A stretch of DNA of 60,880 bases. Source: a virus. Positions 1 through 60,880 of the stretch are shown one piece after another. The number at the start of each line of letters is the position of its first letter. The stretch's first letter is position 1. The position numbers and the translations under genes were made by a program. The notes under the pieces are model-generated. The model did not search any database. It was not told the origin of the DNA and was given only the letters and a program-made list of their open reading frames with translations. Where the stretch lies: positions 1-60,880 of IMG/VR virus record IMGVR_UViG_3300004154_000368. One strand, 5' to 3'.

Positions 1-474
1 ATGATTAAACTTAAATTTCCTTTGAGAGATCCAGTTTTAAGAGTCAATCCACAATATAATTACGTCTCATACAATATGGCAGATGCAATATTGTGTGATA
101 ATGATTTATTCAAAAGGAGTGTTGATATGGATGACTTCACATCAGAATATTCTATTGGATACTGGAAACAGTTTAAAGATGAAGATGTTGATTTACCTTG
201 GCCAACAATAAATCCTGAATTGACAGATGAAATTAGAATGGATTATTTACGTTTACTTGATTTAGCTGAAAAAGATAAAGCTACTGCACATGAAAATTAC
301 AGAGGATGGTCTATGTGTCGATTGTGTAGAAAAGCGAATGGGATTGGTGAATTTGAAATGGTGATAGATGGTGTGTTGTATACCTGGCCTGATGGTTATC
401 GACACTATATTGAAGATCATAAATGTGATATTGACTATAAATTTTATGAAGTGTTAAAAAAGAAATTTAGTTGA
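1..474 (+). CDS. Small zinc-motif protein, function unknown
   Basis: The reading frame opens with ATG at the first base of the window, so the true start could lie upstream; 157 aa are visible. The C-terminal third holds a CxxC pair (GWSMCRLCRKANG) followed by WPDGYRHYIEDH, giving a C-x2-C ... H-x5-H arrangement that looks like a small metal-binding domain. Short bacterial and phage proteins of unknown function share this CRxC...NG...WPxGxxHYIxxH pattern, as far as I recall. The N-terminal two thirds show nothing recognisable. The gene converges on the PLD-family gene and ends at the perfect palindrome that follows. Metal binding is inferred from the motif only. Confidence 0.6.
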   Translation: MIKLKFPLRDPVLRVNPQYNYVSYNMADAILCDNDLFKRSVDMDDFTSEYSIGYWKQFKDEDVDLPWPTINPELTDEIRMDYLRLLDLAEKDKATAHENYRGWSMCRLCRKANGIGEFEMVIDGVLYTWPDGYRHYIEDHKCDIDYKFYEVLKKKFS

Positions 475-480
475 TTATCT

Positions 481-510
481 AGCTAGGGTAGCCCATGGGC
501 TACCCTAGCT
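481..510. terminator. 30-nt perfect palindrome, bidirectional terminator candidate
   Basis: AGCTAGGGTAGCCC is followed directly by its exact reverse complement, centred on CCCATGGG. It sits between two convergent genes, 6 nt after one stop and 1 nt after the other. No T-tract follows on either strand. The stem core reappears in the hairpin at 36511-36537. Confidence 0.7.
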
Positions 511-511
511 A

Positions 512-1057
512 TCACTGATATGGGTGTGTATATTTTTTTCTATAGTCCCACCGATCTTTATATTTTTTAGCCACCTCTTCACTATAAATGAATATCACAT
601 TTTCACTATTTCGAGTACGTGCAGCGAATGACATATTGTAACTTCCAGTGAGTACTATTTTTTCATCGAATATCATTACCTTATCGTGGGCTATAACGTA
701 CTTCGTATCTGAATATGTGGGGATACCCGCATGTTGTACTTCATCTGCCTGGGTACGATAGTGATCAGTTTGCCCGCCATCAATAATGAGTTGTACGTTC
801 ACACCACGTTTATGTGCCCGAATAAGTGCATTAGCTATATCTCTATCTGTAAATGAATATACTAATATATAAATGGAAGTGTTGCTTTCATCAATGCGTT
901 TAAGGATTTGTGTTATTACATCATCTTCTGGACTAAAATAAATCCACATTGGTGCAGTGATTATCTCACCATGACTATATACTGGTGATACACACAACAT
1001 CAATAACCACACACATATAATAAAGAGATTGAACAATATTCGTTCCATAAGTTTCAT
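512..1057 (-). CDS. Exported phospholipase D/Nuc-family endonuclease-like protein
   Basis: A 181-aa single-HKD member of the phospholipase D superfamily. The catalytic motif is visible as AHDKVMIFDEKIVLTGSYN (H-x-K-x4-D followed by GSxN), as in the small Nuc-type nucleases that act as dimers. The N-terminus (MKLMERILFNLFIICVWLLM then LCVSPVYSHG) is a basic start plus a hydrophobic stretch, a probable signal peptide. The start at 1057 is chosen because GGAGGAC lies 5 nt upstream; a longer frame to 1117 has no such site and would bury the signal sequence. Export suggests activity in the periplasm or envelope, for example on incoming DNA or lipid, but the substrate is not known. Confidence 0.8.
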   Translation of the reverse strand: MKLMERILFNLFIICVWLLMLCVSPVYSHGEIITAPMWIYFSPEDDVITQILKRIDESNTSIYILVYSFTDRDIANALIRAHKRGVNVQLIIDGGQTDHYRTQADEVQHAGIPTYSDTKYVIAHDKVMIFDEKIVLTGSYNMSFAARTRNSENVIFIYSEEVAKKYKDRWDYRKKYTHPYQ

Positions 1058-1136
1058 TCTGTCCTCCAAATTATATGTTAAAAGAATAACTCCACCCATA
1101 CATATAGTCTTTAACATTTAAAAAGGAGTATCCATC

Positions 1137-1445
1137 ATGAATATGATCATGGTCAAGTTGGTCAATGGGCAGATCTGCATTGGGTCTCATGATGAATTGG
1201 AGAAATGTATCGTAGCTCCAGCTGAAGTCATGGGTACACCTACACAATCAGGCTATGTTTTTGGCATTGTTTTGATGGGCTTTCCCTTTGAACAAGAGAT
1301 CAATCGTGAAGCAAAGATCCCAATGGATAAAGTCATCTATCAATATAAAGAAGTCCCAAAGGGATTGTCTGATCAGTATACAGAAAAACTCACAGGTATC
1401 AAGTTAGCAAATCCGAACCAAATTCTTAGTCTTGTAAAGAAATGA
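1137..1445 (+). CDS. Sm-like (LSm/Hfq-fold) small protein
   Basis: 102 aa with AAAGGAG upstream. The opening MVKLVNGQICIGSHDELEK, the middle GIVLMGFPFEQ and the ending MDKVIYQYKEVPKGLSDQY follow the layout of phage Sm-like proteins. That layout is a KLxxGEExIGxVxE strand pair, a central MPF segment, then V.xVYExxxxLxxxYxxxxxGI. In that family the fold is a small beta barrel that oligomerises and often binds RNA. RNA binding here is inference. It is divergent from the PLD gene and lies just upstream of a GC-rich gene with its own promoter motif. Confidence 0.55.
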   Translation: MNMIMVKLVNGQICIGSHDELEKCIVAPAEVMGTPTQSGYVFGIVLMGFPFEQEINREAKIPMDKVIYQYKEVPKGLSDQYTEKLTGIKLANPNQILSLVKK

Positions 1446-1470
1446 GTTGGGGTGTATTCCATTAAGTTTT

Positions 1471-1490
1471 AAATATATATTACTAATATG
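1471..1490 (+). promoter_or_regulatory. Phage promoter motif (RAATATATATYAYnnnnnTG)
   Basis: The sequence AAATATATATTACTAATATG matches the 20-nt motif shared by eleven sites in the window. Its final TG, possibly the start site, is 60 nt before the GC-rich gene at 1551. Confidence 0.7.
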
Positions 1491-1550
1491 ATCTTGTATT
1501 TGAAATCGTTCTTAACCTTTTCTAACCTTTAACCTAAAGGAGTATTCCGC

Positions 1551-2036
1551 ATGGAATTTACTTGCAATGATCCGATCCGTGGTGACAAGATCGCCCAGCT
1601 CAGTGAGCGACTGGCCCTTGTACTCTACAAGCAGGAAGACGATGCCTATTTCCTCATTTCCGGCATCGTGATCGGCAAGGCTGTCCAGCTTCGCTATGAT
1701 GATGGGCCCGATGGCCATAATCGCATGTCGGTTAGTGTGGAGGATGATTCGATCATCCTCCATCGGTCCTCTGTCGAGTTTGAGGAATGTCGGCCCAATG
1801 TGAAAGGGGATAAGCGTCTGGCCAATATCCCCAAGCTGCTGCAGGGTACCACTGTCTGTGATCTCTTCGATGAGGTCGATCAGGCCGTGGCGGAATATGT
1901 TCCTTTGATCAAAAACTCCGTGTGTTATAACAACAGCCAGGCATATCCTTACCTTCGGCCCATGGGCTTTCGTCCGGATTATTCCCAGCAAATGGGCGGT
2001 GGTGGTTTTCAGCATCGGCCCACCAGGCGCGGATAG
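1551..2036 (+). CDS. GC-rich, probably abundant phage protein of unknown function
   Basis: 161 aa; start supported by AAAGGAG ten nt upstream. Composition is clearly GC-richer than its neighbours, with C/G in most third positions, the signature of the small highly expressed class in this genome. I recognise no domain. The N-terminal two thirds alternate beta-like and acidic segments, and the C-terminus is glycine/arginine rich (MGGGGFQHRPTRRG), suggesting a flexible basic tail. A motif-type promoter precedes it and a strong palindrome follows. A virion or very abundant role is inferred from composition and promoter alone. A long antisense frame over the same bases is taken as a codon-bias shadow. 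Confidence 0.65.
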   Translation: MEFTCNDPIRGDKIAQLSERLALVLYKQEDDAYFLISGIVIGKAVQLRYDDGPDGHNRMSVSVEDDSIILHRSSVEFEECRPNVKGDKRLANIPKLLQGTTVCDLFDEVDQAVAEYVPLIKNSVCYNNSQAYPYLRPMGFRPDYSQQMGGGGFQHRPTRRG

Positions 2037-2059
2037 ACCATCCATTTAGCCTGCATATC

Positions 2060-2090
2060 TGGAGCACACCCCATCATGGGGTGTGCTCCA
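2060..2090. terminator. Near-perfect palindrome between convergent genes
   Basis: TGGAGCACACCCCAT, one C, then the exact reverse complement: 15 nt per arm. It lies between the plus-strand gene ending at 2036 and the SbcC gene ending at 2114. No T-tract. Confidence 0.7.
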
Positions 2091-2113
2091 GTATACGGTA
2101 TCTATCTTCATTT

Positions 2114-4675
2114 TTATACAATATCTACATGTTCATTGACCATACCTGCTAATACTACATCATCAGTCTTTAAAGCAATGGTGTCTACATCTGACATGGA
2201 ATTACTATAAATGGAATTGTGATTAATAATAAACATCTGATTCACCATCTTTCTATCTTGTAGAGATTTGAGTAATTCAAGTAATGCAATCTGATGTGTT
2301 GGATCAAAGCTAGCTCCAATTTCATCTAAGAATAGTGGGTATTGATTGAGCATCTTTTTTTGAAGGAGTATAGCTAAGGTAGTGGCTATAGTGACCATTT
2401 CAGATTGGCCTTTAGATAATCTAGATATATCAGGTACTCTCACATGTTCTACCATGACTTCAAAAGAAAAGTCTATTGGTGTATTGGTATCAATAGGTAC
2501 TAATTTTAGGGGATAACTAAATACCTGTGCAATGAAATAATTGGTGTTGTGTATGATAGTATTGATAAACTCTACTAAGTATCTATGAGGTAATCCATTA
2601 TTTGGAGATAACTCTTTTTCAATACCTTGATATTTGATCTTTTCTTTTTCTATGATAGTGATTTGTTTCATTACTTCTTCTTCATATCTAGCATATAGAG
2701 TATCTTGCTCTTTAATGAGAATATCGATTTGACGGAGATCTTCATCTATCTTGTTTTTTACAGCATTGCAAGACTCTATATATTTTTTATAAAAGATAGT
2801 AGTTTCGTAAGCTATTTGCTTATTAGCTAAACGATAGAACGTCTCTGACTTTACTTTAATATCATTTTTAAGTTCAATATATCTTTCATAAGTAGTATTT
2901 TTTTCTAGGTATTGTTTTCTTTTCTCATAATTGAGATTTAATGAATAAAGTAAGTTCTTATGAAGTTGTTCTTTTTCTAAGATAAGTTTTTCTAAGAACT
3001 CTTTAGAAGTAGCATGAGCTTTGATGTGAGCATCTATTTCAGTCTCTAAGAGATGTTGTTTTTCTAATAGCTGATCTCTGTGTCTAATAAGTTTACTGTT
3101 TTCAAGAATATGATCTAATATCATCAGTAGATCAGTAGGATTTTTGTTGAGATAATGAAGCAATTTATACTTGAGGGTTACACTACTCAGTAGTCCAGTA
3201 CTGTACCATATATTAGAGATATCATAAGCTAATTTAGTATAGGGTTCTCTATCCTTATATAAATCATAAAGTTTACTGTGTACTTTAAGATAATGATCAA
3301 TACTTGTTTGTATGACTTTAAGATCTCTATTGAGAGTGATTTCTTTTTGATCTGCTTGATCTTTCTTATCTAGATACTTTTCTTTTAAACCACAGTTATT
3401 GAAATTACAAACATCTGGTACAAAGAGATTGTATTTATTTTTTTCTTGATTGATCAAATGGAGTTCTTGTTCTATACCACGTTTCTTATCTTGAAGATAT
3501 TTGATATGTGTAATTAAATGATTAAGCTTTTTTTCTACCATCAACAATACTTGATTACTCCAAATATTGACATGACTATATTTGTTATCTAAAAACTCTA
3601 ATTTTGGTTTAAGAGTTTCTATATATTTTAAGAATATAGATTCTTGATCTATAGTCAAGACTATCCCAGTATTCAGATCTATATTTTTATTGAGTTCATT
3701 GATGGTGGACTTGAGAGATATAATTTCACTCTCTATTACTGTAGTGGGTTTCTTATTTTGTTGTTGGATATGTGTATTGTATTCATTGATTTCTTTTGTA
3801 AGTTGTTCCAATTGTTGTTGATATGTTTGTATTTCATTTTCACAAATATGTAAAGCATTATCATTTTCTCTATAGTCTTGAAGATATGTTTCTCTATTAA
3901 TGAAACTGAGTTTAGGAAAATCTATTCTAAGTCTTTTGAGATAGTTCGAAGCATTTTGAATAAAAGTATTATCTGAACTATAAGTTCTATCTATTTCATA
4001 TTCTTGATATATTTGATTGACATGTTCTTGGAGTAAATAGATAGTTTTATCTATGAGATTTTTATCTTTCTCCAATTGTTCTTTATGTTTTTTAGTTTCT
4101 TCTAATACAGTAATATCTAAGAGTCTTGATTCTATTTCTTCTTTACGACGATAAAGATGTGTAAGTGTATTTTTATATTCTTTGATTTGAGATAAACACT
4201 TTTTATGTAAATTTAAGATGAGTGTAAAGTCAGTTGGACTGATAGTTAGAAATAGATTTTTACGTTCAGATTTACCCAATCTACAAAGATCAATTTCCAT
4301 ACGAAGTAATTTATCATCTAAAGATGTGTATCCAAGATATTTTTCAATGAGTTCTTCTTGCACCCCAGTAGTACCGCTGTGATTGAATTCTACATTATTT
4401 AAGACAAAAGAATGTGGTGAAGCTTTATTAGTAAAATCAGATACTAAGATATATTTATCATTTTCATGAGTAATATGAAGTTCTTTATATCCTTCTTTAT
4501 TAAAATCGGATCTACTTGGGGGCAATGGAGATAACATTCTAAATAGTGTAGACTTTCCACTACCATTTGTACCCACTACTACTGTGGTTGGTGATACGAA
4601 ATCTATAGTGAGTTCTTTGATGTTAGAAAATTGAAATGGGATATAGTGTTTTAACACTATTGAGTTTAAATACAT
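2114..4675 (-). CDS. SbcC/Rad50-like (T4 gp46-like) recombination ATPase
   Basis: 853 aa. Walker A is GTNGSGKS at residues 35-42. The ABC signature is LSKGQSE near residue 752, Walker B and D-loop FLDEIGASFD near 780, and the His switch IINHN follows. Between the two ATPase halves lies a very long K/E/L/I/Y-rich coiled coil. Almost exactly at its centre (about residue 422) is the sequence VCNFNNCG, where Rad50/SbcC proteins carry a CxxC zinc hook; here the spacing is C-x4-C. The partner nuclease of the SbcD type is encoded far away at 52987. In T4 the gp46/gp47 complex resects DNA ends for recombination-dependent replication, and this pair probably does the same. Start supported by AAAGGAG. 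Confidence 0.85.
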   Translation of the reverse strand: MYLNSIVLKHYIPFQFSNIKELTIDFVSPTTVVVGTNGSGKSTLFRMLSPLPPSRSDFNKEGYKELHITHENDKYILVSDFTNKASPHSFVLNNVEFNHSGTTGVQEELIEKYLGYTSLDDKLLRMEIDLCRLGKSERKNLFLTISPTDFTLILNLHKKCLSQIKEYKNTLTHLYRRKEEIESRLLDITVLEETKKHKEQLEKDKNLIDKTIYLLQEHVNQIYQEYEIDRTYSSDNTFIQNASNYLKRLRIDFPKLSFINRETYLQDYRENDNALHICENEIQTYQQQLEQLTKEINEYNTHIQQQNKKPTTVIESEIISLKSTINELNKNIDLNTGIVLTIDQESIFLKYIETLKPKLEFLDNKYSHVNIWSNQVLLMVEKKLNHLITHIKYLQDKKRGIEQELHLINQEKNKYNLFVPDVCNFNNCGLKEKYLDKKDQADQKEITLNRDLKVIQTSIDHYLKVHSKLYDLYKDREPYTKLAYDISNIWYSTGLLSSVTLKYKLLHYLNKNPTDLLMILDHILENSKLIRHRDQLLEKQHLLETEIDAHIKAHATSKEFLEKLILEKEQLHKNLLYSLNLNYEKRKQYLEKNTTYERYIELKNDIKVKSETFYRLANKQIAYETTIFYKKYIESCNAVKNKIDEDLRQIDILIKEQDTLYARYEEEVMKQITIIEKEKIKYQGIEKELSPNNGLPHRYLVEFINTIIHNTNYFIAQVFSYPLKLVPIDTNTPIDFSFEVMVEHVRVPDISRLSKGQSEMVTIATTLAILLQKKMLNQYPLFLDEIGASFDPTHQIALLELLKSLQDRKMVNQMFIINHNSIYSNSMSDVDTIALKTDDVVLAGMVNEHVDIV

Positions 4676-4806
4676 CAGGGAACTCCTTTATATTGATCCA
4701 TATTATGGAAAGTTTTAGTATAAATAGACAATGTAACTAGATCCTTTTATGTATGGTTAAGATTGACGATACTATAGTCCTATCTACTTCAAAGGAGCAT
4801 ATCGCT

Positions 4807-5136
4807 ATGCGAGCAGATATAACGACCATCTCTCAGACTATCCGTGCAAAGCTGGACCCGCATTTGGCTGCATTAGCACAGTTAGCACAATCTGAGATTG
4901 AGGCTATGCGATTAGCTGATCTCAGTCGTGAAGAAGTATTGCTTAGATTACAAAATTCCATTATTAAAAATAACAATATGATATTGAAGACTATGGATAT
5001 TTTGATAGATTTAAGACCAGATCTTATTGATGTGATGTCTTTAGTATCTGGATTGGAAGCTGCAGTAGAGAATTATAGTCAACGTATCACTGATATGGAA
5101 CAGCGTATTTCAATATTAGAACAAACTAGTACTTGA
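4807..5136 (+). CDS. Small helical/coiled-coil protein, unknown
   Basis: 109 aa. The start at 4807 has AAAGGAG ten nt upstream; the frame is open from 4753 but that ATG has no ribosome binding site. The protein is almost entirely helical by composition. Its C-terminus (VENYSQRITDMEQRISILEQ) shows a clear heptad pattern, so it likely oligomerises. It is divergent from the SbcC gene and is followed one nt later by a strong hairpin. No family recognised. Confidence 0.6.
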   Translation: MRADITTISQTIRAKLDPHLAALAQLAQSEIEAMRLADLSREEVLLRLQNSIIKNNNMILKTMDILIDLRPDLIDVMSLVSGLEAAVENYSQRITDMEQRISILEQTST

Positions 5137-5170
5137 TAGATAGGGATGGGCAAATGCCCATCCCTATCTA
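5137..5170 (+). terminator. 16-bp hairpin terminator candidate
   Basis: TAGATAGGGATGGGCA, loop AA, then the exact complement; begins at the base after the stop codon at 5136. A short T-rich stretch (ACTTTCTTCT) follows. Confidence 0.7.
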
Positions 5171-5256
5171 CTTTCTTCTGATATATAATTACTTATGATG
5201 ATAATTACATAGGTACTTCACTTACATACATCCTCCAACTTTATTGGAGCTGGCAT

Positions 5257-6072
5257 ATGGTCTCAGATTCTACACTTGATGGTATCGTGCATGATGTGCG
5301 ATATAAATTCTCCAATACTGGAGAAGTCATTTCTACATTAGTACTCAATAGACCTGGTCACAATGTACCATATTTTTGTGAGATCAAATGTCTTCAATCT
5401 GTAAATACACAAATAGCACGTGGTGATCATGTTCGTATCTCTATTTCCACAAATAATACCACTAATGAAATAACTATTCTTAAAAGAAATACTGATACTA
5501 ATTGTTATCCTACATTTATGATTGGATACCCATATTGTCCTTATTGTGGTACTAAGCTTCATTACAATATGTTGTATGGTGAATGTCATACCAAGATTTG
5601 TCCAGCACAGATATCAAATAATATCCAAATCTTTGCTCAAGGTATTGGTTTATTCTTCCATGGTTCAAATAAACTTATATTTAATAATTTACTTACTCGT
5701 GGGGTATTTCGGGATTATATTGACATTTTTAATACTACTATAAATACAATACTTGATCTAGATAATATTGCTATTTCAAATGGAGATATGAATTTATATA
5801 TCAATACTATTAATTCATTTAAAGGTACTATAAATCTTTTTCAGATACTTAATGGATTTAATATTCCATATCTCACTGTACAAGGTATTGATCAGATTAT
5901 TCAAACACACACATATACCACATTACTTAAAGCAATTCCCTTTAATAAATATCTTTATGTAGATGGTAATGCAGATACTTGTTTAAAAGCATTTTTTTCT
6001 AATCCATGTAATACAAACTCTTATGCTAAATTAGCTAGTGTGGCTACAGATGGTGTATTTGTCATGGGGTAA
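5257..6072 (+). CDS. C-terminal half of an NAD-type DNA ligase (OB, zinc finger, HhH), no adenylation domain
   Basis: 271 aa with TTGGAG upstream. Residues 8-75 resemble the LigA OB fold (DGIVHDVRYKFSNTGEVIST ... RGDHVRISIS). Then comes a four-cysteine finger CPYCGTKLHYNMLYGECHTK ICPAQ (about residues 94-118, C-x2-C-x12-C-x4-C). It matches the bacterial ligase finger, including the closing CPAQ. The next segment (GIGLFFHGSNKLIFNNLLTR, then a stretch on depth of the chain) fits the helix-hairpin-helix domain that follows the finger in LigA. The catalytic KxDG adenylation domain is absent, so this is either one part of a split ligase or a DNA-binding relic. Family assignment is from motif order, not a search. 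Confidence 0.55.
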   Translation: MVSDSTLDGIVHDVRYKFSNTGEVISTLVLNRPGHNVPYFCEIKCLQSVNTQIARGDHVRISISTNNTTNEITILKRNTDTNCYPTFMIGYPYCPYCGTKLHYNMLYGECHTKICPAQISNNIQIFAQGIGLFFHGSNKLIFNNLLTRGVFRDYIDIFNTTINTILDLDNIAISNGDMNLYINTINSFKGTINLFQILNGFNIPYLTVQGIDQIIQTHTYTTLLKAIPFNKYLYVDGNADTCLKAFFSNPCNTNSYAKLASVATDGVFVMG

Positions 6073-6090
6073 TAGATCCAAAGGTATTTG

Positions 6091-6110
6091 AAATATATAT
6101 TATTAAAATG
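6091..6110 (+). promoter_or_regulatory. Phage promoter motif
   Basis: AAATATATATTATTAAAATG matches the shared motif. The TG lies 169 nt before the GC-rich gene at 6280, leaving a long AT-rich leader with no gene in it. Confidence 0.65.
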
Positions 6111-6279
6111 GAATTACGATATAATTCCAAATATTTATAATGAATTTAAAATCACAAAATAGAATATAGTGACATTTGAGATTTATAAAAATATATCAAT
6201 ACAAGCCATTCTTTAGGTATTTATACCTACACTGGACTTTGGCTATTCCACCTAACTTTTCATTGGAGGAGCATCCCTC

Positions 6280-6801
6280 ATGTCGAAGGAAAAAGTTGAA
6301 AAGAAAGCCGATGATACACTCATCGTCTCTGCCATGACCTTTCTTATGGACAAAGCTACCTTGGCCGGCGAAAACATCTACACCGTCAAGGGCTCCGACC
6401 TGGAGCGCTTTTACAAGGACAACGGCGTGCCCGTTGAGATCCAGCATCGCACCATGGCGCTCAACGACGCCGTCCTGGCTGCAGCTATCGATTTCAACGG
6501 TGAAAAGCTCAAGGCCCAGATCGAGGCTCTCAAGAAGAGCAATGAAGATCCCGAAGGCGCTGAGAATACCATCAAGCTGAACTACTCCGAAGCCACGACT
6601 GAAGTCAGCATGGTGCCCCATGTGGCTCGCAAGATCCCGACTCATCTGCCCGGCTGCGCCAATCGTGCTGATTCCGGCGATGGCATGTCTCACCACTACG
6701 GTGTCACCCAGGTCCGTATCCGCACCAAGGGCCGGGTCACCCGCCGTGACGAACAGCTCACCGATTGGGCTGATACGATCAAAGAAGCTCTCGGCGTCTA
6801 G
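6280..6801 (+). CDS. GC-rich, probably abundant phage protein, unknown
   Basis: 173 aa, start backed by GGAGGAG. Strong C/G third-position bias sets it apart from adjacent AT-rich genes. The N-terminal half is helical and lysine/glutamate rich; the second half holds HVARKIPTHLPGC and an RIRTKGRVTRRDEQL basic stretch. No family recognised. It forms a pair with the GC-rich gene at 6990; each has its own promoter motif and a hairpin separates them. This suggests independent strong expression. Basic segments could bind nucleic acid, which is speculation. Confidence 0.6.
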   Translation: MSKEKVEKKADDTLIVSAMTFLMDKATLAGENIYTVKGSDLERFYKDNGVPVEIQHRTMALNDAVLAAAIDFNGEKLKAQIEALKKSNEDPEGAENTIKLNYSEATTEVSMVPHVARKIPTHLPGCANRADSGDGMSHHYGVTQVRIRTKGRVTRRDEQLTDWADTIKEALGV

Positions 6802-6829
6802 TATCTCCTTGTCTACCAGCTCTCTTTAT

Positions 6830-6867
6830 CATACAGTGGGTGTGGCCGATGCCACACCCACTGTATG
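6830..6867 (+). terminator. 17-bp hairpin terminator candidate
   Basis: CATACAGTGGGTGTGGC, loop CGAT, exact complement. Lies between two GC-rich genes, upstream of the next promoter motif. Confidence 0.75.
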
Positions 6868-6919
6868 GTATTTATTTAAAGCTTTTTAAGAATACTAGAT
6901 ATGCAGATCATTTCATTAC

Positions 6920-6939
6920 AAATATATATCATAAAAATG
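6920..6939 (+). promoter_or_regulatory. Phage promoter motif
   Basis: AAATATATATCATAAAAATG, the CAT variant of the shared motif; TG is 50 nt before the start codon at 6990. Confidence 0.7.
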
Positions 6940-6989
6940 TATTTAGGAAACTAATCCCAATTAAACCATATAGGTCCAAGGAGGACACC

Positions 6990-8384
6990 ATGTCTACTGC
7001 TACCAACACCGCTATGGCTGATGATACCATCACCCTGTCCAAGTCCTATTTTAAGGATGCCTTTGGTGCTCATGTGGAGTACCTCACGGACATCAGTTTG
7101 GAAAATTTCGCATTCTACAAGGACAACAAGACCCAGTCCTTTAAAGGTCATGTTTGTGTTGTGGATGGGAATCAGTTCCCTGACAACATTGTTGACATTA
7201 CCATGATCAAGGCACGCCTGGTCATCATCCAGAACTGCCAGACAGTCACCATCGGCCGTATCGATGCTGGTGATATTCTGATTGGTTCTTGTGGTCAGGT
7301 GACGGTTGCTGAGATCAAGACGGACACACTCTGCGCACTCACCATGAATCAGCTTGGCATTGGTGAGATTCACTGTGATAAGTTCGTGGGTTTCATCAAC
7401 ATGGGGCTCATTAAGAAAGGTATGATCTCGGATATGGCCATTTGTGCCACCGGACTGCAGTATGACTGCCGTGTTCTGGATCCCCAGATCTACACCCACC
7501 ACTTCACCCTCTTTGGTGAAAACACTTTCAACTCGGAGAAGCTCGAGTTCTTCATGAACACCAAGAGCCTTTCCAAGCTGGATCGTTGGTTGTTCAATCA
7601 CGATCCTGAAGATGCGGAATATTCCATCCGAAATGAAGTCTTGACAGGTTTCGTTTTTGAGTACACCATATGCGGGGATTTCCCTGTGCAGTGGCTCATG
7701 GATCCTGGAAACATCCCGCATTTTACCTCTCTCATGGACAAGTATGATTACTTGACCAAGACCACTGAATCCCAACGCCGTAAGGCCATTGATGCCATCA
7801 AGATCGAAGATGGTGTCTTTGACTTTATCGGAGATATCTGGGGTGGGGTCTGTGAGACAGTCGGCGACATCACGGACACCGTCGGTGATTTCGTCTTTGG
7901 TGCACGTGATACTGGGGAAAAGAAAGACCCCGTGGTGGAGGAAGCTAAGGCCATTCTTGAAGAGGCTTTCTCTGATGAAGAGGAAGAAAAAGTTGAAGAC
8001 CCCGATGCACCCGATACACCCTGGATGGATCCCAACATCATGCATGTGCGTCCTTCTGGGACATACAAGGAACGTGATATCACCGAAGCTGACATCAAGG
8101 AGATGATGGATGCTGGGATTATCCCCCCCACTGCAACAGTCCAACCCCAACCACAAGCATCTACTGTCGATGTGGACATGGATCCGATGACAGCAGATCC
8201 GGCATCGACTCCGACCTTTGTGCCCCACATCATTGGTGGTACTCCGGCTGCGGCACCCATGGTGGGAATGGGTATTACCCCAATCATGGAAGATCCCATG
8301 GCCAATGAGATCATGGGGGATCTTCGTGTCAAGACCAGTGAGGAGTCGACTGCTCCCACCCCCAATGGCAAGAAAAAGAAGTAA
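6990..8384 (+). CDS. GC-rich protein with repeat-like beta region and acidic linker; candidate virion protein
   Basis: 464 aa; ATG at 6990 preceded by AAGGAGG. Residues about 45-140 alternate short hydrophobic beta strands and turns (LVIIQNCQTVTIGRIDAGDI, then LIGSCGQVTVAEIKTD), reminiscent of a beta-helix or stacked-strand fold. A central GDIWGGVCETVGDITDTVGD segment is followed by an acidic stretch (SDEEEEKVEDPDAPDTP) and a low-complexity proline/threonine/methionine C-terminus ending in KKKK. The acidic, disordered tail is typical of proteins that scaffold or coat. Function not recognised; abundance is inferred from codon use and promoter. Three antisense frames over this gene are shadows. 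Confidence 0.6.
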   Translation: MSTATNTAMADDTITLSKSYFKDAFGAHVEYLTDISLENFAFYKDNKTQSFKGHVCVVDGNQFPDNIVDITMIKARLVIIQNCQTVTIGRIDAGDILIGSCGQVTVAEIKTDTLCALTMNQLGIGEIHCDKFVGFINMGLIKKGMISDMAICATGLQYDCRVLDPQIYTHHFTLFGENTFNSEKLEFFMNTKSLSKLDRWLFNHDPEDAEYSIRNEVLTGFVFEYTICGDFPVQWLMDPGNIPHFTSLMDKYDYLTKTTESQRRKAIDAIKIEDGVFDFIGDIWGGVCETVGDITDTVGDFVFGARDTGEKKDPVVEEAKAILEEAFSDEEEEKVEDPDAPDTPWMDPNIMHVRPSGTYKERDITEADIKEMMDAGIIPPTATVQPQPQASTVDVDMDPMTADPASTPTFVPHIIGGTPAAAPMVGMGITPIMEDPMANEIMGDLRVKTSEESTAPTPNGKKKK

Positions 8385-8391
8385 CAGTATA

Positions 8392-8419
8392 GGGGTAGGG
8401 GCCACATGGCCCCTACCCC
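8392..8419. terminator. Hairpin between convergent genes
   Basis: GGGGTAGGGGCCA, loop CA, exact complement (13 bp). It ends 5 nt short of the RuvC-like stop and lies 7 nt beyond the plus-strand stop. Confidence 0.7.
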
Positions 8420-8423
8420 ATGC

Positions 8424-8981
8424 TTATCCGAGACATAATCCTTTTTTGACAAAAGCATATCCTACAGCGATAGCATCTGCTTCATGTTCTACCATTTTAT
8501 CAAAAGCTATTTGTTTAGCAGCTTTAAATGAGATTTGTGGATTATTTAAGATAGCATCTTGGATAGTGAGTTTATCTGCATGTCCATTGCCGGTGACTAT
8601 GGATTTGATACCACAGGGTGAGATTTTAAATAAACCTAACTTATAATCCATTACAATGCGTGCAATTGTATTGATACATAATTTTAATGCAATATAGGGA
8701 TGTACACCACGTCTTGGATTATAAAAGGCATCTTCAGATACTACATACTGAGGACTATATGTCTCCATTAATTCACGCACCACATCTTCAATAAGAAACA
8801 GTGACATAAGCTGTCTAGTATAGACGACGCATTCTTCTTTTAATTTTTTTGCATTATCACTGGGTTTGACATTACCAAATTTGATGACTTGAAATTTATC
8901 AGTATCAAATTGATATTGTGATACCGCCCAACCAAGACAGGTGGTCCCAGGATCAAATGACAAGATACGTGTATGTCTCAT
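8424..8981 (-). CDS. RuvC-like Holliday junction resolvase
   Basis: 185 aa, RNase H fold. The four acidic sites of RuvC nucleases can be placed. D10 is in LSFDPGTTCLGWAV, E83 in YVVSEDAFYNPRRG, and E167/D169 in the C-terminal EHEADAIAVGYA. A conserved basic KSIVTGNGHADK segment lies between. Such enzymes cut four-way junctions and branched DNA, needed to debranch replicating phage DNA before packaging. The start has AAGGAAT upstream. It is downstream of the DNA polymerase gene on the same strand but separated by a strong hairpin. Confidence 0.85.
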   Translation of the reverse strand: MRHTRILSFDPGTTCLGWAVSQYQFDTDKFQVIKFGNVKPSDNAKKLKEECVVYTRQLMSLFLIEDVVRELMETYSPQYVVSEDAFYNPRRGVHPYIALKLCINTIARIVMDYKLGLFKISPCGIKSIVTGNGHADKLTIQDAILNNPQISFKAAKQIAFDKMVEHEADAIAVGYAFVKKGLCLG

Positions 8982-9106
8982 GACAGTATATTCCTTGAGC
9001 TATGTGATTATCCCAATATGGGAGAATGGTTTGTTCTTTGGACTAATGATACAAAAAGCCCACTAAATTATAATACATAAAAATCTATGGATATTTTTAC
9101 AGTGCT

Positions 9107-9138
9107 AGATGAGATGGGGATTTCTCCCCATCTCATCT
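9107..9138 (-). terminator. 14-bp hairpin at the end of the polymerase gene
   Basis: AGATGAGATGGGGA, loop TTTC, exact complement on the plus strand. It touches the stop codon of the polymerase gene. Confidence 0.7.
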
Positions 9139-10790
9139 CATTGCTCCATATATTCTGCTCGCCATTCTGCAGTGATACGTTCATAGATCAATTTTTGCAT
9201 CTCTTGATAATTTGGTAATCCAAAATATTTATTACCGATGTATACAGCATTTTCTTTAGGTGCAGTCACATTACTAAAATAATCTTCAGTATGAGTTTGA
9301 CCGAATCCTTCTATCCTGACTCCAGTAAATAACTTAGTCTCTTTAGCTATGTTGAATGCTTGGAGTGCACTGGGATATTCAGCTTCTACATCTTCATCAT
9401 TGACCATGATAGTAACTTGTGTTTCATGATCAGATTCTTCTACTGCACGGATACCAATGTTAATAGCTTTACTTGGTGGAAGTACTGTACCACCCAACTT
9501 AGGTATCATATCATCAAATGGTGTACCCATGATCATACCAGAAGTAGCAATGATTTTTCCTTGAGATTTATTATAAAAATACATAGAATTCTTACCCATA
9601 GTAGTTTGTTTACTAAAATCACTCAAAAGAGAAGCATCAGTGAGTGCCATCATGGAGACACAATCATTAGTTTGTTTATGCATGAGTGGGATCAAGATAC
9701 TATCTTTAATGTTATATGCAACATATCTTAAGAAATTATACATTTGTTCCATATAGTGGTTAGTGATCTTACCTAAGCTGATCTTTCCCATACCAAGTAT
9801 TTTATTAGCAATAGCATTAAGGGTATAATCTGATTCTCTTCCTTTTACTTTACGTAGACGTGCATAGAGACACATGCTATCGATAAATTGAGTATATCCA
9901 GTACAATTTACCCAATGCCATTTATCTGCAAAATGTTCACAATCTCTATTGTCCACTTTATATTTAAAATATTGATATTTCTTAGGTACATCAGGATGAC
10001 AAAAGATAGTAGCAGGATCTACACCCATGGATTCTAATCTCTCTAAGATACGTGAGATATCATAATTCATATTCCAAACACCAACAAAATCTGTCTTGTG
10101 TTCATGGATGCGATCAAATACCCATTTGATAAGATCAAGTTCAGTATTAGATTCATGTATCACTATTTCAAATCCATATGTGGATATCTCATCTTTTAAT
10201 TCTTCATTAATGACTGACCACAATTCTTCTTGAGTAGCAGGTATCCTATTTCTATGTTGATCTACTTTCATGAGATATTCTTTCAAATAAGCACAATAGA
10301 TATATTTTCCAACATTGAAAGAAAAGACATTGATACGTTTTTCACCACGCACTTCGTTTTCAATGTCCATACTACCCACAGATAGTTGAGGTAACATACC
10401 TACAGTTTTATCATTATAGCTCTTCCTGATGAGTACCCCAGTATCAATATCTGCTCCATATACATAAGGAGAATTACACAACTCCCGTAACTGGGTACGT
10501 CTACTGTATATATCTAAACTCTTCTTTAGTTTTTCTATCATTTCACTATCTCGCACTGTATATTTTTCTAGATTCTTTTCATATTCAAATTCCTTTTTAT
10601 ATTTGTGTGATCTGAATCCAGGTTTAGTGATCCAAAATGGTCTACGTGGATCATTGATGATACGGAGATTGTCTTTCCATGTTTTATTGCCAGCATCATC
10701 TATCACTAATACTTTTTCCTTGATGACAAATGCATTAGCATCAGGGCGTTTACAATGAGTAGCATGTATCCAAAAAGGTATGGTTTGCAT
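9138..10790 (-). CDS. B-family DNA polymerase, N-terminal part (exonuclease plus motif A); split enzyme
   Basis: 550 aa. The 3'-5' exonuclease is intact: Exo I MDIEN (D142, E144), Exo II WNMNYDIS (N242-D244) and Exo III YNIKDSIL (about 358-364). Polymerase motif A follows at about 465 (NDEDVEAEYPSALQAFNIAK), matching the DxxSLYPSxxxxxNI pattern of T4-type polymerases. The frame then stops some 65 residues later, so the fingers (Kx3NSxYG), the motif C DTD and the thumb are absent. I found no second part in the window. A full T4-like polymerase is about 900 aa. Split gp43A/gp43B polymerases are known in some T4 relatives, so the rest is expected elsewhere. I see no frameshift remnant downstream. 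Confidence 0.8.
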   Translation of the reverse strand: MQTIPFWIHATHCKRPDANAFVIKEKVLVIDDAGNKTWKDNLRIINDPRRPFWITKPGFRSHKYKKEFEYEKNLEKYTVRDSEMIEKLKKSLDIYSRRTQLRELCNSPYVYGADIDTGVLIRKSYNDKTVGMLPQLSVGSMDIENEVRGEKRINVFSFNVGKYIYCAYLKEYLMKVDQHRNRIPATQEELWSVINEELKDEISTYGFEIVIHESNTELDLIKWVFDRIHEHKTDFVGVWNMNYDISRILERLESMGVDPATIFCHPDVPKKYQYFKYKVDNRDCEHFADKWHWVNCTGYTQFIDSMCLYARLRKVKGRESDYTLNAIANKILGMGKISLGKITNHYMEQMYNFLRYVAYNIKDSILIPLMHKQTNDCVSMMALTDASLLSDFSKQTTMGKNSMYFYNKSQGKIIATSGMIMGTPFDDMIPKLGGTVLPPSKAINIGIRAVEESDHETQVTIMVNDEDVEAEYPSALQAFNIAKETKLFTGVRIEGFGQTHTEDYFSNVTAPKENAVYIGNKYFGLPNYQEMQKLIYERITAEWRAEYMEQ

Positions 10791-10862
10791 AGATATCGTT
10801 ACCCCCAGATGTCGTTCAAACTATGACCACTTTAGTTAAAATATCTCATATGAAAAGGAATA

Positions 10863-10896
10863 GGTACACCAGGCCCCAAAGGGGGCCTGGTGTACC
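10863..10896 (-). terminator. 15-bp hairpin downstream of capsid candidate
   Basis: GGTACACCAGGCCCC, loop AAAG, exact complement; about 50 nt beyond the stop of the GC-rich minus-strand gene and before the polymerase start. Confidence 0.7.
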
Positions 10897-10948
10897 GTAT
10901 CCTAGTGACCTAAGGGAGTGCTGAGGTCAGAGACTGTTGGTGTCGCGA

Positions 10949-13255
10949 TTAAGGATTGGTGGGCAACGGAAGCGGAGTCTCCGTGGGGACCAGGGAGATC
11001 TTCGCGTACAGGTCGATCAGCTTGCTGATGTTGACCACGTTGAGGTAGATGCCGATCGGGTTGGTGATGAGCGGGAGCTCACGGGCGTTGGCAAAGACGC
11101 GCTTGTTGACGCCGCCACCGATCTGCGGGTTGTAGTGGGCAAGATAGGTACCGAAGTCCCAATTGTGCCCAAAGTTCAAGATAGATTCGGGATCACCTTC
11201 ACGGTACGGGAGGATGAGGATCTTTTCCCGCATGGTGTTGTAGGTGCACGAGACACACTCGAGGATGACGCCGTTGGGCAGGATCCGACGGTACTCGACG
11301 ACTTCACCATCGAAAGCCATGTTCGTATTCCCTTCCATGTGATTATGGATATGGGGAATATTAAACAGGTTTTCGAGGATGATGTTCGACGTGATCAGCT
11401 TGTAGACCGGCTTTTCGCCGCTATTGAGCTGCGTCTTGTAGTAGGAGTTCTGGTGGATCAAGCTGAAGATGTTGATCAGCTGGAGTTCCACGTACTGGCG
11501 GATATCGCCGAGGATATCCGAAGACCGGATGGAGTCGACGTTCGAGCAGTCGATGGTCGACACGATGACGTAGGGGTTGACCAGCTGCGAGGCCACGTAC
11601 TCGAAGCCGACCCGATCCTCGAAGGAGCGGAATTCCGGATTCGGATTCTCGGCCTTGATACGGTCATAGACCTGACGCAGGGTCGTGCTGACCAGCTTGA
11701 GCATACGATCGTCCTGGCCCAGGCTGATGGCCTCGGTGACGTTGCTCATGACATACTCAGGCAGGGCCTGCTGCAGAGCATAGTCGACGATGTAGTTACG
11801 ACCAACCGGGATTTCCCAGGTCTGGGTCTTGTAGTGCGAACGGACGGCCACGTTCGATTTCCGAAGGTTCTCTTCAGAGAACTTGGAGTCGAGCTTATAC
11901 GCGATGACTTCGGTCTTGATGTCGGCCATGACCGCAGCCACGGGCGCCGGGACAGCATCGCTATCCGGATGATACGCAGTCGGGTAGGCACTGCCGGTGC
12001 AACGGGTATCCGCCCACTGCAGAGACAGATAAGGAGACGCATCGATCATGCAGGTGATGGCTTCCCGCGGAGTGAGATTGGCAAAGATCTCGGTGTCGGT
12101 GCCGGCCATGGTCTTGAGGCTCTTGTCCAGCAGGAAGGTCTGGGTGAAGTTCGCCCGACGATCACCGGAGTAGCGGTTGTTGTTGTGCATGATCAGGCGG
12201 GAGCCGTAGTACGGCGAGGTGTCGAACTCGATGTCCTCGGTCTTGCCGCCAGAGATGAAGCGCACGACCACGGACTCGAGGATCGCACCATCAGCGATCA
12301 AGTCCGTGTAGTCGGTCATGGTAAAGCCGTAGACGTTGGGCAGGCGAGACAGGTCCATCATGTTGGCAGTCTTGCCGCAACGGATGTAGTTGTCCGCCAG
12401 CAGGACGTCGTCGTCGTCGTTGTCCTTCAGGACTTCGATACGCCGCAGGGTGTTGGAGACCATGGAGGGGTCGCCGTAGAGATGGATAAAGGGCTTGCGA
12501 TGTTCCTGGGACTGCCGTTCCTTGGAGGTGGGCGCCATGGACTTGTTGAGGTCATAGACTTCGGCCCAGGGGATCACGTAGTTGATCACGGTCTGGGGAG
12601 AGGTCCGACGATGCATCACACGGTTGATCAGCCCACGGTGGAACTTGAGCAACGTGACGGTCATGGCAATGCGGATGTCTGGCAGGACGCGGTCGGTATC
12701 GGCACCGAAGGCTTCCATACCCGGAGTGAACGAAGTCAAGAACTCGGCATGCAGCGATTCCGGGATGACCTGATGCAGATCCAGCAGATTCTGCTTCTGA
12801 TCCGGAAGCGTATCGCTGGTAGCGAAGTGTCGAGACTGCGCCATAGCGCCATTGCCACGGTTGTTGTAGAGCAGCTGGCCAAGTGCCGGGATAGCCATGG
12901 CCTTGATGCGATCATTTTTCAGATCGCAGGAATCGCACAGCACGCCCAGGCTTTCCGGGCTCATGAAGGCGTCGGTGAACGACATCGTGCTGTTGAAGGC
13001 TTCACAGGAAGCGGTGACCTGACCAAAGGCTTCAGCATTGACCAGGCTATCAGAGACCGGGCTGCCGCCGTTGCCGAGGTTGTTCATGTTGATGAAGTCG
13101 GTGACGTTCTTCCAGATCTTGGTGATGAGCTTGCGTTCAGCAGCAGAGACATGGCCACTGTTATTTTTGGCATATCCCATGGATTCACAGGCAGCCAGAA
13201 AACCCTGGTAACCAGCGAGATCACCTGAAGCAGAAGGCATATTGTTGTTAAACAT
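10949..13255 (-). CDS. Probable major capsid protein (GC-rich, very large)
   Basis: 768 aa from the ATG at 13255, chosen because GGGAG lies ten nt upstream as in the other GC-rich genes; a TTG at 13294 in the same frame lacks such a site. This is the longest of the GC-rich, presumably most highly expressed genes. The length is close to the roughly 750-aa capsid proteins of phiKZ-type phages. The sequence is a mixed alpha/beta chain with no enzymatic motif. Segments such as YGFTMTDYTDLIADGAILES and a long C-terminal helical/beta region would fit a capsid fold. The assignment rests on length, composition and context; a tail sheath is the main alternative. A 763-aa antisense frame is a codon-bias shadow. 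Confidence 0.5.
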   Translation of the reverse strand: MFNNNMPSASGDLAGYQGFLAACESMGYAKNNSGHVSAAERKLITKIWKNVTDFINMNNLGNGGSPVSDSLVNAEAFGQVTASCEAFNSTMSFTDAFMSPESLGVLCDSCDLKNDRIKAMAIPALGQLLYNNRGNGAMAQSRHFATSDTLPDQKQNLLDLHQVIPESLHAEFLTSFTPGMEAFGADTDRVLPDIRIAMTVTLLKFHRGLINRVMHRRTSPQTVINYVIPWAEVYDLNKSMAPTSKERQSQEHRKPFIHLYGDPSMVSNTLRRIEVLKDNDDDDVLLADNYIRCGKTANMMDLSRLPNVYGFTMTDYTDLIADGAILESVVVRFISGGKTEDIEFDTSPYYGSRLIMHNNNRYSGDRRANFTQTFLLDKSLKTMAGTDTEIFANLTPREAITCMIDASPYLSLQWADTRCTGSAYPTAYHPDSDAVPAPVAAVMADIKTEVIAYKLDSKFSEENLRKSNVAVRSHYKTQTWEIPVGRNYIVDYALQQALPEYVMSNVTEAISLGQDDRMLKLVSTTLRQVYDRIKAENPNPEFRSFEDRVGFEYVASQLVNPYVIVSTIDCSNVDSIRSSDILGDIRQYVELQLINIFSLIHQNSYYKTQLNSGEKPVYKLITSNIILENLFNIPHIHNHMEGNTNMAFDGEVVEYRRILPNGVILECVSCTYNTMREKILILPYREGDPESILNFGHNWDFGTYLAHYNPQIGGGVNKRVFANARELPLITNPIGIYLNVVNISKLIDLYAKISLVPTETPLPLPTNP

Positions 13256-13397
13256 GGACGTGGCACTCCCATTAGGTGTGGTAGTAGGTGTCAAAACACG
13301 CTAGGTGAGTTGGGGCGTGTTGAAACAGAACAATATAGATCTTTAGACCTATAAGATAGAACCCATGTAATTGGACCTATATAATTAAGGTGTTATT

Positions 13398-14897
13398 TTA
13401 GATAGATTTATGTGTGAGTTCAAGATCATTTAATCTAAATGACAATCGAGATAGAAAATCTTTGATAGAATTGACACTGACAAGATTGATCCAATGTGTG
13501 AGCCATTTCTTTAACAACAACACTTCTTTAATTGGAAGATCTTTTGGAGTATTATTAAGGAGATTACGGATACGTGAACATACTAATTTTTTATAAATTA
13601 CATCTGCAAATGTTTCTTCTGGACTGGCTAATTCTAATAAAAGTTTCACTGGATCTCTGGGAGGAGGAGTACCATCCCCTATTGGAATATTATCATCTGG
13701 AAAAGCTGCAGCATCTGGATCTTCTGGGATAGGATCTTCTCCTTCTTCAGGAGGAAGATCATCACTGCCCAGATCATCGGGAGGTGTATCTTCCATAGCT
13801 TCAGTACCTTTTTTATAGATAGGGAGTTCTAACATTTTATCTACAATAAACTTTGAAATAACACTATTTCGAAATGCTAAAGCTTCATTAGCTGTAATGA
13901 GATTAGTTGGTTTAGCGAGGTAGGCCGATACATCCCGATCTACTTCACATTTACTGACAAAGATTGAGAATACTCGCGTATCCTCTAAATTTCCTATACG
14001 ATGATAGTCTTTTAAAACAGTGAGCATTTTAAATAATGAATGTGTGGGCAGAGGAATGAGTTTCCCATCCATGGTATTATTACCAGTGATAGTATCTGAG
14101 ATAACTGAGAATAGATTATTATACACTGTATTAATAGAAGCATAGATACCTTTTTCCATACCAAAGGTTGATAAAATACCAAAGATAGCATCAAGATCCT
14201 GAGAAGCAAAATTAAATCCAGAAAGATATTCAAAGAAGTCCAACTTTATATTTGTTTGATAGTTTTTGAGTTTTCTGATTAAATTAAAATCATAATCTGG
14301 AAGTGTGATCACATCAAATACAATAGTCATATATGGTAGTATATTCTTTCTATTTTCAGAAGATACATGGAGTCTGTTGGGATTTTGATTATTAATTGGT
14401 TGACTTCTACATTCAGCACTAGGTACTATTGTTAAACTTGGAATATATATACATGCACTGGGTTTTTTACCTTCCATATATACATCAGTTGGATAACCAT
14501 ATCCCAATGCAGAAAGTAATGGGAGATAAAAATCTCTATGGGGGACCATATGTTTTAGTTGATCATTGAAACATGGATATGAGAGTGCTTCATCAATCGT
14601 TTTCCAAGTGATAGTTCCAGGTTTACCATGAGTGAGAATATAATAAATAGAATCATAAATAGCTTTTTCACTTTGATAAAGAGAGGGTTGTGGTTTAAGT
14701 GTTTTTACCAAATAAGCAACACTTTCAATATATTCAGTAATCAACGGGGTAGTTTCATGATTAAACATATGAATATAACAAGCATAAATGGATTGATATA
14801 ATACATATTGAATATAATCCAGATCATTTTTAAATTCCAAATCGATAAATGCCTGATCTGGTGTAGCAAATTTGATGATGGGATTCGCTGGCTGCAT
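13398..14897 (-). CDS. Unknown 499-aa protein with acidic proline-rich linker, next to capsid candidate
   Basis: Start at 14897 has AAGGAGG upstream. The chain is mostly helical. Residues about 370-425 form an acidic, proline-rich, probably disordered linker (EDTPPDDLGSDDLPPEEGED and onward), followed by a basic helical domain of about 75 residues. This helical body, acidic linker and C-terminal helix arrangement is common in head-assembly proteins. The gene is directly upstream of the capsid candidate on the same strand, so a head or prohead role is a reasonable inference. No family recognised and no catalytic motif seen. No hairpin separates the two genes, so they may be co-transcribed. Confidence 0.55.
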   Translation of the reverse strand: MQPANPIIKFATPDQAFIDLEFKNDLDYIQYVLYQSIYACYIHMFNHETTPLITEYIESVAYLVKTLKPQPSLYQSEKAIYDSIYYILTHGKPGTITWKTIDEALSYPCFNDQLKHMVPHRDFYLPLLSALGYGYPTDVYMEGKKPSACIYIPSLTIVPSAECRSQPINNQNPNRLHVSSENRKNILPYMTIVFDVITLPDYDFNLIRKLKNYQTNIKLDFFEYLSGFNFASQDLDAIFGILSTFGMEKGIYASINTVYNNLFSVISDTITGNNTMDGKLIPLPTHSLFKMLTVLKDYHRIGNLEDTRVFSIFVSKCEVDRDVSAYLAKPTNLITANEALAFRNSVISKFIVDKMLELPIYKKGTEAMEDTPPDDLGSDDLPPEEGEDPIPEDPDAAAFPDDNIPIGDGTPPPRDPVKLLLELASPEETFADVIYKKLVCSRIRNLLNNTPKDLPIKEVLLLKKWLTHWINLVSVNSIKDFLSRLSFRLNDLELTHKSI

Positions 14898-15042
14898 CTG
14901 TATCCTCCTTAGGATATAAAAAACTAAGTCTACGGACTATCTTCTGTGTACATAGACCATCAGCTCAAAATGTATGAAGATTCCTATACTATCCTTCGGG
15001 GACATCTATAATTTGGCTTTAGGAGAAAGGAGGTCAAATTTC

Positions 15043-16587
15043 ATGTTTGTAAATGCAGAGATATTTTTAGAGATGTTGATGCTTCTTGGATGCAATGGTA
15101 ATCCAATCATTAGATCTATCATTCGTGATTTTATGGAGATCTATGAAAAAGAATCTAAAAATGATCTCCATATGGGAGAAAATGAACATATCAAATTTTA
15201 TGCTACTATTATTAAAGAACTCTTAGAGACTGAACTCAATGAACAAGATTTTCGTATAATGCTTGCTAAAATGAAGACTATGCCTTTTATTCAACACCAC
15301 CGTGATATCTACGATAGTGTTGAGACTATGCTTTTTCCAAAGGAACCTCTCACTGATCAACAAAAAAATATGTTGATCAAACATGTCCAGAATTACTTAC
15401 TTTGGTACTATGCTCAAGATTATACACGGAAAATGTTTGGTAAATTATCAGCTGTCAATTATACTGCAAAAGATGATAAGAAAGAAAAACTCTTAGAAGA
15501 AGTTAATAATATATCTGGTCAAATCAGTGATAAATTTCATATGATCAGATCTGCTCGAGTAGTACCAACCAACATCATCAATTTCAGTGATAAAGAATCT
15601 ATTGCTAGAGGTGTCAAGAAACACAAATTGGCTAAAGTAGCTGGTGTCTTTAAGACTGGATGGCATGGTCTCAATCGAATGTTTGGTGAACGTGGTGGAC
15701 CTGCACGTGGTGAGTCTATAGTCTTTGCAGCACTCTCACATAACTGTAAATCGCTGATGCTCATGAATATGGCAAAATGGATCATCAATTATAATACACC
15801 CATAGCTGAAGCTGGTAAAGGCAAACCCACTATCTTATTTATTAGTTTAGAAAATGAAGCATCTGATAATCTGATGAGTATGTATCGTTCTATCTATGAA
15901 TCACTCACTCAAAATAGTGGTCTCAATAGACCTGATGAAGAAGTAGTTGAATTCATCTACGAATACTTTAATCGCCGTGGTTGGACACTCATCATGGAAC
16001 GTAGGGTCGGTGATGATTTTGGATATGAAGATTATAAAGGTATGTATGAAGCATATACAAAACTTGGACATTGTATCATCAGTGTCATTGTGGATTATGT
16101 GAATAAGATGAAAAAGTCTTTCAGTGGGAAAGATGGAAACTATCTTGCATTACAAACTTTATTTGACAATATGATTAATTTTACTACAGAAAAAGGATCT
16201 ACCTTTTTTACAGCACATCAACTCAATAGTGATGCTGCAAGACTCGCATCATCAGGTATCACTAATGTAGTACGCAAGTTCAATTTTGAGCATTTAGAGG
16301 ATGGTAAAGCTCCCTTTAAAGTACCGGATGTAGTGATCTTTTGTCACATTGAATCAAATACCTATGGTATCAAATATCTAACTATGTCTATCAAAAAGCA
16401 TAGACATGTCACCACCACACCAGAGAGACATAAAAATACAGCATATAGATTCACACCATTCGGTATCACAGATGACATTGAAGGTGAAGATCAATCTGTA
16501 AAAGATATCTATGCAGATGCTTATGATCTCCCACCAGGTACAGATCTTGGCCCTGCAGCAGTGACTATAGAAGATGGATTCTTTTAG
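15043..16587 (+). CDS. DnaB/gp41-like replicative helicase with atypical P-loop
   Basis: 514 aa from ATG 15043, which has AAAGGAGG 9 nt upstream; an in-frame ATG at 14974 has none. The N-terminal 190 residues are helical, like the DnaB/gp41 N-domain. The C-terminal half is a RecA-type motor: GWHGLNRMFGERGGPARGES precedes the P-loop; LFISLENEASDNLMSMYRS carries the catalytic Glu; Walker B is VIVDYVNKM (about 347); FTAHQLNSDAA is the sensor segment. The P-loop reads ALSHNCKSLML (about 229-239), keeping KS but lacking the usual glycines. It should be the ring helicase at the replication fork. It is divergent from the minus-strand block and followed by a hairpin. Confidence 0.8.
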   Translation: MFVNAEIFLEMLMLLGCNGNPIIRSIIRDFMEIYEKESKNDLHMGENEHIKFYATIIKELLETELNEQDFRIMLAKMKTMPFIQHHRDIYDSVETMLFPKEPLTDQQKNMLIKHVQNYLLWYYAQDYTRKMFGKLSAVNYTAKDDKKEKLLEEVNNISGQISDKFHMIRSARVVPTNIINFSDKESIARGVKKHKLAKVAGVFKTGWHGLNRMFGERGGPARGESIVFAALSHNCKSLMLMNMAKWIINYNTPIAEAGKGKPTILFISLENEASDNLMSMYRSIYESLTQNSGLNRPDEEVVEFIYEYFNRRGWTLIMERRVGDDFGYEDYKGMYEAYTKLGHCIISVIVDYVNKMKKSFSGKDGNYLALQTLFDNMINFTTEKGSTFFTAHQLNSDAARLASSGITNVVRKFNFEHLEDGKAPFKVPDVVIFCHIESNTYGIKYLTMSIKKHRHVTTTPERHKNTAYRFTPFGITDDIEGEDQSVKDIYADAYDLPPGTDLGPAAVTIEDGFF

Positions 16588-16599
16588 ATCTTCTACATA

Positions 16600-16636
16600 C
16601 ATAGATAGGTGGGTCATTTAGACCCACCTATCTATG
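16600..16636 (+). terminator. 16-bp hairpin terminator candidate
   Basis: CATAGATAGGTGGGTC, loop ATTTA, exact complement; 12 nt after the helicase stop. Confidence 0.75.
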
Positions 16637-16693
16637 GGCATCGTATGACTTTATTGATAGTACACCTCCATATTTGGAGATAGGGAGATACAC

Positions 16694-19261
16694 ATGACGA
16701 ATGCTACATTTGAAGAAGTCACTACTGAATTGGTGACTACTGAGAAATTGTCTTTAGGTGGCCACACTGGTGTCACTGGTATCAGTGATGACTATACTGA
16801 AAACAGTACTATCAAATTACCTACATCACAAGCACTTTTTAATGGGTTAAGAAAGATACAGTCTCAAGTAGATATCCTCAATAATGTTGGACTTGGTATT
16901 GATAATTTAGTCATTTCTACTCCTTTAGTATCTCCAGTGTTTAATGATACTGGATACAATTACCTTGGTTGGGAGTTATACAACAATGTAGCTATTTATA
17001 CTGGTGACACAGTTAACAACTATATTCAGTTGCCACACAATCTCTTTTCTGAAAATCATCACTATATCTTTAATATTAAAGTGCATATCCTTCAAAGTGG
17101 AAGATTGGAATTAAGAGATCAAGATGGTGATATCATTGAAGTCATGTCTGCTATTGGTGATTATTATTTTGAAATGACTGCTGGTGCTGCAGCTACTTTT
17201 AAACTCATTGCTAAAGACGTAGAAGTTGGTAAGACTATCACCATTTCATATTTAGCTATCCATCAAGTCTCTGATCAATTTTATAATTATCTTACTAGTA
17301 AAATTAGAGAATTGTCTAGTGTGGATGGTCAAGGATATGTAGATAAAGTATTATTTGAAACTCGTATGGATGCAATTGAATTAGAATTTCAAACTGCAAT
17401 CAGTGCTATGAGTGATAAAATAGATAATCATTTACTTGATAAAGAAAATCCACATGAAGTTACTTATCAGCAGATTGGTGCTGCTCCTGTGGTACATCAG
17501 CATGATGAAGAATATTATGTTAAAGAAGAGATCAATGCTTTGATTTCAGCTGCTATTGCTACCCGTGCATTAACTAGTCATACACACATTAACTATGTTA
17601 CTGAAAGTGATGTACAAGTTAGTATTGGTATTGCTTTAGATAATGCACTTAAAAGTGTACACACTGTTTCACCATTATCCATTTTAGAAGGTCCAACTGG
17701 ATTACTTCCTGAACTCTATACACACTGTGGTATTACACCCCCATCACAATTACTCATTACTAACACATTTAATCATGTCAGTGAAGGACCATATGACGTA
17801 GTATCCGGATATGCTTCTACTAATATTTCACCTGAAGAAGGATCAAAGATCGAAGATGCTTTTATGCGATACAATCTTTATCAAAAATGTGCTACATTTA
17901 ATCACGATGTATCTGTGGAAAGAGTAGTCATCCATTATCAATTTCATAGAGTGAGAAAATTACTTGGATATGTGATCCGTGGATTAGAGACTGGATATAT
18001 CTCCAAATGGTCACTTTATACTAATTTCAATACTTTTGTACATTCAGTTACCAATGCCAGTTATACTGCCGGTGGATATGAGGTGTTATTACCAGTGAGT
18101 CAAGTTTGTACATCATTTGCTATTGAAGTGATAGAGACTTCAGCTCTCCGATTTGGTATTCATATTGAACCCATCTTTGATGATATCACTACTGGGCATA
18201 TTGGTGTATCAGAAGATCCAATGTTGTTATCTATTCCTAGATCTGGAAATAATTTGATCTTTACTTTAGATTTGGATGTGATCAATGATATTACACCCAC
18301 TTTACGTATTGAAGGTCTTCCTCTTTATGCATATGTGGAAGTGGGTACTCTTGGAAATGAACAACTCAAATATACTTATATTCCACCTGAATTTGGTACT
18401 ATTCGAAATGGTGTTAGTGTGTTTAAAGATAAATTTGAGATAGGTGTGGATATACAATCAGTATCTTACGATCCCATGAAATACATTCCACATAAAGTCT
18501 TTGGTACTCTCAAACTTAAAGATGTGGATACCCCAACAATACCTTTGATCAATGTATATACTGGATTGGATCCTTGGAGTATCAATACTAATGAAGCCAC
18601 TATTGAACATACATTTATTACTCCAACATATATGGTAGGTTATGATCTTGAATGGGATACTGATAAAAAAGATAAATTGCCTACCACTTGGACACTTAAA
18701 CTCTATGTAGTTAATGAATCCAATGAAGAAGAGCTTATAGTAGTGGATTCTGTTAATATATATGGTGGAAAACTCAATTATAATAAATCATCTATCCTTT
18801 ATTGTAAAGATTTTAAGAAAGCTTATCTTGTAAAAAGATATGAACTTTATCTCAATAATGAAAATACTACTGGATTACATATCTCTAATTTCAGACCTAT
18901 GATCTCTCAAGATTTTTATCATGTACCTAAAAACACTATGTATTGTGGTGATACTCCAGTATCAAAGATTTATCTTGGTACTGCTACTTATTTAGATGGT
19001 GATTTTATTGTCATTTCTCAAAATGTAATTGGTACTACTTGTCATCTCCCGATTAATAATCTCGTGACTACCGAGCATGGATATGAATATCAAATACTCA
19101 ACCCATTCCACACTACGGATGTAAGTTGTAGTGTCCGATATGTGGATGGCGATACAGCATTTGCACCAACTTGTAGTGTGGTGGATATGCAAGATGACGT
19201 GATCACAGTATTGGCATTTAGTGAACACCAATTTTTACTTACCATTGTACGTAACTGGTAA
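16694..19261 (+). CDS. Large tail-fibre-like protein
   Basis: 855 aa, start with GGGAG upstream. Around residue 255 is DKENPHEVTYQQIGAAP followed by HQHDEEYY, the NPHxVTxxQIG linker common in phage tail fibres. A coiled-coil-like stretch precedes it. Downstream are beta-rich segments. One (about 370-480) has the look of a carbohydrate-binding jelly roll of the F5/8-C type, with a loop start VSGYASTNISPEEGS. The gene opens a run of fibre-like genes (to 33454) and is followed by a long stem-loop and the next promoter. It likely contributes to host recognition; the ligand is unknown. Confidence 0.65.
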   Translation: MTNATFEEVTTELVTTEKLSLGGHTGVTGISDDYTENSTIKLPTSQALFNGLRKIQSQVDILNNVGLGIDNLVISTPLVSPVFNDTGYNYLGWELYNNVAIYTGDTVNNYIQLPHNLFSENHHYIFNIKVHILQSGRLELRDQDGDIIEVMSAIGDYYFEMTAGAAATFKLIAKDVEVGKTITISYLAIHQVSDQFYNYLTSKIRELSSVDGQGYVDKVLFETRMDAIELEFQTAISAMSDKIDNHLLDKENPHEVTYQQIGAAPVVHQHDEEYYVKEEINALISAAIATRALTSHTHINYVTESDVQVSIGIALDNALKSVHTVSPLSILEGPTGLLPELYTHCGITPPSQLLITNTFNHVSEGPYDVVSGYASTNISPEEGSKIEDAFMRYNLYQKCATFNHDVSVERVVIHYQFHRVRKLLGYVIRGLETGYISKWSLYTNFNTFVHSVTNASYTAGGYEVLLPVSQVCTSFAIEVIETSALRFGIHIEPIFDDITTGHIGVSEDPMLLSIPRSGNNLIFTLDLDVINDITPTLRIEGLPLYAYVEVGTLGNEQLKYTYIPPEFGTIRNGVSVFKDKFEIGVDIQSVSYDPMKYIPHKVFGTLKLKDVDTPTIPLINVYTGLDPWSINTNEATIEHTFITPTYMVGYDLEWDTDKKDKLPTTWTLKLYVVNESNEEELIVVDSVNIYGGKLNYNKSSILYCKDFKKAYLVKRYELYLNNENTTGLHISNFRPMISQDFYHVPKNTMYCGDTPVSKIYLGTATYLDGDFIVISQNVIGTTCHLPINNLVTTEHGYEYQILNPFHTTDVSCSVRYVDGDTAFAPTCSVVDMQDDVITVLAFSEHQFLLTIVRNW

Positions 19262-19307
19262 TCCACATTTCATATACATAAATATCTAGAGTCATCATCT
19301 TTTACAC

Positions 19308-19359
19308 AGATACCTTGGATTGCATAAAGGTCACGTACCCCGTGTAGTCCAAGGTATCT
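19308..19359 (+). terminator. Long stem-loop directly abutting a promoter motif
   Basis: AGATACCTTGGA pairs with TCCAAGGTATCT across a 28-nt loop that itself contains CACG-TACCC-CGTG. It ends one nt before the promoter motif at 19361, so it could end the fibre transcript or regulate the next one. Its large loop is unlike the other hairpins here. Confidence 0.55.
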
Positions 19360-19360
19360 T

Positions 19361-19380
19361 GAATATATATTACTTTATTG
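19361..19380 (+). promoter_or_regulatory. Phage promoter motif
   Basis: GAATATATATTACTTTATTG, shared motif; TG is 66 nt before the GC-rich gene at 19447. Confidence 0.7.
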
Positions 19381-19446
19381 ATGTCTGGAGTAAAAGTTAC
19401 TTTAGACCATGTCATCCACTTCAACTTAAGTAAGGAGCTTTCTCAC

Positions 19447-20619
19447 ATGTACAGTGCTAACTTTGCTACCCCTGCTGCTCGTGAAGAATCCAATGTCAAT
19501 ACCAACGCTGCTCGTGGACCCCGGTACAACATGCCTGCCATCGGCGCCCGTGCGGCCCTGGATTTCCTGAAGAAGCATTTCCAGGCCCTCAAAGAGGGCA
19601 CTGAAGATTTTATTCCGACGACGCCCGACGGCGAGTACACCATCGAGACGGCCCTGTCCGGCCATCGCTATGCCAACGGCCAGACCGGCATGTGGGAGTG
19701 TGGTGGCAGCATGGGAGCCTACGGCGCCTGCAACGTCATTGCCGGCCCCGATGCCCAGCCGCTCAATCCCTTGCACCAGCACCATGTCAACCCCGAGCAT
19801 GCCTGCGACAAGCATGTGCTCCTGCCCGTCAAGGAAGGATATATCATGGCGCATGCTGCCTTCGCTGAAGGCAACGTCCTGATCACCGCTTGGCGCTGCG
19901 AGACCCTGGCCTTTGATGCCGGTGACAACCCGGAACGTGGCGGTGTCACCCGCGCCACCTTCAAGCTCATCTATGCGGCCGACGGCATCGATGCCTTGCC
20001 CCTCTTCCTCGCCGAGGAAGAAGAAGCGACCCCCGACAACCAGATGTTCCAGGCCTTTCTCAAGGCGGCGTGGACCAAGGCCAACATGTTCCGCTGCCAG
20101 TCCCAGGTGTGGGCCTATCCCTGGGCGCCCTGGATCGTCAAGAAGGGGGGTCGTGAGTGGGACCTGCCTGAAATCGTGGCTGCCCAGGAAGGCATCATCG
20201 AAGCCCTGACCGGCGTCGGCCTCTCCGACCCCGATCCCAAATCGGTCGTCACCGACTACAACACCATGGTCGCCGAAATCGAAGATGCGGCGTCCAAGGC
20301 CATCTACAAGTTCCGCAACGCCAGCAGCAACCCCCGTGGACCCCGTGTCCATGTCCTGCAGTACTTTACGCAGGAAGAAAACAGCTCGAAAGTGCGCGTG
20401 ACCAACTTCGTGCTGCTGCACAACATCAAGACCCCGAAGATCTTGGCCACCAGGATCTACTACGCGGATCCCAACACCACCATGCAAAGCGAGCGCCCCG
20501 AACCGGCCTACTACCTCAACAATCGCCGGTTCATGCGCTGGGATCTCATCAAGTCCAAATTCGCGGACGAGGCCACCGGCGGCGAATGCAAGTTCGTCTA
20601 CGAGTACACCGGCTGCTAG
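19447..20619 (+). CDS. Strongly GC-rich abundant protein, unknown
   Basis: 390 aa from ATG 19447, with TAAGGAG ten nt upstream; the frame is open from 19378 but without a ribosome binding site. This is the most GC-biased gene in the window. The chain is rich in Trp, Cys and His (for example HQHHVNPEHACDKHVLLP; MWECGGSMGAYGACN), and such residues are spread evenly, suggesting a compact folded protein. No enzymatic motif or known family is recognised. Own promoter and own hairpin make it a single-gene unit. A major structural or other very abundant role is inferred. The antisense 403-aa frame is a shadow. Confidence 0.6.
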   Translation: MYSANFATPAAREESNVNTNAARGPRYNMPAIGARAALDFLKKHFQALKEGTEDFIPTTPDGEYTIETALSGHRYANGQTGMWECGGSMGAYGACNVIAGPDAQPLNPLHQHHVNPEHACDKHVLLPVKEGYIMAHAAFAEGNVLITAWRCETLAFDAGDNPERGGVTRATFKLIYAADGIDALPLFLAEEEEATPDNQMFQAFLKAAWTKANMFRCQSQVWAYPWAPWIVKKGGREWDLPEIVAAQEGIIEALTGVGLSDPDPKSVVTDYNTMVAEIEDAASKAIYKFRNASSNPRGPRVHVLQYFTQEENSSKVRVTNFVLLHNIKTPKILATRIYYADPNTTMQSERPEPAYYLNNRRFMRWDLIKSKFADEATGGECKFVYEYTGC

Positions 20620-20645
20620 CCGGCATTTCCTGATCACATTCTGAC

Positions 20646-20679
20646 ACTAGAGGGTATCCCATGTGGGATACCCTCTAGT
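20646..20679 (+). terminator. 16-bp hairpin terminator candidate
   Basis: ACTAGAGGGTATCCCA, loop TG, exact complement. A T-run (CTTTCTTTTTTTTTT) begins 13 nt later, one of the few hairpins here with nearby T's. Confidence 0.75.
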
Positions 20680-20775
20680 CAATAAGGATCTTCTTTCTTT
20701 TTTTTTTATAAACACTTATCTGGAGAGATTCTCCATGTTATAGGTCATAACCTATTTTTATGGGAGTAAATGCAC

Positions 20776-21693
20776 ATGGTTTATCGAGGAAGTTTTTTTA
20801 TTGACCACAATATCTCCATTCCAAGAGATAGTGTTGTGTCAATGGAAGATATTAATAGTGTCATCAATAACCAACTCATCATACTCAATAATACTGATTT
20901 AGAAATTGCTAATGAAGGATTTTTACAAAATCTGTTTGTCGCTATAGCTGATACTATTTTTCACATTGGTAATAACTTTAAGACACTCTTTAAAATTTAT
21001 AGAGATTTTAAACGATCTGAATTAAGATATTATTTGGAATCTAATGTATTACGTACATCAATCTTATTATCTACTGACTTTAATATTATTAGAACATTGA
21101 TGATACCTATTCCAAGGGGCATGACTACTACTTATATAGAAGCATGTTGCGCAGTAGATGATTGTTTAAAACGTATGGATATGTTATCTAAAGCTGATCT
21201 TGCATTAGAATATTCAGATGTACTTTATGAACAATGTAGTAATGGTGACATTGATCATCTTGAGAAGAGTATCAAATCCAATTCAATACACTTTACCGAT
21301 AAAGAATTGAATAAATACTTTGATAAAGTCAACAAAGTTTTTGCTAATAAATCTACTGGAGAAGTGAAATTGAATAGTGTATATGCCAATATACAAGATA
21401 TCACCAGTGTGAATGAAAAACTCCTCAATATGGAAGATCATTTAATCAGCGTATCTAAAGTTTATTATAGATTAGAACACATCACTAATAAAATTGACCT
21501 CATTTTAAAAGAATTTAAAGAAAAACCTGAATTACAAAAAAGATTAACCAATAGTTTATTGATAAAATTAGGTGAATCCATTCGTAATGTAGCTGTAGTA
21601 TTTGAGAAATATGGTATCCTCATCAATGATGTCAATACTCTCACACACAATCAAGTAGAAGTACTTGAAAAGATCAGAAAATATGTCAAGTGA
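20776..21693 (+). CDS. Helical protein resembling internal head/prohead proteins
   Basis: 305 aa from the second ATG (20776), which has GGGAG at the usual distance; an ATG two codons earlier is possible. Early in the chain NTDLEIANEGFLQNLFVAI contains an (A/S)xE-G type junction, like the prohead-protease sites of myoviruses, followed by a helical domain. The rest is strongly helical with acidic and basic heptads. Many internal head proteins of large phages have this plan: short acidic propeptide, protease site, helical body. No direct family recognition, so the role is inference. Converges on 21727-22794 with a hairpin between them. Confidence 0.5.
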   Translation: MVYRGSFFIDHNISIPRDSVVSMEDINSVINNQLIILNNTDLEIANEGFLQNLFVAIADTIFHIGNNFKTLFKIYRDFKRSELRYYLESNVLRTSILLSTDFNIIRTLMIPIPRGMTTTYIEACCAVDDCLKRMDMLSKADLALEYSDVLYEQCSNGDIDHLEKSIKSNSIHFTDKELNKYFDKVNKVFANKSTGEVKLNSVYANIQDITSVNEKLLNMEDHLISVSKVYYRLEHITNKIDLILKEFKEKPELQKRLTNSLLIKLGESIRNVAVVFEKYGILINDVNTLTHNQVEVLEKIRKYVK

Positions 21694-21694
21694 G

Positions 21695-21722
21695 GATAGG
21701 GGACCCCACGGGGTCCCCTATC
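21695..21722. terminator. 13-bp hairpin between convergent genes
   Basis: GATAGGGGACCCC, loop AC, exact complement. The stem is a near twin of the one at 51656-51687. Confidence 0.7.
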
Positions 21723-21726
21723 TATA

Positions 21727-22794
21727 TCATGAAATCTCTTCAAGATCACTGGCATTAATTGTGTTACCCACTATTAGCCCATTTAAAAAATCATTGATTT
21801 CAGTAATCTCAGTAGTTTGGGTAGTGTCTACAGTCACATTCTGTAATATCTTAATAGCTTGATCTTTAGCGAAATTGAGTACATCAAGGTGTGTATTAGG
21901 TACTTCATGGCTATTGATGAAATTATTATAAATAGTGTTGATTTCACTGACAGTGGTTGCATTCGCCATGATAATACAAACATCCCAATATTGATTTATA
22001 TTATCTTCAAGAGTATTTAATTGTGTATTTATGGTATTGACTGTATTGACTATCTCTGGATCAATATCTACATTACCCTGACTACCTTTAGTAAAACCAA
22101 GTATCTTAACATCTTCTTTACATTTAATCATATCAAATTCCAATTTGAGTAATTTTGTGATAAGAGAAATATTCATCTTAGTATTTCTAGAAACAATCAA
22201 TAATAATTCATTGACCTGATCTTCTAATTCAGATTTAGAAGCTTTCATCGTTTCAAGATTATCTATACGCATAGAGAGTTTAGGTAATTTCATCCTAACA
22301 TCATGGAGCTGTTTATAAGTAAGTGCATCTACTTTAATAAGTCTAGCTAGTGTTTTAAAAATATGATCAATGCGATGATTAAGTTGATATTTCAAGATCT
22401 TCCAATCCCTAGAAGCAATAGCTTTCCAATTTTCCACATTAAGTACACGATTGGAGACTTTGAGTACATTAGTTTGAAGTTCGGCTATAGCCATACGAAT
22501 AGCTGACATTTCATCAAAAGCTTCTTCACCAATAGGATTTAAAATATATTCACTTGGAATAGCCGTAGCCCTGATCCAATTTTGAAATCGTGGTCTAGTC
22601 TTCACATCATTAATTAAACCACCAAGATAAAAAAATGCTTTAGTGTCTGGAGTAGCATCTACACCAACAGCAGTACAACACATCTCTAATGCAGTATTAC
22701 AAATAGATCTTACTTTATATTGTTCATCTGGAGTACCAACTTTATGCCAATCAAAATCTTCTAACACATATCTGATTGGTGAGACTTGTCCCAT
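21727..22794 (-). CDS. Coiled-coil structural-type protein, unknown
   Basis: 355 aa; GGGGAG upstream of ATG at 22794. The start lies six nt past the stop of 22801-24555, so the two genes form a minus-strand operon with 24567-25568. The N-terminus is globular with three Cys; residues 95-290 show repeated helical heptads (LRMAIAELQTNVLKVSNRVL style and ETMKASKSELEDQVNELLLI), giving a likely trimeric or dimeric rod. Given the two fibre-like genes upstream, a fibre-linked or baseplate-linked function is plausible but not shown. Confidence 0.5.
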   Translation of the reverse strand: MGQVSPIRYVLEDFDWHKVGTPDEQYKVRSICNTALEMCCTAVGVDATPDTKAFFYLGGLINDVKTRPRFQNWIRATAIPSEYILNPIGEEAFDEMSAIRMAIAELQTNVLKVSNRVLNVENWKAIASRDWKILKYQLNHRIDHIFKTLARLIKVDALTYKQLHDVRMKLPKLSMRIDNLETMKASKSELEDQVNELLLIVSRNTKMNISLITKLLKLEFDMIKCKEDVKILGFTKGSQGNVDIDPEIVNTVNTINTQLNTLEDNINQYWDVCIIMANATTVSEINTIYNNFINSHEVPNTHLDVLNFAKDQAIKILQNVTVDTTQTTEITEINDFLNGLIVGNTINASDLEEIS

Positions 22795-22800
22795 AATGTG

Positions 22801-24555
22801 CTACTCCCCTACCAAGAAGGTAATGTTGTCTTCTGATAATGTTTCTCTATAATAAACATAAGATGCAAAATACCCATCAAATGGTTTAGTACCATTTTGA
22901 TGACCAATATCCAAATACTGAATATTTGATTTTTTAGTCAAGATAGTGGATACCTTCTTACCAGTATTACCTGTGATACCCATCAAGAAATTAACTCGAT
23001 CATAGCTAAATGACATCTGTATCTTTTTCCTATTGGTGGCTAAGAGAGGATAATCAAATACTTCTACATTTTCTTCATCATATATTCTAACAAAGAAGAT
23101 ATTGTTAGTACCATAATTTCCAGTCATACCAGGTTCGGTTTCATCTCTAAAGTTATATAAAGTACGCTCTATATTTGTATTAAGTGTACAAGGGTTGATA
23201 AATTCAAAAGCAAATCCACCCTCTTCAGAATTATACCAATCCAATGTTGGGATAGTGAGTCTGATACCATGTCTGGTTTTTGTTTCACCTTCAGTATAAA
23301 TAAAGGGTGAACACCCAATAATATCACCATATTCACATTGGTAATTATCAATGATACATACATCTTCACCAAGACCAGCATATTTAAGTGCACCAATGCT
23401 CTGATGGTATGGGATATGTTGAATCTCAATTTCACCAGCAAGGGAATGAATGATAGAATATTCAATATGAAAATATCCTTCAGCTATCTTAATCATACGT
23501 ACTGACATGATGTTGTTGAGTTCAGTCACTGATACAGTATTGTTCTCAAAATTAAGTATGGACATCTTGGATACACCAAAGATCTTGTGGAGTACTCTGA
23601 TACAAAGATATTTACATTTGATGGGTTTGATATCAAAGGAAATATTAGTGATTTTATTAGCTTCTACTGGTGTATGGAGATATGATAAAATATGTTCAGT
23701 AGATAAAATATCTACAGACTCTCTAAAGAGTGTAGCACCTTTCAAATTGTCTATCTTGTTGATAGATGGGAGATTTTGATTATATCCAAAGTCTAAATTT
23801 GTAGTATTCCAAGTATCTGTTTGACTAAAATCTCTACTATATTTACATTCATTAGTACGATCACCAAAGATAGCTAACATGGGTTTACCAAATAAATAAT
23901 CAGTAGGAAGATAATCAGTAGCAGCTAAATGGCGATATCCATCTCTTCCAATATATGTATATTTATCACCCCTATTAGTTTGATGTGTACCACCAACCCC
24001 ATAAAGAGACATGATAGCTGCAGCTGGTTCTACTGTAGGAGGTACACCGGGAAACATCTTTTTAAAGAGGGCTGCATGTGCAGTTTCACTATCATCATGT
24101 TCTTTGATATATTTAGCAGTGAGTTTGACAGTAGTGAGAAGTTTTGGATTGGTACCATCATAAATATCATCTAAACCAGCAATTTGATAGTCTTCAAATA
24201 ATATAGTGAGGAATGAATCATACGGGGCTACACCACCACGATTAGTGTATTCTTTGTATAACAAATGTAGTATATCAGTAGCAAATTGAGAAAGATCCGT
24301 TTGATGTGGATTATTGAAATCTCTAGCATGAACAGTAACCAATTTAAAGAGTCTATCAATAGTGGTCTTATTGCAAAGTTTTTTAATCTCACGTAATTGA
24401 TCTAAGATCTCCTGAGAAGTAATTGGAATGACTTTCTTAGGAGTGTGAAGATTGTTTGAACGTGTATGAAATCCACCATCCCACCCAGAGATGATAGCGG
24501 TGGCTTCACGTTCCAATTCATCATACGGTGTTTCAGATTGTACTGGAGAAGTCAT
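22801..24555 (-). CDS. Fibre-like protein with NPHQ linker, paralogous N-domain
   Basis: 584 aa, start with TAGGAGG. Residues about 75-135 contain HARDFNNPHQTDLSQFATDI followed by a helical stretch. The same layout occurs in the next gene (DTDPHQMRIEQFAAQLLENL), so the two share a homologous attachment domain. The remaining C-terminal 400 residues are beta-rich and different from the neighbour. They look like a receptor-facing lectin-type module: many aromatic and Gly turns, with a closing YFASYVYYRETLSEDNITFL segment reminiscent of concanavalin-type folds. Likely a fibre or adhesin; binding target unknown. Confidence 0.55.
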   Translation of the reverse strand: MTSPVQSETPYDELEREATAIISGWDGGFHTRSNNLHTPKKVIPITSQEILDQLREIKKLCNKTTIDRLFKLVTVHARDFNNPHQTDLSQFATDILHLLYKEYTNRGGVAPYDSFLTILFEDYQIAGLDDIYDGTNPKLLTTVKLTAKYIKEHDDSETAHAALFKKMFPGVPPTVEPAAAIMSLYGVGGTHQTNRGDKYTYIGRDGYRHLAATDYLPTDYLFGKPMLAIFGDRTNECKYSRDFSQTDTWNTTNLDFGYNQNLPSINKIDNLKGATLFRESVDILSTEHILSYLHTPVEANKITNISFDIKPIKCKYLCIRVLHKIFGVSKMSILNFENNTVSVTELNNIMSVRMIKIAEGYFHIEYSIIHSLAGEIEIQHIPYHQSIGALKYAGLGEDVCIIDNYQCEYGDIIGCSPFIYTEGETKTRHGIRLTIPTLDWYNSEEGGFAFEFINPCTLNTNIERTLYNFRDETEPGMTGNYGTNNIFFVRIYDEENVEVFDYPLLATNRKKIQMSFSYDRVNFLMGITGNTGKKVSTILTKKSNIQYLDIGHQNGTKPFDGYFASYVYYRETLSEDNITFLVGE

Positions 24556-24566
24556 ATATCTTCCTC

Positions 24567-25568
24567 CTAGGATAAGATAGATGTGAGCATAGCACCCGAT
24601 GTAATAGTTTGATTATAATACCAAAAGGATTTTAAAGTGGATTTAAGCATATCTTTTTCTTTCCATGGTGCATAAAAATGGATATGTATTGGATCAAGAT
24701 ATATATTGGGTATTTCTAATATTGTAGTATCTTGACTAAGGATACTCTTAAAATATATATGTTTAGTATCATAACTTAAAGTAAATCCATATGTAAAATC
24801 TGTATAATCAATTGAATCAATATGGATCAGTGTCTTTGGTGTAGATGGATCAGTTAAATAAACTGTGAGACCAAGTAAAGGTTCCACATAACAATCAAGG
24901 CTGGTGATTCCATTAGTAATGGACAAAAGTTTAGTTGGTGTAATTGGTTGTACATAATGCATACCAACCACCACACAACCTTGGGTGGGACACCAATCTT
25001 CTTTAATGATATATGTGGTGTAACTGTTATTACCAGCTTCAGTGGTTTCTAAGATACGTGAAGTAGCAAAATGTTTCAATGAAATGACTGGAGTATAAGG
25101 ACAAGCATTTTTATCTAAGAATTGGCTAAACAATCCATGATGAGAATTGACATCCAATTCATGTTCATCAGTCAAATATCTAAATCCAGGTACATGGAGA
25201 GCTTTAGTAGATTCTTGTTTACCTTTGATCTCTGCCCAAGTGGCTAATTCAAGATCATAAAACATTCGTCTATACATTTCTTCTTTATCAGTGACATATC
25301 CAAGCATACGATATTTGATATAGAGATTTTCCAATAATTGAGCAGCAAACTGTTCTATCCTCATTTGATGTGGATCAGTATCTTCACTCAAGTGAAAATT
25401 GATAGCTCTCATACATTCAACTAATTTAGCTATTTCACCTTTGGTTCGGAGTTGATTAATGATCAAAGCTGCATCTTCAATGAATGGTGCTGTGGGTGTA
25501 GAATTGGGCCCAGCATTGGAGATCACCTGCCACCCAGCTATAGTACCATGTTCAACTTCTTTTGTCAT
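24567..25568 (-). CDS. Second fibre-like protein sharing the PHQ attachment domain
   Basis: 333 aa from the ATG at 25568, with TTGGAG ten nt upstream; a longer frame to 25631 lacks a site. The first 130 residues parallel the N-domain of 22801-24555: a helical pair, then SEDTDPHQMRIEQFAAQLLE, then a helical arm. The C-terminal half is beta-rich with no recognised enzyme motif. The two genes are separated by 11 nt and probably arose by duplication of the attachment domain with different tips, a common way for phages to present alternative adhesins. Confidence 0.55.
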   Translation of the reverse strand: MTKEVEHGTIAGWQVISNAGPNSTPTAPFIEDAALIINQLRTKGEIAKLVECMRAINFHLSEDTDPHQMRIEQFAAQLLENLYIKYRMLGYVTDKEEMYRRMFYDLELATWAEIKGKQESTKALHVPGFRYLTDEHELDVNSHHGLFSQFLDKNACPYTPVISLKHFATSRILETTEAGNNSYTTYIIKEDWCPTQGCVVVGMHYVQPITPTKLLSITNGITSLDCYVEPLLGLTVYLTDPSTPKTLIHIDSIDYTDFTYGFTLSYDTKHIYFKSILSQDTTILEIPNIYLDPIHIHFYAPWKEKDMLKSTLKSFWYYNQTITSGAMLTSILS

Positions 25569-25647
25569 GTGGTATGCTCCAATAAAGTGTCTTTTAAATG
25601 AATACCTTCGGGATCTACATAAGATGCCCATTTTATTGATCCACAGT

Positions 25648-25679
25648 GATACAGTAGGACCTTATGGTCCTACTGTATC
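25648..25679 (-). terminator. 14-bp hairpin terminator candidate
   Basis: GATACAGTAGGACC, loop TTAT, exact complement. Lies between the UvsX-like stop and the fibre operon start on the minus strand. Confidence 0.7.
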
Positions 25680-25693
25680 TGTGATAATTTCAT

Positions 25694-27097
25694 TTATTTC
25701 TTCGTATCCACTACTTTAGGTTTGGATTTAAGTTCACTCAACTTAGATAAAATATCTACAGTAGACATATATGGTCTATCATCTTTAGAGGTAGTCCAAT
25801 ATCCACGGGTATTTAAAATGTCTTTAGCAATAGCTTTATCACCAGTGAGCCTATCTGCTACTTCTAAAATAGGCATATTCATAGAAGGATCCATGTTAGC
25901 AGTGAACCAATAGTTTTGAATGAAAGCTATCTGAGTCGTGAGTTCTAAAGCTCTACGAAACATATAATCTTCATCACCCATCTTTCGAATATTTTGTCTA
26001 GTTACACTTTTTTCAGGATAGAGCATAAGTTTTGGTGATCTACTATTGGGATCAAGTAATCCATATCCTTTCATTTGTTTGAGATAATGATAATTTGTGA
26101 CTTCATTGAGGATACCTTGATACTGCGAAACAATAAATGGTAAAGTAGCACCACCAGCATTATTTTTCACTTTAACAAATGTGGTAGAGACTTCATTGAC
26201 TTCGGTATCAGGTGCATTTCCATGTGGCGCAGGATATTCAGATTTTTTATTACCATCTAAAAGTACTGTGGCTTTCTTATTTTGCAATAATGTAGAAGCT
26301 AAAAATTCAAAGCTCCCACCTACATTTTTAAAAGTCTGATCAGCTTTCATAAATTGCATATCTTTAGTGGGATGTGCCATAGCACTCATATTCTTTTTCT
26401 CATCAATGTGTGCAGTACAAATAAAATAGAGTCCATATTTTGCAGCTAATGTGGGAATGGTTCTATTAATACGTGTCTTAACTAATCCTTCTTTCATGAA
26501 GATTGTATTCATATCTGAACTATCAGTTTTAATCTTATTGTCTTCATATCTATCAGACACTGATGTAACTGTAGCATTAGACCAACTATCAGTATATGCA
26601 ATAGTTGGTTTCCACATGAGATAGGGTTTCATAGTCTTTAAATTGAGAAAAGGTGATTCAATTAAATAATCTTTTTTATGTAATTCACGTTCTTTACAAT
26701 ACGGTAAGATCACCTTATCATAAAATTCATCTAATGTCATTTGTGCACTGCTGATAAATAGGATCCTATCACTAACAGGTTTTTCATATATTGGTACAAA
26801 ATCATCATAACGAGTAGCCGATGTAATAGTTTGTTCTGATTCAAAGACTATACCTTCAGCTTCTTTATAAATAGCTAAAATACGTGCTAAGATAGATCCT
26901 GCTGCACCAGACTTATAAAGTCCTGTTTGACCACCAATGACAGTAGAACAATGGATACCACCATTGAGATACATGTGATCACCAAGACCATGTACAAATT
27001 TACCAGTAGCAAGATCGACCATAGTACCAGTGTTGAGATATGGAATAAATGACATATCATCATCAACGATATCCCGAAACTTGTCAATGAGTCCCAT
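25694..27097 (-). CDS. UvsX/RecA-like recombinase
   Basis: 467 aa. Residues 55-63 form the P-loop GGQTGLYKS, with an aromatic before the Lys as in T4 UvsX (GPSKSFKS). VFESEQTITSA supplies the catalytic Glu like the UvsX DSE, and TIAYTDSWSNA is the Walker B. SSDMNTIFMKEGLVKTRINR and GLYFICTAHIDEKK follow in UvsX order. Such proteins coat single-stranded DNA and drive strand exchange, working with gp46/gp47-like resection and SSB, all present here. Start ATG 27097 has GGTAGG upstream. It lies 12 nt after the deoxyribosyltransferase-like gene, so the two are co-transcribed. Confidence 0.75.
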   Translation of the reverse strand: MGLIDKFRDIVDDDMSFIPYLNTGTMVDLATGKFVHGLGDHMYLNGGIHCSTVIGGQTGLYKSGAAGSILARILAIYKEAEGIVFESEQTITSATRYDDFVPIYEKPVSDRILFISSAQMTLDEFYDKVILPYCKERELHKKDYLIESPFLNLKTMKPYLMWKPTIAYTDSWSNATVTSVSDRYEDNKIKTDSSDMNTIFMKEGLVKTRINRTIPTLAAKYGLYFICTAHIDEKKNMSAMAHPTKDMQFMKADQTFKNVGGSFEFLASTLLQNKKATVLLDGNKKSEYPAPHGNAPDTEVNEVSTTFVKVKNNAGGATLPFIVSQYQGILNEVTNYHYLKQMKGYGLLDPNSRSPKLMLYPEKSVTRQNIRKMGDEDYMFRRALELTTQIAFIQNYWFTANMDPSMNMPILEVADRLTGDKAIAKDILNTRGYWTTSKDDRPYMSTVDILSKLSELKSKPKVVDTKK

Positions 27098-27109
27098 ACT
27101 TAACCTACC

Positions 27110-27499
27110 TTAAGATTTATCCGGATCCACAAGATAATACACTGGTTTATCTGGTCCCATGGGGTGTTTCGCATAATTTATTTCGCTACGAGTGGATTCA
27201 CCAATATATCCACCAAGATTGACTACAAATACAAAATCAGCTAAATCAATTTTCCCTTTATGTAAAATATCAAGATTCTTTTTTTGTTCTTCAGTATATT
27301 CCATTTTATCGGCATGATTATATCCAACTACAGTTAGCACTATATATCCCATCAAACCAAAAGCAATTTCAGCTTCTTGAAATTCTAATTTGAATTTAGT
27401 GGAACCACAAAGACAAACTATTTTAGGAATACGGTCGATATGTGAATCCATTGGATGGGGTGGGAAAGGATCGGGGTATTTACTCAGATCAATCTGCAT
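27110..27499 (-). CDS. Nucleoside 2-deoxyribosyltransferase-like protein
   Basis: 129 aa; AAAGGAG upstream. IVCLCGSTKFKLEFQEAEIA at the N-terminus and KIDLADFVFVVNLGGYIGES with TRSEINYA at the C-terminus match a widespread small family related to nucleoside 2-deoxyribosyltransferases. Its members share the CGSTRF opening and the GGYIGESTRxEIxYA signature. Family members with activity cleave or transfer deoxyribose between bases; many are uncharacterised. In a phage this would fit nucleotide salvage or metabolite sensing. It is the first gene of a minus-strand unit with UvsX downstream. Confidence 0.7.
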   Translation of the reverse strand: MQIDLSKYPDPFPPHPMDSHIDRIPKIVCLCGSTKFKLEFQEAEIAFGLMGYIVLTVVGYNHADKMEYTEEQKKNLDILHKGKIDLADFVFVVNLGGYIGESTRSEINYAKHPMGPDKPVYYLVDPDKS

Positions 27500-27648
27500 T
27501 GTGATTCTCCTTTTGATTTATATTTTAGAGTCAAATGATAGACATTTTTTATAAATCATCACATTGAATTGTATCATTTACCATCTTATGATCCTACAGA
27601 TCATTGTGGGAAATATATGACACCATCTCCAAAGTGAGGGATACCCAT

Positions 27649-29628
27649 ATGGCAGATAGTAAAGTCATCCAGGATATCATGGATAATCTCCAAGATACCT
27701 CTGAAACTTTGATGAAAGTAGCTGCAGATGTAGCTGCCCAGGCTGAAGCCCTGGCTGAACATAACACTGCTTCAGGTTCACATCCTTATATTTTACAGAA
27801 AATTGAAGATCTGGATTCTGTCTCTATGGCAGATCTCAATGACGCTATCACCACACATTCAAACAATACAAGTGCACATGCTAATATTATTACTCAAATC
27901 ACGCAGACCACTGGTACTAACACCACCAGTGCTATAGGTACTCACAATACTTCTCAAAGTGCACATCCTGATCTTCGCAACACTATCAATACTCTCAATA
28001 CTGAAATGGCTACAGTGAGAAATTATCGGGTGTACATTGAACAATTGGATGATCTCTTTGGTGGTGGAGGTGGGACTATCTCTCTTCCTGCTATCCAAGG
28101 TATGGAGACACGTCTCACTACTGCAGAATACACTATTAATACCATCAATACACGTGTTGGTGATCTTACTCCTCGTGTGACTACCTTAGAGACTTCACAA
28201 ACTCAACAAAATCAGAGATTAGATACTATTGAAACTCAAGTATCTCAACATACTGCAGATATCAGTGAATTGAAAATACGTATGGATATTGCTGAAACTA
28301 AAATCAGCTCATTCTCAGGTAGTTCTCCTGATATGGTAAATCTGATTCATAATGTACCGGCTTATGTAAAGGCTAATACGCAATACAATGTAACATTCAG
28401 CGGTGTTGAGTTTGATGCTGGACAGACTTTAGCATTTTCTATTGAATCACCAACATCAGGTATTTCATTTTCAAAGACTGTTGGTATTACACAAAGTGAA
28501 ACTATTGTGATGACTATTGCTGCAGGTGTGGCACCCAATACAGTATTGCAATTTGTATTACGTGGTACACTTTCTCCAAGTAATGATACTAATGCTATTA
28601 CTATTATCACTCGTGTGGCAGTACTCCCAGATATGACTAGTTTTACTGTATCTGGTATTGGTGAAACTTCTATTGCTGGTGTGGCATATGCTTATAGTTT
28701 TACTCCGGCTATTGATTCTCAAGGTAATACCATCACATATGGTGTGGCATCTTGTTCTTCTGGTACTTGTACTCTTGATAATGCAACTAAACAGGGTGTC
28801 TTCACTCCTGCTGCAAATACTCCAAGTGGTACTGTGGTGAATATTGTATTCCGTGCTACTACTGTAAATGGATATAGTGATAAAACTATCACTACAAATA
28901 TTGCTGCATCTGTGAATATTACTGGGCTCAGCTCTACTCATCCCCTTATTTCAAAACCCAATAACTATATCAGTTTTAGTTTAAATGGTGCTACTTCTTC
29001 TGCTGGTGGTATCCGGTATAGTGTCGCTCCAAAATCAGGTAGTGTCATCGCTTTTACACCCAATACTGGAATTTCAAACAATGATCCCATTACTATGATT
29101 GTGCCCACCAATGCTTCCCGTGGTACTGATCAAACATTTGTTGTCACTGTGACTGATGCTGTCGGTGCTACTGCTATTAAAGAATTTGTTGTAAAGATAA
29201 ATTCACTTCCAGTGTCTAGTGGTATTGTTATTAACGGTATTAGCGGTGCTGTAAACTCTGGATCGACTTTAAATGTATCCTTTAGTAATGGAACTGATGC
29301 TGATAATCAAACTCTTAAATATGGTATATATAATCAAACACGCAGTAATGTACTTTTTAGTAAGAAAAATGATATCACTGCAAATGAAACGATAAACATT
29401 ACCCTGGATTATATCACTGAAAATACAACATTTATGTTTGATGTACAAGTAACTGATACTTTAGGTGAAATTAGTACAGATCTTAAAACTATATATATTG
29501 AAATGCTTCCAGTATATATTGCACAGACACCTGAAATCACTTATCCCACCGATAATGCAGTACTCTCTTCAGATGCAGTGACATTTGCATTCAGTGAACT
29601 GGTAGTCACTACTGCCACTGGTGCATAA
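27649..29628 (+). CDS. Long fibre with coiled coil and Ig/cadherin-like repeats
   Basis: 659 aa from ATG 27649 (GTGAGGG upstream). The first 240 residues are helical with three short motifs GSHPYI, SAHANI and SAHPDLRNTINTLN, the HP-type linker also seen in 31180-31746. They are followed by TRLTTAEYTINTINTRVGDL coiled-coil repeats. From about 240 on come four or so tandem beta-sandwich repeats rich in T/S/G/N (for example SGIGETSIAGVAYAYSFTPA). They resemble putative-Ig/cadherin-like surface modules. This is a classic phage fibre architecture, probably trimeric. No catalytic motif. Confidence 0.65.
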   Translation: MADSKVIQDIMDNLQDTSETLMKVAADVAAQAEALAEHNTASGSHPYILQKIEDLDSVSMADLNDAITTHSNNTSAHANIITQITQTTGTNTTSAIGTHNTSQSAHPDLRNTINTLNTEMATVRNYRVYIEQLDDLFGGGGGTISLPAIQGMETRLTTAEYTINTINTRVGDLTPRVTTLETSQTQQNQRLDTIETQVSQHTADISELKIRMDIAETKISSFSGSSPDMVNLIHNVPAYVKANTQYNVTFSGVEFDAGQTLAFSIESPTSGISFSKTVGITQSETIVMTIAAGVAPNTVLQFVLRGTLSPSNDTNAITIITRVAVLPDMTSFTVSGIGETSIAGVAYAYSFTPAIDSQGNTITYGVASCSSGTCTLDNATKQGVFTPAANTPSGTVVNIVFRATTVNGYSDKTITTNIAASVNITGLSSTHPLISKPNNYISFSLNGATSSAGGIRYSVAPKSGSVIAFTPNTGISNNDPITMIVPTNASRGTDQTFVVTVTDAVGATAIKEFVVKINSLPVSSGIVINGISGAVNSGSTLNVSFSNGTDADNQTLKYGIYNQTRSNVLFSKKNDITANETINITLDYITENTTFMFDVQVTDTLGEISTDLKTIYIEMLPVYIAQTPEITYPTDNAVLSSDAVTFAFSELVVTTATGA

Positions 29629-29630
29629 AA

Positions 29631-29670
29631 TATATCCATGGGTGGGGAGCAATCCCCACCCATGGATATA
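29631..29670 (+). terminator. 18-bp hairpin terminator candidate
   Basis: TATATCCATGGGTGGGGA, loop GCAA, exact complement; starts 2 nt past the fibre stop. Confidence 0.75.
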
Positions 29671-29728
29671 TAAAAATGTATCTAATATGTATCTCTTATG
29701 ATTTCAAATACTACAGGAGGAAATCATT

Positions 29729-30436
29729 ATGAGTAAATATCTACTCCTTATCTCTAAATCCAATGAACATATGCACCATATGTGTTCTATTGATGAATGG
29801 AATAATCTCTCTCCAGAAGATCATGAAAATTATACTAAAGTCACTGTAGAGAATGATCCACCCCAATATGATGTATTTAATGAAATGGCTATCGTTGGTG
29901 ATATCAAGGAACTTATTTTAAATATCAACACTGAAACGAATAGTGTGAAAGCTGATTGGAAGATCATCCCAGTTCAATCTCATGTAAAAATTGAACGTAT
30001 CAATCAATACAATCACATCATGATAAAAAATTATTCAGATGCATTTATCAAATTTCTTAACCAACAGAGAAATACATATTTATACACTACGAGATCTAAA
30101 GTAGGTGATAAACATTATGAATTACTTATGGATCTTGAAATGATTTACAATGAATTTCAGAATAGAAATTTAAGATATCCATTTGTATTTCCAGTCAATG
30201 AACTCATCAAGATGGAATCACCAGATATTATTGATCCCATTGAACCAGATAAACAACAGTTTATGCGTATACCTGGATACATTGAATTTGATGGATTTGC
30301 TATGCAACAATTGATGTTTGAATATAAAAAGAAAATCAAAGAAGCTTATGCGGATTTTGGTAAACGTATCAAAGAAGACCATATTTCAAATTATGCTGAT
30401 TTGATACGACATTATAAAGTGAATACTCAACAATAA
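29729..30436 (+). CDS. Hypothetical protein, 235 aa
   Basis: Start has CAGGAGG upstream. No recognised domain. The chain is charged, with His/Met clusters near the N-terminus (HMHHMCSIDEW) and a helical C-terminus (MFEYKKKIKEAYADFGKRIK). It is a single-gene plus-strand unit, flanked upstream by the fibre hairpin and downstream by a perfect palindrome. AT-rich like most genes here. Confidence 0.55.
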   Translation: MSKYLLLISKSNEHMHHMCSIDEWNNLSPEDHENYTKVTVENDPPQYDVFNEMAIVGDIKELILNINTETNSVKADWKIIPVQSHVKIERINQYNHIMIKNYSDAFIKFLNQQRNTYLYTTRSKVGDKHYELLMDLEMIYNEFQNRNLRYPFVFPVNELIKMESPDIIDPIEPDKQQFMRIPGYIEFDGFAMQQLMFEYKKKIKEAYADFGKRIKEDHISNYADLIRHYKVNTQQ

Positions 30437-30439
30437 CAT

Positions 30440-30469
30440 GATAGGGATGCCCCATGGGGCATCCCTATC
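30440..30469. terminator. 30-nt perfect palindrome between convergent genes
   Basis: GATAGGGATGCCCCA followed by its exact complement with no loop base. Four nt after one stop and six before the other. Confidence 0.7.
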
Positions 30470-30474
30470 TAGCA

Positions 30475-30975
30475 TCAAGGAAAGTAAGTGTGAGGTGTAA
30501 TACACAAATCAATATCTTTCTCTTTTCTACGTAAAAATACTTCAGTATTGATTGCATCATTTAACTGAATTGGTGTATACCACCGATCTTGTACATATTT
30601 AAAATTTGATCTCAAGGCATGTAAACAAAACTCAGTACAGAACCATCTGTAAGTACTATTAGCTAAAGCAATGAATGGGCCCAATAACAAAGCTATCCAA
30701 TCATATTTACACCCTTCTTCATGTTTGCATATTTCCATGATAAGTTGTTCTTCTTCTTTAGTGATCCATTCAAGATTGTGCACTCTCCACTTTTCTCTAT
30801 TATCGAGATCTTTAATAGTAGTGAATCTTGTACCACCATCACTGGGTGATGCACCAAATACCATATTGTTACTAAAGACCAATTCACAGTGATAGCATTT
30901 ATCACGGGTAACAAATTTGATCAGACGATCAATATAATCCTCTGGATCCCCGATCCTAAATGCTATACGCATCAT
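30475..30975 (-). CDS. Permuted papain-fold (NlpC/P60-like, YiiX/YycO type) protein
   Basis: 166 aa. The start is taken at 30975, where ATGA overlaps the stop of the upstream gene; a frame to 31026 is also open. CYHCELVF near residue 29 gives the catalytic-type His, and RWFCTEFCLHAL (about 112-120) gives the Cys. That order, His before Cys, is the permuted NlpC/P60 arrangement. DWIALLL and the run-on to the Cys motif also fit. Such proteins are amidase, thioesterase or peptidase-like enzymes; substrates are often unknown. The DNA context (zinc protein and fibre parts upstream) does not define the role. Confidence 0.55.
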   Translation of the reverse strand: MMRIAFRIGDPEDYIDRLIKFVTRDKCYHCELVFSNNMVFGASPSDGGTRFTTIKDLDNREKWRVHNLEWITKEEEQLIMEICKHEEGCKYDWIALLLGPFIALANSTYRWFCTEFCLHALRSNFKYVQDRWYTPIQLNDAINTEVFLRRKEKDIDLCITPHTYFP

Positions 30976-31190
30976 GACGTGGCTGCTGAAATGGAGATAT
31001 CTGCCATATGATTGCATTTTGAACAATAAGTGTTAGCTACTAAAGTAGATCCATTTTTATTGATAAAAGTTTTTCCACCAACGACCAATTTACTACCACA
31101 AATAGGACAATAGTTGAGCATTGGAGGTTTGATAGCTTTAGCTGTAACAGCTTTAGCATCTGCATCAGTGATAGTGATCTCAGGACACAT
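30972..31190 (-). CDS. Small zinc-ribbon protein
   Basis: 72 aa from ATG 31190, preceded by GGAGG inside the 3' end of the upstream gene; the two overlap by 11 nt. The protein has two Cys pairs (YCPICGSK and TYCSKCNH), a two-knuckle zinc ribbon. Small zinc ribbons in phages often bind nucleic acids or subunits of polymerases. Here the gene is translationally coupled on both sides (overlaps upstream, ATGA overlap downstream), so it belongs to the 30475-33454 operon. Confidence 0.6.
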   Translation of the reverse strand: MCPEITITDADAKAVTAKAIKPPMLNYCPICGSKLVVGGKTFINKNGSTLVANTYCSKCNHMADISISAATS

Positions 31191-31746
31191 ATTCAAATTC
31201 CTCCATGACTTGAGCAATAGCAGCAGCTTTAAGTGCAGCAGCTGATTGATAATCGAGTGCAATAGCAGCAGCTAGATCATTTTTATTTTCCATCTTAGCA
31301 GCTAACCATGCACTTTGAAGACCCTGTAAGATAGGCGTGAATTCATCTTCGATTGCTTTGAGTCTAAGGGCTAATGCAGTCTCTGGATCAGTGGGATCTT
31401 GTGGATCCAATACATCCAATCTACTTTTGAGCTCAGTCACTTTTGTATTTACATCAGCGATAGCAGTCAAGAGACTGGGGTGTGCAGTGCTGATCCCATC
31501 ATGTGTACTGACCATTTGAGTCATCATCGTAGTGGCATCATTGACTAAAATAAATCCAGTAGCATCGACTACATCTGTAATCAAATCACGGATATCAGGG
31601 TGTGCTTCTTCTGAAGATTCATGGTCCATCAATGATTGTTTTACATTATCAAGTTTTGTACAAGCAGTTTGTAATTCAGCTATAGCAGCATTAACTGCAT
31701 TAAGTAACCCCTGTTCAGATAACTTATCGCCAATGGTATCGCCCAT
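31180..31746 (-). CDS. Coiled-coil protein with AHP linker motifs, probable fibre part
   Basis: 188 aa, start with AAAGGAG. Two motifs, SSEEAHPDIRDLITDVVDAT and STAHPSLLTAIADVNTKVTE, match the linker of the 27649 fibre. Between and around them are heptad helices. It has no C-terminal domain, so it may be a stalk, connector or chaperone for the larger protein encoded just upstream (31760-33454). Separated from that gene by 13 nt. Confidence 0.55.
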   Translation of the reverse strand: MGDTIGDKLSEQGLLNAVNAAIAELQTACTKLDNVKQSLMDHESSEEAHPDIRDLITDVVDATGFILVNDATTMMTQMVSTHDGISTAHPSLLTAIADVNTKVTELKSRLDVLDPQDPTDPETALALRLKAIEDEFTPILQGLQSAWLAAKMENKNDLAAAIALDYQSAAALKAAAIAQVMEEFEYVS

Positions 31747-31759
31747 GACATTTACTCCT

Positions 31760-33454
31760 TTAAGGATTCTGTGCTACTGGAATTTCCAGTGCAGTGATAC
31801 GGCTTTGCATATCAGTCAATGTATTGGTAAGTGTAGCTACAGCATTTTGTAATCGGAGAACTATGTTCGCAGTAACATCTTCAGTACGTACACGTGTAAC
31901 GATATATGGGATCAGTTGATCGGAAATATTAAAGGGGATAGTTGGGATGTAATATTGATTCCTGAGATGTGTAAAGAGTTGTACATCTTTAAGACCAATG
32001 GTCCCAGTACCAGTCCAATCAACAATAGTAAATCTATATTTACTCATAATGACACTATCTGACACTACAGCCAATTTAAACTTCCCATAGGTCTCAGTAT
32101 TTATATCAAAGGTTTTATCGTGGAGTGTATGCCACTGTGTTCCATCATAACCTTCTACCAACCAATGAATGGGTCTAACACCATCAGGCTTAGGATAAAT
32201 AGTATATGCTGATATGATATTATTCAATCCAGTCACTTCAAAATATTCAGCTACAGCAGCGTTATCAGTCTGATCACTATTCCAAGAGATAGTGTTGTTT
32301 ACATTAGCAATAGAGTGTGGATCTGGAGTAGTCACTACTACACCAGTCAAGTCATCTATTTTGTCATATTCATATTGGATGAGTCCATATAAATCGGGTT
32401 CAATATATACATTCAAGAGTCTACCATCTACTGGCACTCTATTGATAGGGGTCACTTTTGTATCTCTTGTCATGTAAATGATATCACCGATCTCTTCATG
32501 CTTCATTCCAATACCAAGATCTTTAAAAGGGACCACATAGACAAACCCCTTAGGAGCTTCGATATTGGGCATCATGAGACTGTTTTTATTGCGTCCATAG
32601 AGATAGAGTCTTTTGAGACCAGGAGTGAGTGTAGCATCTTCAGTCATATACCATTGAGAAAAAGTAAATTTGATATGTTTGACTTCAGTAGGAGTGGGAG
32701 TATCATAGCTACGATCTTCACCAGTCTGCCATTTAGGCTCATCAGTGATAGTCTCTATCTCATACCAAGTGATACCATCTAAAGATCCTTCGAGTGTCCA
32801 TTGTTTGGGTGAAGGAGCATCCATGAATGGTGCACTGACATGACCTAATCGAGAGATGATATCATATCCATCTAAGATATAAGTATCAAGTCCTTTGAAT
32901 TCGATAGTGAGTGTACAAGTAGTGGTACCAGCATCTGTGATCCATTGATCTGTGACCCAATGAACATTTTCTACATCTATTGGTTTATTGAATATATTCC
33001 AAGCATAGAGATTTTCATCGACACTACTGGCAGTCACTTGGACGATAGTCATATCACCATCTGTGATGACTGGATTGATACGGACACTCTCACTATAGAC
33101 TTCTTCCAGACTAAGAGCTATATCACCAGTGACTATTTGACCTTCTAATGGAATAAGTTCTGGGTAAATAGATAAAGCTTTCCTTTGGATGAGTCTTGGC
33201 ATAGTCCGATACCACTTCTCATCAAATCCACCCATATGTTCATGACCTACACCACTATATTGATTGGGATGTCTATGTGGGGGAGTGAGATCAAATGTCT
33301 GACCACACCCAATTTTAAACTCTTGTGTCGTAGTATTGTAGACTGGTACACCAGGTGGGATGGGCTTTGTCATAGCCCTCAAATTAGCATCAGTATCCGC
33401 AGGTACGTTAGTCAGTAACGTAGCTGTGTTTTTCTTTGTCTTACTACCAGCCAT
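31760..33454 (-). CDS. Virion surface-type protein with discoidin-like domains
   Basis: 564 aa; AAAGGAG upstream. Residues 70-100 hold a His-rich HRHPNQYSGVGHEHMGGFDE segment before a charged start of the main body. The middle and C-terminal thirds each contain a region whose sequence order fits an F5/8 type C (discoidin-like) beta-sandwich. One includes PKQWTLEGSLDGITWYEIET, the other HWLVEGYDGTQWHTLHDKTF. The repeated xW.LEGS.DG..W..L pattern is typical of those sugar-binding folds. Likely a host-recognition or decoration protein of the tail, operonic with the coiled-coil gene. Confidence 0.6.
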   Translation of the reverse strand: MAGSKTKKNTATLLTNVPADTDANLRAMTKPIPPGVPVYNTTTQEFKIGCGQTFDLTPPHRHPNQYSGVGHEHMGGFDEKWYRTMPRLIQRKALSIYPELIPLEGQIVTGDIALSLEEVYSESVRINPVITDGDMTIVQVTASSVDENLYAWNIFNKPIDVENVHWVTDQWITDAGTTTCTLTIEFKGLDTYILDGYDIISRLGHVSAPFMDAPSPKQWTLEGSLDGITWYEIETITDEPKWQTGEDRSYDTPTPTEVKHIKFTFSQWYMTEDATLTPGLKRLYLYGRNKNSLMMPNIEAPKGFVYVVPFKDLGIGMKHEEIGDIIYMTRDTKVTPINRVPVDGRLLNVYIEPDLYGLIQYEYDKIDDLTGVVVTTPDPHSIANVNNTISWNSDQTDNAAVAEYFEVTGLNNIISAYTIYPKPDGVRPIHWLVEGYDGTQWHTLHDKTFDINTETYGKFKLAVVSDSVIMSKYRFTIVDWTGTGTIGLKDVQLFTHLRNQYYIPTIPFNISDQLIPYIVTRVRTEDVTANIVLRLQNAVATLTNTLTDMQSRITALEIPVAQNP

Positions 33455-33480
33455 GTGATGGATCTCCTTTTAAAAAAGAT

Positions 33481-33708
33481 TTATTGACTATCGGATTCGA
33501 AAGCAGTCTGACACTGGATACAACGTGTAGTGTGTGGTACAGCGATCACACGTTTAGCTGGGATGATCCCACCACAGTCTTCACAATACCTCTCACCATT
33601 GATATCTGTATATTTAATGGATTGAGATTTGAGCATGGCCTGATGTGCTTGTATACACATCTGATCATGATGACTCGACTGTTCATATGCCAAATCGCAT
33701 GCATCCAT
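33481..33708 (-). CDS. DksA/TraR-family C4 zinc finger protein
   Basis: 75 aa. C42, C45, C63 and C66 in YCEDCGGIIPAKRVIAVPHT and RCIQCQ give the diagnostic DksA/TraR finger with the PAxR spacer. TraR-type proteins of this length bind the secondary channel of bacterial RNA polymerase and mimic DksA/ppGpp. The N-terminal half is a short helix pair lacking the long DksA coiled coil, as in TraR. Because the phage also encodes its own polymerase beta', the target may be the host enzyme. Start has AAAGGAT upstream. Confidence 0.7.
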   Translation of the reverse strand: MDACDLAYEQSSHHDQMCIQAHQAMLKSQSIKYTDINGERYCEDCGGIIPAKRVIAVPHTTRCIQCQTAFESDSQ

Positions 33709-33792
33709 GTATGAGATCCTTTTGATGTCATATGGTGTAGTAAAAACCTATAAGATGCTTTAAAATCTACTCTTGTTTTTCATTAGATGTTG

Positions 33793-33812
33793 AAATATAT
33801 ATCATATTTTTG
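33793..33812 (+). promoter_or_regulatory. Phage promoter motif next to a ribosome binding site
   Basis: AAATATATATCATATTTTTG, shared motif; the closing TG runs into GGAGG of the gene at 33827. If the G is the start site, the 5' leader would be only about 15 nt. Confidence 0.6.
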
Positions 33813-33826
33813 GAGGTAAACAATAT

Positions 33827-34642
33827 ATGCATTTTCATCAGCCATACACACCTACCATACGTTTTGCTACAAGTTGTCCCAGCACATATAAATTCAATTT
33901 TAATATTGGGCTCATACGGAATCTTGAATTAGATTTTACATCACCAATATTTGTTAGTGTAGAATACAATGAAATACACACACTCTTACGATTTACATTT
34001 ACTAACGATATCACATCTATTCAACATGCAAATCGATCCACTGTCTTAAAGACGTGTATGGAAATACGTAATACATATGTATTTGATTGGCTCTTTTCTA
34101 CATTTACAAAAGATATGATACATAATCAAAGATACAAACTCCTTGCAGATGGAAAAAATATATTCATATTAAATATCAATAAAAATGATATACTATTATT
34201 TTTGGAATATGATAATTTAACTTGGACACATTTTAAATCAAATGCTAGCAATTTATCCAATGCTGTCATTTCGATACATGAAATCTCTACACGTACTGAT
34301 ATTAATACACCACATAATATTCGATTAGCCAATTGGACAAATGTTACTGCAAATATATTGGATCTCCCTATTCTAAAGAGTGCTACATTTGACTATGATA
34401 CTGATCTCAATAAATATGTCATTGTATTTAATAGAAAGTTTGATTATCACAAAATCAGATATGAACCTACACGTCAACAATACACTATGGGCATACCAGT
34501 ATTTATCTATGTTAAATTAAGGACACATTTTCATATCACTGATAAAAATAAGACACATAAATTTCATCTCATTAAACACCCCACACGTACAAATACTGCT
34601 ATTATAAATGCACATATTTTATCTAAAGCAGAATTGATCTAG
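33827..34642 (+). CDS. Hypothetical protein, 271 aa
   Basis: GGAGG lies 10 nt upstream. The sequence is beta-strand rich with many aromatic/His/Thr positions and a basic C-terminus. I recognise no family or catalytic motif. First gene of an operon running to 36495, behind a promoter motif. Function cannot be assigned. Confidence 0.5.
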   Translation: MHFHQPYTPTIRFATSCPSTYKFNFNIGLIRNLELDFTSPIFVSVEYNEIHTLLRFTFTNDITSIQHANRSTVLKTCMEIRNTYVFDWLFSTFTKDMIHNQRYKLLADGKNIFILNINKNDILLFLEYDNLTWTHFKSNASNLSNAVISIHEISTRTDINTPHNIRLANWTNVTANILDLPILKSATFDYDTDLNKYVIVFNRKFDYHKIRYEPTRQQYTMGIPVFIYVKLRTHFHITDKNKTHKFHLIKHPTRTNTAIINAHILSKAELI

Positions 34643-34678
34643 GATACATTGATCTAGATATACTGATAGGAGCTACTC

Positions 34679-35056
34679 ATGCTCTTTACTTCATATTTTG
34701 CTAGGAGTAGAGACTTTCCATCTACTGCTAGGCAGATAGCCATCTGTAGGTATCCACCCAAATGGTACACTGGATATGTCTATCCACAACTAGCACCTAC
34801 AGCTTCTCTCTTAGAGAGATACAAAGCAAAGGAGATCACTGAAGAACAATATAAAGATATCTATTGGTCAGAGACTCTCTCACTGTTTGTACCAGAGCAT
34901 CTCTATCCATATCTGGACACTGGTCCACTCACTTTCATCTTGTGTCATGAGGAATCTACCGTGTTCTGTCATAGACATCTGGTAGCACAATGGATCAATC
35001 TCTCTTATGGGGAGACTCTTGTCACTGAGTATACTGGATCAAAAGGAGATAGATAG
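34679..35056 (+). CDS. DUF488-family protein
   Basis: 125 aa; TAGGAG upstream. The pattern TSYFARSR, CRYPPKWYTG, YPQLAPTASLLERYK and a closing FCHRHLVAQWI follows the DUF488 family. Those proteins are small, widespread in bacteria and archaea and of unclear biochemical role; they share an ARSR / CxxPxW / CHRxxVA signature. The stop abuts the ATG of the next gene. Confidence 0.75.
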   Translation: MLFTSYFARSRDFPSTARQIAICRYPPKWYTGYVYPQLAPTASLLERYKAKEITEEQYKDIYWSETLSLFVPEHLYPYLDTGPLTFILCHEESTVFCHRHLVAQWINLSYGETLVTEYTGSKGDR

Positions 35057-35761
35057 ATGATAGCACCAATACAACATAAGGTAGAATGGAAAGTACCAAA
35101 AGACGTCAGAGAGCTGACAAAGATCACTACCTATATATCTAAACCCACCCATGATAATGTCCCAATCTATCTGAAATACAATATCAATGAAAAGTATACT
35201 GGTGCATATAGTGGTTATATCTTTCGTACACACACAGCTATGATGAATGTCCTCAACCGTGTACACTACTATCGGATGCAAGCCAGGACTGCTACTACAT
35301 TTGGACTCAAAGATGTCACAGATCATCCTTTCTCACAGCCTGGAGCATATGGTACATATATCGATACGATCTATCAAAAGAGTGTGTGTGAGGATGGTGT
35401 AGTCTATCCATTCATCTTCTATGATCTCCATCTCTGTAGTGCAGATGCTCTTCATAGTGAAGATATAGATGAGATCCATACATCGATCCATGATGACTAT
35501 GAAGCTACAGTAGAAGAGTATATTAGATATAAAGATAAATTGGTAGATGGATTTTCATTGGTGACTCTCCTTCGATTTGATAAGTTCGAGATCATCGTAG
35601 CGTCTAAGATGGGTACACATGTAGATAGTCTGGAGGTATTTGAAGTGAAAGATGATACCACCCCAATGGAAAATAGAGTATATGTAGCACTAGGACATTG
35701 TCATCTCAACAGACCTACTATCCCACCTCTACGTGTCAAGAAAGATAGGAGCAATACATGA
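35057..35761 (+). CDS. First member of a tandem duplicated pair, unknown
   Basis: 234 aa; translation starts immediately after the DUF488 stop. It shares clear similarity with the following gene. VLNRVHYYRMQ matches VLNRIRYYHAQ, and TFGLKDVTDHPFSQPGAY matches QCGITDLIDNAYTRPGAF. DGFSLVTLLRFDKFEIIVAS aligns with the second copy's DGFTLTLLNRFDKFEIVIAA. No known family recognised. The gene is part of the 33827-36495 operon; ATGA overlap joins it to the paralogue. Confidence 0.6.
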   Translation: MIAPIQHKVEWKVPKDVRELTKITTYISKPTHDNVPIYLKYNINEKYTGAYSGYIFRTHTAMMNVLNRVHYYRMQARTATTFGLKDVTDHPFSQPGAYGTYIDTIYQKSVCEDGVVYPFIFYDLHLCSADALHSEDIDEIHTSIHDDYEATVEEYIRYKDKLVDGFSLVTLLRFDKFEIIVASKMGTHVDSLEVFEVKDDTTPMENRVYVALGHCHLNRPTIPPLRVKKDRSNT

Positions 35762-36495
35762 TAGAGCCCACACCAACAGAGACACTCATCCCATCTACAG
35801 ATACTGTCTGGTATGTACCAGACACTGTCAGTGATCATTGTAAAGTGAATATCTACGCATCTGTAGAAGTATGTAAAGCCTATCCTCATGCACTCAAATA
35901 TGATGTACATGGAAAATCCACTGATCGTCACATTGATCTACAGATCAAATCGTTATCTATGGCCATGATTGTACTCAATCGTATCAGATATTATCATGCA
36001 CAAAATGCACTCCTCACACAATGTGGTATCACAGATCTCATAGATAATGCATATACTAGACCTGGTGCATTCAGACATTTTATCACTACTGAGATGTGTA
36101 AGGTGATGACTAGTAAGACATTCCCATTACCATATTGTTATGCGGATACACATATCATGCAGAATACAGCTCTATATCAAGAAGATTTAAATATAGTGCG
36201 TAAGATGGAACATGAAGATTATGATGCAGTAGTAGCAGCATATCAAAGGTATGGTAATAAAGAAGATGATGGTTTTACTCTCACACTCCTCAATAGATTT
36301 GATAAATTTGAGATAGTGATAGCTGCAAAGATGGGGAGTCATGCTACTAAAATCGAGCACTATACCTATGCTGAGGATGAAGTAGATACTACTCCATCTG
36401 AAGAAAAGATCCACACTACGATAGGTGCATTCGCTCTGATCTACTATCATCCCAGACCACTCATCGGGATGAGCACTCCCTTGGATGAAATGTAA
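35758..36495 (+). CDS. Second member of the tandem duplicated pair, unknown
   Basis: 245 aa, ATG within ATGA overlapping the previous stop. Shares the blocks described for the first copy at about 30-40% identity by eye, including KFEIVIAAKMGSHATKIEHY. The N-terminus and C-terminus differ, so the pair has diverged. A conserved Asp/Lys/Phe core (RFDKFEI) may mark a functional site. Operon ends at the hairpin at 36511. Confidence 0.6.
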   Translation: MIEPTPTETLIPSTDTVWYVPDTVSDHCKVNIYASVEVCKAYPHALKYDVHGKSTDRHIDLQIKSLSMAMIVLNRIRYYHAQNALLTQCGITDLIDNAYTRPGAFRHFITTEMCKVMTSKTFPLPYCYADTHIMQNTALYQEDLNIVRKMEHEDYDAVVAAYQRYGNKEDDGFTLTLLNRFDKFEIVIAAKMGSHATKIEHYTYAEDEVDTTPSEEKIHTTIGAFALIYYHPRPLIGMSTPLDEM

Positions 36496-36510
36496 GGAAT
36501 AACAAGATTG

Positions 36511-36537
36511 TAGGGTAGCCCATTATGGGCTACCCTA
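36511..36537 (+). terminator. 12-bp hairpin terminator candidate
   Basis: TAGGGTAGCCCA, loop TTA, exact complement; same stem core as the palindrome at 481-510. Confidence 0.7.
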
Positions 36538-36834
36538 TTTATCATGATGTATTATATCTTTTTTCTTATTTGTCTCTACTCTTTATATAGTACTAAATCC
36601 AACACACACTACCTCTCTACCACCAGGTAGGGGAGGCCCCATCAGACTCCGTCTATACTGTCTATGTGACCTATTCATTATCTATAGTGTAGAGTCTTTA
36701 CCTTCAGTCTTTTATCATGAGAGTAGAGGGTGATACCCTCTACTCTCTATCTAGAGTCATTACCCTAGTTCTTTATATAGACTATTGATTTAGTCTTGAT
36801 ATAGATAGCATGATTAGAGGAGGAGTATACCCTC
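36538..36834. other. Longest noncoding stretch: two repeats and a hairpin, no gene
   Basis: No credible gene fits here. CTTTATATAG occurs twice (36581-36590 and 36771-36780), each time followed by a T/A-rich stretch with ACTA. The closing part carries AGGAGG for the gene at 36835. A candidate regulatory region, possibly holding a small RNA; no tRNA fold seen. Confidence 0.45.
36719..36747 (+). terminator. 13-bp hairpin
   Basis: GAGAGTAGAGGGT, loop GAT, exact complement. It sits inside the noncoding stretch, far from any gene end, so it may close an untranslated RNA or act in the leader of the next gene. Confidence 0.6.
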
Positions 36835-38502
36835 ATGCCTATATTACCATGTCCACTCACAGAGTACACTACACATATATTTGATCCACTCTTCCAAAAC
36901 ATGGTCAATAGACTGATATACACCATGGGATATAAAGATATCTTTAAGGATAACATTTATATCAACTCTAGCTATGCGCGTACATCAGATACTACTGATG
37001 GTGATAACAACGCTATGATACGTAGTGATAAGTTTATAGCTGATGTGACCATGCAGATGCAACCCGATAGTACCAAATGGAATACATTCAATTTCAATCA
37101 CACTGCTGCATATGGTATCAATTCTAATAGTATAAAGAATAATCATTTACTCTTTTTAGATAGTGGGGCTAAAGTGAGTCTTTGGGAACAATCTTCTCCT
37201 TGTAGTGTGATACTCAATTGTCGTATGGTATTTCTTAATAAGATGCATGCATATCAGACTCCACATATATTACTCAATAGATTCTTATCTGGGTCAGTAC
37301 TGGAGGTAGCAGATCTGTTTTATGATTATCAGTTACCCACGAGTGCACTTTATGCATTCTCTGAGATACACTCTAGGAGAGGACTTGATCTTGACTATTA
37401 TCAATACTTGAGAGTGGGGAGTGATGGTCAAATTGGTCTAGTAAAGAATATCCATGGTGATAGACCTGAATATGTGGTGAAGAAGAGTCAGATACGATGT
37501 CTTTATACTGTAGAGTATAGTGATGAACAGCCTAGTGATGAAAAGACCAATGCTGCACCCAACTCCTTTGTGATACCTTTTACGTATACAATTCAATTTG
37601 CTTTACCCAATCTCTTGTTTTTGGAATACCCCATCATGATCAATAATCAATTACTCCCTCAAGAATGTATCCCTACTCATATCTACAATACTGCTCCTGG
37701 ATTCACTGGAGACTTTACTTTTAAAACTATGAGTGATTACTATCATGAGTATTACAAGAATCAACCTACAAGTTGTTTTATTTCTCCTTTCTGGGAAGAT
37801 TGGGCACCACCATCGAATGCTATGCCAAGACGTTATAGCCATGAACCTTTCTTCATTGGTACTCTCACTATCGATGATCCCAATGAAAAGATGATGATAG
37901 ATCTATCTGGTGATCTTGGAGATGGATTTAGATTCAATCCTATCTTGTTGGATATCTTAAGAGAGCAAGGTGAAGGAGCATTCAAATTTGAATCATTATT
38001 TAATATCTCAGTATATAAAGATAATCAGTTACTTGATAGAAGTGAGCTCAGTCTCAGTGATGAATTACAGCTTTCATTTTCAGCTAAAGAGCCTTTGGCT
38101 ATCTATAGACTGGTGATCTCTCAAATGCAATATCTCTTCAATTTGAGGATAGAATATTGGGACTTGGCATTTAAGTATAGATTCTTTTTAGGTAATGCAA
38201 ATACTATCAAAGAGTTCTTTCATAAACGGGTGCCATATTGGAAGAATTATACTCAATTCTATTTTGACAATCGTACAAAGAGTTATTATGATAAGACCAC
38301 TAAAGCATTTGTATTTGCAGTCGATAAAGATGGTAGAATGTATAGATGGATAGATGGTATCTATGGATCACCTAAAAAAGAGTATTTTGATGATCTCACC
38401 TATCTCCCAGAAGGAGTGAAAAAATATGGGTCTTTTACCACGTTCAGGATCCTTGACACCGACATCACAACAGCAGGTGGAACCACACCAGACACTCCCT
38501 AA
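36835..38502 (+). CDS. Large virion/baseplate-type protein, unknown
   Basis: 555 aa; AGGAGG upstream. Mixed alpha/beta with many aromatics (YYHEYYKNQPTSCF; DYYQYLRVG). No catalytic motif or family recognised. The next gene starts 77 nt before this one ends, in another frame, so the two are tightly coupled; hub-like and other small virion-type genes follow. A structural role in tail or baseplate is inferred from context and size only. Confidence 0.5.
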   Translation: MPILPCPLTEYTTHIFDPLFQNMVNRLIYTMGYKDIFKDNIYINSSYARTSDTTDGDNNAMIRSDKFIADVTMQMQPDSTKWNTFNFNHTAAYGINSNSIKNNHLLFLDSGAKVSLWEQSSPCSVILNCRMVFLNKMHAYQTPHILLNRFLSGSVLEVADLFYDYQLPTSALYAFSEIHSRRGLDLDYYQYLRVGSDGQIGLVKNIHGDRPEYVVKKSQIRCLYTVEYSDEQPSDEKTNAAPNSFVIPFTYTIQFALPNLLFLEYPIMINNQLLPQECIPTHIYNTAPGFTGDFTFKTMSDYYHEYYKNQPTSCFISPFWEDWAPPSNAMPRRYSHEPFFIGTLTIDDPNEKMMIDLSGDLGDGFRFNPILLDILREQGEGAFKFESLFNISVYKDNQLLDRSELSLSDELQLSFSAKEPLAIYRLVISQMQYLFNLRIEYWDLAFKYRFFLGNANTIKEFFHKRVPYWKNYTQFYFDNRTKSYYDKTTKAFVFAVDKDGRMYRWIDGIYGSPKKEYFDDLTYLPEGVKKYGSFTTFRILDTDITTAGGTTPDTP

Positions 38503-39736
38503 TACCACTGTGCTTTTAGATGGTGGACGATATCATCTTCCTAATGATGGAAATCTCTCTAATGAAAAGATAGTCAAAGATACACTCCAGACACAGACTG
38601 CTTGGAATGTGGATCGATATGCAAGTAGTCTTTCTCTCATGGCAGGATATGCTGATGGATTTCCTCTCAGTGTAACCTATTTTAATCAAGAGACTAGACC
38701 TGGATACAAGTCTACTCCTATTGATATTGTGATGTCAAATACTGAACATGTAGTACATAAAAACATCATCAAGATCCTTAATTTTGAGGTACGATTATCT
38801 GGACCACTAGATTTTCAAAATGACAAAGAAGAGACATTCATGACTGCCGTAGGTCAAATGACCACACCAGCTGGATTCAAACCTGCTATAGGTGATTTCT
38901 TTTATATGTTACAGCAAGATGGTAAATGGGGTATAGTGGCTATCCGAGATATAGATAGATTATCATTGAGCCAGAATACTTTCATCAAATGTGATATTGA
39001 ATTAGTAGCATTCTTGACTGTAGATCAAAGAGAGTTCATTGAACAGTGTGTGACTAATACTTATTACTTTGATAAACAGAAATATCACATTAACAATATG
39101 ACATTACTTAAAGAGACTTCATATATCCAAATGAATATTGTGACACAGATACGTAAAGAGATGATCTCTTATTACTACGAACAGTTTTACAATAAAGTGA
39201 TTAATAGTGTGGTGTTGCCAGATGGTACGTATGATCCCTATGTAGTAGAATTTTTACATAAGAAAGTGAGTGTGGTGGATTTCCCTAAAAGACCTCAACA
39301 ATTATTACCTGAACTTTATGATTATAACAATAGTATCTGGGCTTGTTTCACTGAGAAAAATAGATCCAATGATCCACGTACTGTAGATAATGCTATCCAT
39401 TTAAAACGTAGAGAGAATAACTATTGGCAAACTGGTATTACACTTCTTGTAGATAGAGAATATATTGCTTTAGGTAAAGCTAAGACTAATTGGAAATTTG
39501 GTGAAAAAGAAATAATGACACCTTATGTATTTTCGATTGAGTTTTATTTGTGCAACACAAAAGATATGACAGGACCCGAATTATTAGTTTATGAGACACT
39601 CAGTCAATCTATCAATATTGAACGTATCATTGAGTTTATGCAGACCTATAGAAATTGGGAAAAAGAATATGCATTTTATTGGATACCTATCTCATTGTGG
39701 CTCATGGATATAGCTTACGCCAATATCACAGATTGA
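38426..39736 (+). CDS. Virion/baseplate-type protein overlapping the previous gene
   Basis: 436 aa. ATG at 38426 lies inside the upstream gene but has AAGGAG 9 nt before it, which supports this start over a later ATG. No domain recognised; the chain is alpha/beta with acidic and aromatic segments. It shares its unit with the preceding gene and ends at a strong hairpin. Function inferred to be structural. Confidence 0.5.
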   Translation: MGLLPRSGSLTPTSQQQVEPHQTLPNTTVLLDGGRYHLPNDGNLSNEKIVKDTLQTQTAWNVDRYASSLSLMAGYADGFPLSVTYFNQETRPGYKSTPIDIVMSNTEHVVHKNIIKILNFEVRLSGPLDFQNDKEETFMTAVGQMTTPAGFKPAIGDFFYMLQQDGKWGIVAIRDIDRLSLSQNTFIKCDIELVAFLTVDQREFIEQCVTNTYYFDKQKYHINNMTLLKETSYIQMNIVTQIRKEMISYYYEQFYNKVINSVVLPDGTYDPYVVEFLHKKVSVVDFPKRPQQLLPELYDYNNSIWACFTEKNRSNDPRTVDNAIHLKRRENNYWQTGITLLVDREYIALGKAKTNWKFGEKEIMTPYVFSIEFYLCNTKDMTGPELLVYETLSQSINIERIIEFMQTYRNWEKEYAFYWIPISLWLMDIAYANITD

Positions 39737-39741
39737 TCTCA

Positions 39742-39770
39742 TAGAGGAGGAGGCTATGCCTCCTCCTCTA
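39742..39770 (+). terminator. 13-bp hairpin terminator candidate
   Basis: TAGAGGAGGAGGC, loop TAT, exact complement; six nt past the stop at 39736. Confidence 0.7.
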
Positions 39771-39792
39771 GATATGCTGATCATTTCATTTT

Positions 39793-39812
39793 AAATATAT
39801 ATCATTTAAATG
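39793..39812 (+). promoter_or_regulatory. Phage promoter motif
   Basis: AAATATATATCATTTAAATG, shared motif; TG is 53 nt before the GTG start at 39866. Confidence 0.7.
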
Positions 39813-39865
39813 AATCTGGATATCAAACCTTAGATAAAAACATTCAACTTAAGGAGACTACCTAG

Positions 39866-40042
39866 GTGCCCCATTATCTCAATGATCGTATGATCCGGTT
39901 GCAGGCCATCTTTGAAACCATCAACTCCCAGTTCGAGGAACAGCAGAAGCAAGGAATGACTTACATCCCCACCTTGCCCGGCATGGGTGATCATGAGGCG
40001 GCTTACCGTCTCCTTAACGGCAGGGGCATCGCCTGTCAGTGA
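39866..40042 (+). CDS. Small GC-rich protein with GTG start, unknown
   Basis: 58 aa, too short and with too weak a start codon for simple gene finding. GTG at 39866 has AAGGAG nine nt upstream; the frame reads MPHYLNDRMIRLQAIFETIN onward and ends ...LLNGRGIACQ. Third positions are C/G rich, like the other GC-rich genes. It also has its own promoter motif and a perfect palindrome after it. The evidence that it is a real, strongly expressed gene is therefore its signals and composition. Function unknown; a small head or tail component is possible. Confidence 0.6.
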   Translation: MPHYLNDRMIRLQAIFETINSQFEEQQKQGMTYIPTLPGMGDHEAAYRLLNGRGIACQ

Positions 40043-40050
40043 CCTGTACA

Positions 40051-40078
40051 GTGGAGGGTCCCCATGGGGACCCTCCAC
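40051..40078 (+). terminator. 28-nt perfect palindrome
   Basis: GTGGAGGGTCCCCA then exact complement without loop, 8 nt after the small gene. Confidence 0.7.
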
Positions 40079-40154
40079 CACATCAGTGGTCTTTATATTT
40101 TTTGTATATGATCCATAAAAACGATCTTATAGTCTTTTATCTTGGAGGAATATC

Positions 40155-40613
40155 ATGGCTAAGACACAATATGTAGATATAGTTGATCATATTAATAAAT
40201 ATCCATATAGAGTATTAGCACCTGCCAAATATACACCTATAGCCGATTATGATAAACTTTTTAATTTTGATCCACTCTATCAACCAACTGATCCTGATAT
40301 GGTCTGTACTCATGCACTCACTATAGTCAATCTCATTGACATGCATGCTAACAATATAGAATTTAGAGTAGTGAAAAATGAAGATGTATTTGATATTTAT
40401 CATAAACTTTATTCATATATGGAGATACTCCATAGCAATAGAAAAAGAAATGTAGATCAAGAAGTCTTCTATCAAAAGGCTATGACATTTTTACAACTCT
40501 GTGCTAAGAAATGTAGATTAGCACATAAGCGACTTGATTTAGATAGAGAAGTAAAACCTGGTACATTATCAGCAGTTCTTACTAAGATTAATAGAGCACT
40601 TCAAGGGAGGTAA
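40155..40613 (+). CDS. Small protein upstream of the hub-like gene, unknown
   Basis: 152 aa; TTGGAGG upstream. Helical C-terminal two thirds with several Cys and basic residues (LQLCAKKCRLAHKRLDLDRE). No family recognised. It ends six nt before the hub-like gene at 40620, so they share a unit. Confidence 0.55.
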   Translation: MAKTQYVDIVDHINKYPYRVLAPAKYTPIADYDKLFNFDPLYQPTDPDMVCTHALTIVNLIDMHANNIEFRVVKNEDVFDIYHKLYSYMEILHSNRKRNVDQEVFYQKAMTFLQLCAKKCRLAHKRLDLDREVKPGTLSAVLTKINRALQGR

Positions 40614-40619
40614 TTTATT

Positions 40620-41966
40620 ATGGGTATGAATATCAGACCCAGTGAACAATTAGACAATGCTATTTTTTCTGCTTTAGATAAACGCATTCAATGTACCTAT
40701 CGATTAGAGTGTACTATCTCCAATGCTGAGACTGGATTTGAATTGGAAGTATATTATTTTACTGGTATGGGTATCAATCAAAGTTTCACTGAAAATTATA
40801 CAGACTTGATCAGTGTGTCTATTGAACTCAGACCTAGTGACTTCCTCACAGTACTCACCAATTATAATAATCTTAATTGTACTATTATTCTCACTACAGT
40901 GGATGCACATACGTTTTATGATGTAGATGATCTCGATCCTATCATCTTTACGGGTAGAGTCATCATCAATAATCCCCAAGACATTATGAAGAAATATAAT
41001 TTTAGACAACTCATAGAAGAAGAAGATGACCCGAATAGTGAAGAGTCTAAAAAGGCAGTCAAGTTACCACTCAGCTTTCAGATGATGCGACAAGAGACTT
41101 ATGATTTGAAACGTAAAGAAGTTAACGCTATGTTCACTGATACTACGTTGGATAAAGTCATGTCCTTTGTAGCAGATCAGTTTGGTATCACCGCTACTAA
41201 TATGAAGTTACCAGATAATATGGATAAGATCAAGAATCTAGTGATACCACCAGGTCAAGATCTTTCATCAGTATTCCACTACTTGCAAGAGAGATTTGGT
41301 GTATTTGGAAACGGTATGAGTGCCTATATATCAGATAAAATATTACATATTTATCCACCCAATGATACTGAAGCTAAAGATTATAAAACAACTATGCATG
41401 TCATTAAAGCACCAGCCAATTATATCCCAGGTGAACAAGGATATCATACAGTAGAAAATGGTGAACTCATCGTGGTATCCACTGGTGGTGGTGATATAGC
41501 TAACATGACTGAAGCTGGAGTAGAACAAGCAGGTAACACTCAAGTGTCAGTACAATCGGATCGTATGATAGATTTTACTACTACAATGAAAGAAGATGGT
41601 GAAGTCAAAATGAATGAAAATACACAGACTTTATCTTTAGATACGAAGAATCAAGCACAAGAAAATGCAATCAATGCACGTTACTCTGGTGAAACAGTCA
41701 ACTCATTTAATCAACTTTCTAATATGGGACAATATGATTGTATTATGGCTACTCTCAATTGGGTGTCAGCTAGACCAATGTTGCTTAATCCAGGTCAAAA
41801 GCTCACATTACATTATGATGATGAAAATGGAGTATACACTACAGCATCTGGTGTATTGGAAGGTATCTCATTTACAAGTTCTAAATTAGATAAGTATATT
41901 GGTCAACCTTTTTATATATTTGGTAGTCAAATAGTAGCTCGATTGAAATCTAATAAGAGGGACTAA
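40620..41966 (+). CDS. Tail hub/late-control-D-like baseplate protein
   Basis: 448 aa; GGGAGG nine nt upstream. The layout fits the gpD/hub family of contractile tails. A beta-rich N-domain (TYRLECTISNAETGFELEVY; SIELRPSDFLTVLTN) is followed by helices. Then comes a LysM-like or ring segment (TTLDKVMSFVADQFGITATN), a long coil and a C-terminal OB-like strand region (MLLNPGQKLTLHYDDENGVY). These are similarities in order, not a proven match. In contractile tails the hub sits at the base of the tube. Neighbours on both sides are small virion-type genes. Confidence 0.5.
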   Translation: MGMNIRPSEQLDNAIFSALDKRIQCTYRLECTISNAETGFELEVYYFTGMGINQSFTENYTDLISVSIELRPSDFLTVLTNYNNLNCTIILTTVDAHTFYDVDDLDPIIFTGRVIINNPQDIMKKYNFRQLIEEEDDPNSEESKKAVKLPLSFQMMRQETYDLKRKEVNAMFTDTTLDKVMSFVADQFGITATNMKLPDNMDKIKNLVIPPGQDLSSVFHYLQERFGVFGNGMSAYISDKILHIYPPNDTEAKDYKTTMHVIKAPANYIPGEQGYHTVENGELIVVSTGGGDIANMTEAGVEQAGNTQVSVQSDRMIDFTTTMKEDGEVKMNENTQTLSLDTKNQAQENAINARYSGETVNSFNQLSNMGQYDCIMATLNWVSARPMLLNPGQKLTLHYDDENGVYTTASGVLEGISFTSSKLDKYIGQPFYIFGSQIVARLKSNKRD

Positions 41967-41987
41967 CTTTAAGTGGGAGTATTTGAC

Positions 41988-42296
41988 ATGGTAGTAAAGT
42001 ACGACTATTTTTTTAAAGATAAACCAATTCGAATATTACAAAATCTAGATAATGAGTCTGTTGGGGCACACGTTAATAAATTAGGTAAACATGATTATGT
42101 TGCTTATGCTTGTTTTCATAGACCATGTCCAGATATTTGGTTTGGTAGACTCTTAGCTTTTCCTATATGTAAATTTGATTGGTTAGATGATTTTGTAAAA
42201 TGCATTCCTATGGATCTATTTATGTATAATAAAAAGAAAGGTCTATGTTCTTTTTATGTAGATGATATGTGTATCTTCTCACCATATGCACCCTAG
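41988..42296 (+). CDS. Small Cys-rich protein, unknown
   Basis: 102 aa from ATG 41988, with GGGAG eight nt upstream; a GTG at 41973 is less likely. It holds six Cys spread through the chain and many aromatics (PCPDIWFGRLLAFPICKFDW). No family recognised. Follows the hub-like gene by 22 nt. Confidence 0.5.
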   Translation: MVVKYDYFFKDKPIRILQNLDNESVGAHVNKLGKHDYVAYACFHRPCPDIWFGRLLAFPICKFDWLDDFVKCIPMDLFMYNKKKGLCSFYVDDMCIFSPYAP

Positions 42297-42314
42297 TAAA
42301 TCAATAAATACTCA

Positions 42315-42331
42315 AGCATATATTATTTATG
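42315..42331 (+). promoter_or_regulatory. Weak variant of the promoter motif
   Basis: AGCATATATTATTTATG has the TATATTAT core but shorter spacing to TG than the eleven strict sites. Upstream of the gene at 42381. Confidence 0.35.
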
Positions 42332-42380
42332 AGCTAGAGTGTATCACAAATGAATAAATCCCATTAGGAGGAAAGATCAG

Positions 42381-42701
42381 ATGGTAGTAGATCTGCAAGA
42401 AGAAGTGATCATGGATAGTATCATCAATGATGCTAAAACCATTTCTAATGAAACAATGAATTTGGTAAATAACACTAAACTTCTCATGGATCAAGTGGTG
42501 AGTTTGCGTGAACTTATCTTTATGTATTTTGAAGCTAAAGATTGGTATGATCAGGTACTTGGTGGTTTAGAACATTATCATTTGGATACTCAGGATACAC
42601 GTGATAGTTTTGATTTGATCTTTGAAAATGCCACTCAAGAATATTACAGTGCTTGTACTCTTCTTCGTAGACTTGGTGTCATCACCCAGGAGGATATGTA
42701 A
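42381..42701 (+). CDS. Small helical protein, unknown
   Basis: 106 aa; AGGAGG upstream. All-helical, acidic composition, no recognised family. The stop is followed after one base by the ATG of the kinase-like gene, so these are co-translated. Confidence 0.55.
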   Translation: MVVDLQEEVIMDSIINDAKTISNETMNLVNNTKLLMDQVVSLRELIFMYFEAKDWYDQVLGGLEHYHLDTQDTRDSFDLIFENATQEYYSACTLLRRLGVITQEDM

Positions 42702-42702
42702 T

Positions 42703-43107
42703 ATGTTGGAATTGGTGTTGATCCGTGGTCTTCCTGGGAGTGGGAAGACCACTATGGCTAAGGAACAGTTCCCTGATCACATTCATTGTGAAGCTGATCA
42801 ATATTTTACAGATGAACATGGTAATTTTAATTTTGATCCTAAGTTTATTGAAGTGGCACATGAAGCATGTTTCAATAAAGCAAATGATGCATTGGGTATT
42901 GGAAAAAGTGTGGTGGTATCAAATCAATTTCGTCTGTTAAAGGAGATGAAATCTTACGTAACTTTGGCAGATTGTTATGGTGCAGAACTCAAAGTGTATG
43001 AATGTACTGGTTTTTATGGAAGTAAAGCTACTGATCCTGATTATTTGCAATTTGCTAAGTCTACCTGGGAACCCCTCATATCGGAATCTAAAGAAGGAGT
43101 GAATTAA
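42703..43107 (+). CDS. P-loop kinase (AAA_33/polynucleotide-kinase-like)
   Basis: 134 aa from ATG 42703 (AGGAGG upstream). Walker A GLPGSGKT at residues 9-16 leads the chain, followed by HCEADQYFTDEHG, the Asp-containing segment typical of small kinases of the T4 PseT / NEDD4-BP2 kinase group. Then comes a helical NFDPKFIEVAHEACFNKA lid region and VVVSNQFRLLKEM. Such proteins phosphorylate nucleic acid 5' ends or small substrates; which one is not visible. The short length suggests only the kinase domain. Part of a 42381-43525 unit. Confidence 0.75.
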   Translation: MLELVLIRGLPGSGKTTMAKEQFPDHIHCEADQYFTDEHGNFNFDPKFIEVAHEACFNKANDALGIGKSVVVSNQFRLLKEMKSYVTLADCYGAELKVYECTGFYGSKATDPDYLQFAKSTWEPLISESKEGVN

Positions 43108-43108
43108 T

Positions 43109-43525
43109 ATGCATCTTCAGAATTATGTCAATAATATCACTACATATTTCAATGCTCTCATTCCTAAAGAAAAATACAATGAACTTTTTGTGTGTATCCA
43201 AAAATATGTTGCATATGCAGTGACAAATAAAAAGAATCTGGAATTTATTCTTCAACTTACAAGAAATGATCTTGCTATCATCATTCCAGATGGATCAATT
43301 GACGGTCGTGTGACACATGGTGTGGATGTTTATCTTACAAAGATTGATATGTCATTCTTTCATAGATTTCTTTCTTCAGGTACTGGATTTGAATTTCCTT
43401 TTGAAGATAAAAAGGTTATCATTGATTTTGATATGGAAAGTGATCTTCCTGTATCTTATACTGATATGATGAATAGTAAAAGGAGTTATCGTGGAATGAT
43501 GCGTATCCTTTACACCATGAATTGA
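43109..43525 (+). CDS. Small protein following kinase, unknown
   Basis: 138 aa; AAGGAG upstream; starts 2 nt after the kinase stop. No family recognised. The beta-rich middle carries GDSID-like acidic segments and the C-terminus is basic. It ends before a 38-nt perfect palindrome. Confidence 0.5.
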   Translation: MHLQNYVNNITTYFNALIPKEKYNELFVCIQKYVAYAVTNKKNLEFILQLTRNDLAIIIPDGSIDGRVTHGVDVYLTKIDMSFFHRFLSSGTGFEFPFEDKKVIIDFDMESDLPVSYTDMMNSKRSYRGMMRILYTMN

Positions 43526-43554
43526 TGTTTTGGATATAAAAAAAGACAACAATC

Positions 43555-43592
43555 GTGCATAGTAGGAGGGAGATCTCCCTCCTACTATGCAC
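43555..43592 (+). terminator. 38-nt perfect palindrome
   Basis: GTGCATAGTAGGAGGGAGA followed by its exact complement: 19 nt per arm with AGATCT at the centre. Directly before the ribosome binding site of the next gene, with no T-tract, so it may also act on that gene's leader. Confidence 0.65.
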
Positions 43593-43617
43593 ATTACCCA
43601 TTTCATTTGGAGGAAAA

Positions 43618-44472
43618 ATGGAGGCTATATCTGGCGGAGTGTCTCTCTTTGTGAAGGTCGATAACATCTTAAATAAGATCCATTTTGCTATGGGAGGTTT
43701 TAATCAGATATTGGATTACACTGATACTGATAAAGGATATCTTTCTGGTGGTATCCAAATCTTAGAAGAGATTTATGGTGAGCTGACAACTATAAAAAAT
43801 GAATTGAAATCAAAACAGGATGTAGTAAATGATATTGTTCCAATGGAGATTATAAAAGAAGAGATACCAACAGTTCGTGTGATTAAACCTGCTGAATTAA
43901 AATCTATAAATACACAATCTTTAGATACATTATCCAATACAAATAAAACCAATGTAAACATGAAACATCTCAATCTTCCGAACATTATTGATACAAGTAA
44001 ATCTAATACTAGACCGGCATTCCCTATACCAGATACACCACGTGGATTTAATACTATCCCTGGTTTGGATAAATTGACATTACCTAAACCAAACATCATG
44101 TCACAGGATAAATCAAAGTCAGATATTCAACCTGTTAATGTTGATATTGTATCTAATCAAATTGATCCACCAATGGCTTCTGGATATAAGCTTTCACCTG
44201 AAGAGGCTACCATCTCTAATGTTGAGAGTGATATTTTACAATATTTAATGGATCAGAATGATGTTTGGTCAAACATTAGTCAAATTTGTAAAGGTGTGAA
44301 TAAAGTAAGAGCTACAGTTAATAAATATATTAAAATGTTATCAGAAAAAGGATTTGTGATTCATGATGTGGTGACGAATCGTAAGACAAATACCACTACT
44401 TGGAAATTAGATAGAAAATATTCTAATGATATTGATAGATTGAAATTTATCATTACCTTATCTAAAAAATAG
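43618..44472 (+). CDS. Winged-helix DNA-binding protein with long linker
   Basis: 284 aa from ATG 43618 (TTGGAGGA upstream). An N-terminal helical region is followed by a long Asn/Thr/Pro-rich, probably disordered linker (about 105-200). The C-terminal 75 residues look like a winged helix: EEATISNVESDILQYLMDQN, WSNISQICKGVNKVRATVNK, MLSEKGFVIHDVVTN. The helix-turn-helix spacing and beta-wing end (TWKLDRKYS) are consistent with a transcription regulator or DNA-binding adaptor. Specific targets unknown. Confidence 0.65.
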   Translation: MEAISGGVSLFVKVDNILNKIHFAMGGFNQILDYTDTDKGYLSGGIQILEEIYGELTTIKNELKSKQDVVNDIVPMEIIKEEIPTVRVIKPAELKSINTQSLDTLSNTNKTNVNMKHLNLPNIIDTSKSNTRPAFPIPDTPRGFNTIPGLDKLTLPKPNIMSQDKSKSDIQPVNVDIVSNQIDPPMASGYKLSPEEATISNVESDILQYLMDQNDVWSNISQICKGVNKVRATVNKYIKMLSEKGFVIHDVVTNRKTNTTTWKLDRKYSNDIDRLKFIITLSKK

Positions 44473-44494
44473 TATTAGATATAATATACAGGAA

Positions 44495-44519
44495 GTGGAG
44501 GGGACAATGTCCCCTCCAC
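44495..44519. terminator. 12-bp hairpin between convergent genes
   Basis: GTGGAGGGGACA, A, TGTCCCCTCCAC. Between convergent genes ending at 44472 and 44526. Confidence 0.65.
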
Positions 44520-44525
44520 CAACTA

Positions 44526-45686
44526 TTACCCGTTATATATTTTTTCATGTAAAGATAAGATACGTATCTCGATATAATCTCTGAGTTCATGGTGTTTACA
44601 GTTTGTCCAGGGTCTATTGTTTTTAAGCCTATTGATGATACGTTTGTATTCCACTAAGATAGTTTTAAATAAAGTATTTTTAGGATTTAGTTTTAAAATA
44701 TTAAAAATGAGTTCAAAGATATCAATCTCTTTTAAGATAGTGAGAAACATATATGGTCGTTTATGATCAGTATACCAACGTGTTTGACTGGATATCAAGA
44801 GATCTCTCAATGATCCGGAAAATAATAGATCCGTATTGAGAAGATTAATAGCTCTTGTATTATTGTGTTTAATGAGATCGAATTCTTTAAATAAAGATAG
44901 CATTCCATCGGTGTAAGTAGTAGTTATCTTACCATATTGATTTTCTACTTCTATTTCATCATAAGTCCTAGTAGATACAGTATCTAATGTATCAATATTG
45001 ATCAACCATCGTAATTGTTTCATGAGCCAAATATTGGTGAGATCTGATTGAAAAGTATTATAAATGAAATTCTTATAAAAGAATAAATTAGCTGAAGTGA
45101 TATCTGGATATTGCATTATACCTTCTTTCTTAAATTTATACCATTTAAATATTAATGCTATTGGATCAATCAAAAATATACATTGACTGGGTAATTGGTC
45201 ATAAAAACGTATCCTACTTCCATTGAGATTAAGACTGAATTCATCACTATCATGCCACCAGACTTTCATGACAGATATGTCTTTCCAAATATCCCATCCA
45301 CTATTAAATGGTAAATATTGTAACGTATCAAGATCTTCATTCGATATGACAAATTCTTTTGTATAGCTCCCAGAGATATAATAGCGTCTAAAGATACTGC
45401 CTGTGTGGGTAGTGTCATATTTACTTATAAGTTCATTTCTTAAATCTGATATATAAAACATATATCGATCTACATCATTGGAGAATTTATTCATGTATTT
45501 CAAATCTACCATATGACAAAGAATATCGAGTAATCGCATACCATGTGGATAACTATTACTGTTACCATTTAAGTATTGATTGGTTTTATTGTTAGTATAG
45601 ATTCTCATTCGTTCAAGGTAGTATTTATATTTAGGTATGGACCTTGGTGCACCTGGAGGAATATGATCTAAGAGATAATTCAGCAC
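44526..45686 (-). CDS. Hypothetical protein, GTG start
   Basis: 386 aa. GTG at 45686 has AAGGAG eight nt before it; an ATG just upstream is in another frame and stops after two codons. Rich in aromatics and basic residues, beta and alpha mixed. No family recognised. It is a lone minus-strand gene between plus-strand units. Confidence 0.55.
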   Translation of the reverse strand: MLNYLLDHIPPGAPRSIPKYKYYLERMRIYTNNKTNQYLNGNSNSYPHGMRLLDILCHMVDLKYMNKFSNDVDRYMFYISDLRNELISKYDTTHTGSIFRRYYISGSYTKEFVISNEDLDTLQYLPFNSGWDIWKDISVMKVWWHDSDEFSLNLNGSRIRFYDQLPSQCIFLIDPIALIFKWYKFKKEGIMQYPDITSANLFFYKNFIYNTFQSDLTNIWLMKQLRWLINIDTLDTVSTRTYDEIEVENQYGKITTTYTDGMLSLFKEFDLIKHNNTRAINLLNTDLLFSGSLRDLLISSQTRWYTDHKRPYMFLTILKEIDIFELIFNILKLNPKNTLFKTILVEYKRIINRLKNNRPWTNCKHHELRDYIEIRILSLHEKIYNG

Positions 45687-45766
45687 ATGAAATTCTCCTT
45701 ATATTGTCATACTTTTAAACTATAGGATTGTAAAAACTTATAGGGTCTAATATCCAAAATAACTTG

Positions 45767-45786
45767 AGATATATATTATCATAGTG
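45767..45786 (+). promoter_or_regulatory. Phage promoter motif
   Basis: AGATATATATTATCATAGTG, shared motif; TG is 120 nt before the start codon at 45907. The leader contains CCTCCATGGAGG (45887-45898), which overlaps the ribosome binding site and could pair with itself. Confidence 0.65.
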
Positions 45787-45906
45787 GTGATACAATATAA
45801 AGATAGATTTTGGCACGACGGTGACCATCATAGTCTGTCCGAACATAGCGTATCACTACGCGTCTGGACGCATCATTCACCCTTACCTCCATGGAGGAGA
45901 ACATTC

Positions 45907-47658
45907 ATGGCTCTTACCACTTCGACGACTGGTTCGACTGCTCCCAATGCTCAACCGCAGGGTGCACCCACCATGCAGCCCACTGCATCAGCTGCTACCG
46001 CTACTGCAGTGTCACCTGATCCGACCATGATCACCACCCCCATCAATACCACTACGGCTCCTCGTCCGGAAGAGGGTGCTATTCCCAATAAGAAAGATCG
46101 CGGCAATATCCGTGACTTGCTCCATAAAGCCCCTATCCCGATGGCCATGAGTGAAGGTGCTACCAAGTACATTGAAGGTCTTAAGAAGTACTACGCTGAA
46201 CATCAAAATATCGAATACCGAAATATCCGTGTCAATGCTCTGGCCCAGTTGCCCGGCGTCTTCATGGTTGAATACAATGATCGTGTGGCTCCTCTGATCA
46301 TGCATGAGATGGTCGGCAGCATGATTGCAGACAACTCTCCTGACACCGTCGTCATGCGTCAGGCTGCCCAGGTCTATGCCCAGTACGTTCGGGGAAACAT
46401 CGAAGCTCGGTTTACGCTGCTGCCGGCTGTGGTAATTCATCCTTCGGATTACCACAAGGTCGAGATCATGGGCAGCATCTTGTCCAACACCCTGTCCAAT
46501 ATCTCCGGACAGGAGTCTATCAATTCAGCAGTTCTCAAAAATGAACCGTTGATCATCTCGATCAACCAGTCGGAAGTCATGCCGTTCATTGATCGGCTGT
46601 CTCCGCATGGCATCCCTGGTCGGCACGACATCGGCTTCAAGCTGAGCCTGGCTCCCCAGAACATGAACTACCAGTCCCGCAACGAGATGTTCGGCAACTG
46701 GAAAAATGAGATCGAGGATATCGCCGCTGTCACGGCATATACCGAGATTATCACTGGTCCGATTGATCCCATGACTGGTATCCCCAAGTTCGTCCCGGTG
46801 GTTCATATCACCGACGTTCTGTCGCGTATCCAGGATATCAGGATGTACGTTATCCTGGTTTCCCTGGCTGCCGAGATCTTCATTCGTCAGGGCCTCTGGG
46901 AACACCAGTTCGCCCGTTTTAACAAGGATGAGCCCAACCTTGGATATCTGGTCAATGACCCCAATACCAAGGACCTCATGTTCATCGATAGTGCTCCGGC
47001 ACTCAAGAGCTTCATCTATACCTACATGACTCCTCCGGTCCTGGTCGTCGACACCCTGGACGGACGGTCACGTATCCCGGATACCGAGTTGACGGTCCTC
47101 TCGGCATCTGCGGATCTCAATGCCTACAAGCGGCAGGTCCTGACTAACTGCTTCAAAGAGCTCTGCACCACGTTGAGCCTTGATCAGGCCAATGCTCTGG
47201 TGCCATTCCAGCCGTATTCTTACGAGAATACCGGATTGGCTTCCATCGGCGGCAGTCTCACGGACACTCGCGAGATCGACTACCTGCGTCTGGCTACCAA
47301 CTGGAAGTCTGAAGTCGGCACCGCAGCCCTGCTCATGCAGCGTGCAGCTGGTGCCAAGCCGTCAGATCGTTTCGATCTGCAGAAGCGCTTCTACAGCGAT
47401 GCTGTGGCGCTTTACAACAACAACATCATCCGTGTCGATCTGTCTTCCATCGCTGCCATCCAGTCCGAGATCAGCCGTAACATCACGTTGGATCGTACGT
47501 CCTGGTCTCCCAGCATGGCCAACATCGACCTCACCGGCGCCATCGACGATACCCGCAAGTTCCTCAGTGGAGCTGGCAGTCTGGGTGTCAATGGCGGAGC
47601 CTTCGTCAATATGTCGACCATGTCCATCTATGGTGGGCCTGGTTACTACGGTCGTTAG
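45907..47658 (+). CDS. GC-rich abundant protein, 583 aa; structural candidate
   Basis: ATG 45907 with GGAGGAG upstream. The first 60 residues are Thr/Pro/Ala-rich and disordered; the rest is a folded alpha/beta chain with many Asn/Ile, ending in a glycine-rich tail (GGPGYYGR). GC-rich, C/G third positions, own promoter and hairpin, next to RNA polymerase beta'. No family recognised. Candidates by length and abundance include tail sheath or other virion protein, or the nuclear-shell protein that nucleus-forming phages make in large amounts; none can be supported from motifs. A 15-nt direct repeat straddles its stop codon. Confidence 0.55.
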   Translation: MALTTSTTGSTAPNAQPQGAPTMQPTASAATATAVSPDPTMITTPINTTTAPRPEEGAIPNKKDRGNIRDLLHKAPIPMAMSEGATKYIEGLKKYYAEHQNIEYRNIRVNALAQLPGVFMVEYNDRVAPLIMHEMVGSMIADNSPDTVVMRQAAQVYAQYVRGNIEARFTLLPAVVIHPSDYHKVEIMGSILSNTLSNISGQESINSAVLKNEPLIISINQSEVMPFIDRLSPHGIPGRHDIGFKLSLAPQNMNYQSRNEMFGNWKNEIEDIAAVTAYTEIITGPIDPMTGIPKFVPVVHITDVLSRIQDIRMYVILVSLAAEIFIRQGLWEHQFARFNKDEPNLGYLVNDPNTKDLMFIDSAPALKSFIYTYMTPPVLVVDTLDGRSRIPDTELTVLSASADLNAYKRQVLTNCFKELCTTLSLDQANALVPFQPYSYENTGLASIGGSLTDTREIDYLRLATNWKSEVGTAALLMQRAAGAKPSDRFDLQKRFYSDAVALYNNNIIRVDLSSIAAIQSEISRNITLDRTSWSPSMANIDLTGAIDDTRKFLSGAGSLGVNGGAFVNMSTMSIYGGPGYYGR

Positions 47659-47677
47659 ACCATCCATCTATGGTGGG
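47623..47677 (+). repeat. 15-nt direct repeat across a stop codon
   Basis: TCCATCTATGGTGGG occurs at 47623-47637 and 47663-47677, offset 40 nt, before and after the stop at 47658. Flanking bases GACCAT are also shared. The 9-nt ACCATCCAT after the TAG stop also follows the stop of the GC-rich gene at 1551. Confidence 0.7.
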
Positions 47678-47702
47678 ATGCCCCTGCACATGCAGGGGCA
47701 TC
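47677..47702 (+). terminator. 12-bp hairpin terminator candidate
   Basis: GATGCCCCTGCA, loop CA, exact complement. Confidence 0.7.
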
Positions 47703-47767
47703 TCCCATATATAAATATGCTCTATAAATTTTTATGAATTTATACCCATACTAATCATGTTGTAGGA

Positions 47768-47787
47768 AAATATATATCATAATGTTG
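47768..47787 (+). promoter_or_regulatory. Phage promoter motif
   Basis: AAATATATATCATAATGTTG, shared motif; TG is 47 nt before the RNA polymerase beta' gene start. Confidence 0.7.
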
Positions 47788-47834
47788 AAGACACAGATAG
47801 TCTTTTATATAAATAAAAAGACAGGAGGTCTGAT

Positions 47835-49427
47835 TTGACAGTACCACATTATGCAGATATAAGCAAGGTACCTAGTATTTATCATCATCTTAATCTTACT
47901 GAATTTGATCTAGATCCTCATGATGGTATCATGGATCGGATTCTTGATCTTGCACGTATTCTCACTCCTATTGATTTTGAAAAACTATTTCAACAATCGC
48001 ATAATGCGGGGATTATCAATCAGGGTCATCTGGTGGTAAAAAAGTTATCTGATGAATTCACTCGTGGTATCTTTGCTGAATCAGATCAAGATGTACCATA
48101 TCAACCACACTGTGAATGTAAAAAATTAAAAGGTCAGATGCACATAAATATGGTATGCCCCATTTGTAATACTAAAGTTTCCAATGAGTTTGTAGATCAT
48201 TTATCACATGTAGCATGGTTGGGTATCCCCGATGGGCTTCCAAAAATGTTACATCCCGTTTGGTATCTAGTACTTAGAGATTGGCTTGGTGGTAAGAAAG
48301 GTGAATCATCTATCATTGATGCTATCTTAAATCCAGAATTGGAACTACCTAAAGATCTTAAAGCTATCATCCCTGAACAAAGTTATATGTATTTTTATAA
48401 TCATGCTGATGAAATTATGCAGGTATTGATGAATTTATATGAACCAACTAAACGAAAGAAATATACACCATGGATTAAACGAATGTATCATGAATTTAAA
48501 GATATCATGTTTACCTCTAAGTTTCCAATTTTACACAATAGTTTACATCCATTTATGTCTGGTAGTTCCACATTAAAATATGTAGATAAACCTTGTAAAG
48601 AGATCCTCAATGCTATCTTTGATCTTTCTGCTATTACATTTAGTTATCATACTCAATGGAAAGATAGATTGCTTACTGAAAAGAGAAAGAAAGAAATCAA
48701 TAAAACACTTTATGATATTTACCGTAATGTTGTTGCATATTACATTGTGTTGATCAATGAGAAAGTTGGTAAGAAATCAGCTATCATGCGTAAACATAAT
48801 TTTGGTACTCGAATGCATTTCACTATCAGATCAGTCGTAGTACCAATTACGGGTGCACATGATCCAGATGAAATTTATTTACCTTGGAAGTGTATAGTCA
48901 ATGCCTATAAGTTGGAAATAATCGGAAGATTGGTAGATGATTATGGAATAGAAGCACCAAAAGCATATGTAAAACATCTTAATGCACTAGTGCATTATGA
49001 TCCAATGATCCATGATATCATGCTCAAATTGATGAAGGAATGTCCATTTAAAGGTCTTCCTTTTCTCATAGGTAGAAATCCCACATTACGTTTATTTTCT
49101 ATCATGCAATTGTTTTGTACTAAAATCAAAACAGATCTTCATGATCAGACTATTTCAATTTCTCCTCTGATCCTTAAAGGAAGTAATACTGATTTTGATG
49201 GTGATGAATTAAATGGTGTCAATATCAAAGAAATGGCAGGTGTAATAGATATGGATACTATGCATCCAAGAGAAGCAGTACTGGATACGAATTCACCAAA
49301 TGTATCCACATTGGTCATGCCATCAAATCAAGCATTACAAAATGCACACAGATTTGTACATCAAAATCCAGATATTGGTTATATCATTATGGGTGGTGGA
49401 AATACAGTCGGAGGTATGGCAGCATGA
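47835..49427 (+). CDS. RNA polymerase beta' N-terminal subunit (split, phage multisubunit type)
   Basis: 530 aa; TTG start at 47835 with AGGAGGTC upstream. Residues 93-117 carry the beta' zinc site, CECKKL followed by CPICNTK. About 320-345 holds KKSAIMRKHNFGTRMHFTIR, the counterpart of the bacterial KxGxFRxxLxGKRVxxSxRS block. FLIGRNPTLRLFSIMQLF corresponds to LNRAPTLHRLSIQAF. SNTDFDGDELNG (about 449-460) is the catalytic NADFDGD loop that binds Mg. The chain stops about 70 residues later, so the trigger-loop half must be a separate gene. phiKZ-type phages split beta and beta' in this way, in both virion and non-virion polymerases. This gene cannot say which set it belongs to. Confidence 0.9.
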   Translation: MTVPHYADISKVPSIYHHLNLTEFDLDPHDGIMDRILDLARILTPIDFEKLFQQSHNAGIINQGHLVVKKLSDEFTRGIFAESDQDVPYQPHCECKKLKGQMHINMVCPICNTKVSNEFVDHLSHVAWLGIPDGLPKMLHPVWYLVLRDWLGGKKGESSIIDAILNPELELPKDLKAIIPEQSYMYFYNHADEIMQVLMNLYEPTKRKKYTPWIKRMYHEFKDIMFTSKFPILHNSLHPFMSGSSTLKYVDKPCKEILNAIFDLSAITFSYHTQWKDRLLTEKRKKEINKTLYDIYRNVVAYYIVLINEKVGKKSAIMRKHNFGTRMHFTIRSVVVPITGAHDPDEIYLPWKCIVNAYKLEIIGRLVDDYGIEAPKAYVKHLNALVHYDPMIHDIMLKLMKECPFKGLPFLIGRNPTLRLFSIMQLFCTKIKTDLHDQTISISPLILKGSNTDFDGDELNGVNIKEMAGVIDMDTMHPREAVLDTNSPNVSTLVMPSNQALQNAHRFVHQNPDIGYIIMGGGNTVGGMAA

Positions 49428-50077
49428 GTTATAGTTATACTCGCATTGAGCTTCCCAATAATGCTGCTACCATTGGTCAACTCTTTGGAAATGTCTCTAC
49501 ATCAGATTGTTTGAAACAGATAGCTCAGAATTTTGGATATAATACTTCTTATTTTGGTAGTGATGCAGATCCAACAAGAAATATGTATGCATATTTTCGT
49601 GAAGTCACATATGCACCATATCTTCAGACTGCTGAATGTTTTAAACAAGCAAATGCAATCATAGATAGACAAGATGTATTTACACCAATCACTACAATAG
49701 AACAATTAAAAGAGGGTCCTCCCCCATGTATGTGGGTACCTATCTTGATGTATCCCCCAATGATGGAACTCCTTAAAGATGAAAAGATCTGTGGATATGG
49801 ATATGATCCTAATAGTTTTCCTGAAGTAGATCCTGATCCTTATGGTAGATTGATCAACAATGGTACTATTCAATTGATCAATGATAATACAGTGTTTAAT
49901 GATAAAAATGATCCCAATGCATTTTATGTTGAAGAAGTGTATACTACATACGATCCTAAAGTGACTGAGGATGAACTCAATGCATTAGAGAAAACTAGGA
50001 AGTTTTTGGATATGTTCATGACTGCTGAAGATACCATGTATTTGGATCCAACGAATCCATTTGAGTTAAGGGGCTAA
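49424..50077 (+). CDS. Unknown protein coupled to RNA polymerase beta'
   Basis: 217 aa; ATGA overlap with the beta' stop, so co-translated. It has many aromatics, prolines and acidic residues, with a helical C-terminus. No family recognised. Position makes a polymerase subunit or accessory plausible, not shown. A perfect palindrome follows. Confidence 0.55.
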   Translation: MSYSYTRIELPNNAATIGQLFGNVSTSDCLKQIAQNFGYNTSYFGSDADPTRNMYAYFREVTYAPYLQTAECFKQANAIIDRQDVFTPITTIEQLKEGPPPCMWVPILMYPPMMELLKDEKICGYGYDPNSFPEVDPDPYGRLINNGTIQLINDNTVFNDKNDPNAFYVEEVYTTYDPKVTEDELNALEKTRKFLDMFMTAEDTMYLDPTNPFELRG

Positions 50078-50081
50078 TGAA

Positions 50082-50107
50082 TGGGGAGCTAGATATCTAG
50101 CTCCCCA
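50082..50107 (+). terminator. 26-nt perfect palindrome
   Basis: TGGGGAGCTAGAT followed by exact complement; starts 5 nt after the stop. Confidence 0.7.
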
Positions 50108-50143
50108 CTAATATAATCCACAACCACCATTGGAGGATATCTA

Positions 50144-51646
50144 ATGGATATCAAGCCTATAGACAATTCCATCTCTAAAACACTTGATGCTTGTAGTGAA
50201 GAAGAATTGTCACATATGTCATCAAATTATCCTTTTATCATTAAAGCTGGTAAAATTCCAGACTGCTGTCTGAATTATAATAATTTACTTCCTATTTGGC
50301 TTTATCATTGTGGTACTGCACCCCTTGGCTATGTGACTGCACAAGAGATGATCTTTCAATGTAAATCTTGTGGAAGACATATTTTGGCTAAAATATTCTT
50401 TGCAGTCAATGGTACGTGTTATGTGACTCAAGAAAATTCACGTGAAGTATTGTTTAGAAATGATGCATTGAAAGATACTCTTAATCGTATGTGGTATATC
50501 TTTAAGATTCCGAATAGTCTTAATCAAAGTGAATTAATTCAGTATCATCAACTTGCTGAAAATAATAGATTTGCTTTCAATCTCGGTAATGGTAAATTGA
50601 TGACATATCTTGAAGATATATCTGCTTGTGATTCCAATATGAATACTATTTCTACTACTGAGACACTTCAGATCATTGAAGGATCCATTCCTCCAGTAGA
50701 ACTCAAAGGTAATGAACCAGATATGTTGACTATAGATGAATTGCCCCCTATTTTGACACCAGAAGAATTAGTTGAACAGGGAAAAGAAGTGTTACCTAAA
50801 TTGAAATGTGATGCTAATCTTTTAGATACGGATTCAATAATGAAATATGATACTGTTATTTTGACTACTGAAAATGGTGTAAAATGTATCGATTATCCGA
50901 TTTCTGAAGAAACTATAAAAAATATGAAAGATATTCCAATGATCAATAAGTATCTTCAGAAGCTTAAGACTGGTGAATCACTCACTGAAGAAGATTTGGT
51001 AGCTAAGAAAATACACGATCTTATTATTGAAGGTGGACCAGTAGCTAAGGCTAATTTTGATATCAAGGGAAAAGAGAAAACTCTATTGAAAGATACCTTC
51101 TGTTTTAGAATAGGTGGTGATGTTACTAAAAATGATAATTCTAATGTTGGTTACAAGAATAAAATAGAATTTTATAATGTGTATTGTAAATCACTTTCTT
51201 TATTGCCAAATCGTGATGAGATACTTGATCAGGGTACTATACGATTAAAACATATGTATCTTCAAGATGTTGCAATAAATCAATCTAATACGAGTGAAAC
51301 ACCTAAACAAAAGATCAATTTGATACTTAGAAATGTAGTATATGAAAAGATTGATATCACATCTAAACAAACTTATTATGAATATGTGGATAAACTTATT
51401 GTTGAACTTGATAGTGAAAAATCAAATGATCAAGTATGTATTAATATTCTTCTTAATATTGAAGCTGGAGAATGGACAATCAATTATATCAATATGGGTG
51501 AAACTGTAGTTGATGAAGATTTTAAATTTGATGAAGTGGTGGAAGATACTGATGGTGTCCATACCGAACTCTCATGTGGTAAAGAAGGATATAATGATTT
51601 GGATGGTGAGTGTGCTAGATGTAGAAATAGAGAATGTGATAGTTAA
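50144..51646 (+). CDS. Zinc-motif protein after RNA polymerase genes, unknown
   Basis: 500 aa; TTGGAGG upstream. FQCKSCGRH near residue 70 and a C-terminal SCGKEGYNDLDGECARCRNR with further Cys form likely metal sites. The middle is helical and acidic, and the C-terminal third is beta-rich. The position after beta' and the Cys clusters would fit a transcription accessory factor, but I recognise no sigma-like or other family. AT-rich, single-gene unit between two hairpins. Confidence 0.5.
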   Translation: MDIKPIDNSISKTLDACSEEELSHMSSNYPFIIKAGKIPDCCLNYNNLLPIWLYHCGTAPLGYVTAQEMIFQCKSCGRHILAKIFFAVNGTCYVTQENSREVLFRNDALKDTLNRMWYIFKIPNSLNQSELIQYHQLAENNRFAFNLGNGKLMTYLEDISACDSNMNTISTTETLQIIEGSIPPVELKGNEPDMLTIDELPPILTPEELVEQGKEVLPKLKCDANLLDTDSIMKYDTVILTTENGVKCIDYPISEETIKNMKDIPMINKYLQKLKTGESLTEEDLVAKKIHDLIIEGGPVAKANFDIKGKEKTLLKDTFCFRIGGDVTKNDNSNVGYKNKIEFYNVYCKSLSLLPNRDEILDQGTIRLKHMYLQDVAINQSNTSETPKQKINLILRNVVYEKIDITSKQTYYEYVDKLIVELDSEKSNDQVCINILLNIEAGEWTINYINMGETVVDEDFKFDEVVEDTDGVHTELSCGKEGYNDLDGECARCRNRECDS

Positions 51647-51655
51647 CTATTAATG

Positions 51656-51687
51656 TGGATAGGGGACCCATTTGGGTCCCCTATCCA
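51656..51687 (+). terminator. 15-bp hairpin terminator candidate
   Basis: TGGATAGGGGACCCA, loop TT, exact complement; stem nearly identical to 21695-21722. Confidence 0.7.
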
Positions 51688-51756
51688 TACGTTTAAATAT
51701 ACGATTTATGGTCAAGATATAGGGATTTATATATTTTTTCAAGGAGATCACTATAT

Positions 51757-52200
51757 ATGTCTACTACACCAATTCGGATGTTGCCAGTACTTAGTAGTGT
51801 GACAGGTATTCTTACTGATATACATGAAATCACAGCTAGTATTATTAGATTTGTCATGTGCACACCTGGGACCACATCTAGTTACGTAGAAGAAGAATTG
51901 GTTTCTTTTAGATATTTAGCTGGTAAAGTGGGATATGATAAAGATCAAATGTGTAAGATGTTAGAAGTTGGACTTACTGGTATTTTTCAAAGATATTTTC
52001 CAGACCACACACCAATTGTAGCAGTGACAAATGCACCATATGAAGGAAATGAATTGGAGTTTAGATATACCATTACCATTGACGTCACTTATCGTACAAG
52101 TGATGGGGATATCATTTCTGGTATTGAAGCTGGTACTTTCTTAGTAGATTCAGATAACAGGATTACTCTTAAATTCAACAATAGTAGCACTACCATTTAA
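51757..52200 (+). CDS. First gene of the replication operon, unknown
   Basis: 147 aa; AAGGAG upstream. N-terminal helical half, then a beta-rich half (FRYTITIDVTYRTSDGDIIS). No family recognised. It starts an operon of five plus-strand genes to 55626, with small gaps, so it may serve DNA metabolism. Confidence 0.55.
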   Translation: MSTTPIRMLPVLSSVTGILTDIHEITASIIRFVMCTPGTTSSYVEEELVSFRYLAGKVGYDKDQMCKMLEVGLTGIFQRYFPDHTPIVAVTNAPYEGNELEFRYTITIDVTYRTSDGDIISGIEAGTFLVDSDNRITLKFNNSSTTI

Positions 52201-52211
52201 GGAGAAACCAT

Positions 52212-52970
52212 ATGACAAAACCAGACTTTGGTGATCTTAGAGCACCACGTGGTAGAGAACGTGATTTGGAAAATATGGTAACACATTTCAGAAAATTACA
52301 AAATTCATTAATCATATTTACTGAATCTGAATTTAGTAAATACACACCAATTTATATGGCTGAATATAGAAAGGAAGTATCTGAATATACACCAAGTGAA
52401 TTGGAATTTATTGCAAACTTATCTAAAGAGTTTCATTCTAGAATTGATCTTTATAAACCAACATATGTTGTGAGTGATCAATTAACACCTATCCAAAAAG
52501 AACTTCAACTCAGTAGAACAAACCATGAACAAATATTCACTGCTGGGGAAAAATTATATATCTATTTTGGAAATAACATACTTAGAGAAGTACTCTTTAT
52601 TCTTCCAGAAATACAACAACCTTTTAGTTCACTTAAAACCACTGAAGCTAAAGAAGCTGTTGACATTTGTCAAAATATTACAGCTAATGCACATGATCAG
52701 CCATGGAAAGTCTCTGAAGCAGTGAATAATTTAGCGCACCATATGTTTGCTTCTCAAGATATGGATCAGACCGTAATTAATGGTAAGAATTTTATGCAAC
52801 ATGTGATCAAGCTTCATAACTCAAAATATTTCAATACTAAGATCACTGCATCTGGAAAATTAGAATATAAACAAGATAACTCTGTTATACCAACAATAAA
52901 TCCTACAACTACTCCAATAGATAAAGTTGATAAAAAAGGAGATGTGTCATTAGACGATCTTTTTGATTAA
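52212..52970 (+). CDS. Unknown replication-operon protein with SSB-like acidic DDLFD tail
   Basis: 252 aa; AAGGAG upstream. Mostly helical (PSELEFIANLSKEFHSRIDL; HMFASQDMDQTVINGKNFM). The last ten residues are DVSLDDLFD after a short linker. The SSB-like protein at the end of the same operon closes with GGDDLFD, so both share an acidic DDLFD tip. Such tips in SSB proteins recruit partner enzymes, so this protein may dock to a common replication factor or regulate SSB. No other family recognised. Confidence 0.55.
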   Translation: MTKPDFGDLRAPRGRERDLENMVTHFRKLQNSLIIFTESEFSKYTPIYMAEYRKEVSEYTPSELEFIANLSKEFHSRIDLYKPTYVVSDQLTPIQKELQLSRTNHEQIFTAGEKLYIYFGNNILREVLFILPEIQQPFSSLKTTEAKEAVDICQNITANAHDQPWKVSEAVNNLAHHMFASQDMDQTVINGKNFMQHVIKLHNSKYFNTKITASGKLEYKQDNSVIPTINPTTTPIDKVDKKGDVSLDDLFD

Positions 52971-52986
52971 GGAGGGTCAATATCTT

Positions 52987-54129
52987 GTGATTAAACAACT
53001 TTATATATCTGATCTTCATTTTGGAAAATCTAGGATAGATCCAATACGATTAAGAGAGACTTTATTAGAAGAAATAGCTAAAGAGATAGAGGATGTTCAA
53101 ATCATATTTTTTTGTGGTGATATGTTTAATCAGATGTTATTTTTAGATCATCCTGCAGCATATCAAGCTATATTGTTTATTACTGGAGTATTGCATTTAG
53201 CTAAACAACACAATGTGATAGTGAGATTTTTGCGTGGTACATATACCCATGACAGGGAACAACAGAGAATTATTGATGGTCTCGGTATCCAGGGTGTAAA
53301 CTATCGAGTCATCAATGAAATTTATGTGGAAACTATTAGTGATTGGAATAATAATGATACTGGTAAATTGAAAATACTCTATTTACCAGATTCATTACCA
53401 TACAGAAACATTATTCAGATCTATAATAAAATTAAAGAGCTTTATACTTTAGTTGGTTGGGATAAATGTGATTTGATCATTGGACATGGGGCATTTAGTC
53501 ATTGTTTTCCTGAACATATAAAACTTCCACCGTGTGTTTATACAGTGAATGACATAAATCAATTTGTTAGTGGGTATGTGGTCATGGGGCATATACATAC
53601 TCCCAGTAAAAAAGAAAATGTCATATATGTGGGTAGTTTTGAACGTATGTCCCATGGTGAAGAAGAAAAGAAAGGATATTTGATTGGTTATAAAGATCAA
53701 GATCATTGGAAATTTAAATTCAAAGAAAACAAACAGGCCACACTCTTTATCACCATGTATCCGAAAGAACATACAAAAGAAAATCTCCTTAATGAGGTCT
53801 ATCAATTTATTGAAAATAAGTTTCCTAATCAGACTGGATATCTTCGTATTATACACCATGATCCAGAATTTAAATCTATCATTTTAAACATCTGTTATCA
53901 AAAATATCCAAACATTAAGATTACCTTTAAAAATGATACTACACATAAATCTGAAATGGAATTAGATGAATGTGATATTGATGCTACTTTAGAAGTAGAT
54001 ACTTTATCAATAGAAAATATAGCAGCACATATAACTGATGTATTGGCTAAAGATAGTATTTATGGAACATATCACTATGGATATGATGAAATACGAAATA
54101 CATTAGAAATATTATCTTTGAAAAAATAG
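52987..54129 (+). CDS. SbcD/Mre11-like (T4 gp47-like) nuclease subunit
   Basis: 380 aa from GTG 52987, which has GGAGGG ten nt upstream; the preceding gene stops at 52970. Phosphoesterase motifs are in order. ISDLHFGKS holds D9/H11; FFCGDMFNQ, about 42, takes the place of GDxxD; RGTYTHDRE, about 83, stands for GNHD. DLIIGHGAFSH is near 164 and VVMGHIHTPSKK near 200. The GNHD motif is altered to THD but keeps the His/Asp. C-terminal domain includes a capping segment. Together with the SbcC-like ATPase at 2114 it should resect DNA ends. Part of the replication operon; overlap and spacing suggest coordinated synthesis. Confidence 0.8.
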   Translation: MIKQLYISDLHFGKSRIDPIRLRETLLEEIAKEIEDVQIIFFCGDMFNQMLFLDHPAAYQAILFITGVLHLAKQHNVIVRFLRGTYTHDREQQRIIDGLGIQGVNYRVINEIYVETISDWNNNDTGKLKILYLPDSLPYRNIIQIYNKIKELYTLVGWDKCDLIIGHGAFSHCFPEHIKLPPCVYTVNDINQFVSGYVVMGHIHTPSKKENVIYVGSFERMSHGEEEKKGYLIGYKDQDHWKFKFKENKQATLFITMYPKEHTKENLLNEVYQFIENKFPNQTGYLRIIHHDPEFKSIILNICYQKYPNIKITFKNDTTHKSEMELDECDIDATLEVDTLSIENIAAHITDVLAKDSIYGTYHYGYDEIRNTLEILSLKK

Positions 54130-54139
54130 GAGATAGATT

Positions 54140-54985
54140 ATGGATTTAGAAAATATTAACAATGTTGCTGGGGATGGGAGCTTTGGATTAGCTCCCATCC
54201 TCAATATGTTTTCCACACATGCCAATAATAAAAATAGGCCAAAATGGGATCTTTATGTAGTCAACATGCTTACACTTATTAGAAATAATCAACAAAAAGG
54301 AAAACAACTATCGGTACTTATTAATAATACTATTAGAGATGCAGAGTTACTTATTACACATATTGAAAATTATGTGGAGTTGGATAAATTAAGTCTTAGT
54401 CAACCGACACTTATTATTTATATACCTTTTTATCAAATACCACAATTATATGTGAAAAAGATTTCACCATCTTTAGTTGAACAACAATTGGCTTGTGATA
54501 AAATACGGAATCAATTGAAACCAAGAGTCTATACTCAAGGTAGCCTTACCATCCATGTGGTGTATGTTGGTAGTAATAGATCTACTCCAAAATGTGAATT
54601 AATCAATTATATCAATGCACAGATATCCAATAGTTATAAGTTTAAACGCACTGCTATCATTTCACATATTGCTATGGATCTACATCTTTTTCAAGATATA
54701 GTTGAGATTATATTGATTGAATGCTTTACAGGTAAACTTAAAAAGAGTAATGTGTTTAATGAAAAAGTCTTTAATACAAAAGAACTTCCATTTCATCCTT
54801 ACATACATTTACTATTGGGTGACAATACTTTTATTAAACGAACACTTAAGAAAAAACAATATGATGAATTATTGGCTTTTGCAAAATCACATTCTTGGAA
54901 GTATCGACCTACCGTCCTCATAGAGAAGGATCTTCTCTCCATGAAGTTAGTGGAAGATAAGCACTTCTTTGAATATAAACTTTAA
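54140..54985 (+). CDS. Unknown protein between SbcD and SSB genes
   Basis: 281 aa; AGGAGA upstream. Mixed alpha/beta, with a Lys-rich C-terminal half and a hydrophobic PTLIIYIPFYQIPQLYVKKI segment. No family recognised. Its place between nuclease and SSB suggests a replication or recombination mediator or loader; this is inference from position. Confidence 0.5.
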   Translation: MDLENINNVAGDGSFGLAPILNMFSTHANNKNRPKWDLYVVNMLTLIRNNQQKGKQLSVLINNTIRDAELLITHIENYVELDKLSLSQPTLIIYIPFYQIPQLYVKKISPSLVEQQLACDKIRNQLKPRVYTQGSLTIHVVYVGSNRSTPKCELINYINAQISNSYKFKRTAIISHIAMDLHLFQDIVEIILIECFTGKLKKSNVFNEKVFNTKELPFHPYIHLLLGDNTFIKRTLKKKQYDELLAFAKSHSWKYRPTVLIEKDLLSMKLVEDKHFFEYKL

Positions 54986-55017
54986 CACCCATACCGTGGG
55001 GAAGGAGCATGATCTTT

Positions 55018-55626
55018 ATGTCTGATGCACCCAATTATAATAATTTGTGGTCTACCACTTCACGTGAAAAGGATCAAAAGAATTCTAATCAGTTGTCATT
55101 TGGTGTATTTAATCGTATTGCTGGTTTTTCTGTCTTTATGGGTGATAGTCCTGGACGTCCGAAATTTAAACACTCTCTCAATAATGAAAGTATTGTACTT
55201 CTGGAAGAATACATTGATACTTTGCTTAATGCTAAAGGTGAACATAAAGAATATTTGATTTCTACCAAATACAACATGGAAACTAAACAATCAGAAAAGA
55301 TCTCTCAGATCACATTTATTCGTGATGAAAAAGGTATCTTTCATATCGAATGCTACAATAAAGAATTAGGTAGTCCGGTGATGTTCACTCTTCGATCTAC
55401 GACTACATACACTACTGGTGGAGATGGTATCTCTGTTGCTAAAAAATCTGAACTTGCTATGAAGAGTCTTAAGAAAACCTTGCAGGATATCAATTTAGCT
55501 AAGTGGAATTCTCCTGCTATGGCACCCAATCGTAATGGTGGTGGTAAGTTTGGTGGAAACAATGGTAGTAATAGTTCTGGTAGTGGTGGTAGTAAACCCA
55601 GTGGTGGTGATGATCTGTTCGATTGA
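55018..55626 (+). CDS. Single-stranded DNA-binding protein-like
   Basis: 202 aa from the second ATG (55018), with GAAGGAG ten nt upstream; the ATG at 55009 is too close to it. The first 150 residues form a beta-rich folded domain; then a helix, a glycine/serine/asparagine-rich linker (about 165-195) and the acidic tip GGDDLFD. This domain, Gly-linker and acidic-tail plan is the SSB/gp32 layout. The tail in SSB proteins recruits partners. Last gene of the operon; ends before a hairpin. OB-fold residues cannot be confirmed by eye. Confidence 0.65.
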   Translation: MSDAPNYNNLWSTTSREKDQKNSNQLSFGVFNRIAGFSVFMGDSPGRPKFKHSLNNESIVLLEEYIDTLLNAKGEHKEYLISTKYNMETKQSEKISQITFIRDEKGIFHIECYNKELGSPVMFTLRSTTTYTTGGDGISVAKKSELAMKSLKKTLQDINLAKWNSPAMAPNRNGGGKFGGNNGSNSSGSGGSKPSGGDDLFD

Positions 55627-55640
55627 TCATAGATCGGATG

Positions 55641-55667
55641 TAGAGGAGACCCAATGGGTCTCCTCTA
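55641..55667 (+). terminator. 13-bp hairpin terminator candidate
   Basis: TAGAGGAGACCCA, A, exact complement; 14 nt after the SSB-like stop. Confidence 0.7.
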
Positions 55668-55691
55668 TGTACTGTGTTTCATCATGAGAAT

Positions 55692-55711
55692 AAATATATA
55701 TTACATTTATG
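55692..55711 (+). promoter_or_regulatory. Phage promoter motif
   Basis: AAATATATATTACATTTATG, shared motif; TG is 46 nt before the start codon at 55758. Confidence 0.7.
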
Positions 55712-55757
55712 ATGTGACTTGGATAAATGTCTATTTTAAACAGGAGGATGATGTGTG

Positions 55758-56780
55758 ATGTCCGTCCCACAAAGGAAATTGGGACAATTGCAGGATGAAC
55801 CCCAATTTGAGAATTGTTTTGTTGAACACTTTTATACGAGTCAAAACATAGTACCATTGGGGTATGTCGTACTGCGGTTGTTTGATGAAATGACCACATT
55901 AGCTAGTCTTTATCCACAGATACCTAAAATTATACGTAATGGTACAAATGCAAAATATCAAGAAGATTTTCTCTATCTTTGTGGAAAACGATCACGGAAT
56001 GTGTTGGGTATTCAAAGTAAAATTTGTATAGTAGTTGCACCCTATGAAACAACATTACATGATGTACAGTGTGATTATTTACTGATCATTGGTGGAAAAA
56101 AGGTACATATTAAAAATAGTAATATTAATAGTTTATTCATTTATGGTACTGAACAGGTGATTGTAGAAAATGTGACTATCATTGATACATTTATTGATAT
56201 TTCAAATACTTTAGAGATGCGTGGAGATTATTTTCATTGTGATCTTAATTATATTACTGTAAAAAATCTCATTACTAACAATATTGACATTGTTAAAGAT
56301 GCATTTTATTTATTGGGGCTTACCAATGTGAACTTAAATAAAACAAGTCCAAAGATGTTAGAACAATTTCCAAATATGTATTTGTGTTCGATGGAATACT
56401 CAAATAAAATTGTAGTGTTTAAGTTATCACCCACTATGATACATCTTAGATTCATGTGGCTTATATGGGCAATGTGGAATGTAGATCATTTTGATATTGA
56501 TATTACACAAAGCCATTTGACACTGTTGGAAAGTAAATCTATTAATAATAGTCCAAATTATCTTCGTATGTCCAGATATCTTCATGAACGTAATCCTTAT
56601 TATCAATATTTTTATAACAAAATGGTTAGTATCAATATGCATCTTTCTGATAGTGAAATTAATATATTTGAAGAAAGTACTAATAGATGTAATACTACTT
56701 CATTTGATTTGGTACCCCAGATATTCACATCACGTGTAGATTCTAGTATTAAATCAAAGTATTTAATAAAATCCGTATAA
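55758..56780 (+). CDS. Protein with beta-helix-like stretch, unknown
   Basis: 340 aa from ATG 55758 (CAGGAGG upstream; GTG one codon earlier). Residues about 105-155 have repeated short beta strands (LLIIGGKKVHIKNSNINSLF, then IYGTEQVIVENVTIIDTF). They resemble the stacked-strand region of the gene at 6990. No family recognised. Promoter before and perfect palindrome after, so a single-gene unit. Confidence 0.55.
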   Translation: MSVPQRKLGQLQDEPQFENCFVEHFYTSQNIVPLGYVVLRLFDEMTTLASLYPQIPKIIRNGTNAKYQEDFLYLCGKRSRNVLGIQSKICIVVAPYETTLHDVQCDYLLIIGGKKVHIKNSNINSLFIYGTEQVIVENVTIIDTFIDISNTLEMRGDYFHCDLNYITVKNLITNNIDIVKDAFYLLGLTNVNLNKTSPKMLEQFPNMYLCSMEYSNKIVVFKLSPTMIHLRFMWLIWAMWNVDHFDIDITQSHLTLLESKSINNSPNYLRMSRYLHERNPYYQYFYNKMVSINMHLSDSEINIFEESTNRCNTTSFDLVPQIFTSRVDSSIKSKYLIKSV

Positions 56781-56784
56781 TGTA

Positions 56785-56822
56785 GGATGCATACGGGAGC
56801 TCTAGAGCTCCCGTATGCATCC
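56785..56822 (+). terminator. 38-nt perfect palindrome
   Basis: GGATGCATACGGGAGCTCT followed by exact complement with CTCTAGAG at the centre. A second 38-nt perfect palindrome like that at 43555. Confidence 0.7.
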
Positions 56823-56833
56823 ATCATGGTTGA

Positions 56834-56853
56834 AAGTATATATTATTTTTTTG
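56834..56853 (+). promoter_or_regulatory. Phage promoter motif (G variant)
   Basis: AAGTATATATTATTTTTTTG, one change in the core, same spacing to TG; 73 nt before the start codon at 56927. Confidence 0.6.
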
Positions 56854-56926
56854 TAGACCCAATGATATATGGAAAAAAATAAATATCCATGTTACTATGT
56901 AATGAACTTAGGGAGGATATCACTTT

Positions 56927-58600
56927 ATGCAATTCGTTCGTCGCGACAACGAATTTGGTTTATCTTGCATTTATTTGGATATGGAAGGTATTGAGCTTGG
57001 TATTCGAGATGTATATAAACCAGGATTTCATTCACTCACTGAAGATGAGTTTTTAAAATTGGCAGAGACTAGTGAACCATTTAAGATGTTTCGGGTAGAT
57101 ACTTATAATGTACTCAAACCCACCAATAGTTCATTTAATTGGGATTGTGTTTTTGGACCTGTTAATCATTTTCTTAAATCTATGACCAATGATGAATGTC
57201 GTACAATTGCAGAGACACTTATCTCTGTCCATCATGATATTGTTTCTGAGATGCAATATGGTGCTAGCTTATCAAGTAATTTAATTGAGATCACTAAGAG
57301 TTTAGCTAATCAGTTGGATTGTATGGAACGTGAACTTAATCTTTGTGAAAGATTGGAAGTTTATGTAAACAATCCACTCAATATGGATATTCCATTATTT
57401 GAAAATGCAGGTAAACGTGCTCAAGATAAAGCAGATATGACTTTTCATAGACCTGAAGTAGTATTACTCACTGCTATCACAGTTCTTAATAAATTATTAT
57501 CTCCCGTACTTGGTGTGTTTATTGAACATTGTAAAAAACAGTTAGACAATAGTTTAAAAGAACTCCATTGTGTAAATATGATTATGCCCATTTTGTATAG
57601 AAAATATCCAGACTTAGTACCAAAACTTAAATGGTATATCAGAAATATTATTAAACCAAATGTGAAGAATACTGTAGAATATGTGGCAAATGGATTTACG
57701 TTAGAATTAGAATCACAAAAGAGTTTTGCTAATATCTTAGTAAGAAAATTAGTCAGTGTCAATTTGTTTAAAGAAGGTGGAAATTTAATGACTTATATCA
57801 CAGCATCTATTAAAGAGTCTACTCGTACACCTACATTTATGTCAGTTACAAGAAATGCAATCAAAGAAATGGATAATCCTACTGAGAGTAGTAGTTCACC
57901 CTCTAGTGAAGAAGGTAATACTTCAGCGTTAGAATATGGATCTCGTTGTTCTGATCATACTGTGGATTTTCCAGTACTTACAAGTTTAGCTGCAAAATCA
58001 CTTATTAAAAATATCATCAATGAAGAAGAAATTGATCCTGAACTTTTTGAAGAGTGTTTAGCATACTATCGAATAAATCTTATCACTATGACACCCATCA
58101 ATTTATATTTGTTAGCTACGACATATGGATATAGCTTAGGTGGTGCTAAATCTATCTGGGCACTTAACATGAAAGAGATAATTGAACTTGTCACAGTATT
58201 TCAATTCCAGTGTTTGAAACGTGGGTATCATGCTCTTATTCCAGCAGTATCTTTAGGTGAAGCTACCCATTTGGGATTACCACCAATCAAATCTATTCAG
58301 ACCCAATTTGATAGTCAACTAAAGACTGCATGGAATGCTTCATTCGAATATAAAAACTGTAAAGCAAGATTTAATACAATAATCAGTACTTTAGAATGGG
58401 ACACAGTAGTTAAAGAAATAGTAGAATTTCTTATTAATAATAATAAAGCTATTAATCTCCCATTTTATTTCTTAGAACAACTAAAGATTGATCATCTTAA
58501 TCAAAAAGAATATCAGTATCCTGAAATTATTATCAAAACCATTTGTGGATATACATTGGATGTTACAACAGGCATCTATGAAGGAGCAATTGAAGCATGA
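56927..58600 (+). CDS. Large helical protein, unknown
   Basis: 557 aa; GGGAGG upstream. Mostly helical; residues about 325-340 form a Ser/Pro/Glu-rich disordered loop (NPTESSSSPSSEEGNTSALE). No catalytic motif or family recognised. It overlaps the next gene by ATGA, so the two are coupled, likely virion or assembly proteins. Confidence 0.5.
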   Translation: MQFVRRDNEFGLSCIYLDMEGIELGIRDVYKPGFHSLTEDEFLKLAETSEPFKMFRVDTYNVLKPTNSSFNWDCVFGPVNHFLKSMTNDECRTIAETLISVHHDIVSEMQYGASLSSNLIEITKSLANQLDCMERELNLCERLEVYVNNPLNMDIPLFENAGKRAQDKADMTFHRPEVVLLTAITVLNKLLSPVLGVFIEHCKKQLDNSLKELHCVNMIMPILYRKYPDLVPKLKWYIRNIIKPNVKNTVEYVANGFTLELESQKSFANILVRKLVSVNLFKEGGNLMTYITASIKESTRTPTFMSVTRNAIKEMDNPTESSSSPSSEEGNTSALEYGSRCSDHTVDFPVLTSLAAKSLIKNIINEEEIDPELFEECLAYYRINLITMTPINLYLLATTYGYSLGGAKSIWALNMKEIIELVTVFQFQCLKRGYHALIPAVSLGEATHLGLPPIKSIQTQFDSQLKTAWNASFEYKNCKARFNTIISTLEWDTVVKEIVEFLINNNKAINLPFYFLEQLKIDHLNQKEYQYPEIIIKTICGYTLDVTTGIYEGAIEA

Positions 58601-59748
58601 TCATAGCCATTAAACCCAGTTCTTTTGAACCATGTATAAAATTTGTAGATAGTAGTACTACAAGAGTAATTCGTGGTACCCATTGTGGTGAAAGTTATTA
58701 TGGTATTGGTGGATATTTTCATGTCTCTGATAAAATCCAGAAATATAGAATCACTGAATATCATCAAGGTGTTTATATTGAAAGATATTTTGTTGGTCCT
58801 AAGGGATACTTATTTCATCCAAAATGGAGATCTGATAAATTGCTTTGTCAGATTATGATAAAGACCGTTGATCCCAGAGTAAACATTTATCGGGGTGATA
58901 TTACCCATGTACTCATTGATAGACGTGGTATTGAAAAGTGTTTAAAGCTTTATAATGATTTATCTGTCAATACAAAGTTTCTCAGTAATATCTTTTATAA
59001 ATGTGTAAAAGCTGAATGTGAAAATGATGCCTATTTAGGAGAAGCTTTTGATGATGCAGAATGTAGTATAGATCAATATCAACAACTTAGTTGGGTATTA
59101 TCTAAACATTTAAATCATGGTAGAGAATTTATTCCACATTATCAACCTGAAGACATTATGAATATATTACTTACAGATTTTCAAAGTATACAGCGTGGAT
59201 ATATACCTACAAGACAATTGTTATATTCAGTGGAAGATCTTTTTGTACCAGATGGGAGTCTTACATTTCCCAATAGATTCAGTGCACAAATACTCAAAAA
59301 TCCAGGTACATCACAAGATGAAATCATGTCACATGTCGGTGGTGAAATAGGGAGAGATAGTGTATGTACAGATGATGTAGAATTTATGGATTTAGCAAAA
59401 TATAGATATAAAATTAAACCAATCACCTATTATAATGAGGCTATCATGGATCTAATTGATGTGTGTAGTACTATGGTCTATAGTGATCTTTATTTCGAAT
59501 ATATATCATTAAAATGTGGTAATATAAAATCTACTGTAAGATATGCTGGTGTAATATTAGATTCAGTTTATTCAAATGATATATTGAGAAATATAGCTAC
59601 CATTATCATAGATGATCTCATGCCTACCATTGGTGAGTTTAAGTTTTATAAAACATATGATCAAGAGATCTATATTGAAGCTAACAATGAACTTATTGTA
59701 ATAGACATGGTTTTAGGTAATATTATTTCTTTAGCACTACATAGGTAA
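58597..59748 (+). CDS. Hypothetical protein coupled to the previous gene
   Basis: 383 aa; ATG inside ATGA overlapping the previous stop. Alpha/beta chain, several Cys and His. No family recognised. Inside it lies a perfect copy of the promoter motif (59497-59516). Confidence 0.5.
   Translation: MIIAIKPSSFEPCIKFVDSSTTRVIRGTHCGESYYGIGGYFHVSDKIQKYRITEYHQGVYIERYFVGPKGYLFHPKWRSDKLLCQIMIKTVDPRVNIYRGDITHVLIDRRGIEKCLKLYNDLSVNTKFLSNIFYKCVKAECENDAYLGEAFDDAECSIDQYQQLSWVLSKHLNHGREFIPHYQPEDIMNILLTDFQSIQRGYIPTRQLLYSVEDLFVPDGSLTFPNRFSAQILKNPGTSQDEIMSHVGGEIGRDSVCTDDVEFMDLAKYRYKIKPITYYNEAIMDLIDVCSTMVYSDLYFEYISLKCGNIKSTVRYAGVILDSVYSNDILRNIATIIIDDLMPTIGEFKFYKTYDQEIYIEANNELIVIDMVLGNIISLALHR
59497..59516 (+). 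promoter_or_regulatory. Promoter motif inside a coding region
   Basis: GAATATATATCATTAAAATG matches all constrained positions although it lies in the 58597 gene. TG is 287 nt before the start at 59804, so it could drive that gene separately. Confidence 0.45.
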
Positions 59749-59803
59749 TAACAAATTTATCTTTGTATCTAAATTGATCCGAAAAGAGGAGGGCTATACA
59801 TAT

Positions 59804-60880
59804 ATGATCCCCATTCTGCCCAATCAAGCATTGCCAAATTATATCAATGATGCAAATATGTTCATGCAGGGTAGTGCATTTTCTTCAAGATGTGCTACCT
59901 TGTATTTATTTACTCCAAAACATCTGTCGGATCAATTCCGCAGACCTCATGTATACAAATTTGAACAGCCCTTTATTTGGAATATCCAAAACACTATTGA
60001 ACATAATAAAGTATCACAGCGTAACATCAATATGTCTTCATTCATGGTGGGTAATGCTGAAGCTAATACTTCCGTTATGCCAAATATGCATGGTATCCCC
60101 ATTCAAACTAATCCACTTCGTATAATGTGGACATTTGTACTCATTGTTGACAATGATAAAGATCCTTCTATTGGTATGTATCTTAAAGTGAATCAGAGAG
60201 CCATTTATTCTGGATATTGTACAGATGAACCTGTTAGTGTTGGTCTTAATGGTATGAATCCTCAACCTAATCCACAGTGTTTCTTTGTAGTGACACATCG
60301 TACTTCTACTAATGTTGGAAATGTAATTAGTCAAACTGGTACTGTGCCACAAATGCATGTATCATCCAATGCAGATATTTTACCTGTAGATAATATCATC
60401 ATGACTTCACCCACTCCTGAGATTTATGATATTACACCACGATCCATTAATAGAAATGTAGTGGATAATCCCAATAATGGAACAGTTGATGTGTTTGCTG
60501 GTAATCATAGTTTACTACAACGCAATGCGGCAAATCAAAACGGTAATCCTATTATTGATGCGGAGTTTTCTTCTCCTAAACACCATATGCACTGGGTAGT
60601 CAATAATCTTCAAAAAGCTATACTTGATGTACACCCACTGGTTGGTAATGAACAGGCTCTTCTCATGCAGGGTAGTGGTACATCTATGGCTGAAACTTCA
60701 TTTGATAGTTATATGGATGCAGCTTCACCATCTAATTATAATGATCCTTTAAATAGTAATCATCCCATTGCATTTCCAGATATCTTGCGTAGGTATCCTG
60801 ATCTTGATATTAAAGATTGTCGTGCACCATATGAAACACCTTGGTATACTGATACTGCTAATCAAGGTGAATCTACTCCT
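59804..60880 (+). CDS. Partial gene running off the window; probable virion protein
   Basis: At least 359 codons from ATG 59804 (AGAGGAGGG upstream), open to the last base. Reads MIPILPNQALPNYINDANMF onward. Rich in Asn/Pro/Met/His with many beta strands. Repeated MQGS-type turns occur at about residues 21 and 288. No family recognised; the composition is like virion proteins. Third positions are intermediate, not the GC-rich class. Confidence 0.55.
   Translation, partial: MIPILPNQALPNYINDANMFMQGSAFSSRCATLYLFTPKHLSDQFRRPHVYKFEQPFIWNIQNTIEHNKVSQRNINMSSFMVGNAEANTSVMPNMHGIPIQTNPLRIMWTFVLIVDNDKDPSIGMYLKVNQRAIYSGYCTDEPVSVGLNGMNPQPNPQCFFVVTHRTSTNVGNVISQTGTVPQMHVSSNADILPVDNIIMTSPTPEIYDITPRSINRNVVDNPNNGTVDVFAGNHSLLQRNAANQNGNPIIDAEFSSPKHHMHWVVNNLQKAILDVHPLVGNEQALLMQGSGTSMAETSFDSYMDAASPSNYNDPLNSNHPIAFPDILRRYPDLDIKDCRAPYETPWYTDTANQGESTP

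Follow-up and report, generated by a model that had tools for sequence, protein, structure and literature searches.

Predicted early promoters of a virion RNA polymerase in a deep, chimallin-encoding branch of giant phages

What is the 20-nt element RAATATATATYAYnnnnnTG that recurs ahead of the genes of this virus, which polymerase would read it, and in what kind of phage does it occur? The window analyzed here, the whole 60,880-nt stretch of IMG/VR record IMGVR_UViG_3300004154_000368, is an exact piece of IMGVR_UViG_3300004151_000006 (286,688 bp), which was used as the whole genome. By analogy with AR9 and phiKZ, the sites are very probably early promoters read by the virion RNA polymerase (vRNAP) of a phiKZ-related giant phage; the element is almost certainly of a known kind, here met in a deep and poorly known lineage of phages with a nuclear-shell gene. 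The initial annotation had proposed a single class of promoters, read by a phage polymerase, for which there is now comparative support; judged from the related phages, this polymerase is most likely the virion (injected) enzyme, and the promoter class most likely early.

All eleven sites first listed are present at their coordinates, nine of them exact and those at 45767 and 56834 with one mismatch each (Table 1); the reported absence from the minus strand holds for exact matches in the window and in the whole record (0 in both). Exact matches were expected at 0.00 (largest count 0) in 100 dinucleotide-preserving shuffles of the window, where the pattern read backwards has no match either; with two mismatches allowed there are 16 window matches against 5.93 expected, two of the 16 on the minus strand. 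Since the pattern was taken from the window itself, the rest of the genome is the fairer test; the full-genome motif search suggested with the annotation added 14 exact sites outside the window, all on the plus strand, so that the whole record holds 23 plus and 0 minus. A matrix scan of the genome gave 47 plus and one minus site (2 and 0 in the reversed-sequence control), and 41 of these 48 lie within 250 nt of a same-strand start; 45 of the 48 are intergenic, and the random intragenic density that the annotation had named as counting against it was not seen. Ten of the eleven putative +1 Gs stand 15–170 nt ahead of a start codon, within one base of the 14–169 nt given earlier, and each of these ten start codons has a Shine-Dalgarno-like sequence. 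The weak site at 42314 was absent from the first list; further look-alikes, for example at 4449 and 40750, are inside genes. Three sites, g85445, g85753 and g88882, seemed far from genes; by eye, open frames missed by the gene caller occur there, two clear and one short.

Table 1. Predicted promoter sites and identified genes in the window.
Feature	Position	Strand	Putative +1	Downstream gene and remarks
Predicted early promoter, core + TG	1471..1490	+	G 1490	Exact; before gene 1551-2036 (ATG, SD)
Predicted early promoter	6091..6110	+	6110	Exact; before gene 6280-6801
Predicted early promoter	6920..6939	+	6939	Exact; start codon moved to 6990 (464 aa), the called one at 6849 being upstream of the +1
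Predicted early promoter	19361..19380	+	19380	Exact; before gene 19447-20619
Predicted early promoter	33793..33812	+	33812	Exact; 15-nt leader, gene 33827-34642
Predicted early promoter	39793..39812	+	39812	Exact; before gene 39866-40042 (GTG)
Predicted early promoter	45767..45786	+	45786	One mismatch; before chimallin homolog gene
Predicted early promoter	47768..47787	+	47787	Exact; before polymerase subunit gene
Predicted early promoter	55692..55711	+	55711	Exact; gene 55755 (GTG) or 55758 (ATG) to 56780
Predicted early promoter	56834..56853	+	56853	One mismatch; before gp68 homolog
Predicted early promoter, intragenic	59497..59516	+	59516	Exact; within gene 58597-59748; next called gene, 59804, 287 nt downstream; without YCAW box
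Weak candidate early site	42314..42333	+		12.0 bits, intergenic; before gene 42381-42701
Candidate second-class (middle/late) core TCTTATAG	13349..13356	-		62 nt before major head protein gene 10949-13294
Candidate second-class core TGTTATAG	20736..20743	+		Before gene 20776-21693
Candidate second-class core TCTTATAG	33748..33755	-		Before gene 33481-33708
Candidate second-class core TCTTATAG	40125..40132	+		Before gene 40155-40613
Candidate second-class core TCCTATAG	45720..45727	-		Before gene 44526-45686
Chimallin (nuclear shell protein) homolog	45907..47658	+		583 aa, GC-rich; profile match and phiKZ gp54-gp55 synteny
phiKZ gp55-type RNA polymerase subunit (non-virion set)	47835..49427	+		phrog_2987, E 2.3e-82
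phiKZ gp68 homolog, sigma-like fifth nvRNAP subunit	56927..58600	+		phrog_3209, E 8.9e-16

The genome encodes homologs of all members searched for of the virion RNA polymerase set of phiKZ (gp80, gp149, gp178 and gp180) and of its non-virion polymerase (nvRNAP) set (gp55, gp68, gp71 and gp74), and the motif stands in tens of copies ahead of operons that include nvRNAP genes, "early" being here a matter of orthology only. Among phiKZ proteins, gp55 is the best match of the gp55-type subunit, and phiKZ gp68 itself belongs to the phrog_3209 family. The chimallin homolog was recognized with a six-chimallin profile run against the paired sequences of the window and a sister contig (hhalign probability 91.9, E 7e-7; probability at most 1.4 for 28 control families). 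A one-sequence run was only suggestive (E 0.02, probability 2.3), and the match is convincing only with the sister contig added; sequence searches of Pfam, PDB and PHROGs gave no chimallin match, and a single-sequence structure model reached a pLDDT of 31. By profile and synteny the phage encodes a chimallin homolog, one property expected of Chimalliviridae, the nucleus-forming phages.

It is improbable that the sites are middle or late promoters of the non-virion polymerase: phiKZ late promoters are described as likewise ending in T-1 G+1 (TATG, PMC4666361), but the sites precede nvRNAP subunit genes, which presumably could not depend on their own product at first, and the capsid and tail-sheath homolog genes carry a different motif, on both strands. 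This motif, CATSNTATAG, is a candidate second promoter class of the window phage. Exact copies of TCTTATAG are intergenic in 12 of 12 cases in the genome, and it ranks seventh among 57,440 8-mers (strands paired), a count that is not fully independent because TCTTATAG was first picked from upstream regions. The second-motif matrix gave 31 matches above 13 bits and hardly fewer, 19, in reversed sequence, and it is circular because it was trained on intergenic upstream sites; one of its sites precedes an early gene. The major head protein gene behind one of these cores matches phrog_3231 (E 1.8e-15); tblastn of the protein against the phage collection found no match, and the name rests on phrog_3231. 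The phiKZ-type TATG late promoter is at shuffled level in this genome (90 vs. 87.9), and so is the late promoter of AR9-type uracil-DNA phages, AACA-(6N)-TR, with 5 copies against 7.3 in shuffled sequence (68 vs. 10.6 in AR9 and 46 vs. 7.5 in phiR1-37). Tentatively, a deep chimallin-encoding clade may have kept the AR9-type early promoter, almost exclusively on one strand, and in the window phage the nvRNAP would read CATSNTATAG(TY) before capsid, tail-sheath and virion-polymerase genes; present on both strands, such a promoter would be unlike both known late types. The odds of this reading, below even from the start, were lowered slightly because the sister contig lacks the motif (two intergenic and 16 genic copies of TCTTATAG). 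If it is true, conservation in the transcription programme of the family would lie with the early promoter, the late promoter being variable even from one sister phage to another.

Aligning 45 of the early sites reveals a box of sequence YCAW near -32 to -29, a brief run of Ts between -23 and -20, an AT-rich extended element centred near -10, by which a 2020 review defines phiKZ-related early promoters (PMC7598289), and, in sequence terms, a conserved G six nucleotides past the element. The matrices were seeded with core-N5-TG, and this part of their logos is therefore by construction; the spacing test was run without requiring the TG, and among 59 intergenic TATATYAY cores in the genome, TG follows after exactly five bases in 34, any other count from 1 to 10 reaching at most 9. 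Five bases is likewise the most frequent gap in AR9 (24/66), phiKZ (27/43), phiR1-37 (38/62), 201phi2-1 (26/33), PhiPA3 (26/31), Goslar (8/9), OBP (4/9), FLC9 (5/17) and the sister contig (9/33). The suggestion that the TG marks the start is supported by comparison, with G rather than T as the likely +1: the element of 13 nt and the gap that separates it from the G are the same as in the AR9 early promoter, AAATATATATTAT-(6N)-G, which is described as starting at that G (PMC5312081), and the G of the fixed TG is therefore probably +1. Host sigma-70-type promoters, whose TATAAT-like -10 boxes the host RNA polymerase would read, could account for an AT-rich core with its centre near -12, roughly the place of a -10 box; they are nevertheless slightly less probable still than nvRNAP promoters and were rejected, since the 45 aligned sites have YCAW at -32 to -29 in place of any TTGACA-like signal near -35, and the 13-nt element with its fixed gap to TG exceeds the length of a -10 box and equals the AR9 vRNAP promoter. 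Chance AT-rich sequence, or a repeat between genes with some unrelated role (binding site, origin, packaging signal), conceivable in a genome of 65% A+T with a TA-repeat core, has next to no probability and was rejected, being contradicted by the shuffles, the plus-strand placement, the TG peak at exactly five bases in ten genomes and the conservation of sites before orthologous genes.

Under the preferred reading as early promoters, a multisubunit RNA polymerase would travel in the virion, enter with the injected DNA and read each site; it would recognize about 33 bp, comprising the YCAW box (its recognition is suggested by its conservation), the T-run and RAATATATATYAY at -19 to -7, and RNA would begin at the G that follows six nucleotides beyond RAATATATATYAY (T-1 G+1). 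Mostly orphan genes would be transcribed, along with those for the nuclear shell protein and for subunits of the non-virion polymerase, the second enzyme, to which transcription would pass later. The choice of polymerase, the early timing and the G as +1 are carried over from AR9 and phiKZ. As a caveat, one predicted AR9 promoter, one base off, is reported to lack a start, and its gene is late (PMC5312081); the sites at 45767 and 56834 and other imperfect ones may therefore be weak or silent. Concordance of early status with eight named phages was significant in none when first genes only were counted, and operon-wise in seven of eight, the exception being phiR1-37 (uncorrected for multiple tests). 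The presumed early genes, of which 34 of 43 have no sequence match in eight relatives, form sets to test as host-takeover factors.

The search for relatives gave five stretches, two of which are this genome; for two other contigs among the five, the search covered only the motif and a single polymerase family. Among 52 ortholog pairs between the genome and the sister contig, tested with 20 majority-strand sites out of 23 in the latter, an early site precedes both members in 5, only the window phage's gene in 1, only the sister's in 1 and neither in 45 (p = 1.4e-5); five of six genes with an early site here and a sister ortholog thus have a site there as well. In the sister contig, the distance from an early site to the open frame downstream is 126 nt for the chimallin ortholog and 145 nt for the ortholog of the 59804 gene, and AAATATATATTAC stands just before the gp68 ortholog; the site is not repeated at the gp55-type ortholog, and of the 20 majority-strand sites 9 retain the closing TG. 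The statement that six of seven GC-rich genes use the motif holds within the window, where the major head protein gene is the exception, and is weaker genome-wide: with a few gene calls corrected by hand, 10 of the 26 genes whose GC content is at least 0.45 occupy the first place behind an early site, compared with 36 of the remaining 279 (Fisher p = 0.002), and use by GC-rich genes is only part of the picture, as 36 of the 46 counted first genes fall below 0.45. When starts preceded by gaps of 50 nt or more are counted, the one-strand bias is greater than that of gene orientation here (p 4e-5) and in 201phi2-1, phiKZ, phiR1-37 and PhiPA3; in OBP (0.052), AR9, Goslar and FLC9 it is not; one-strand placement may therefore largely reflect which genes are early.

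Among known phages, the initial annotation had noted a likeness to phiKZ-type promoters; the AR9 early promoter is closer than phiKZ's TATATTAC. In phylogenies the window phage falls outside the six sampled chimalliviruses, on the branch towards AR9 and phiR1-37, which suggests a deep position between AR9-type phages and the six; with this phage included, those that encode chimallin would reach a branch close to where the AR9-type phages diverge. The phages phiKZ, 201phi2-1, PhiPA3, OBP, Goslar and FLC9 share the TTT near -23, TATATTAY, the TG after five bases and a nearly one-strand placement; they differ in an ATTnAAA-like upstream box, present in most of them, and none has an exact copy of the longer AR9-type core. 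In phiKZ, too, chimallin and gp68 are preceded by the motif, the copy at 57985-57998 standing 27 nt ahead of gp68. In phiR1-37, where 56 promoters are reported as confirmed by RNA-seq (PMC4848604), the A-T-rich element and spacing are alike, and it differs in that only two exact matches to the AR9-type core occur. AATATATATYAYN6G has 29 matches here, 22 in AR9, these 2 in phiR1-37 and 0 in ten other phages; in the first 100 kb of AR9, the part whose annotation was compared, 7 of 7 matches coincide with deposited "early promoter" features. The AR9 early vRNAP promoter is alike in the 13-nt element, the distance to G, tens of copies per genome and, in many copies, a T before the G; it differs in lying on both strands (28/11, against 47/1 here), in a logo without the YCAW box and in its 11th and 13th bases, which vary in the window phage (YAY). 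Because, according to the 2020 review, no vRNAP of the phiKZ-related group had been purified by that date (PMC7598289), what is known of recognition by these enzymes comes from promoter sets; when a divergent phage has the 13-nt element and spacing of AR9, and its sister has sites at several of the genes concerned, the bases under constraint stand out.

The initial annotation had described eleven sites of a 20-nt pattern, RAATATATATYAYnnnnnTG, and all eleven are present in the window (sites are named here by the first coordinate of the pattern). The exact pattern occurs nine times on the plus strand and, as claimed, not once on the minus strand; 0.00 occurrences are expected by chance in shuffled sequence, and the pattern read backwards has no match in the window. 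Since the window is contained in a longer virus record (60,880 of 60,880 bases identical to positions 127,631-188,510 of IMGVR_UViG_3300004151_000006, 286,688 bp), the full-genome motif search that the annotation had proposed was possible; it returned 23 exact plus-strand matches, 14 of them outside the window, and none on the minus strand. A refined matrix (>13 bits) found 47 plus sites and one minus site in the whole genome, and two plus and no minus sites in the reversed sequence. Of the 48 matrix sites, 45 are intergenic, in a genome of which some 92% is occupied by genes, as called by a simple hexamer caller that missed several short or GC-rich genes. At ten of the eleven window sites, the putative +1 G is followed, 15-170 nt downstream, by a start codon that has a Shine-Dalgarno-like sequence, in keeping with the annotation; at site 6920 the gene start is thereby shifted to 6990, and the eleventh site, 59497, is intragenic.

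When the 45 sites scoring at least 16 bits were aligned, positions -15 to -10, A at -8 and G at +1 were invariant, partly through matrix selection; position -1 is T in 39 of the 45 and position +2 is A in 33. A box at -32 to -29 lies beyond the columns used for site finding; one of TCAT, TCCA, TTCA and CTCA is found between -33 and -28 at 41 of the 47 plus sites, as against 6.3% of positions across the genome, and at 10 of the 11 sites in the window. The gap from core to TG is fixed: among 59 intergenic TATATYAY cores picked without regard to TG, 34 have TG exactly five bases further on, and the next commonest count is 9. Directly upstream (-75 to -25), 24 of 47 early sites, i.e., putative promoters of the virion (injected) RNA polymerase (vRNAP), carry a perfect GC-rich hairpin, vs. 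0.4 in shuffled sequence; these hairpins fit terminators of the preceding genes, as if early units were insulated by a terminator.

Among the first genes behind the sites, 34 of 43 have no phmmer match in eight named phages (phiKZ, 201phi2-1, OBP, PhiPA3, FLC9, Goslar, phiR1-37, AR9); two of these 34, the homologs of chimallin (the nuclear shell protein) and of gp68, were linked by profiles, and the genes with a match include subunits of the second, non-virion RNA polymerase (nvRNAP). Site 47768 lies upstream of a gp55 homolog, site 56834 upstream of the gp68 homolog (a member of phrog_3209, to which phiKZ gp68 also belongs), and site 45767 upstream of a gene whose position is that of chimallin. 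A profile of six chimallins matched the protein of the latter gene and its sister-contig ortholog with hhalign probability 91.9 (E 7e-7, 306 columns); 28 control families reached 1.4 at most. Early status agreed significantly between orthologs in seven of the eight phages at the operon level, and in none when first genes only were compared.

The sister contig, IMGVR_UViG_3300043028_000007 (150,238 bp), came to light when the extended promoter was used as a scanning query; of its 23 sites, 20 share a strand, and the core is mostly AAATATATATTAC or -TAT. It matches 52 genes of this genome and, among the matches listed, 40 of 40 score higher there than in the best of the eight phages. Early sites precede both members of five ortholog pairs, only the gene of this genome in one (the gp55-type gene), only the sister gene in one, and neither in 45 (p = 1.4e-5). 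Among the five shared pairs are the homologs of chimallin and of gp68, a phiKZ gp71-type subunit and the gene at window 59804; this supports, as putative promoters, both 59497, the intragenic site, and 45767 and 56834, the two with one mismatch.

A GC-rich minority of genes stands out in this AT-rich genome (e.g., window 10949-13294 (-), 19447-20619 (+) and 45907-47658 (+)) and includes capsid and shell genes. GC-rich genes are enriched behind early promoters (10/26 vs. 36/279 others, p = 0.002); their composition perhaps reflects codon usage for high expression. Another GC-rich gene, overlooked by the gene caller, encodes a MYG1/UPF0160 family protein (PF03690, E 1.9e-66; L015:9255-10136 (+), G001 89255-90136, G001 being the 286,688-bp record). 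Nearby lies a gene for a 676-aa methyl-accepting chemotaxis protein (L015:10191-12221 (-), G001 90191-92221), made up of four-helix sensor, HAMP, PAS and MCP signalling domains; through it the phage could change how host motility is signalled.

A second motif, TCTTATAG, has 12 copies in the genome, on both strands and all intergenic, 11 of them within 200 nt upstream of a same-strand gene. The extended set stands upstream of the genes for the major head protein and the tail sheath and of two virion-polymerase genes, and also before a DNA polymerase gene, genes of unknown function and one early gene; it is a candidate middle/late promoter of the nvRNAP. The accessible literature gives TATG, AACA-N6-TR and AAanTTACc as late and middle motifs; in this genome TATG was not enriched in a test positive on FLC9 and PhiPA3, nor AACA-N6-TR in one positive on AR9 and phiR1-37. 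CTTATAG did not occur in the phiKZ-type papers listed by a literature search that covered few subscription journals, and the second motif was not seen in the sister contig. The virion RNA polymerase gene of phiKZ gp178 type is in two parts, separated by a group I intron (RF00028, 64.5 bits; L022:13862-14182, G001 233862-234182).

Second-motif copies in the window, and early sites by strand in the eight named phages
Feature	Window position or phage	Strand or count by strand	Basis
CATSNTATAG, second recurrent intergenic motif	13349-13356	-	
CATSNTATAG, second recurrent intergenic motif	33748-33755	-	
CATSNTATAG, second recurrent intergenic motif	45720-45727	-	
CATSNTATAG, second recurrent intergenic motif	20736-20743	+	
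CATSNTATAG, second recurrent intergenic motif	40125-40132	+	
Early sites	phiKZ	33/1	matrix
Early sites	201phi2-1	32/0	matrix
Early sites	OBP	27/1	matrix
Early sites	PhiPA3	32/3	matrix
Early sites	FLC9	2/19	matrix
Early sites	Goslar	1/15	matrix
Early sites	phiR1-37	53/6	matrix
Early sites	AR9	28/11	matrix

The matrices for the eight phages were seeded with TG; without requiring TG, the five-base spacing was still the commonest in all eight, although OBP, Goslar and FLC9 have few cores. In the literature, the consensus sequences predicted for OBP, N1M2 and 201phi2-1 place TG at the same distance from the core (PMC7058600, Table 2); the fixed TG is therefore a trait of the family, already known. 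In an unrooted nine-taxon tree built from a concatenation of ten core proteins (4,014 columns, sister contig omitted), the phage joins the branch that separates AR9 and phiR1-37 from six chimalliviruses, and the splits to either side of it are fully supported; the AR9-type core is possibly ancestral. The promoter idea of the initial annotation was borne out and can be sharpened: the sites are very probably early vRNAP promoters of the AR9 type, with the G as putative +1, and they appear to be an ordinary, well-conserved kind of element in an unusual phage. phiKZ has its own motif before gp54 and gp68. The early promoter mapped in AR9 is AAATATATATTAT-(6N)-G+1, and in phiKZ and phiR1-37 transcription is said to begin 6 nt past the element (PMC5312081). 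AATATATATYAYN6G has 29 matches in this genome, 22 in AR9 and two in phiR1-37, whereas the ten other phages searched have none; over the first 100 kb of the AR9 genome all seven matches fall on deposited "early promoter" features. The sites of this genome have the same 13-nt element as AR9, followed by six bases and G.
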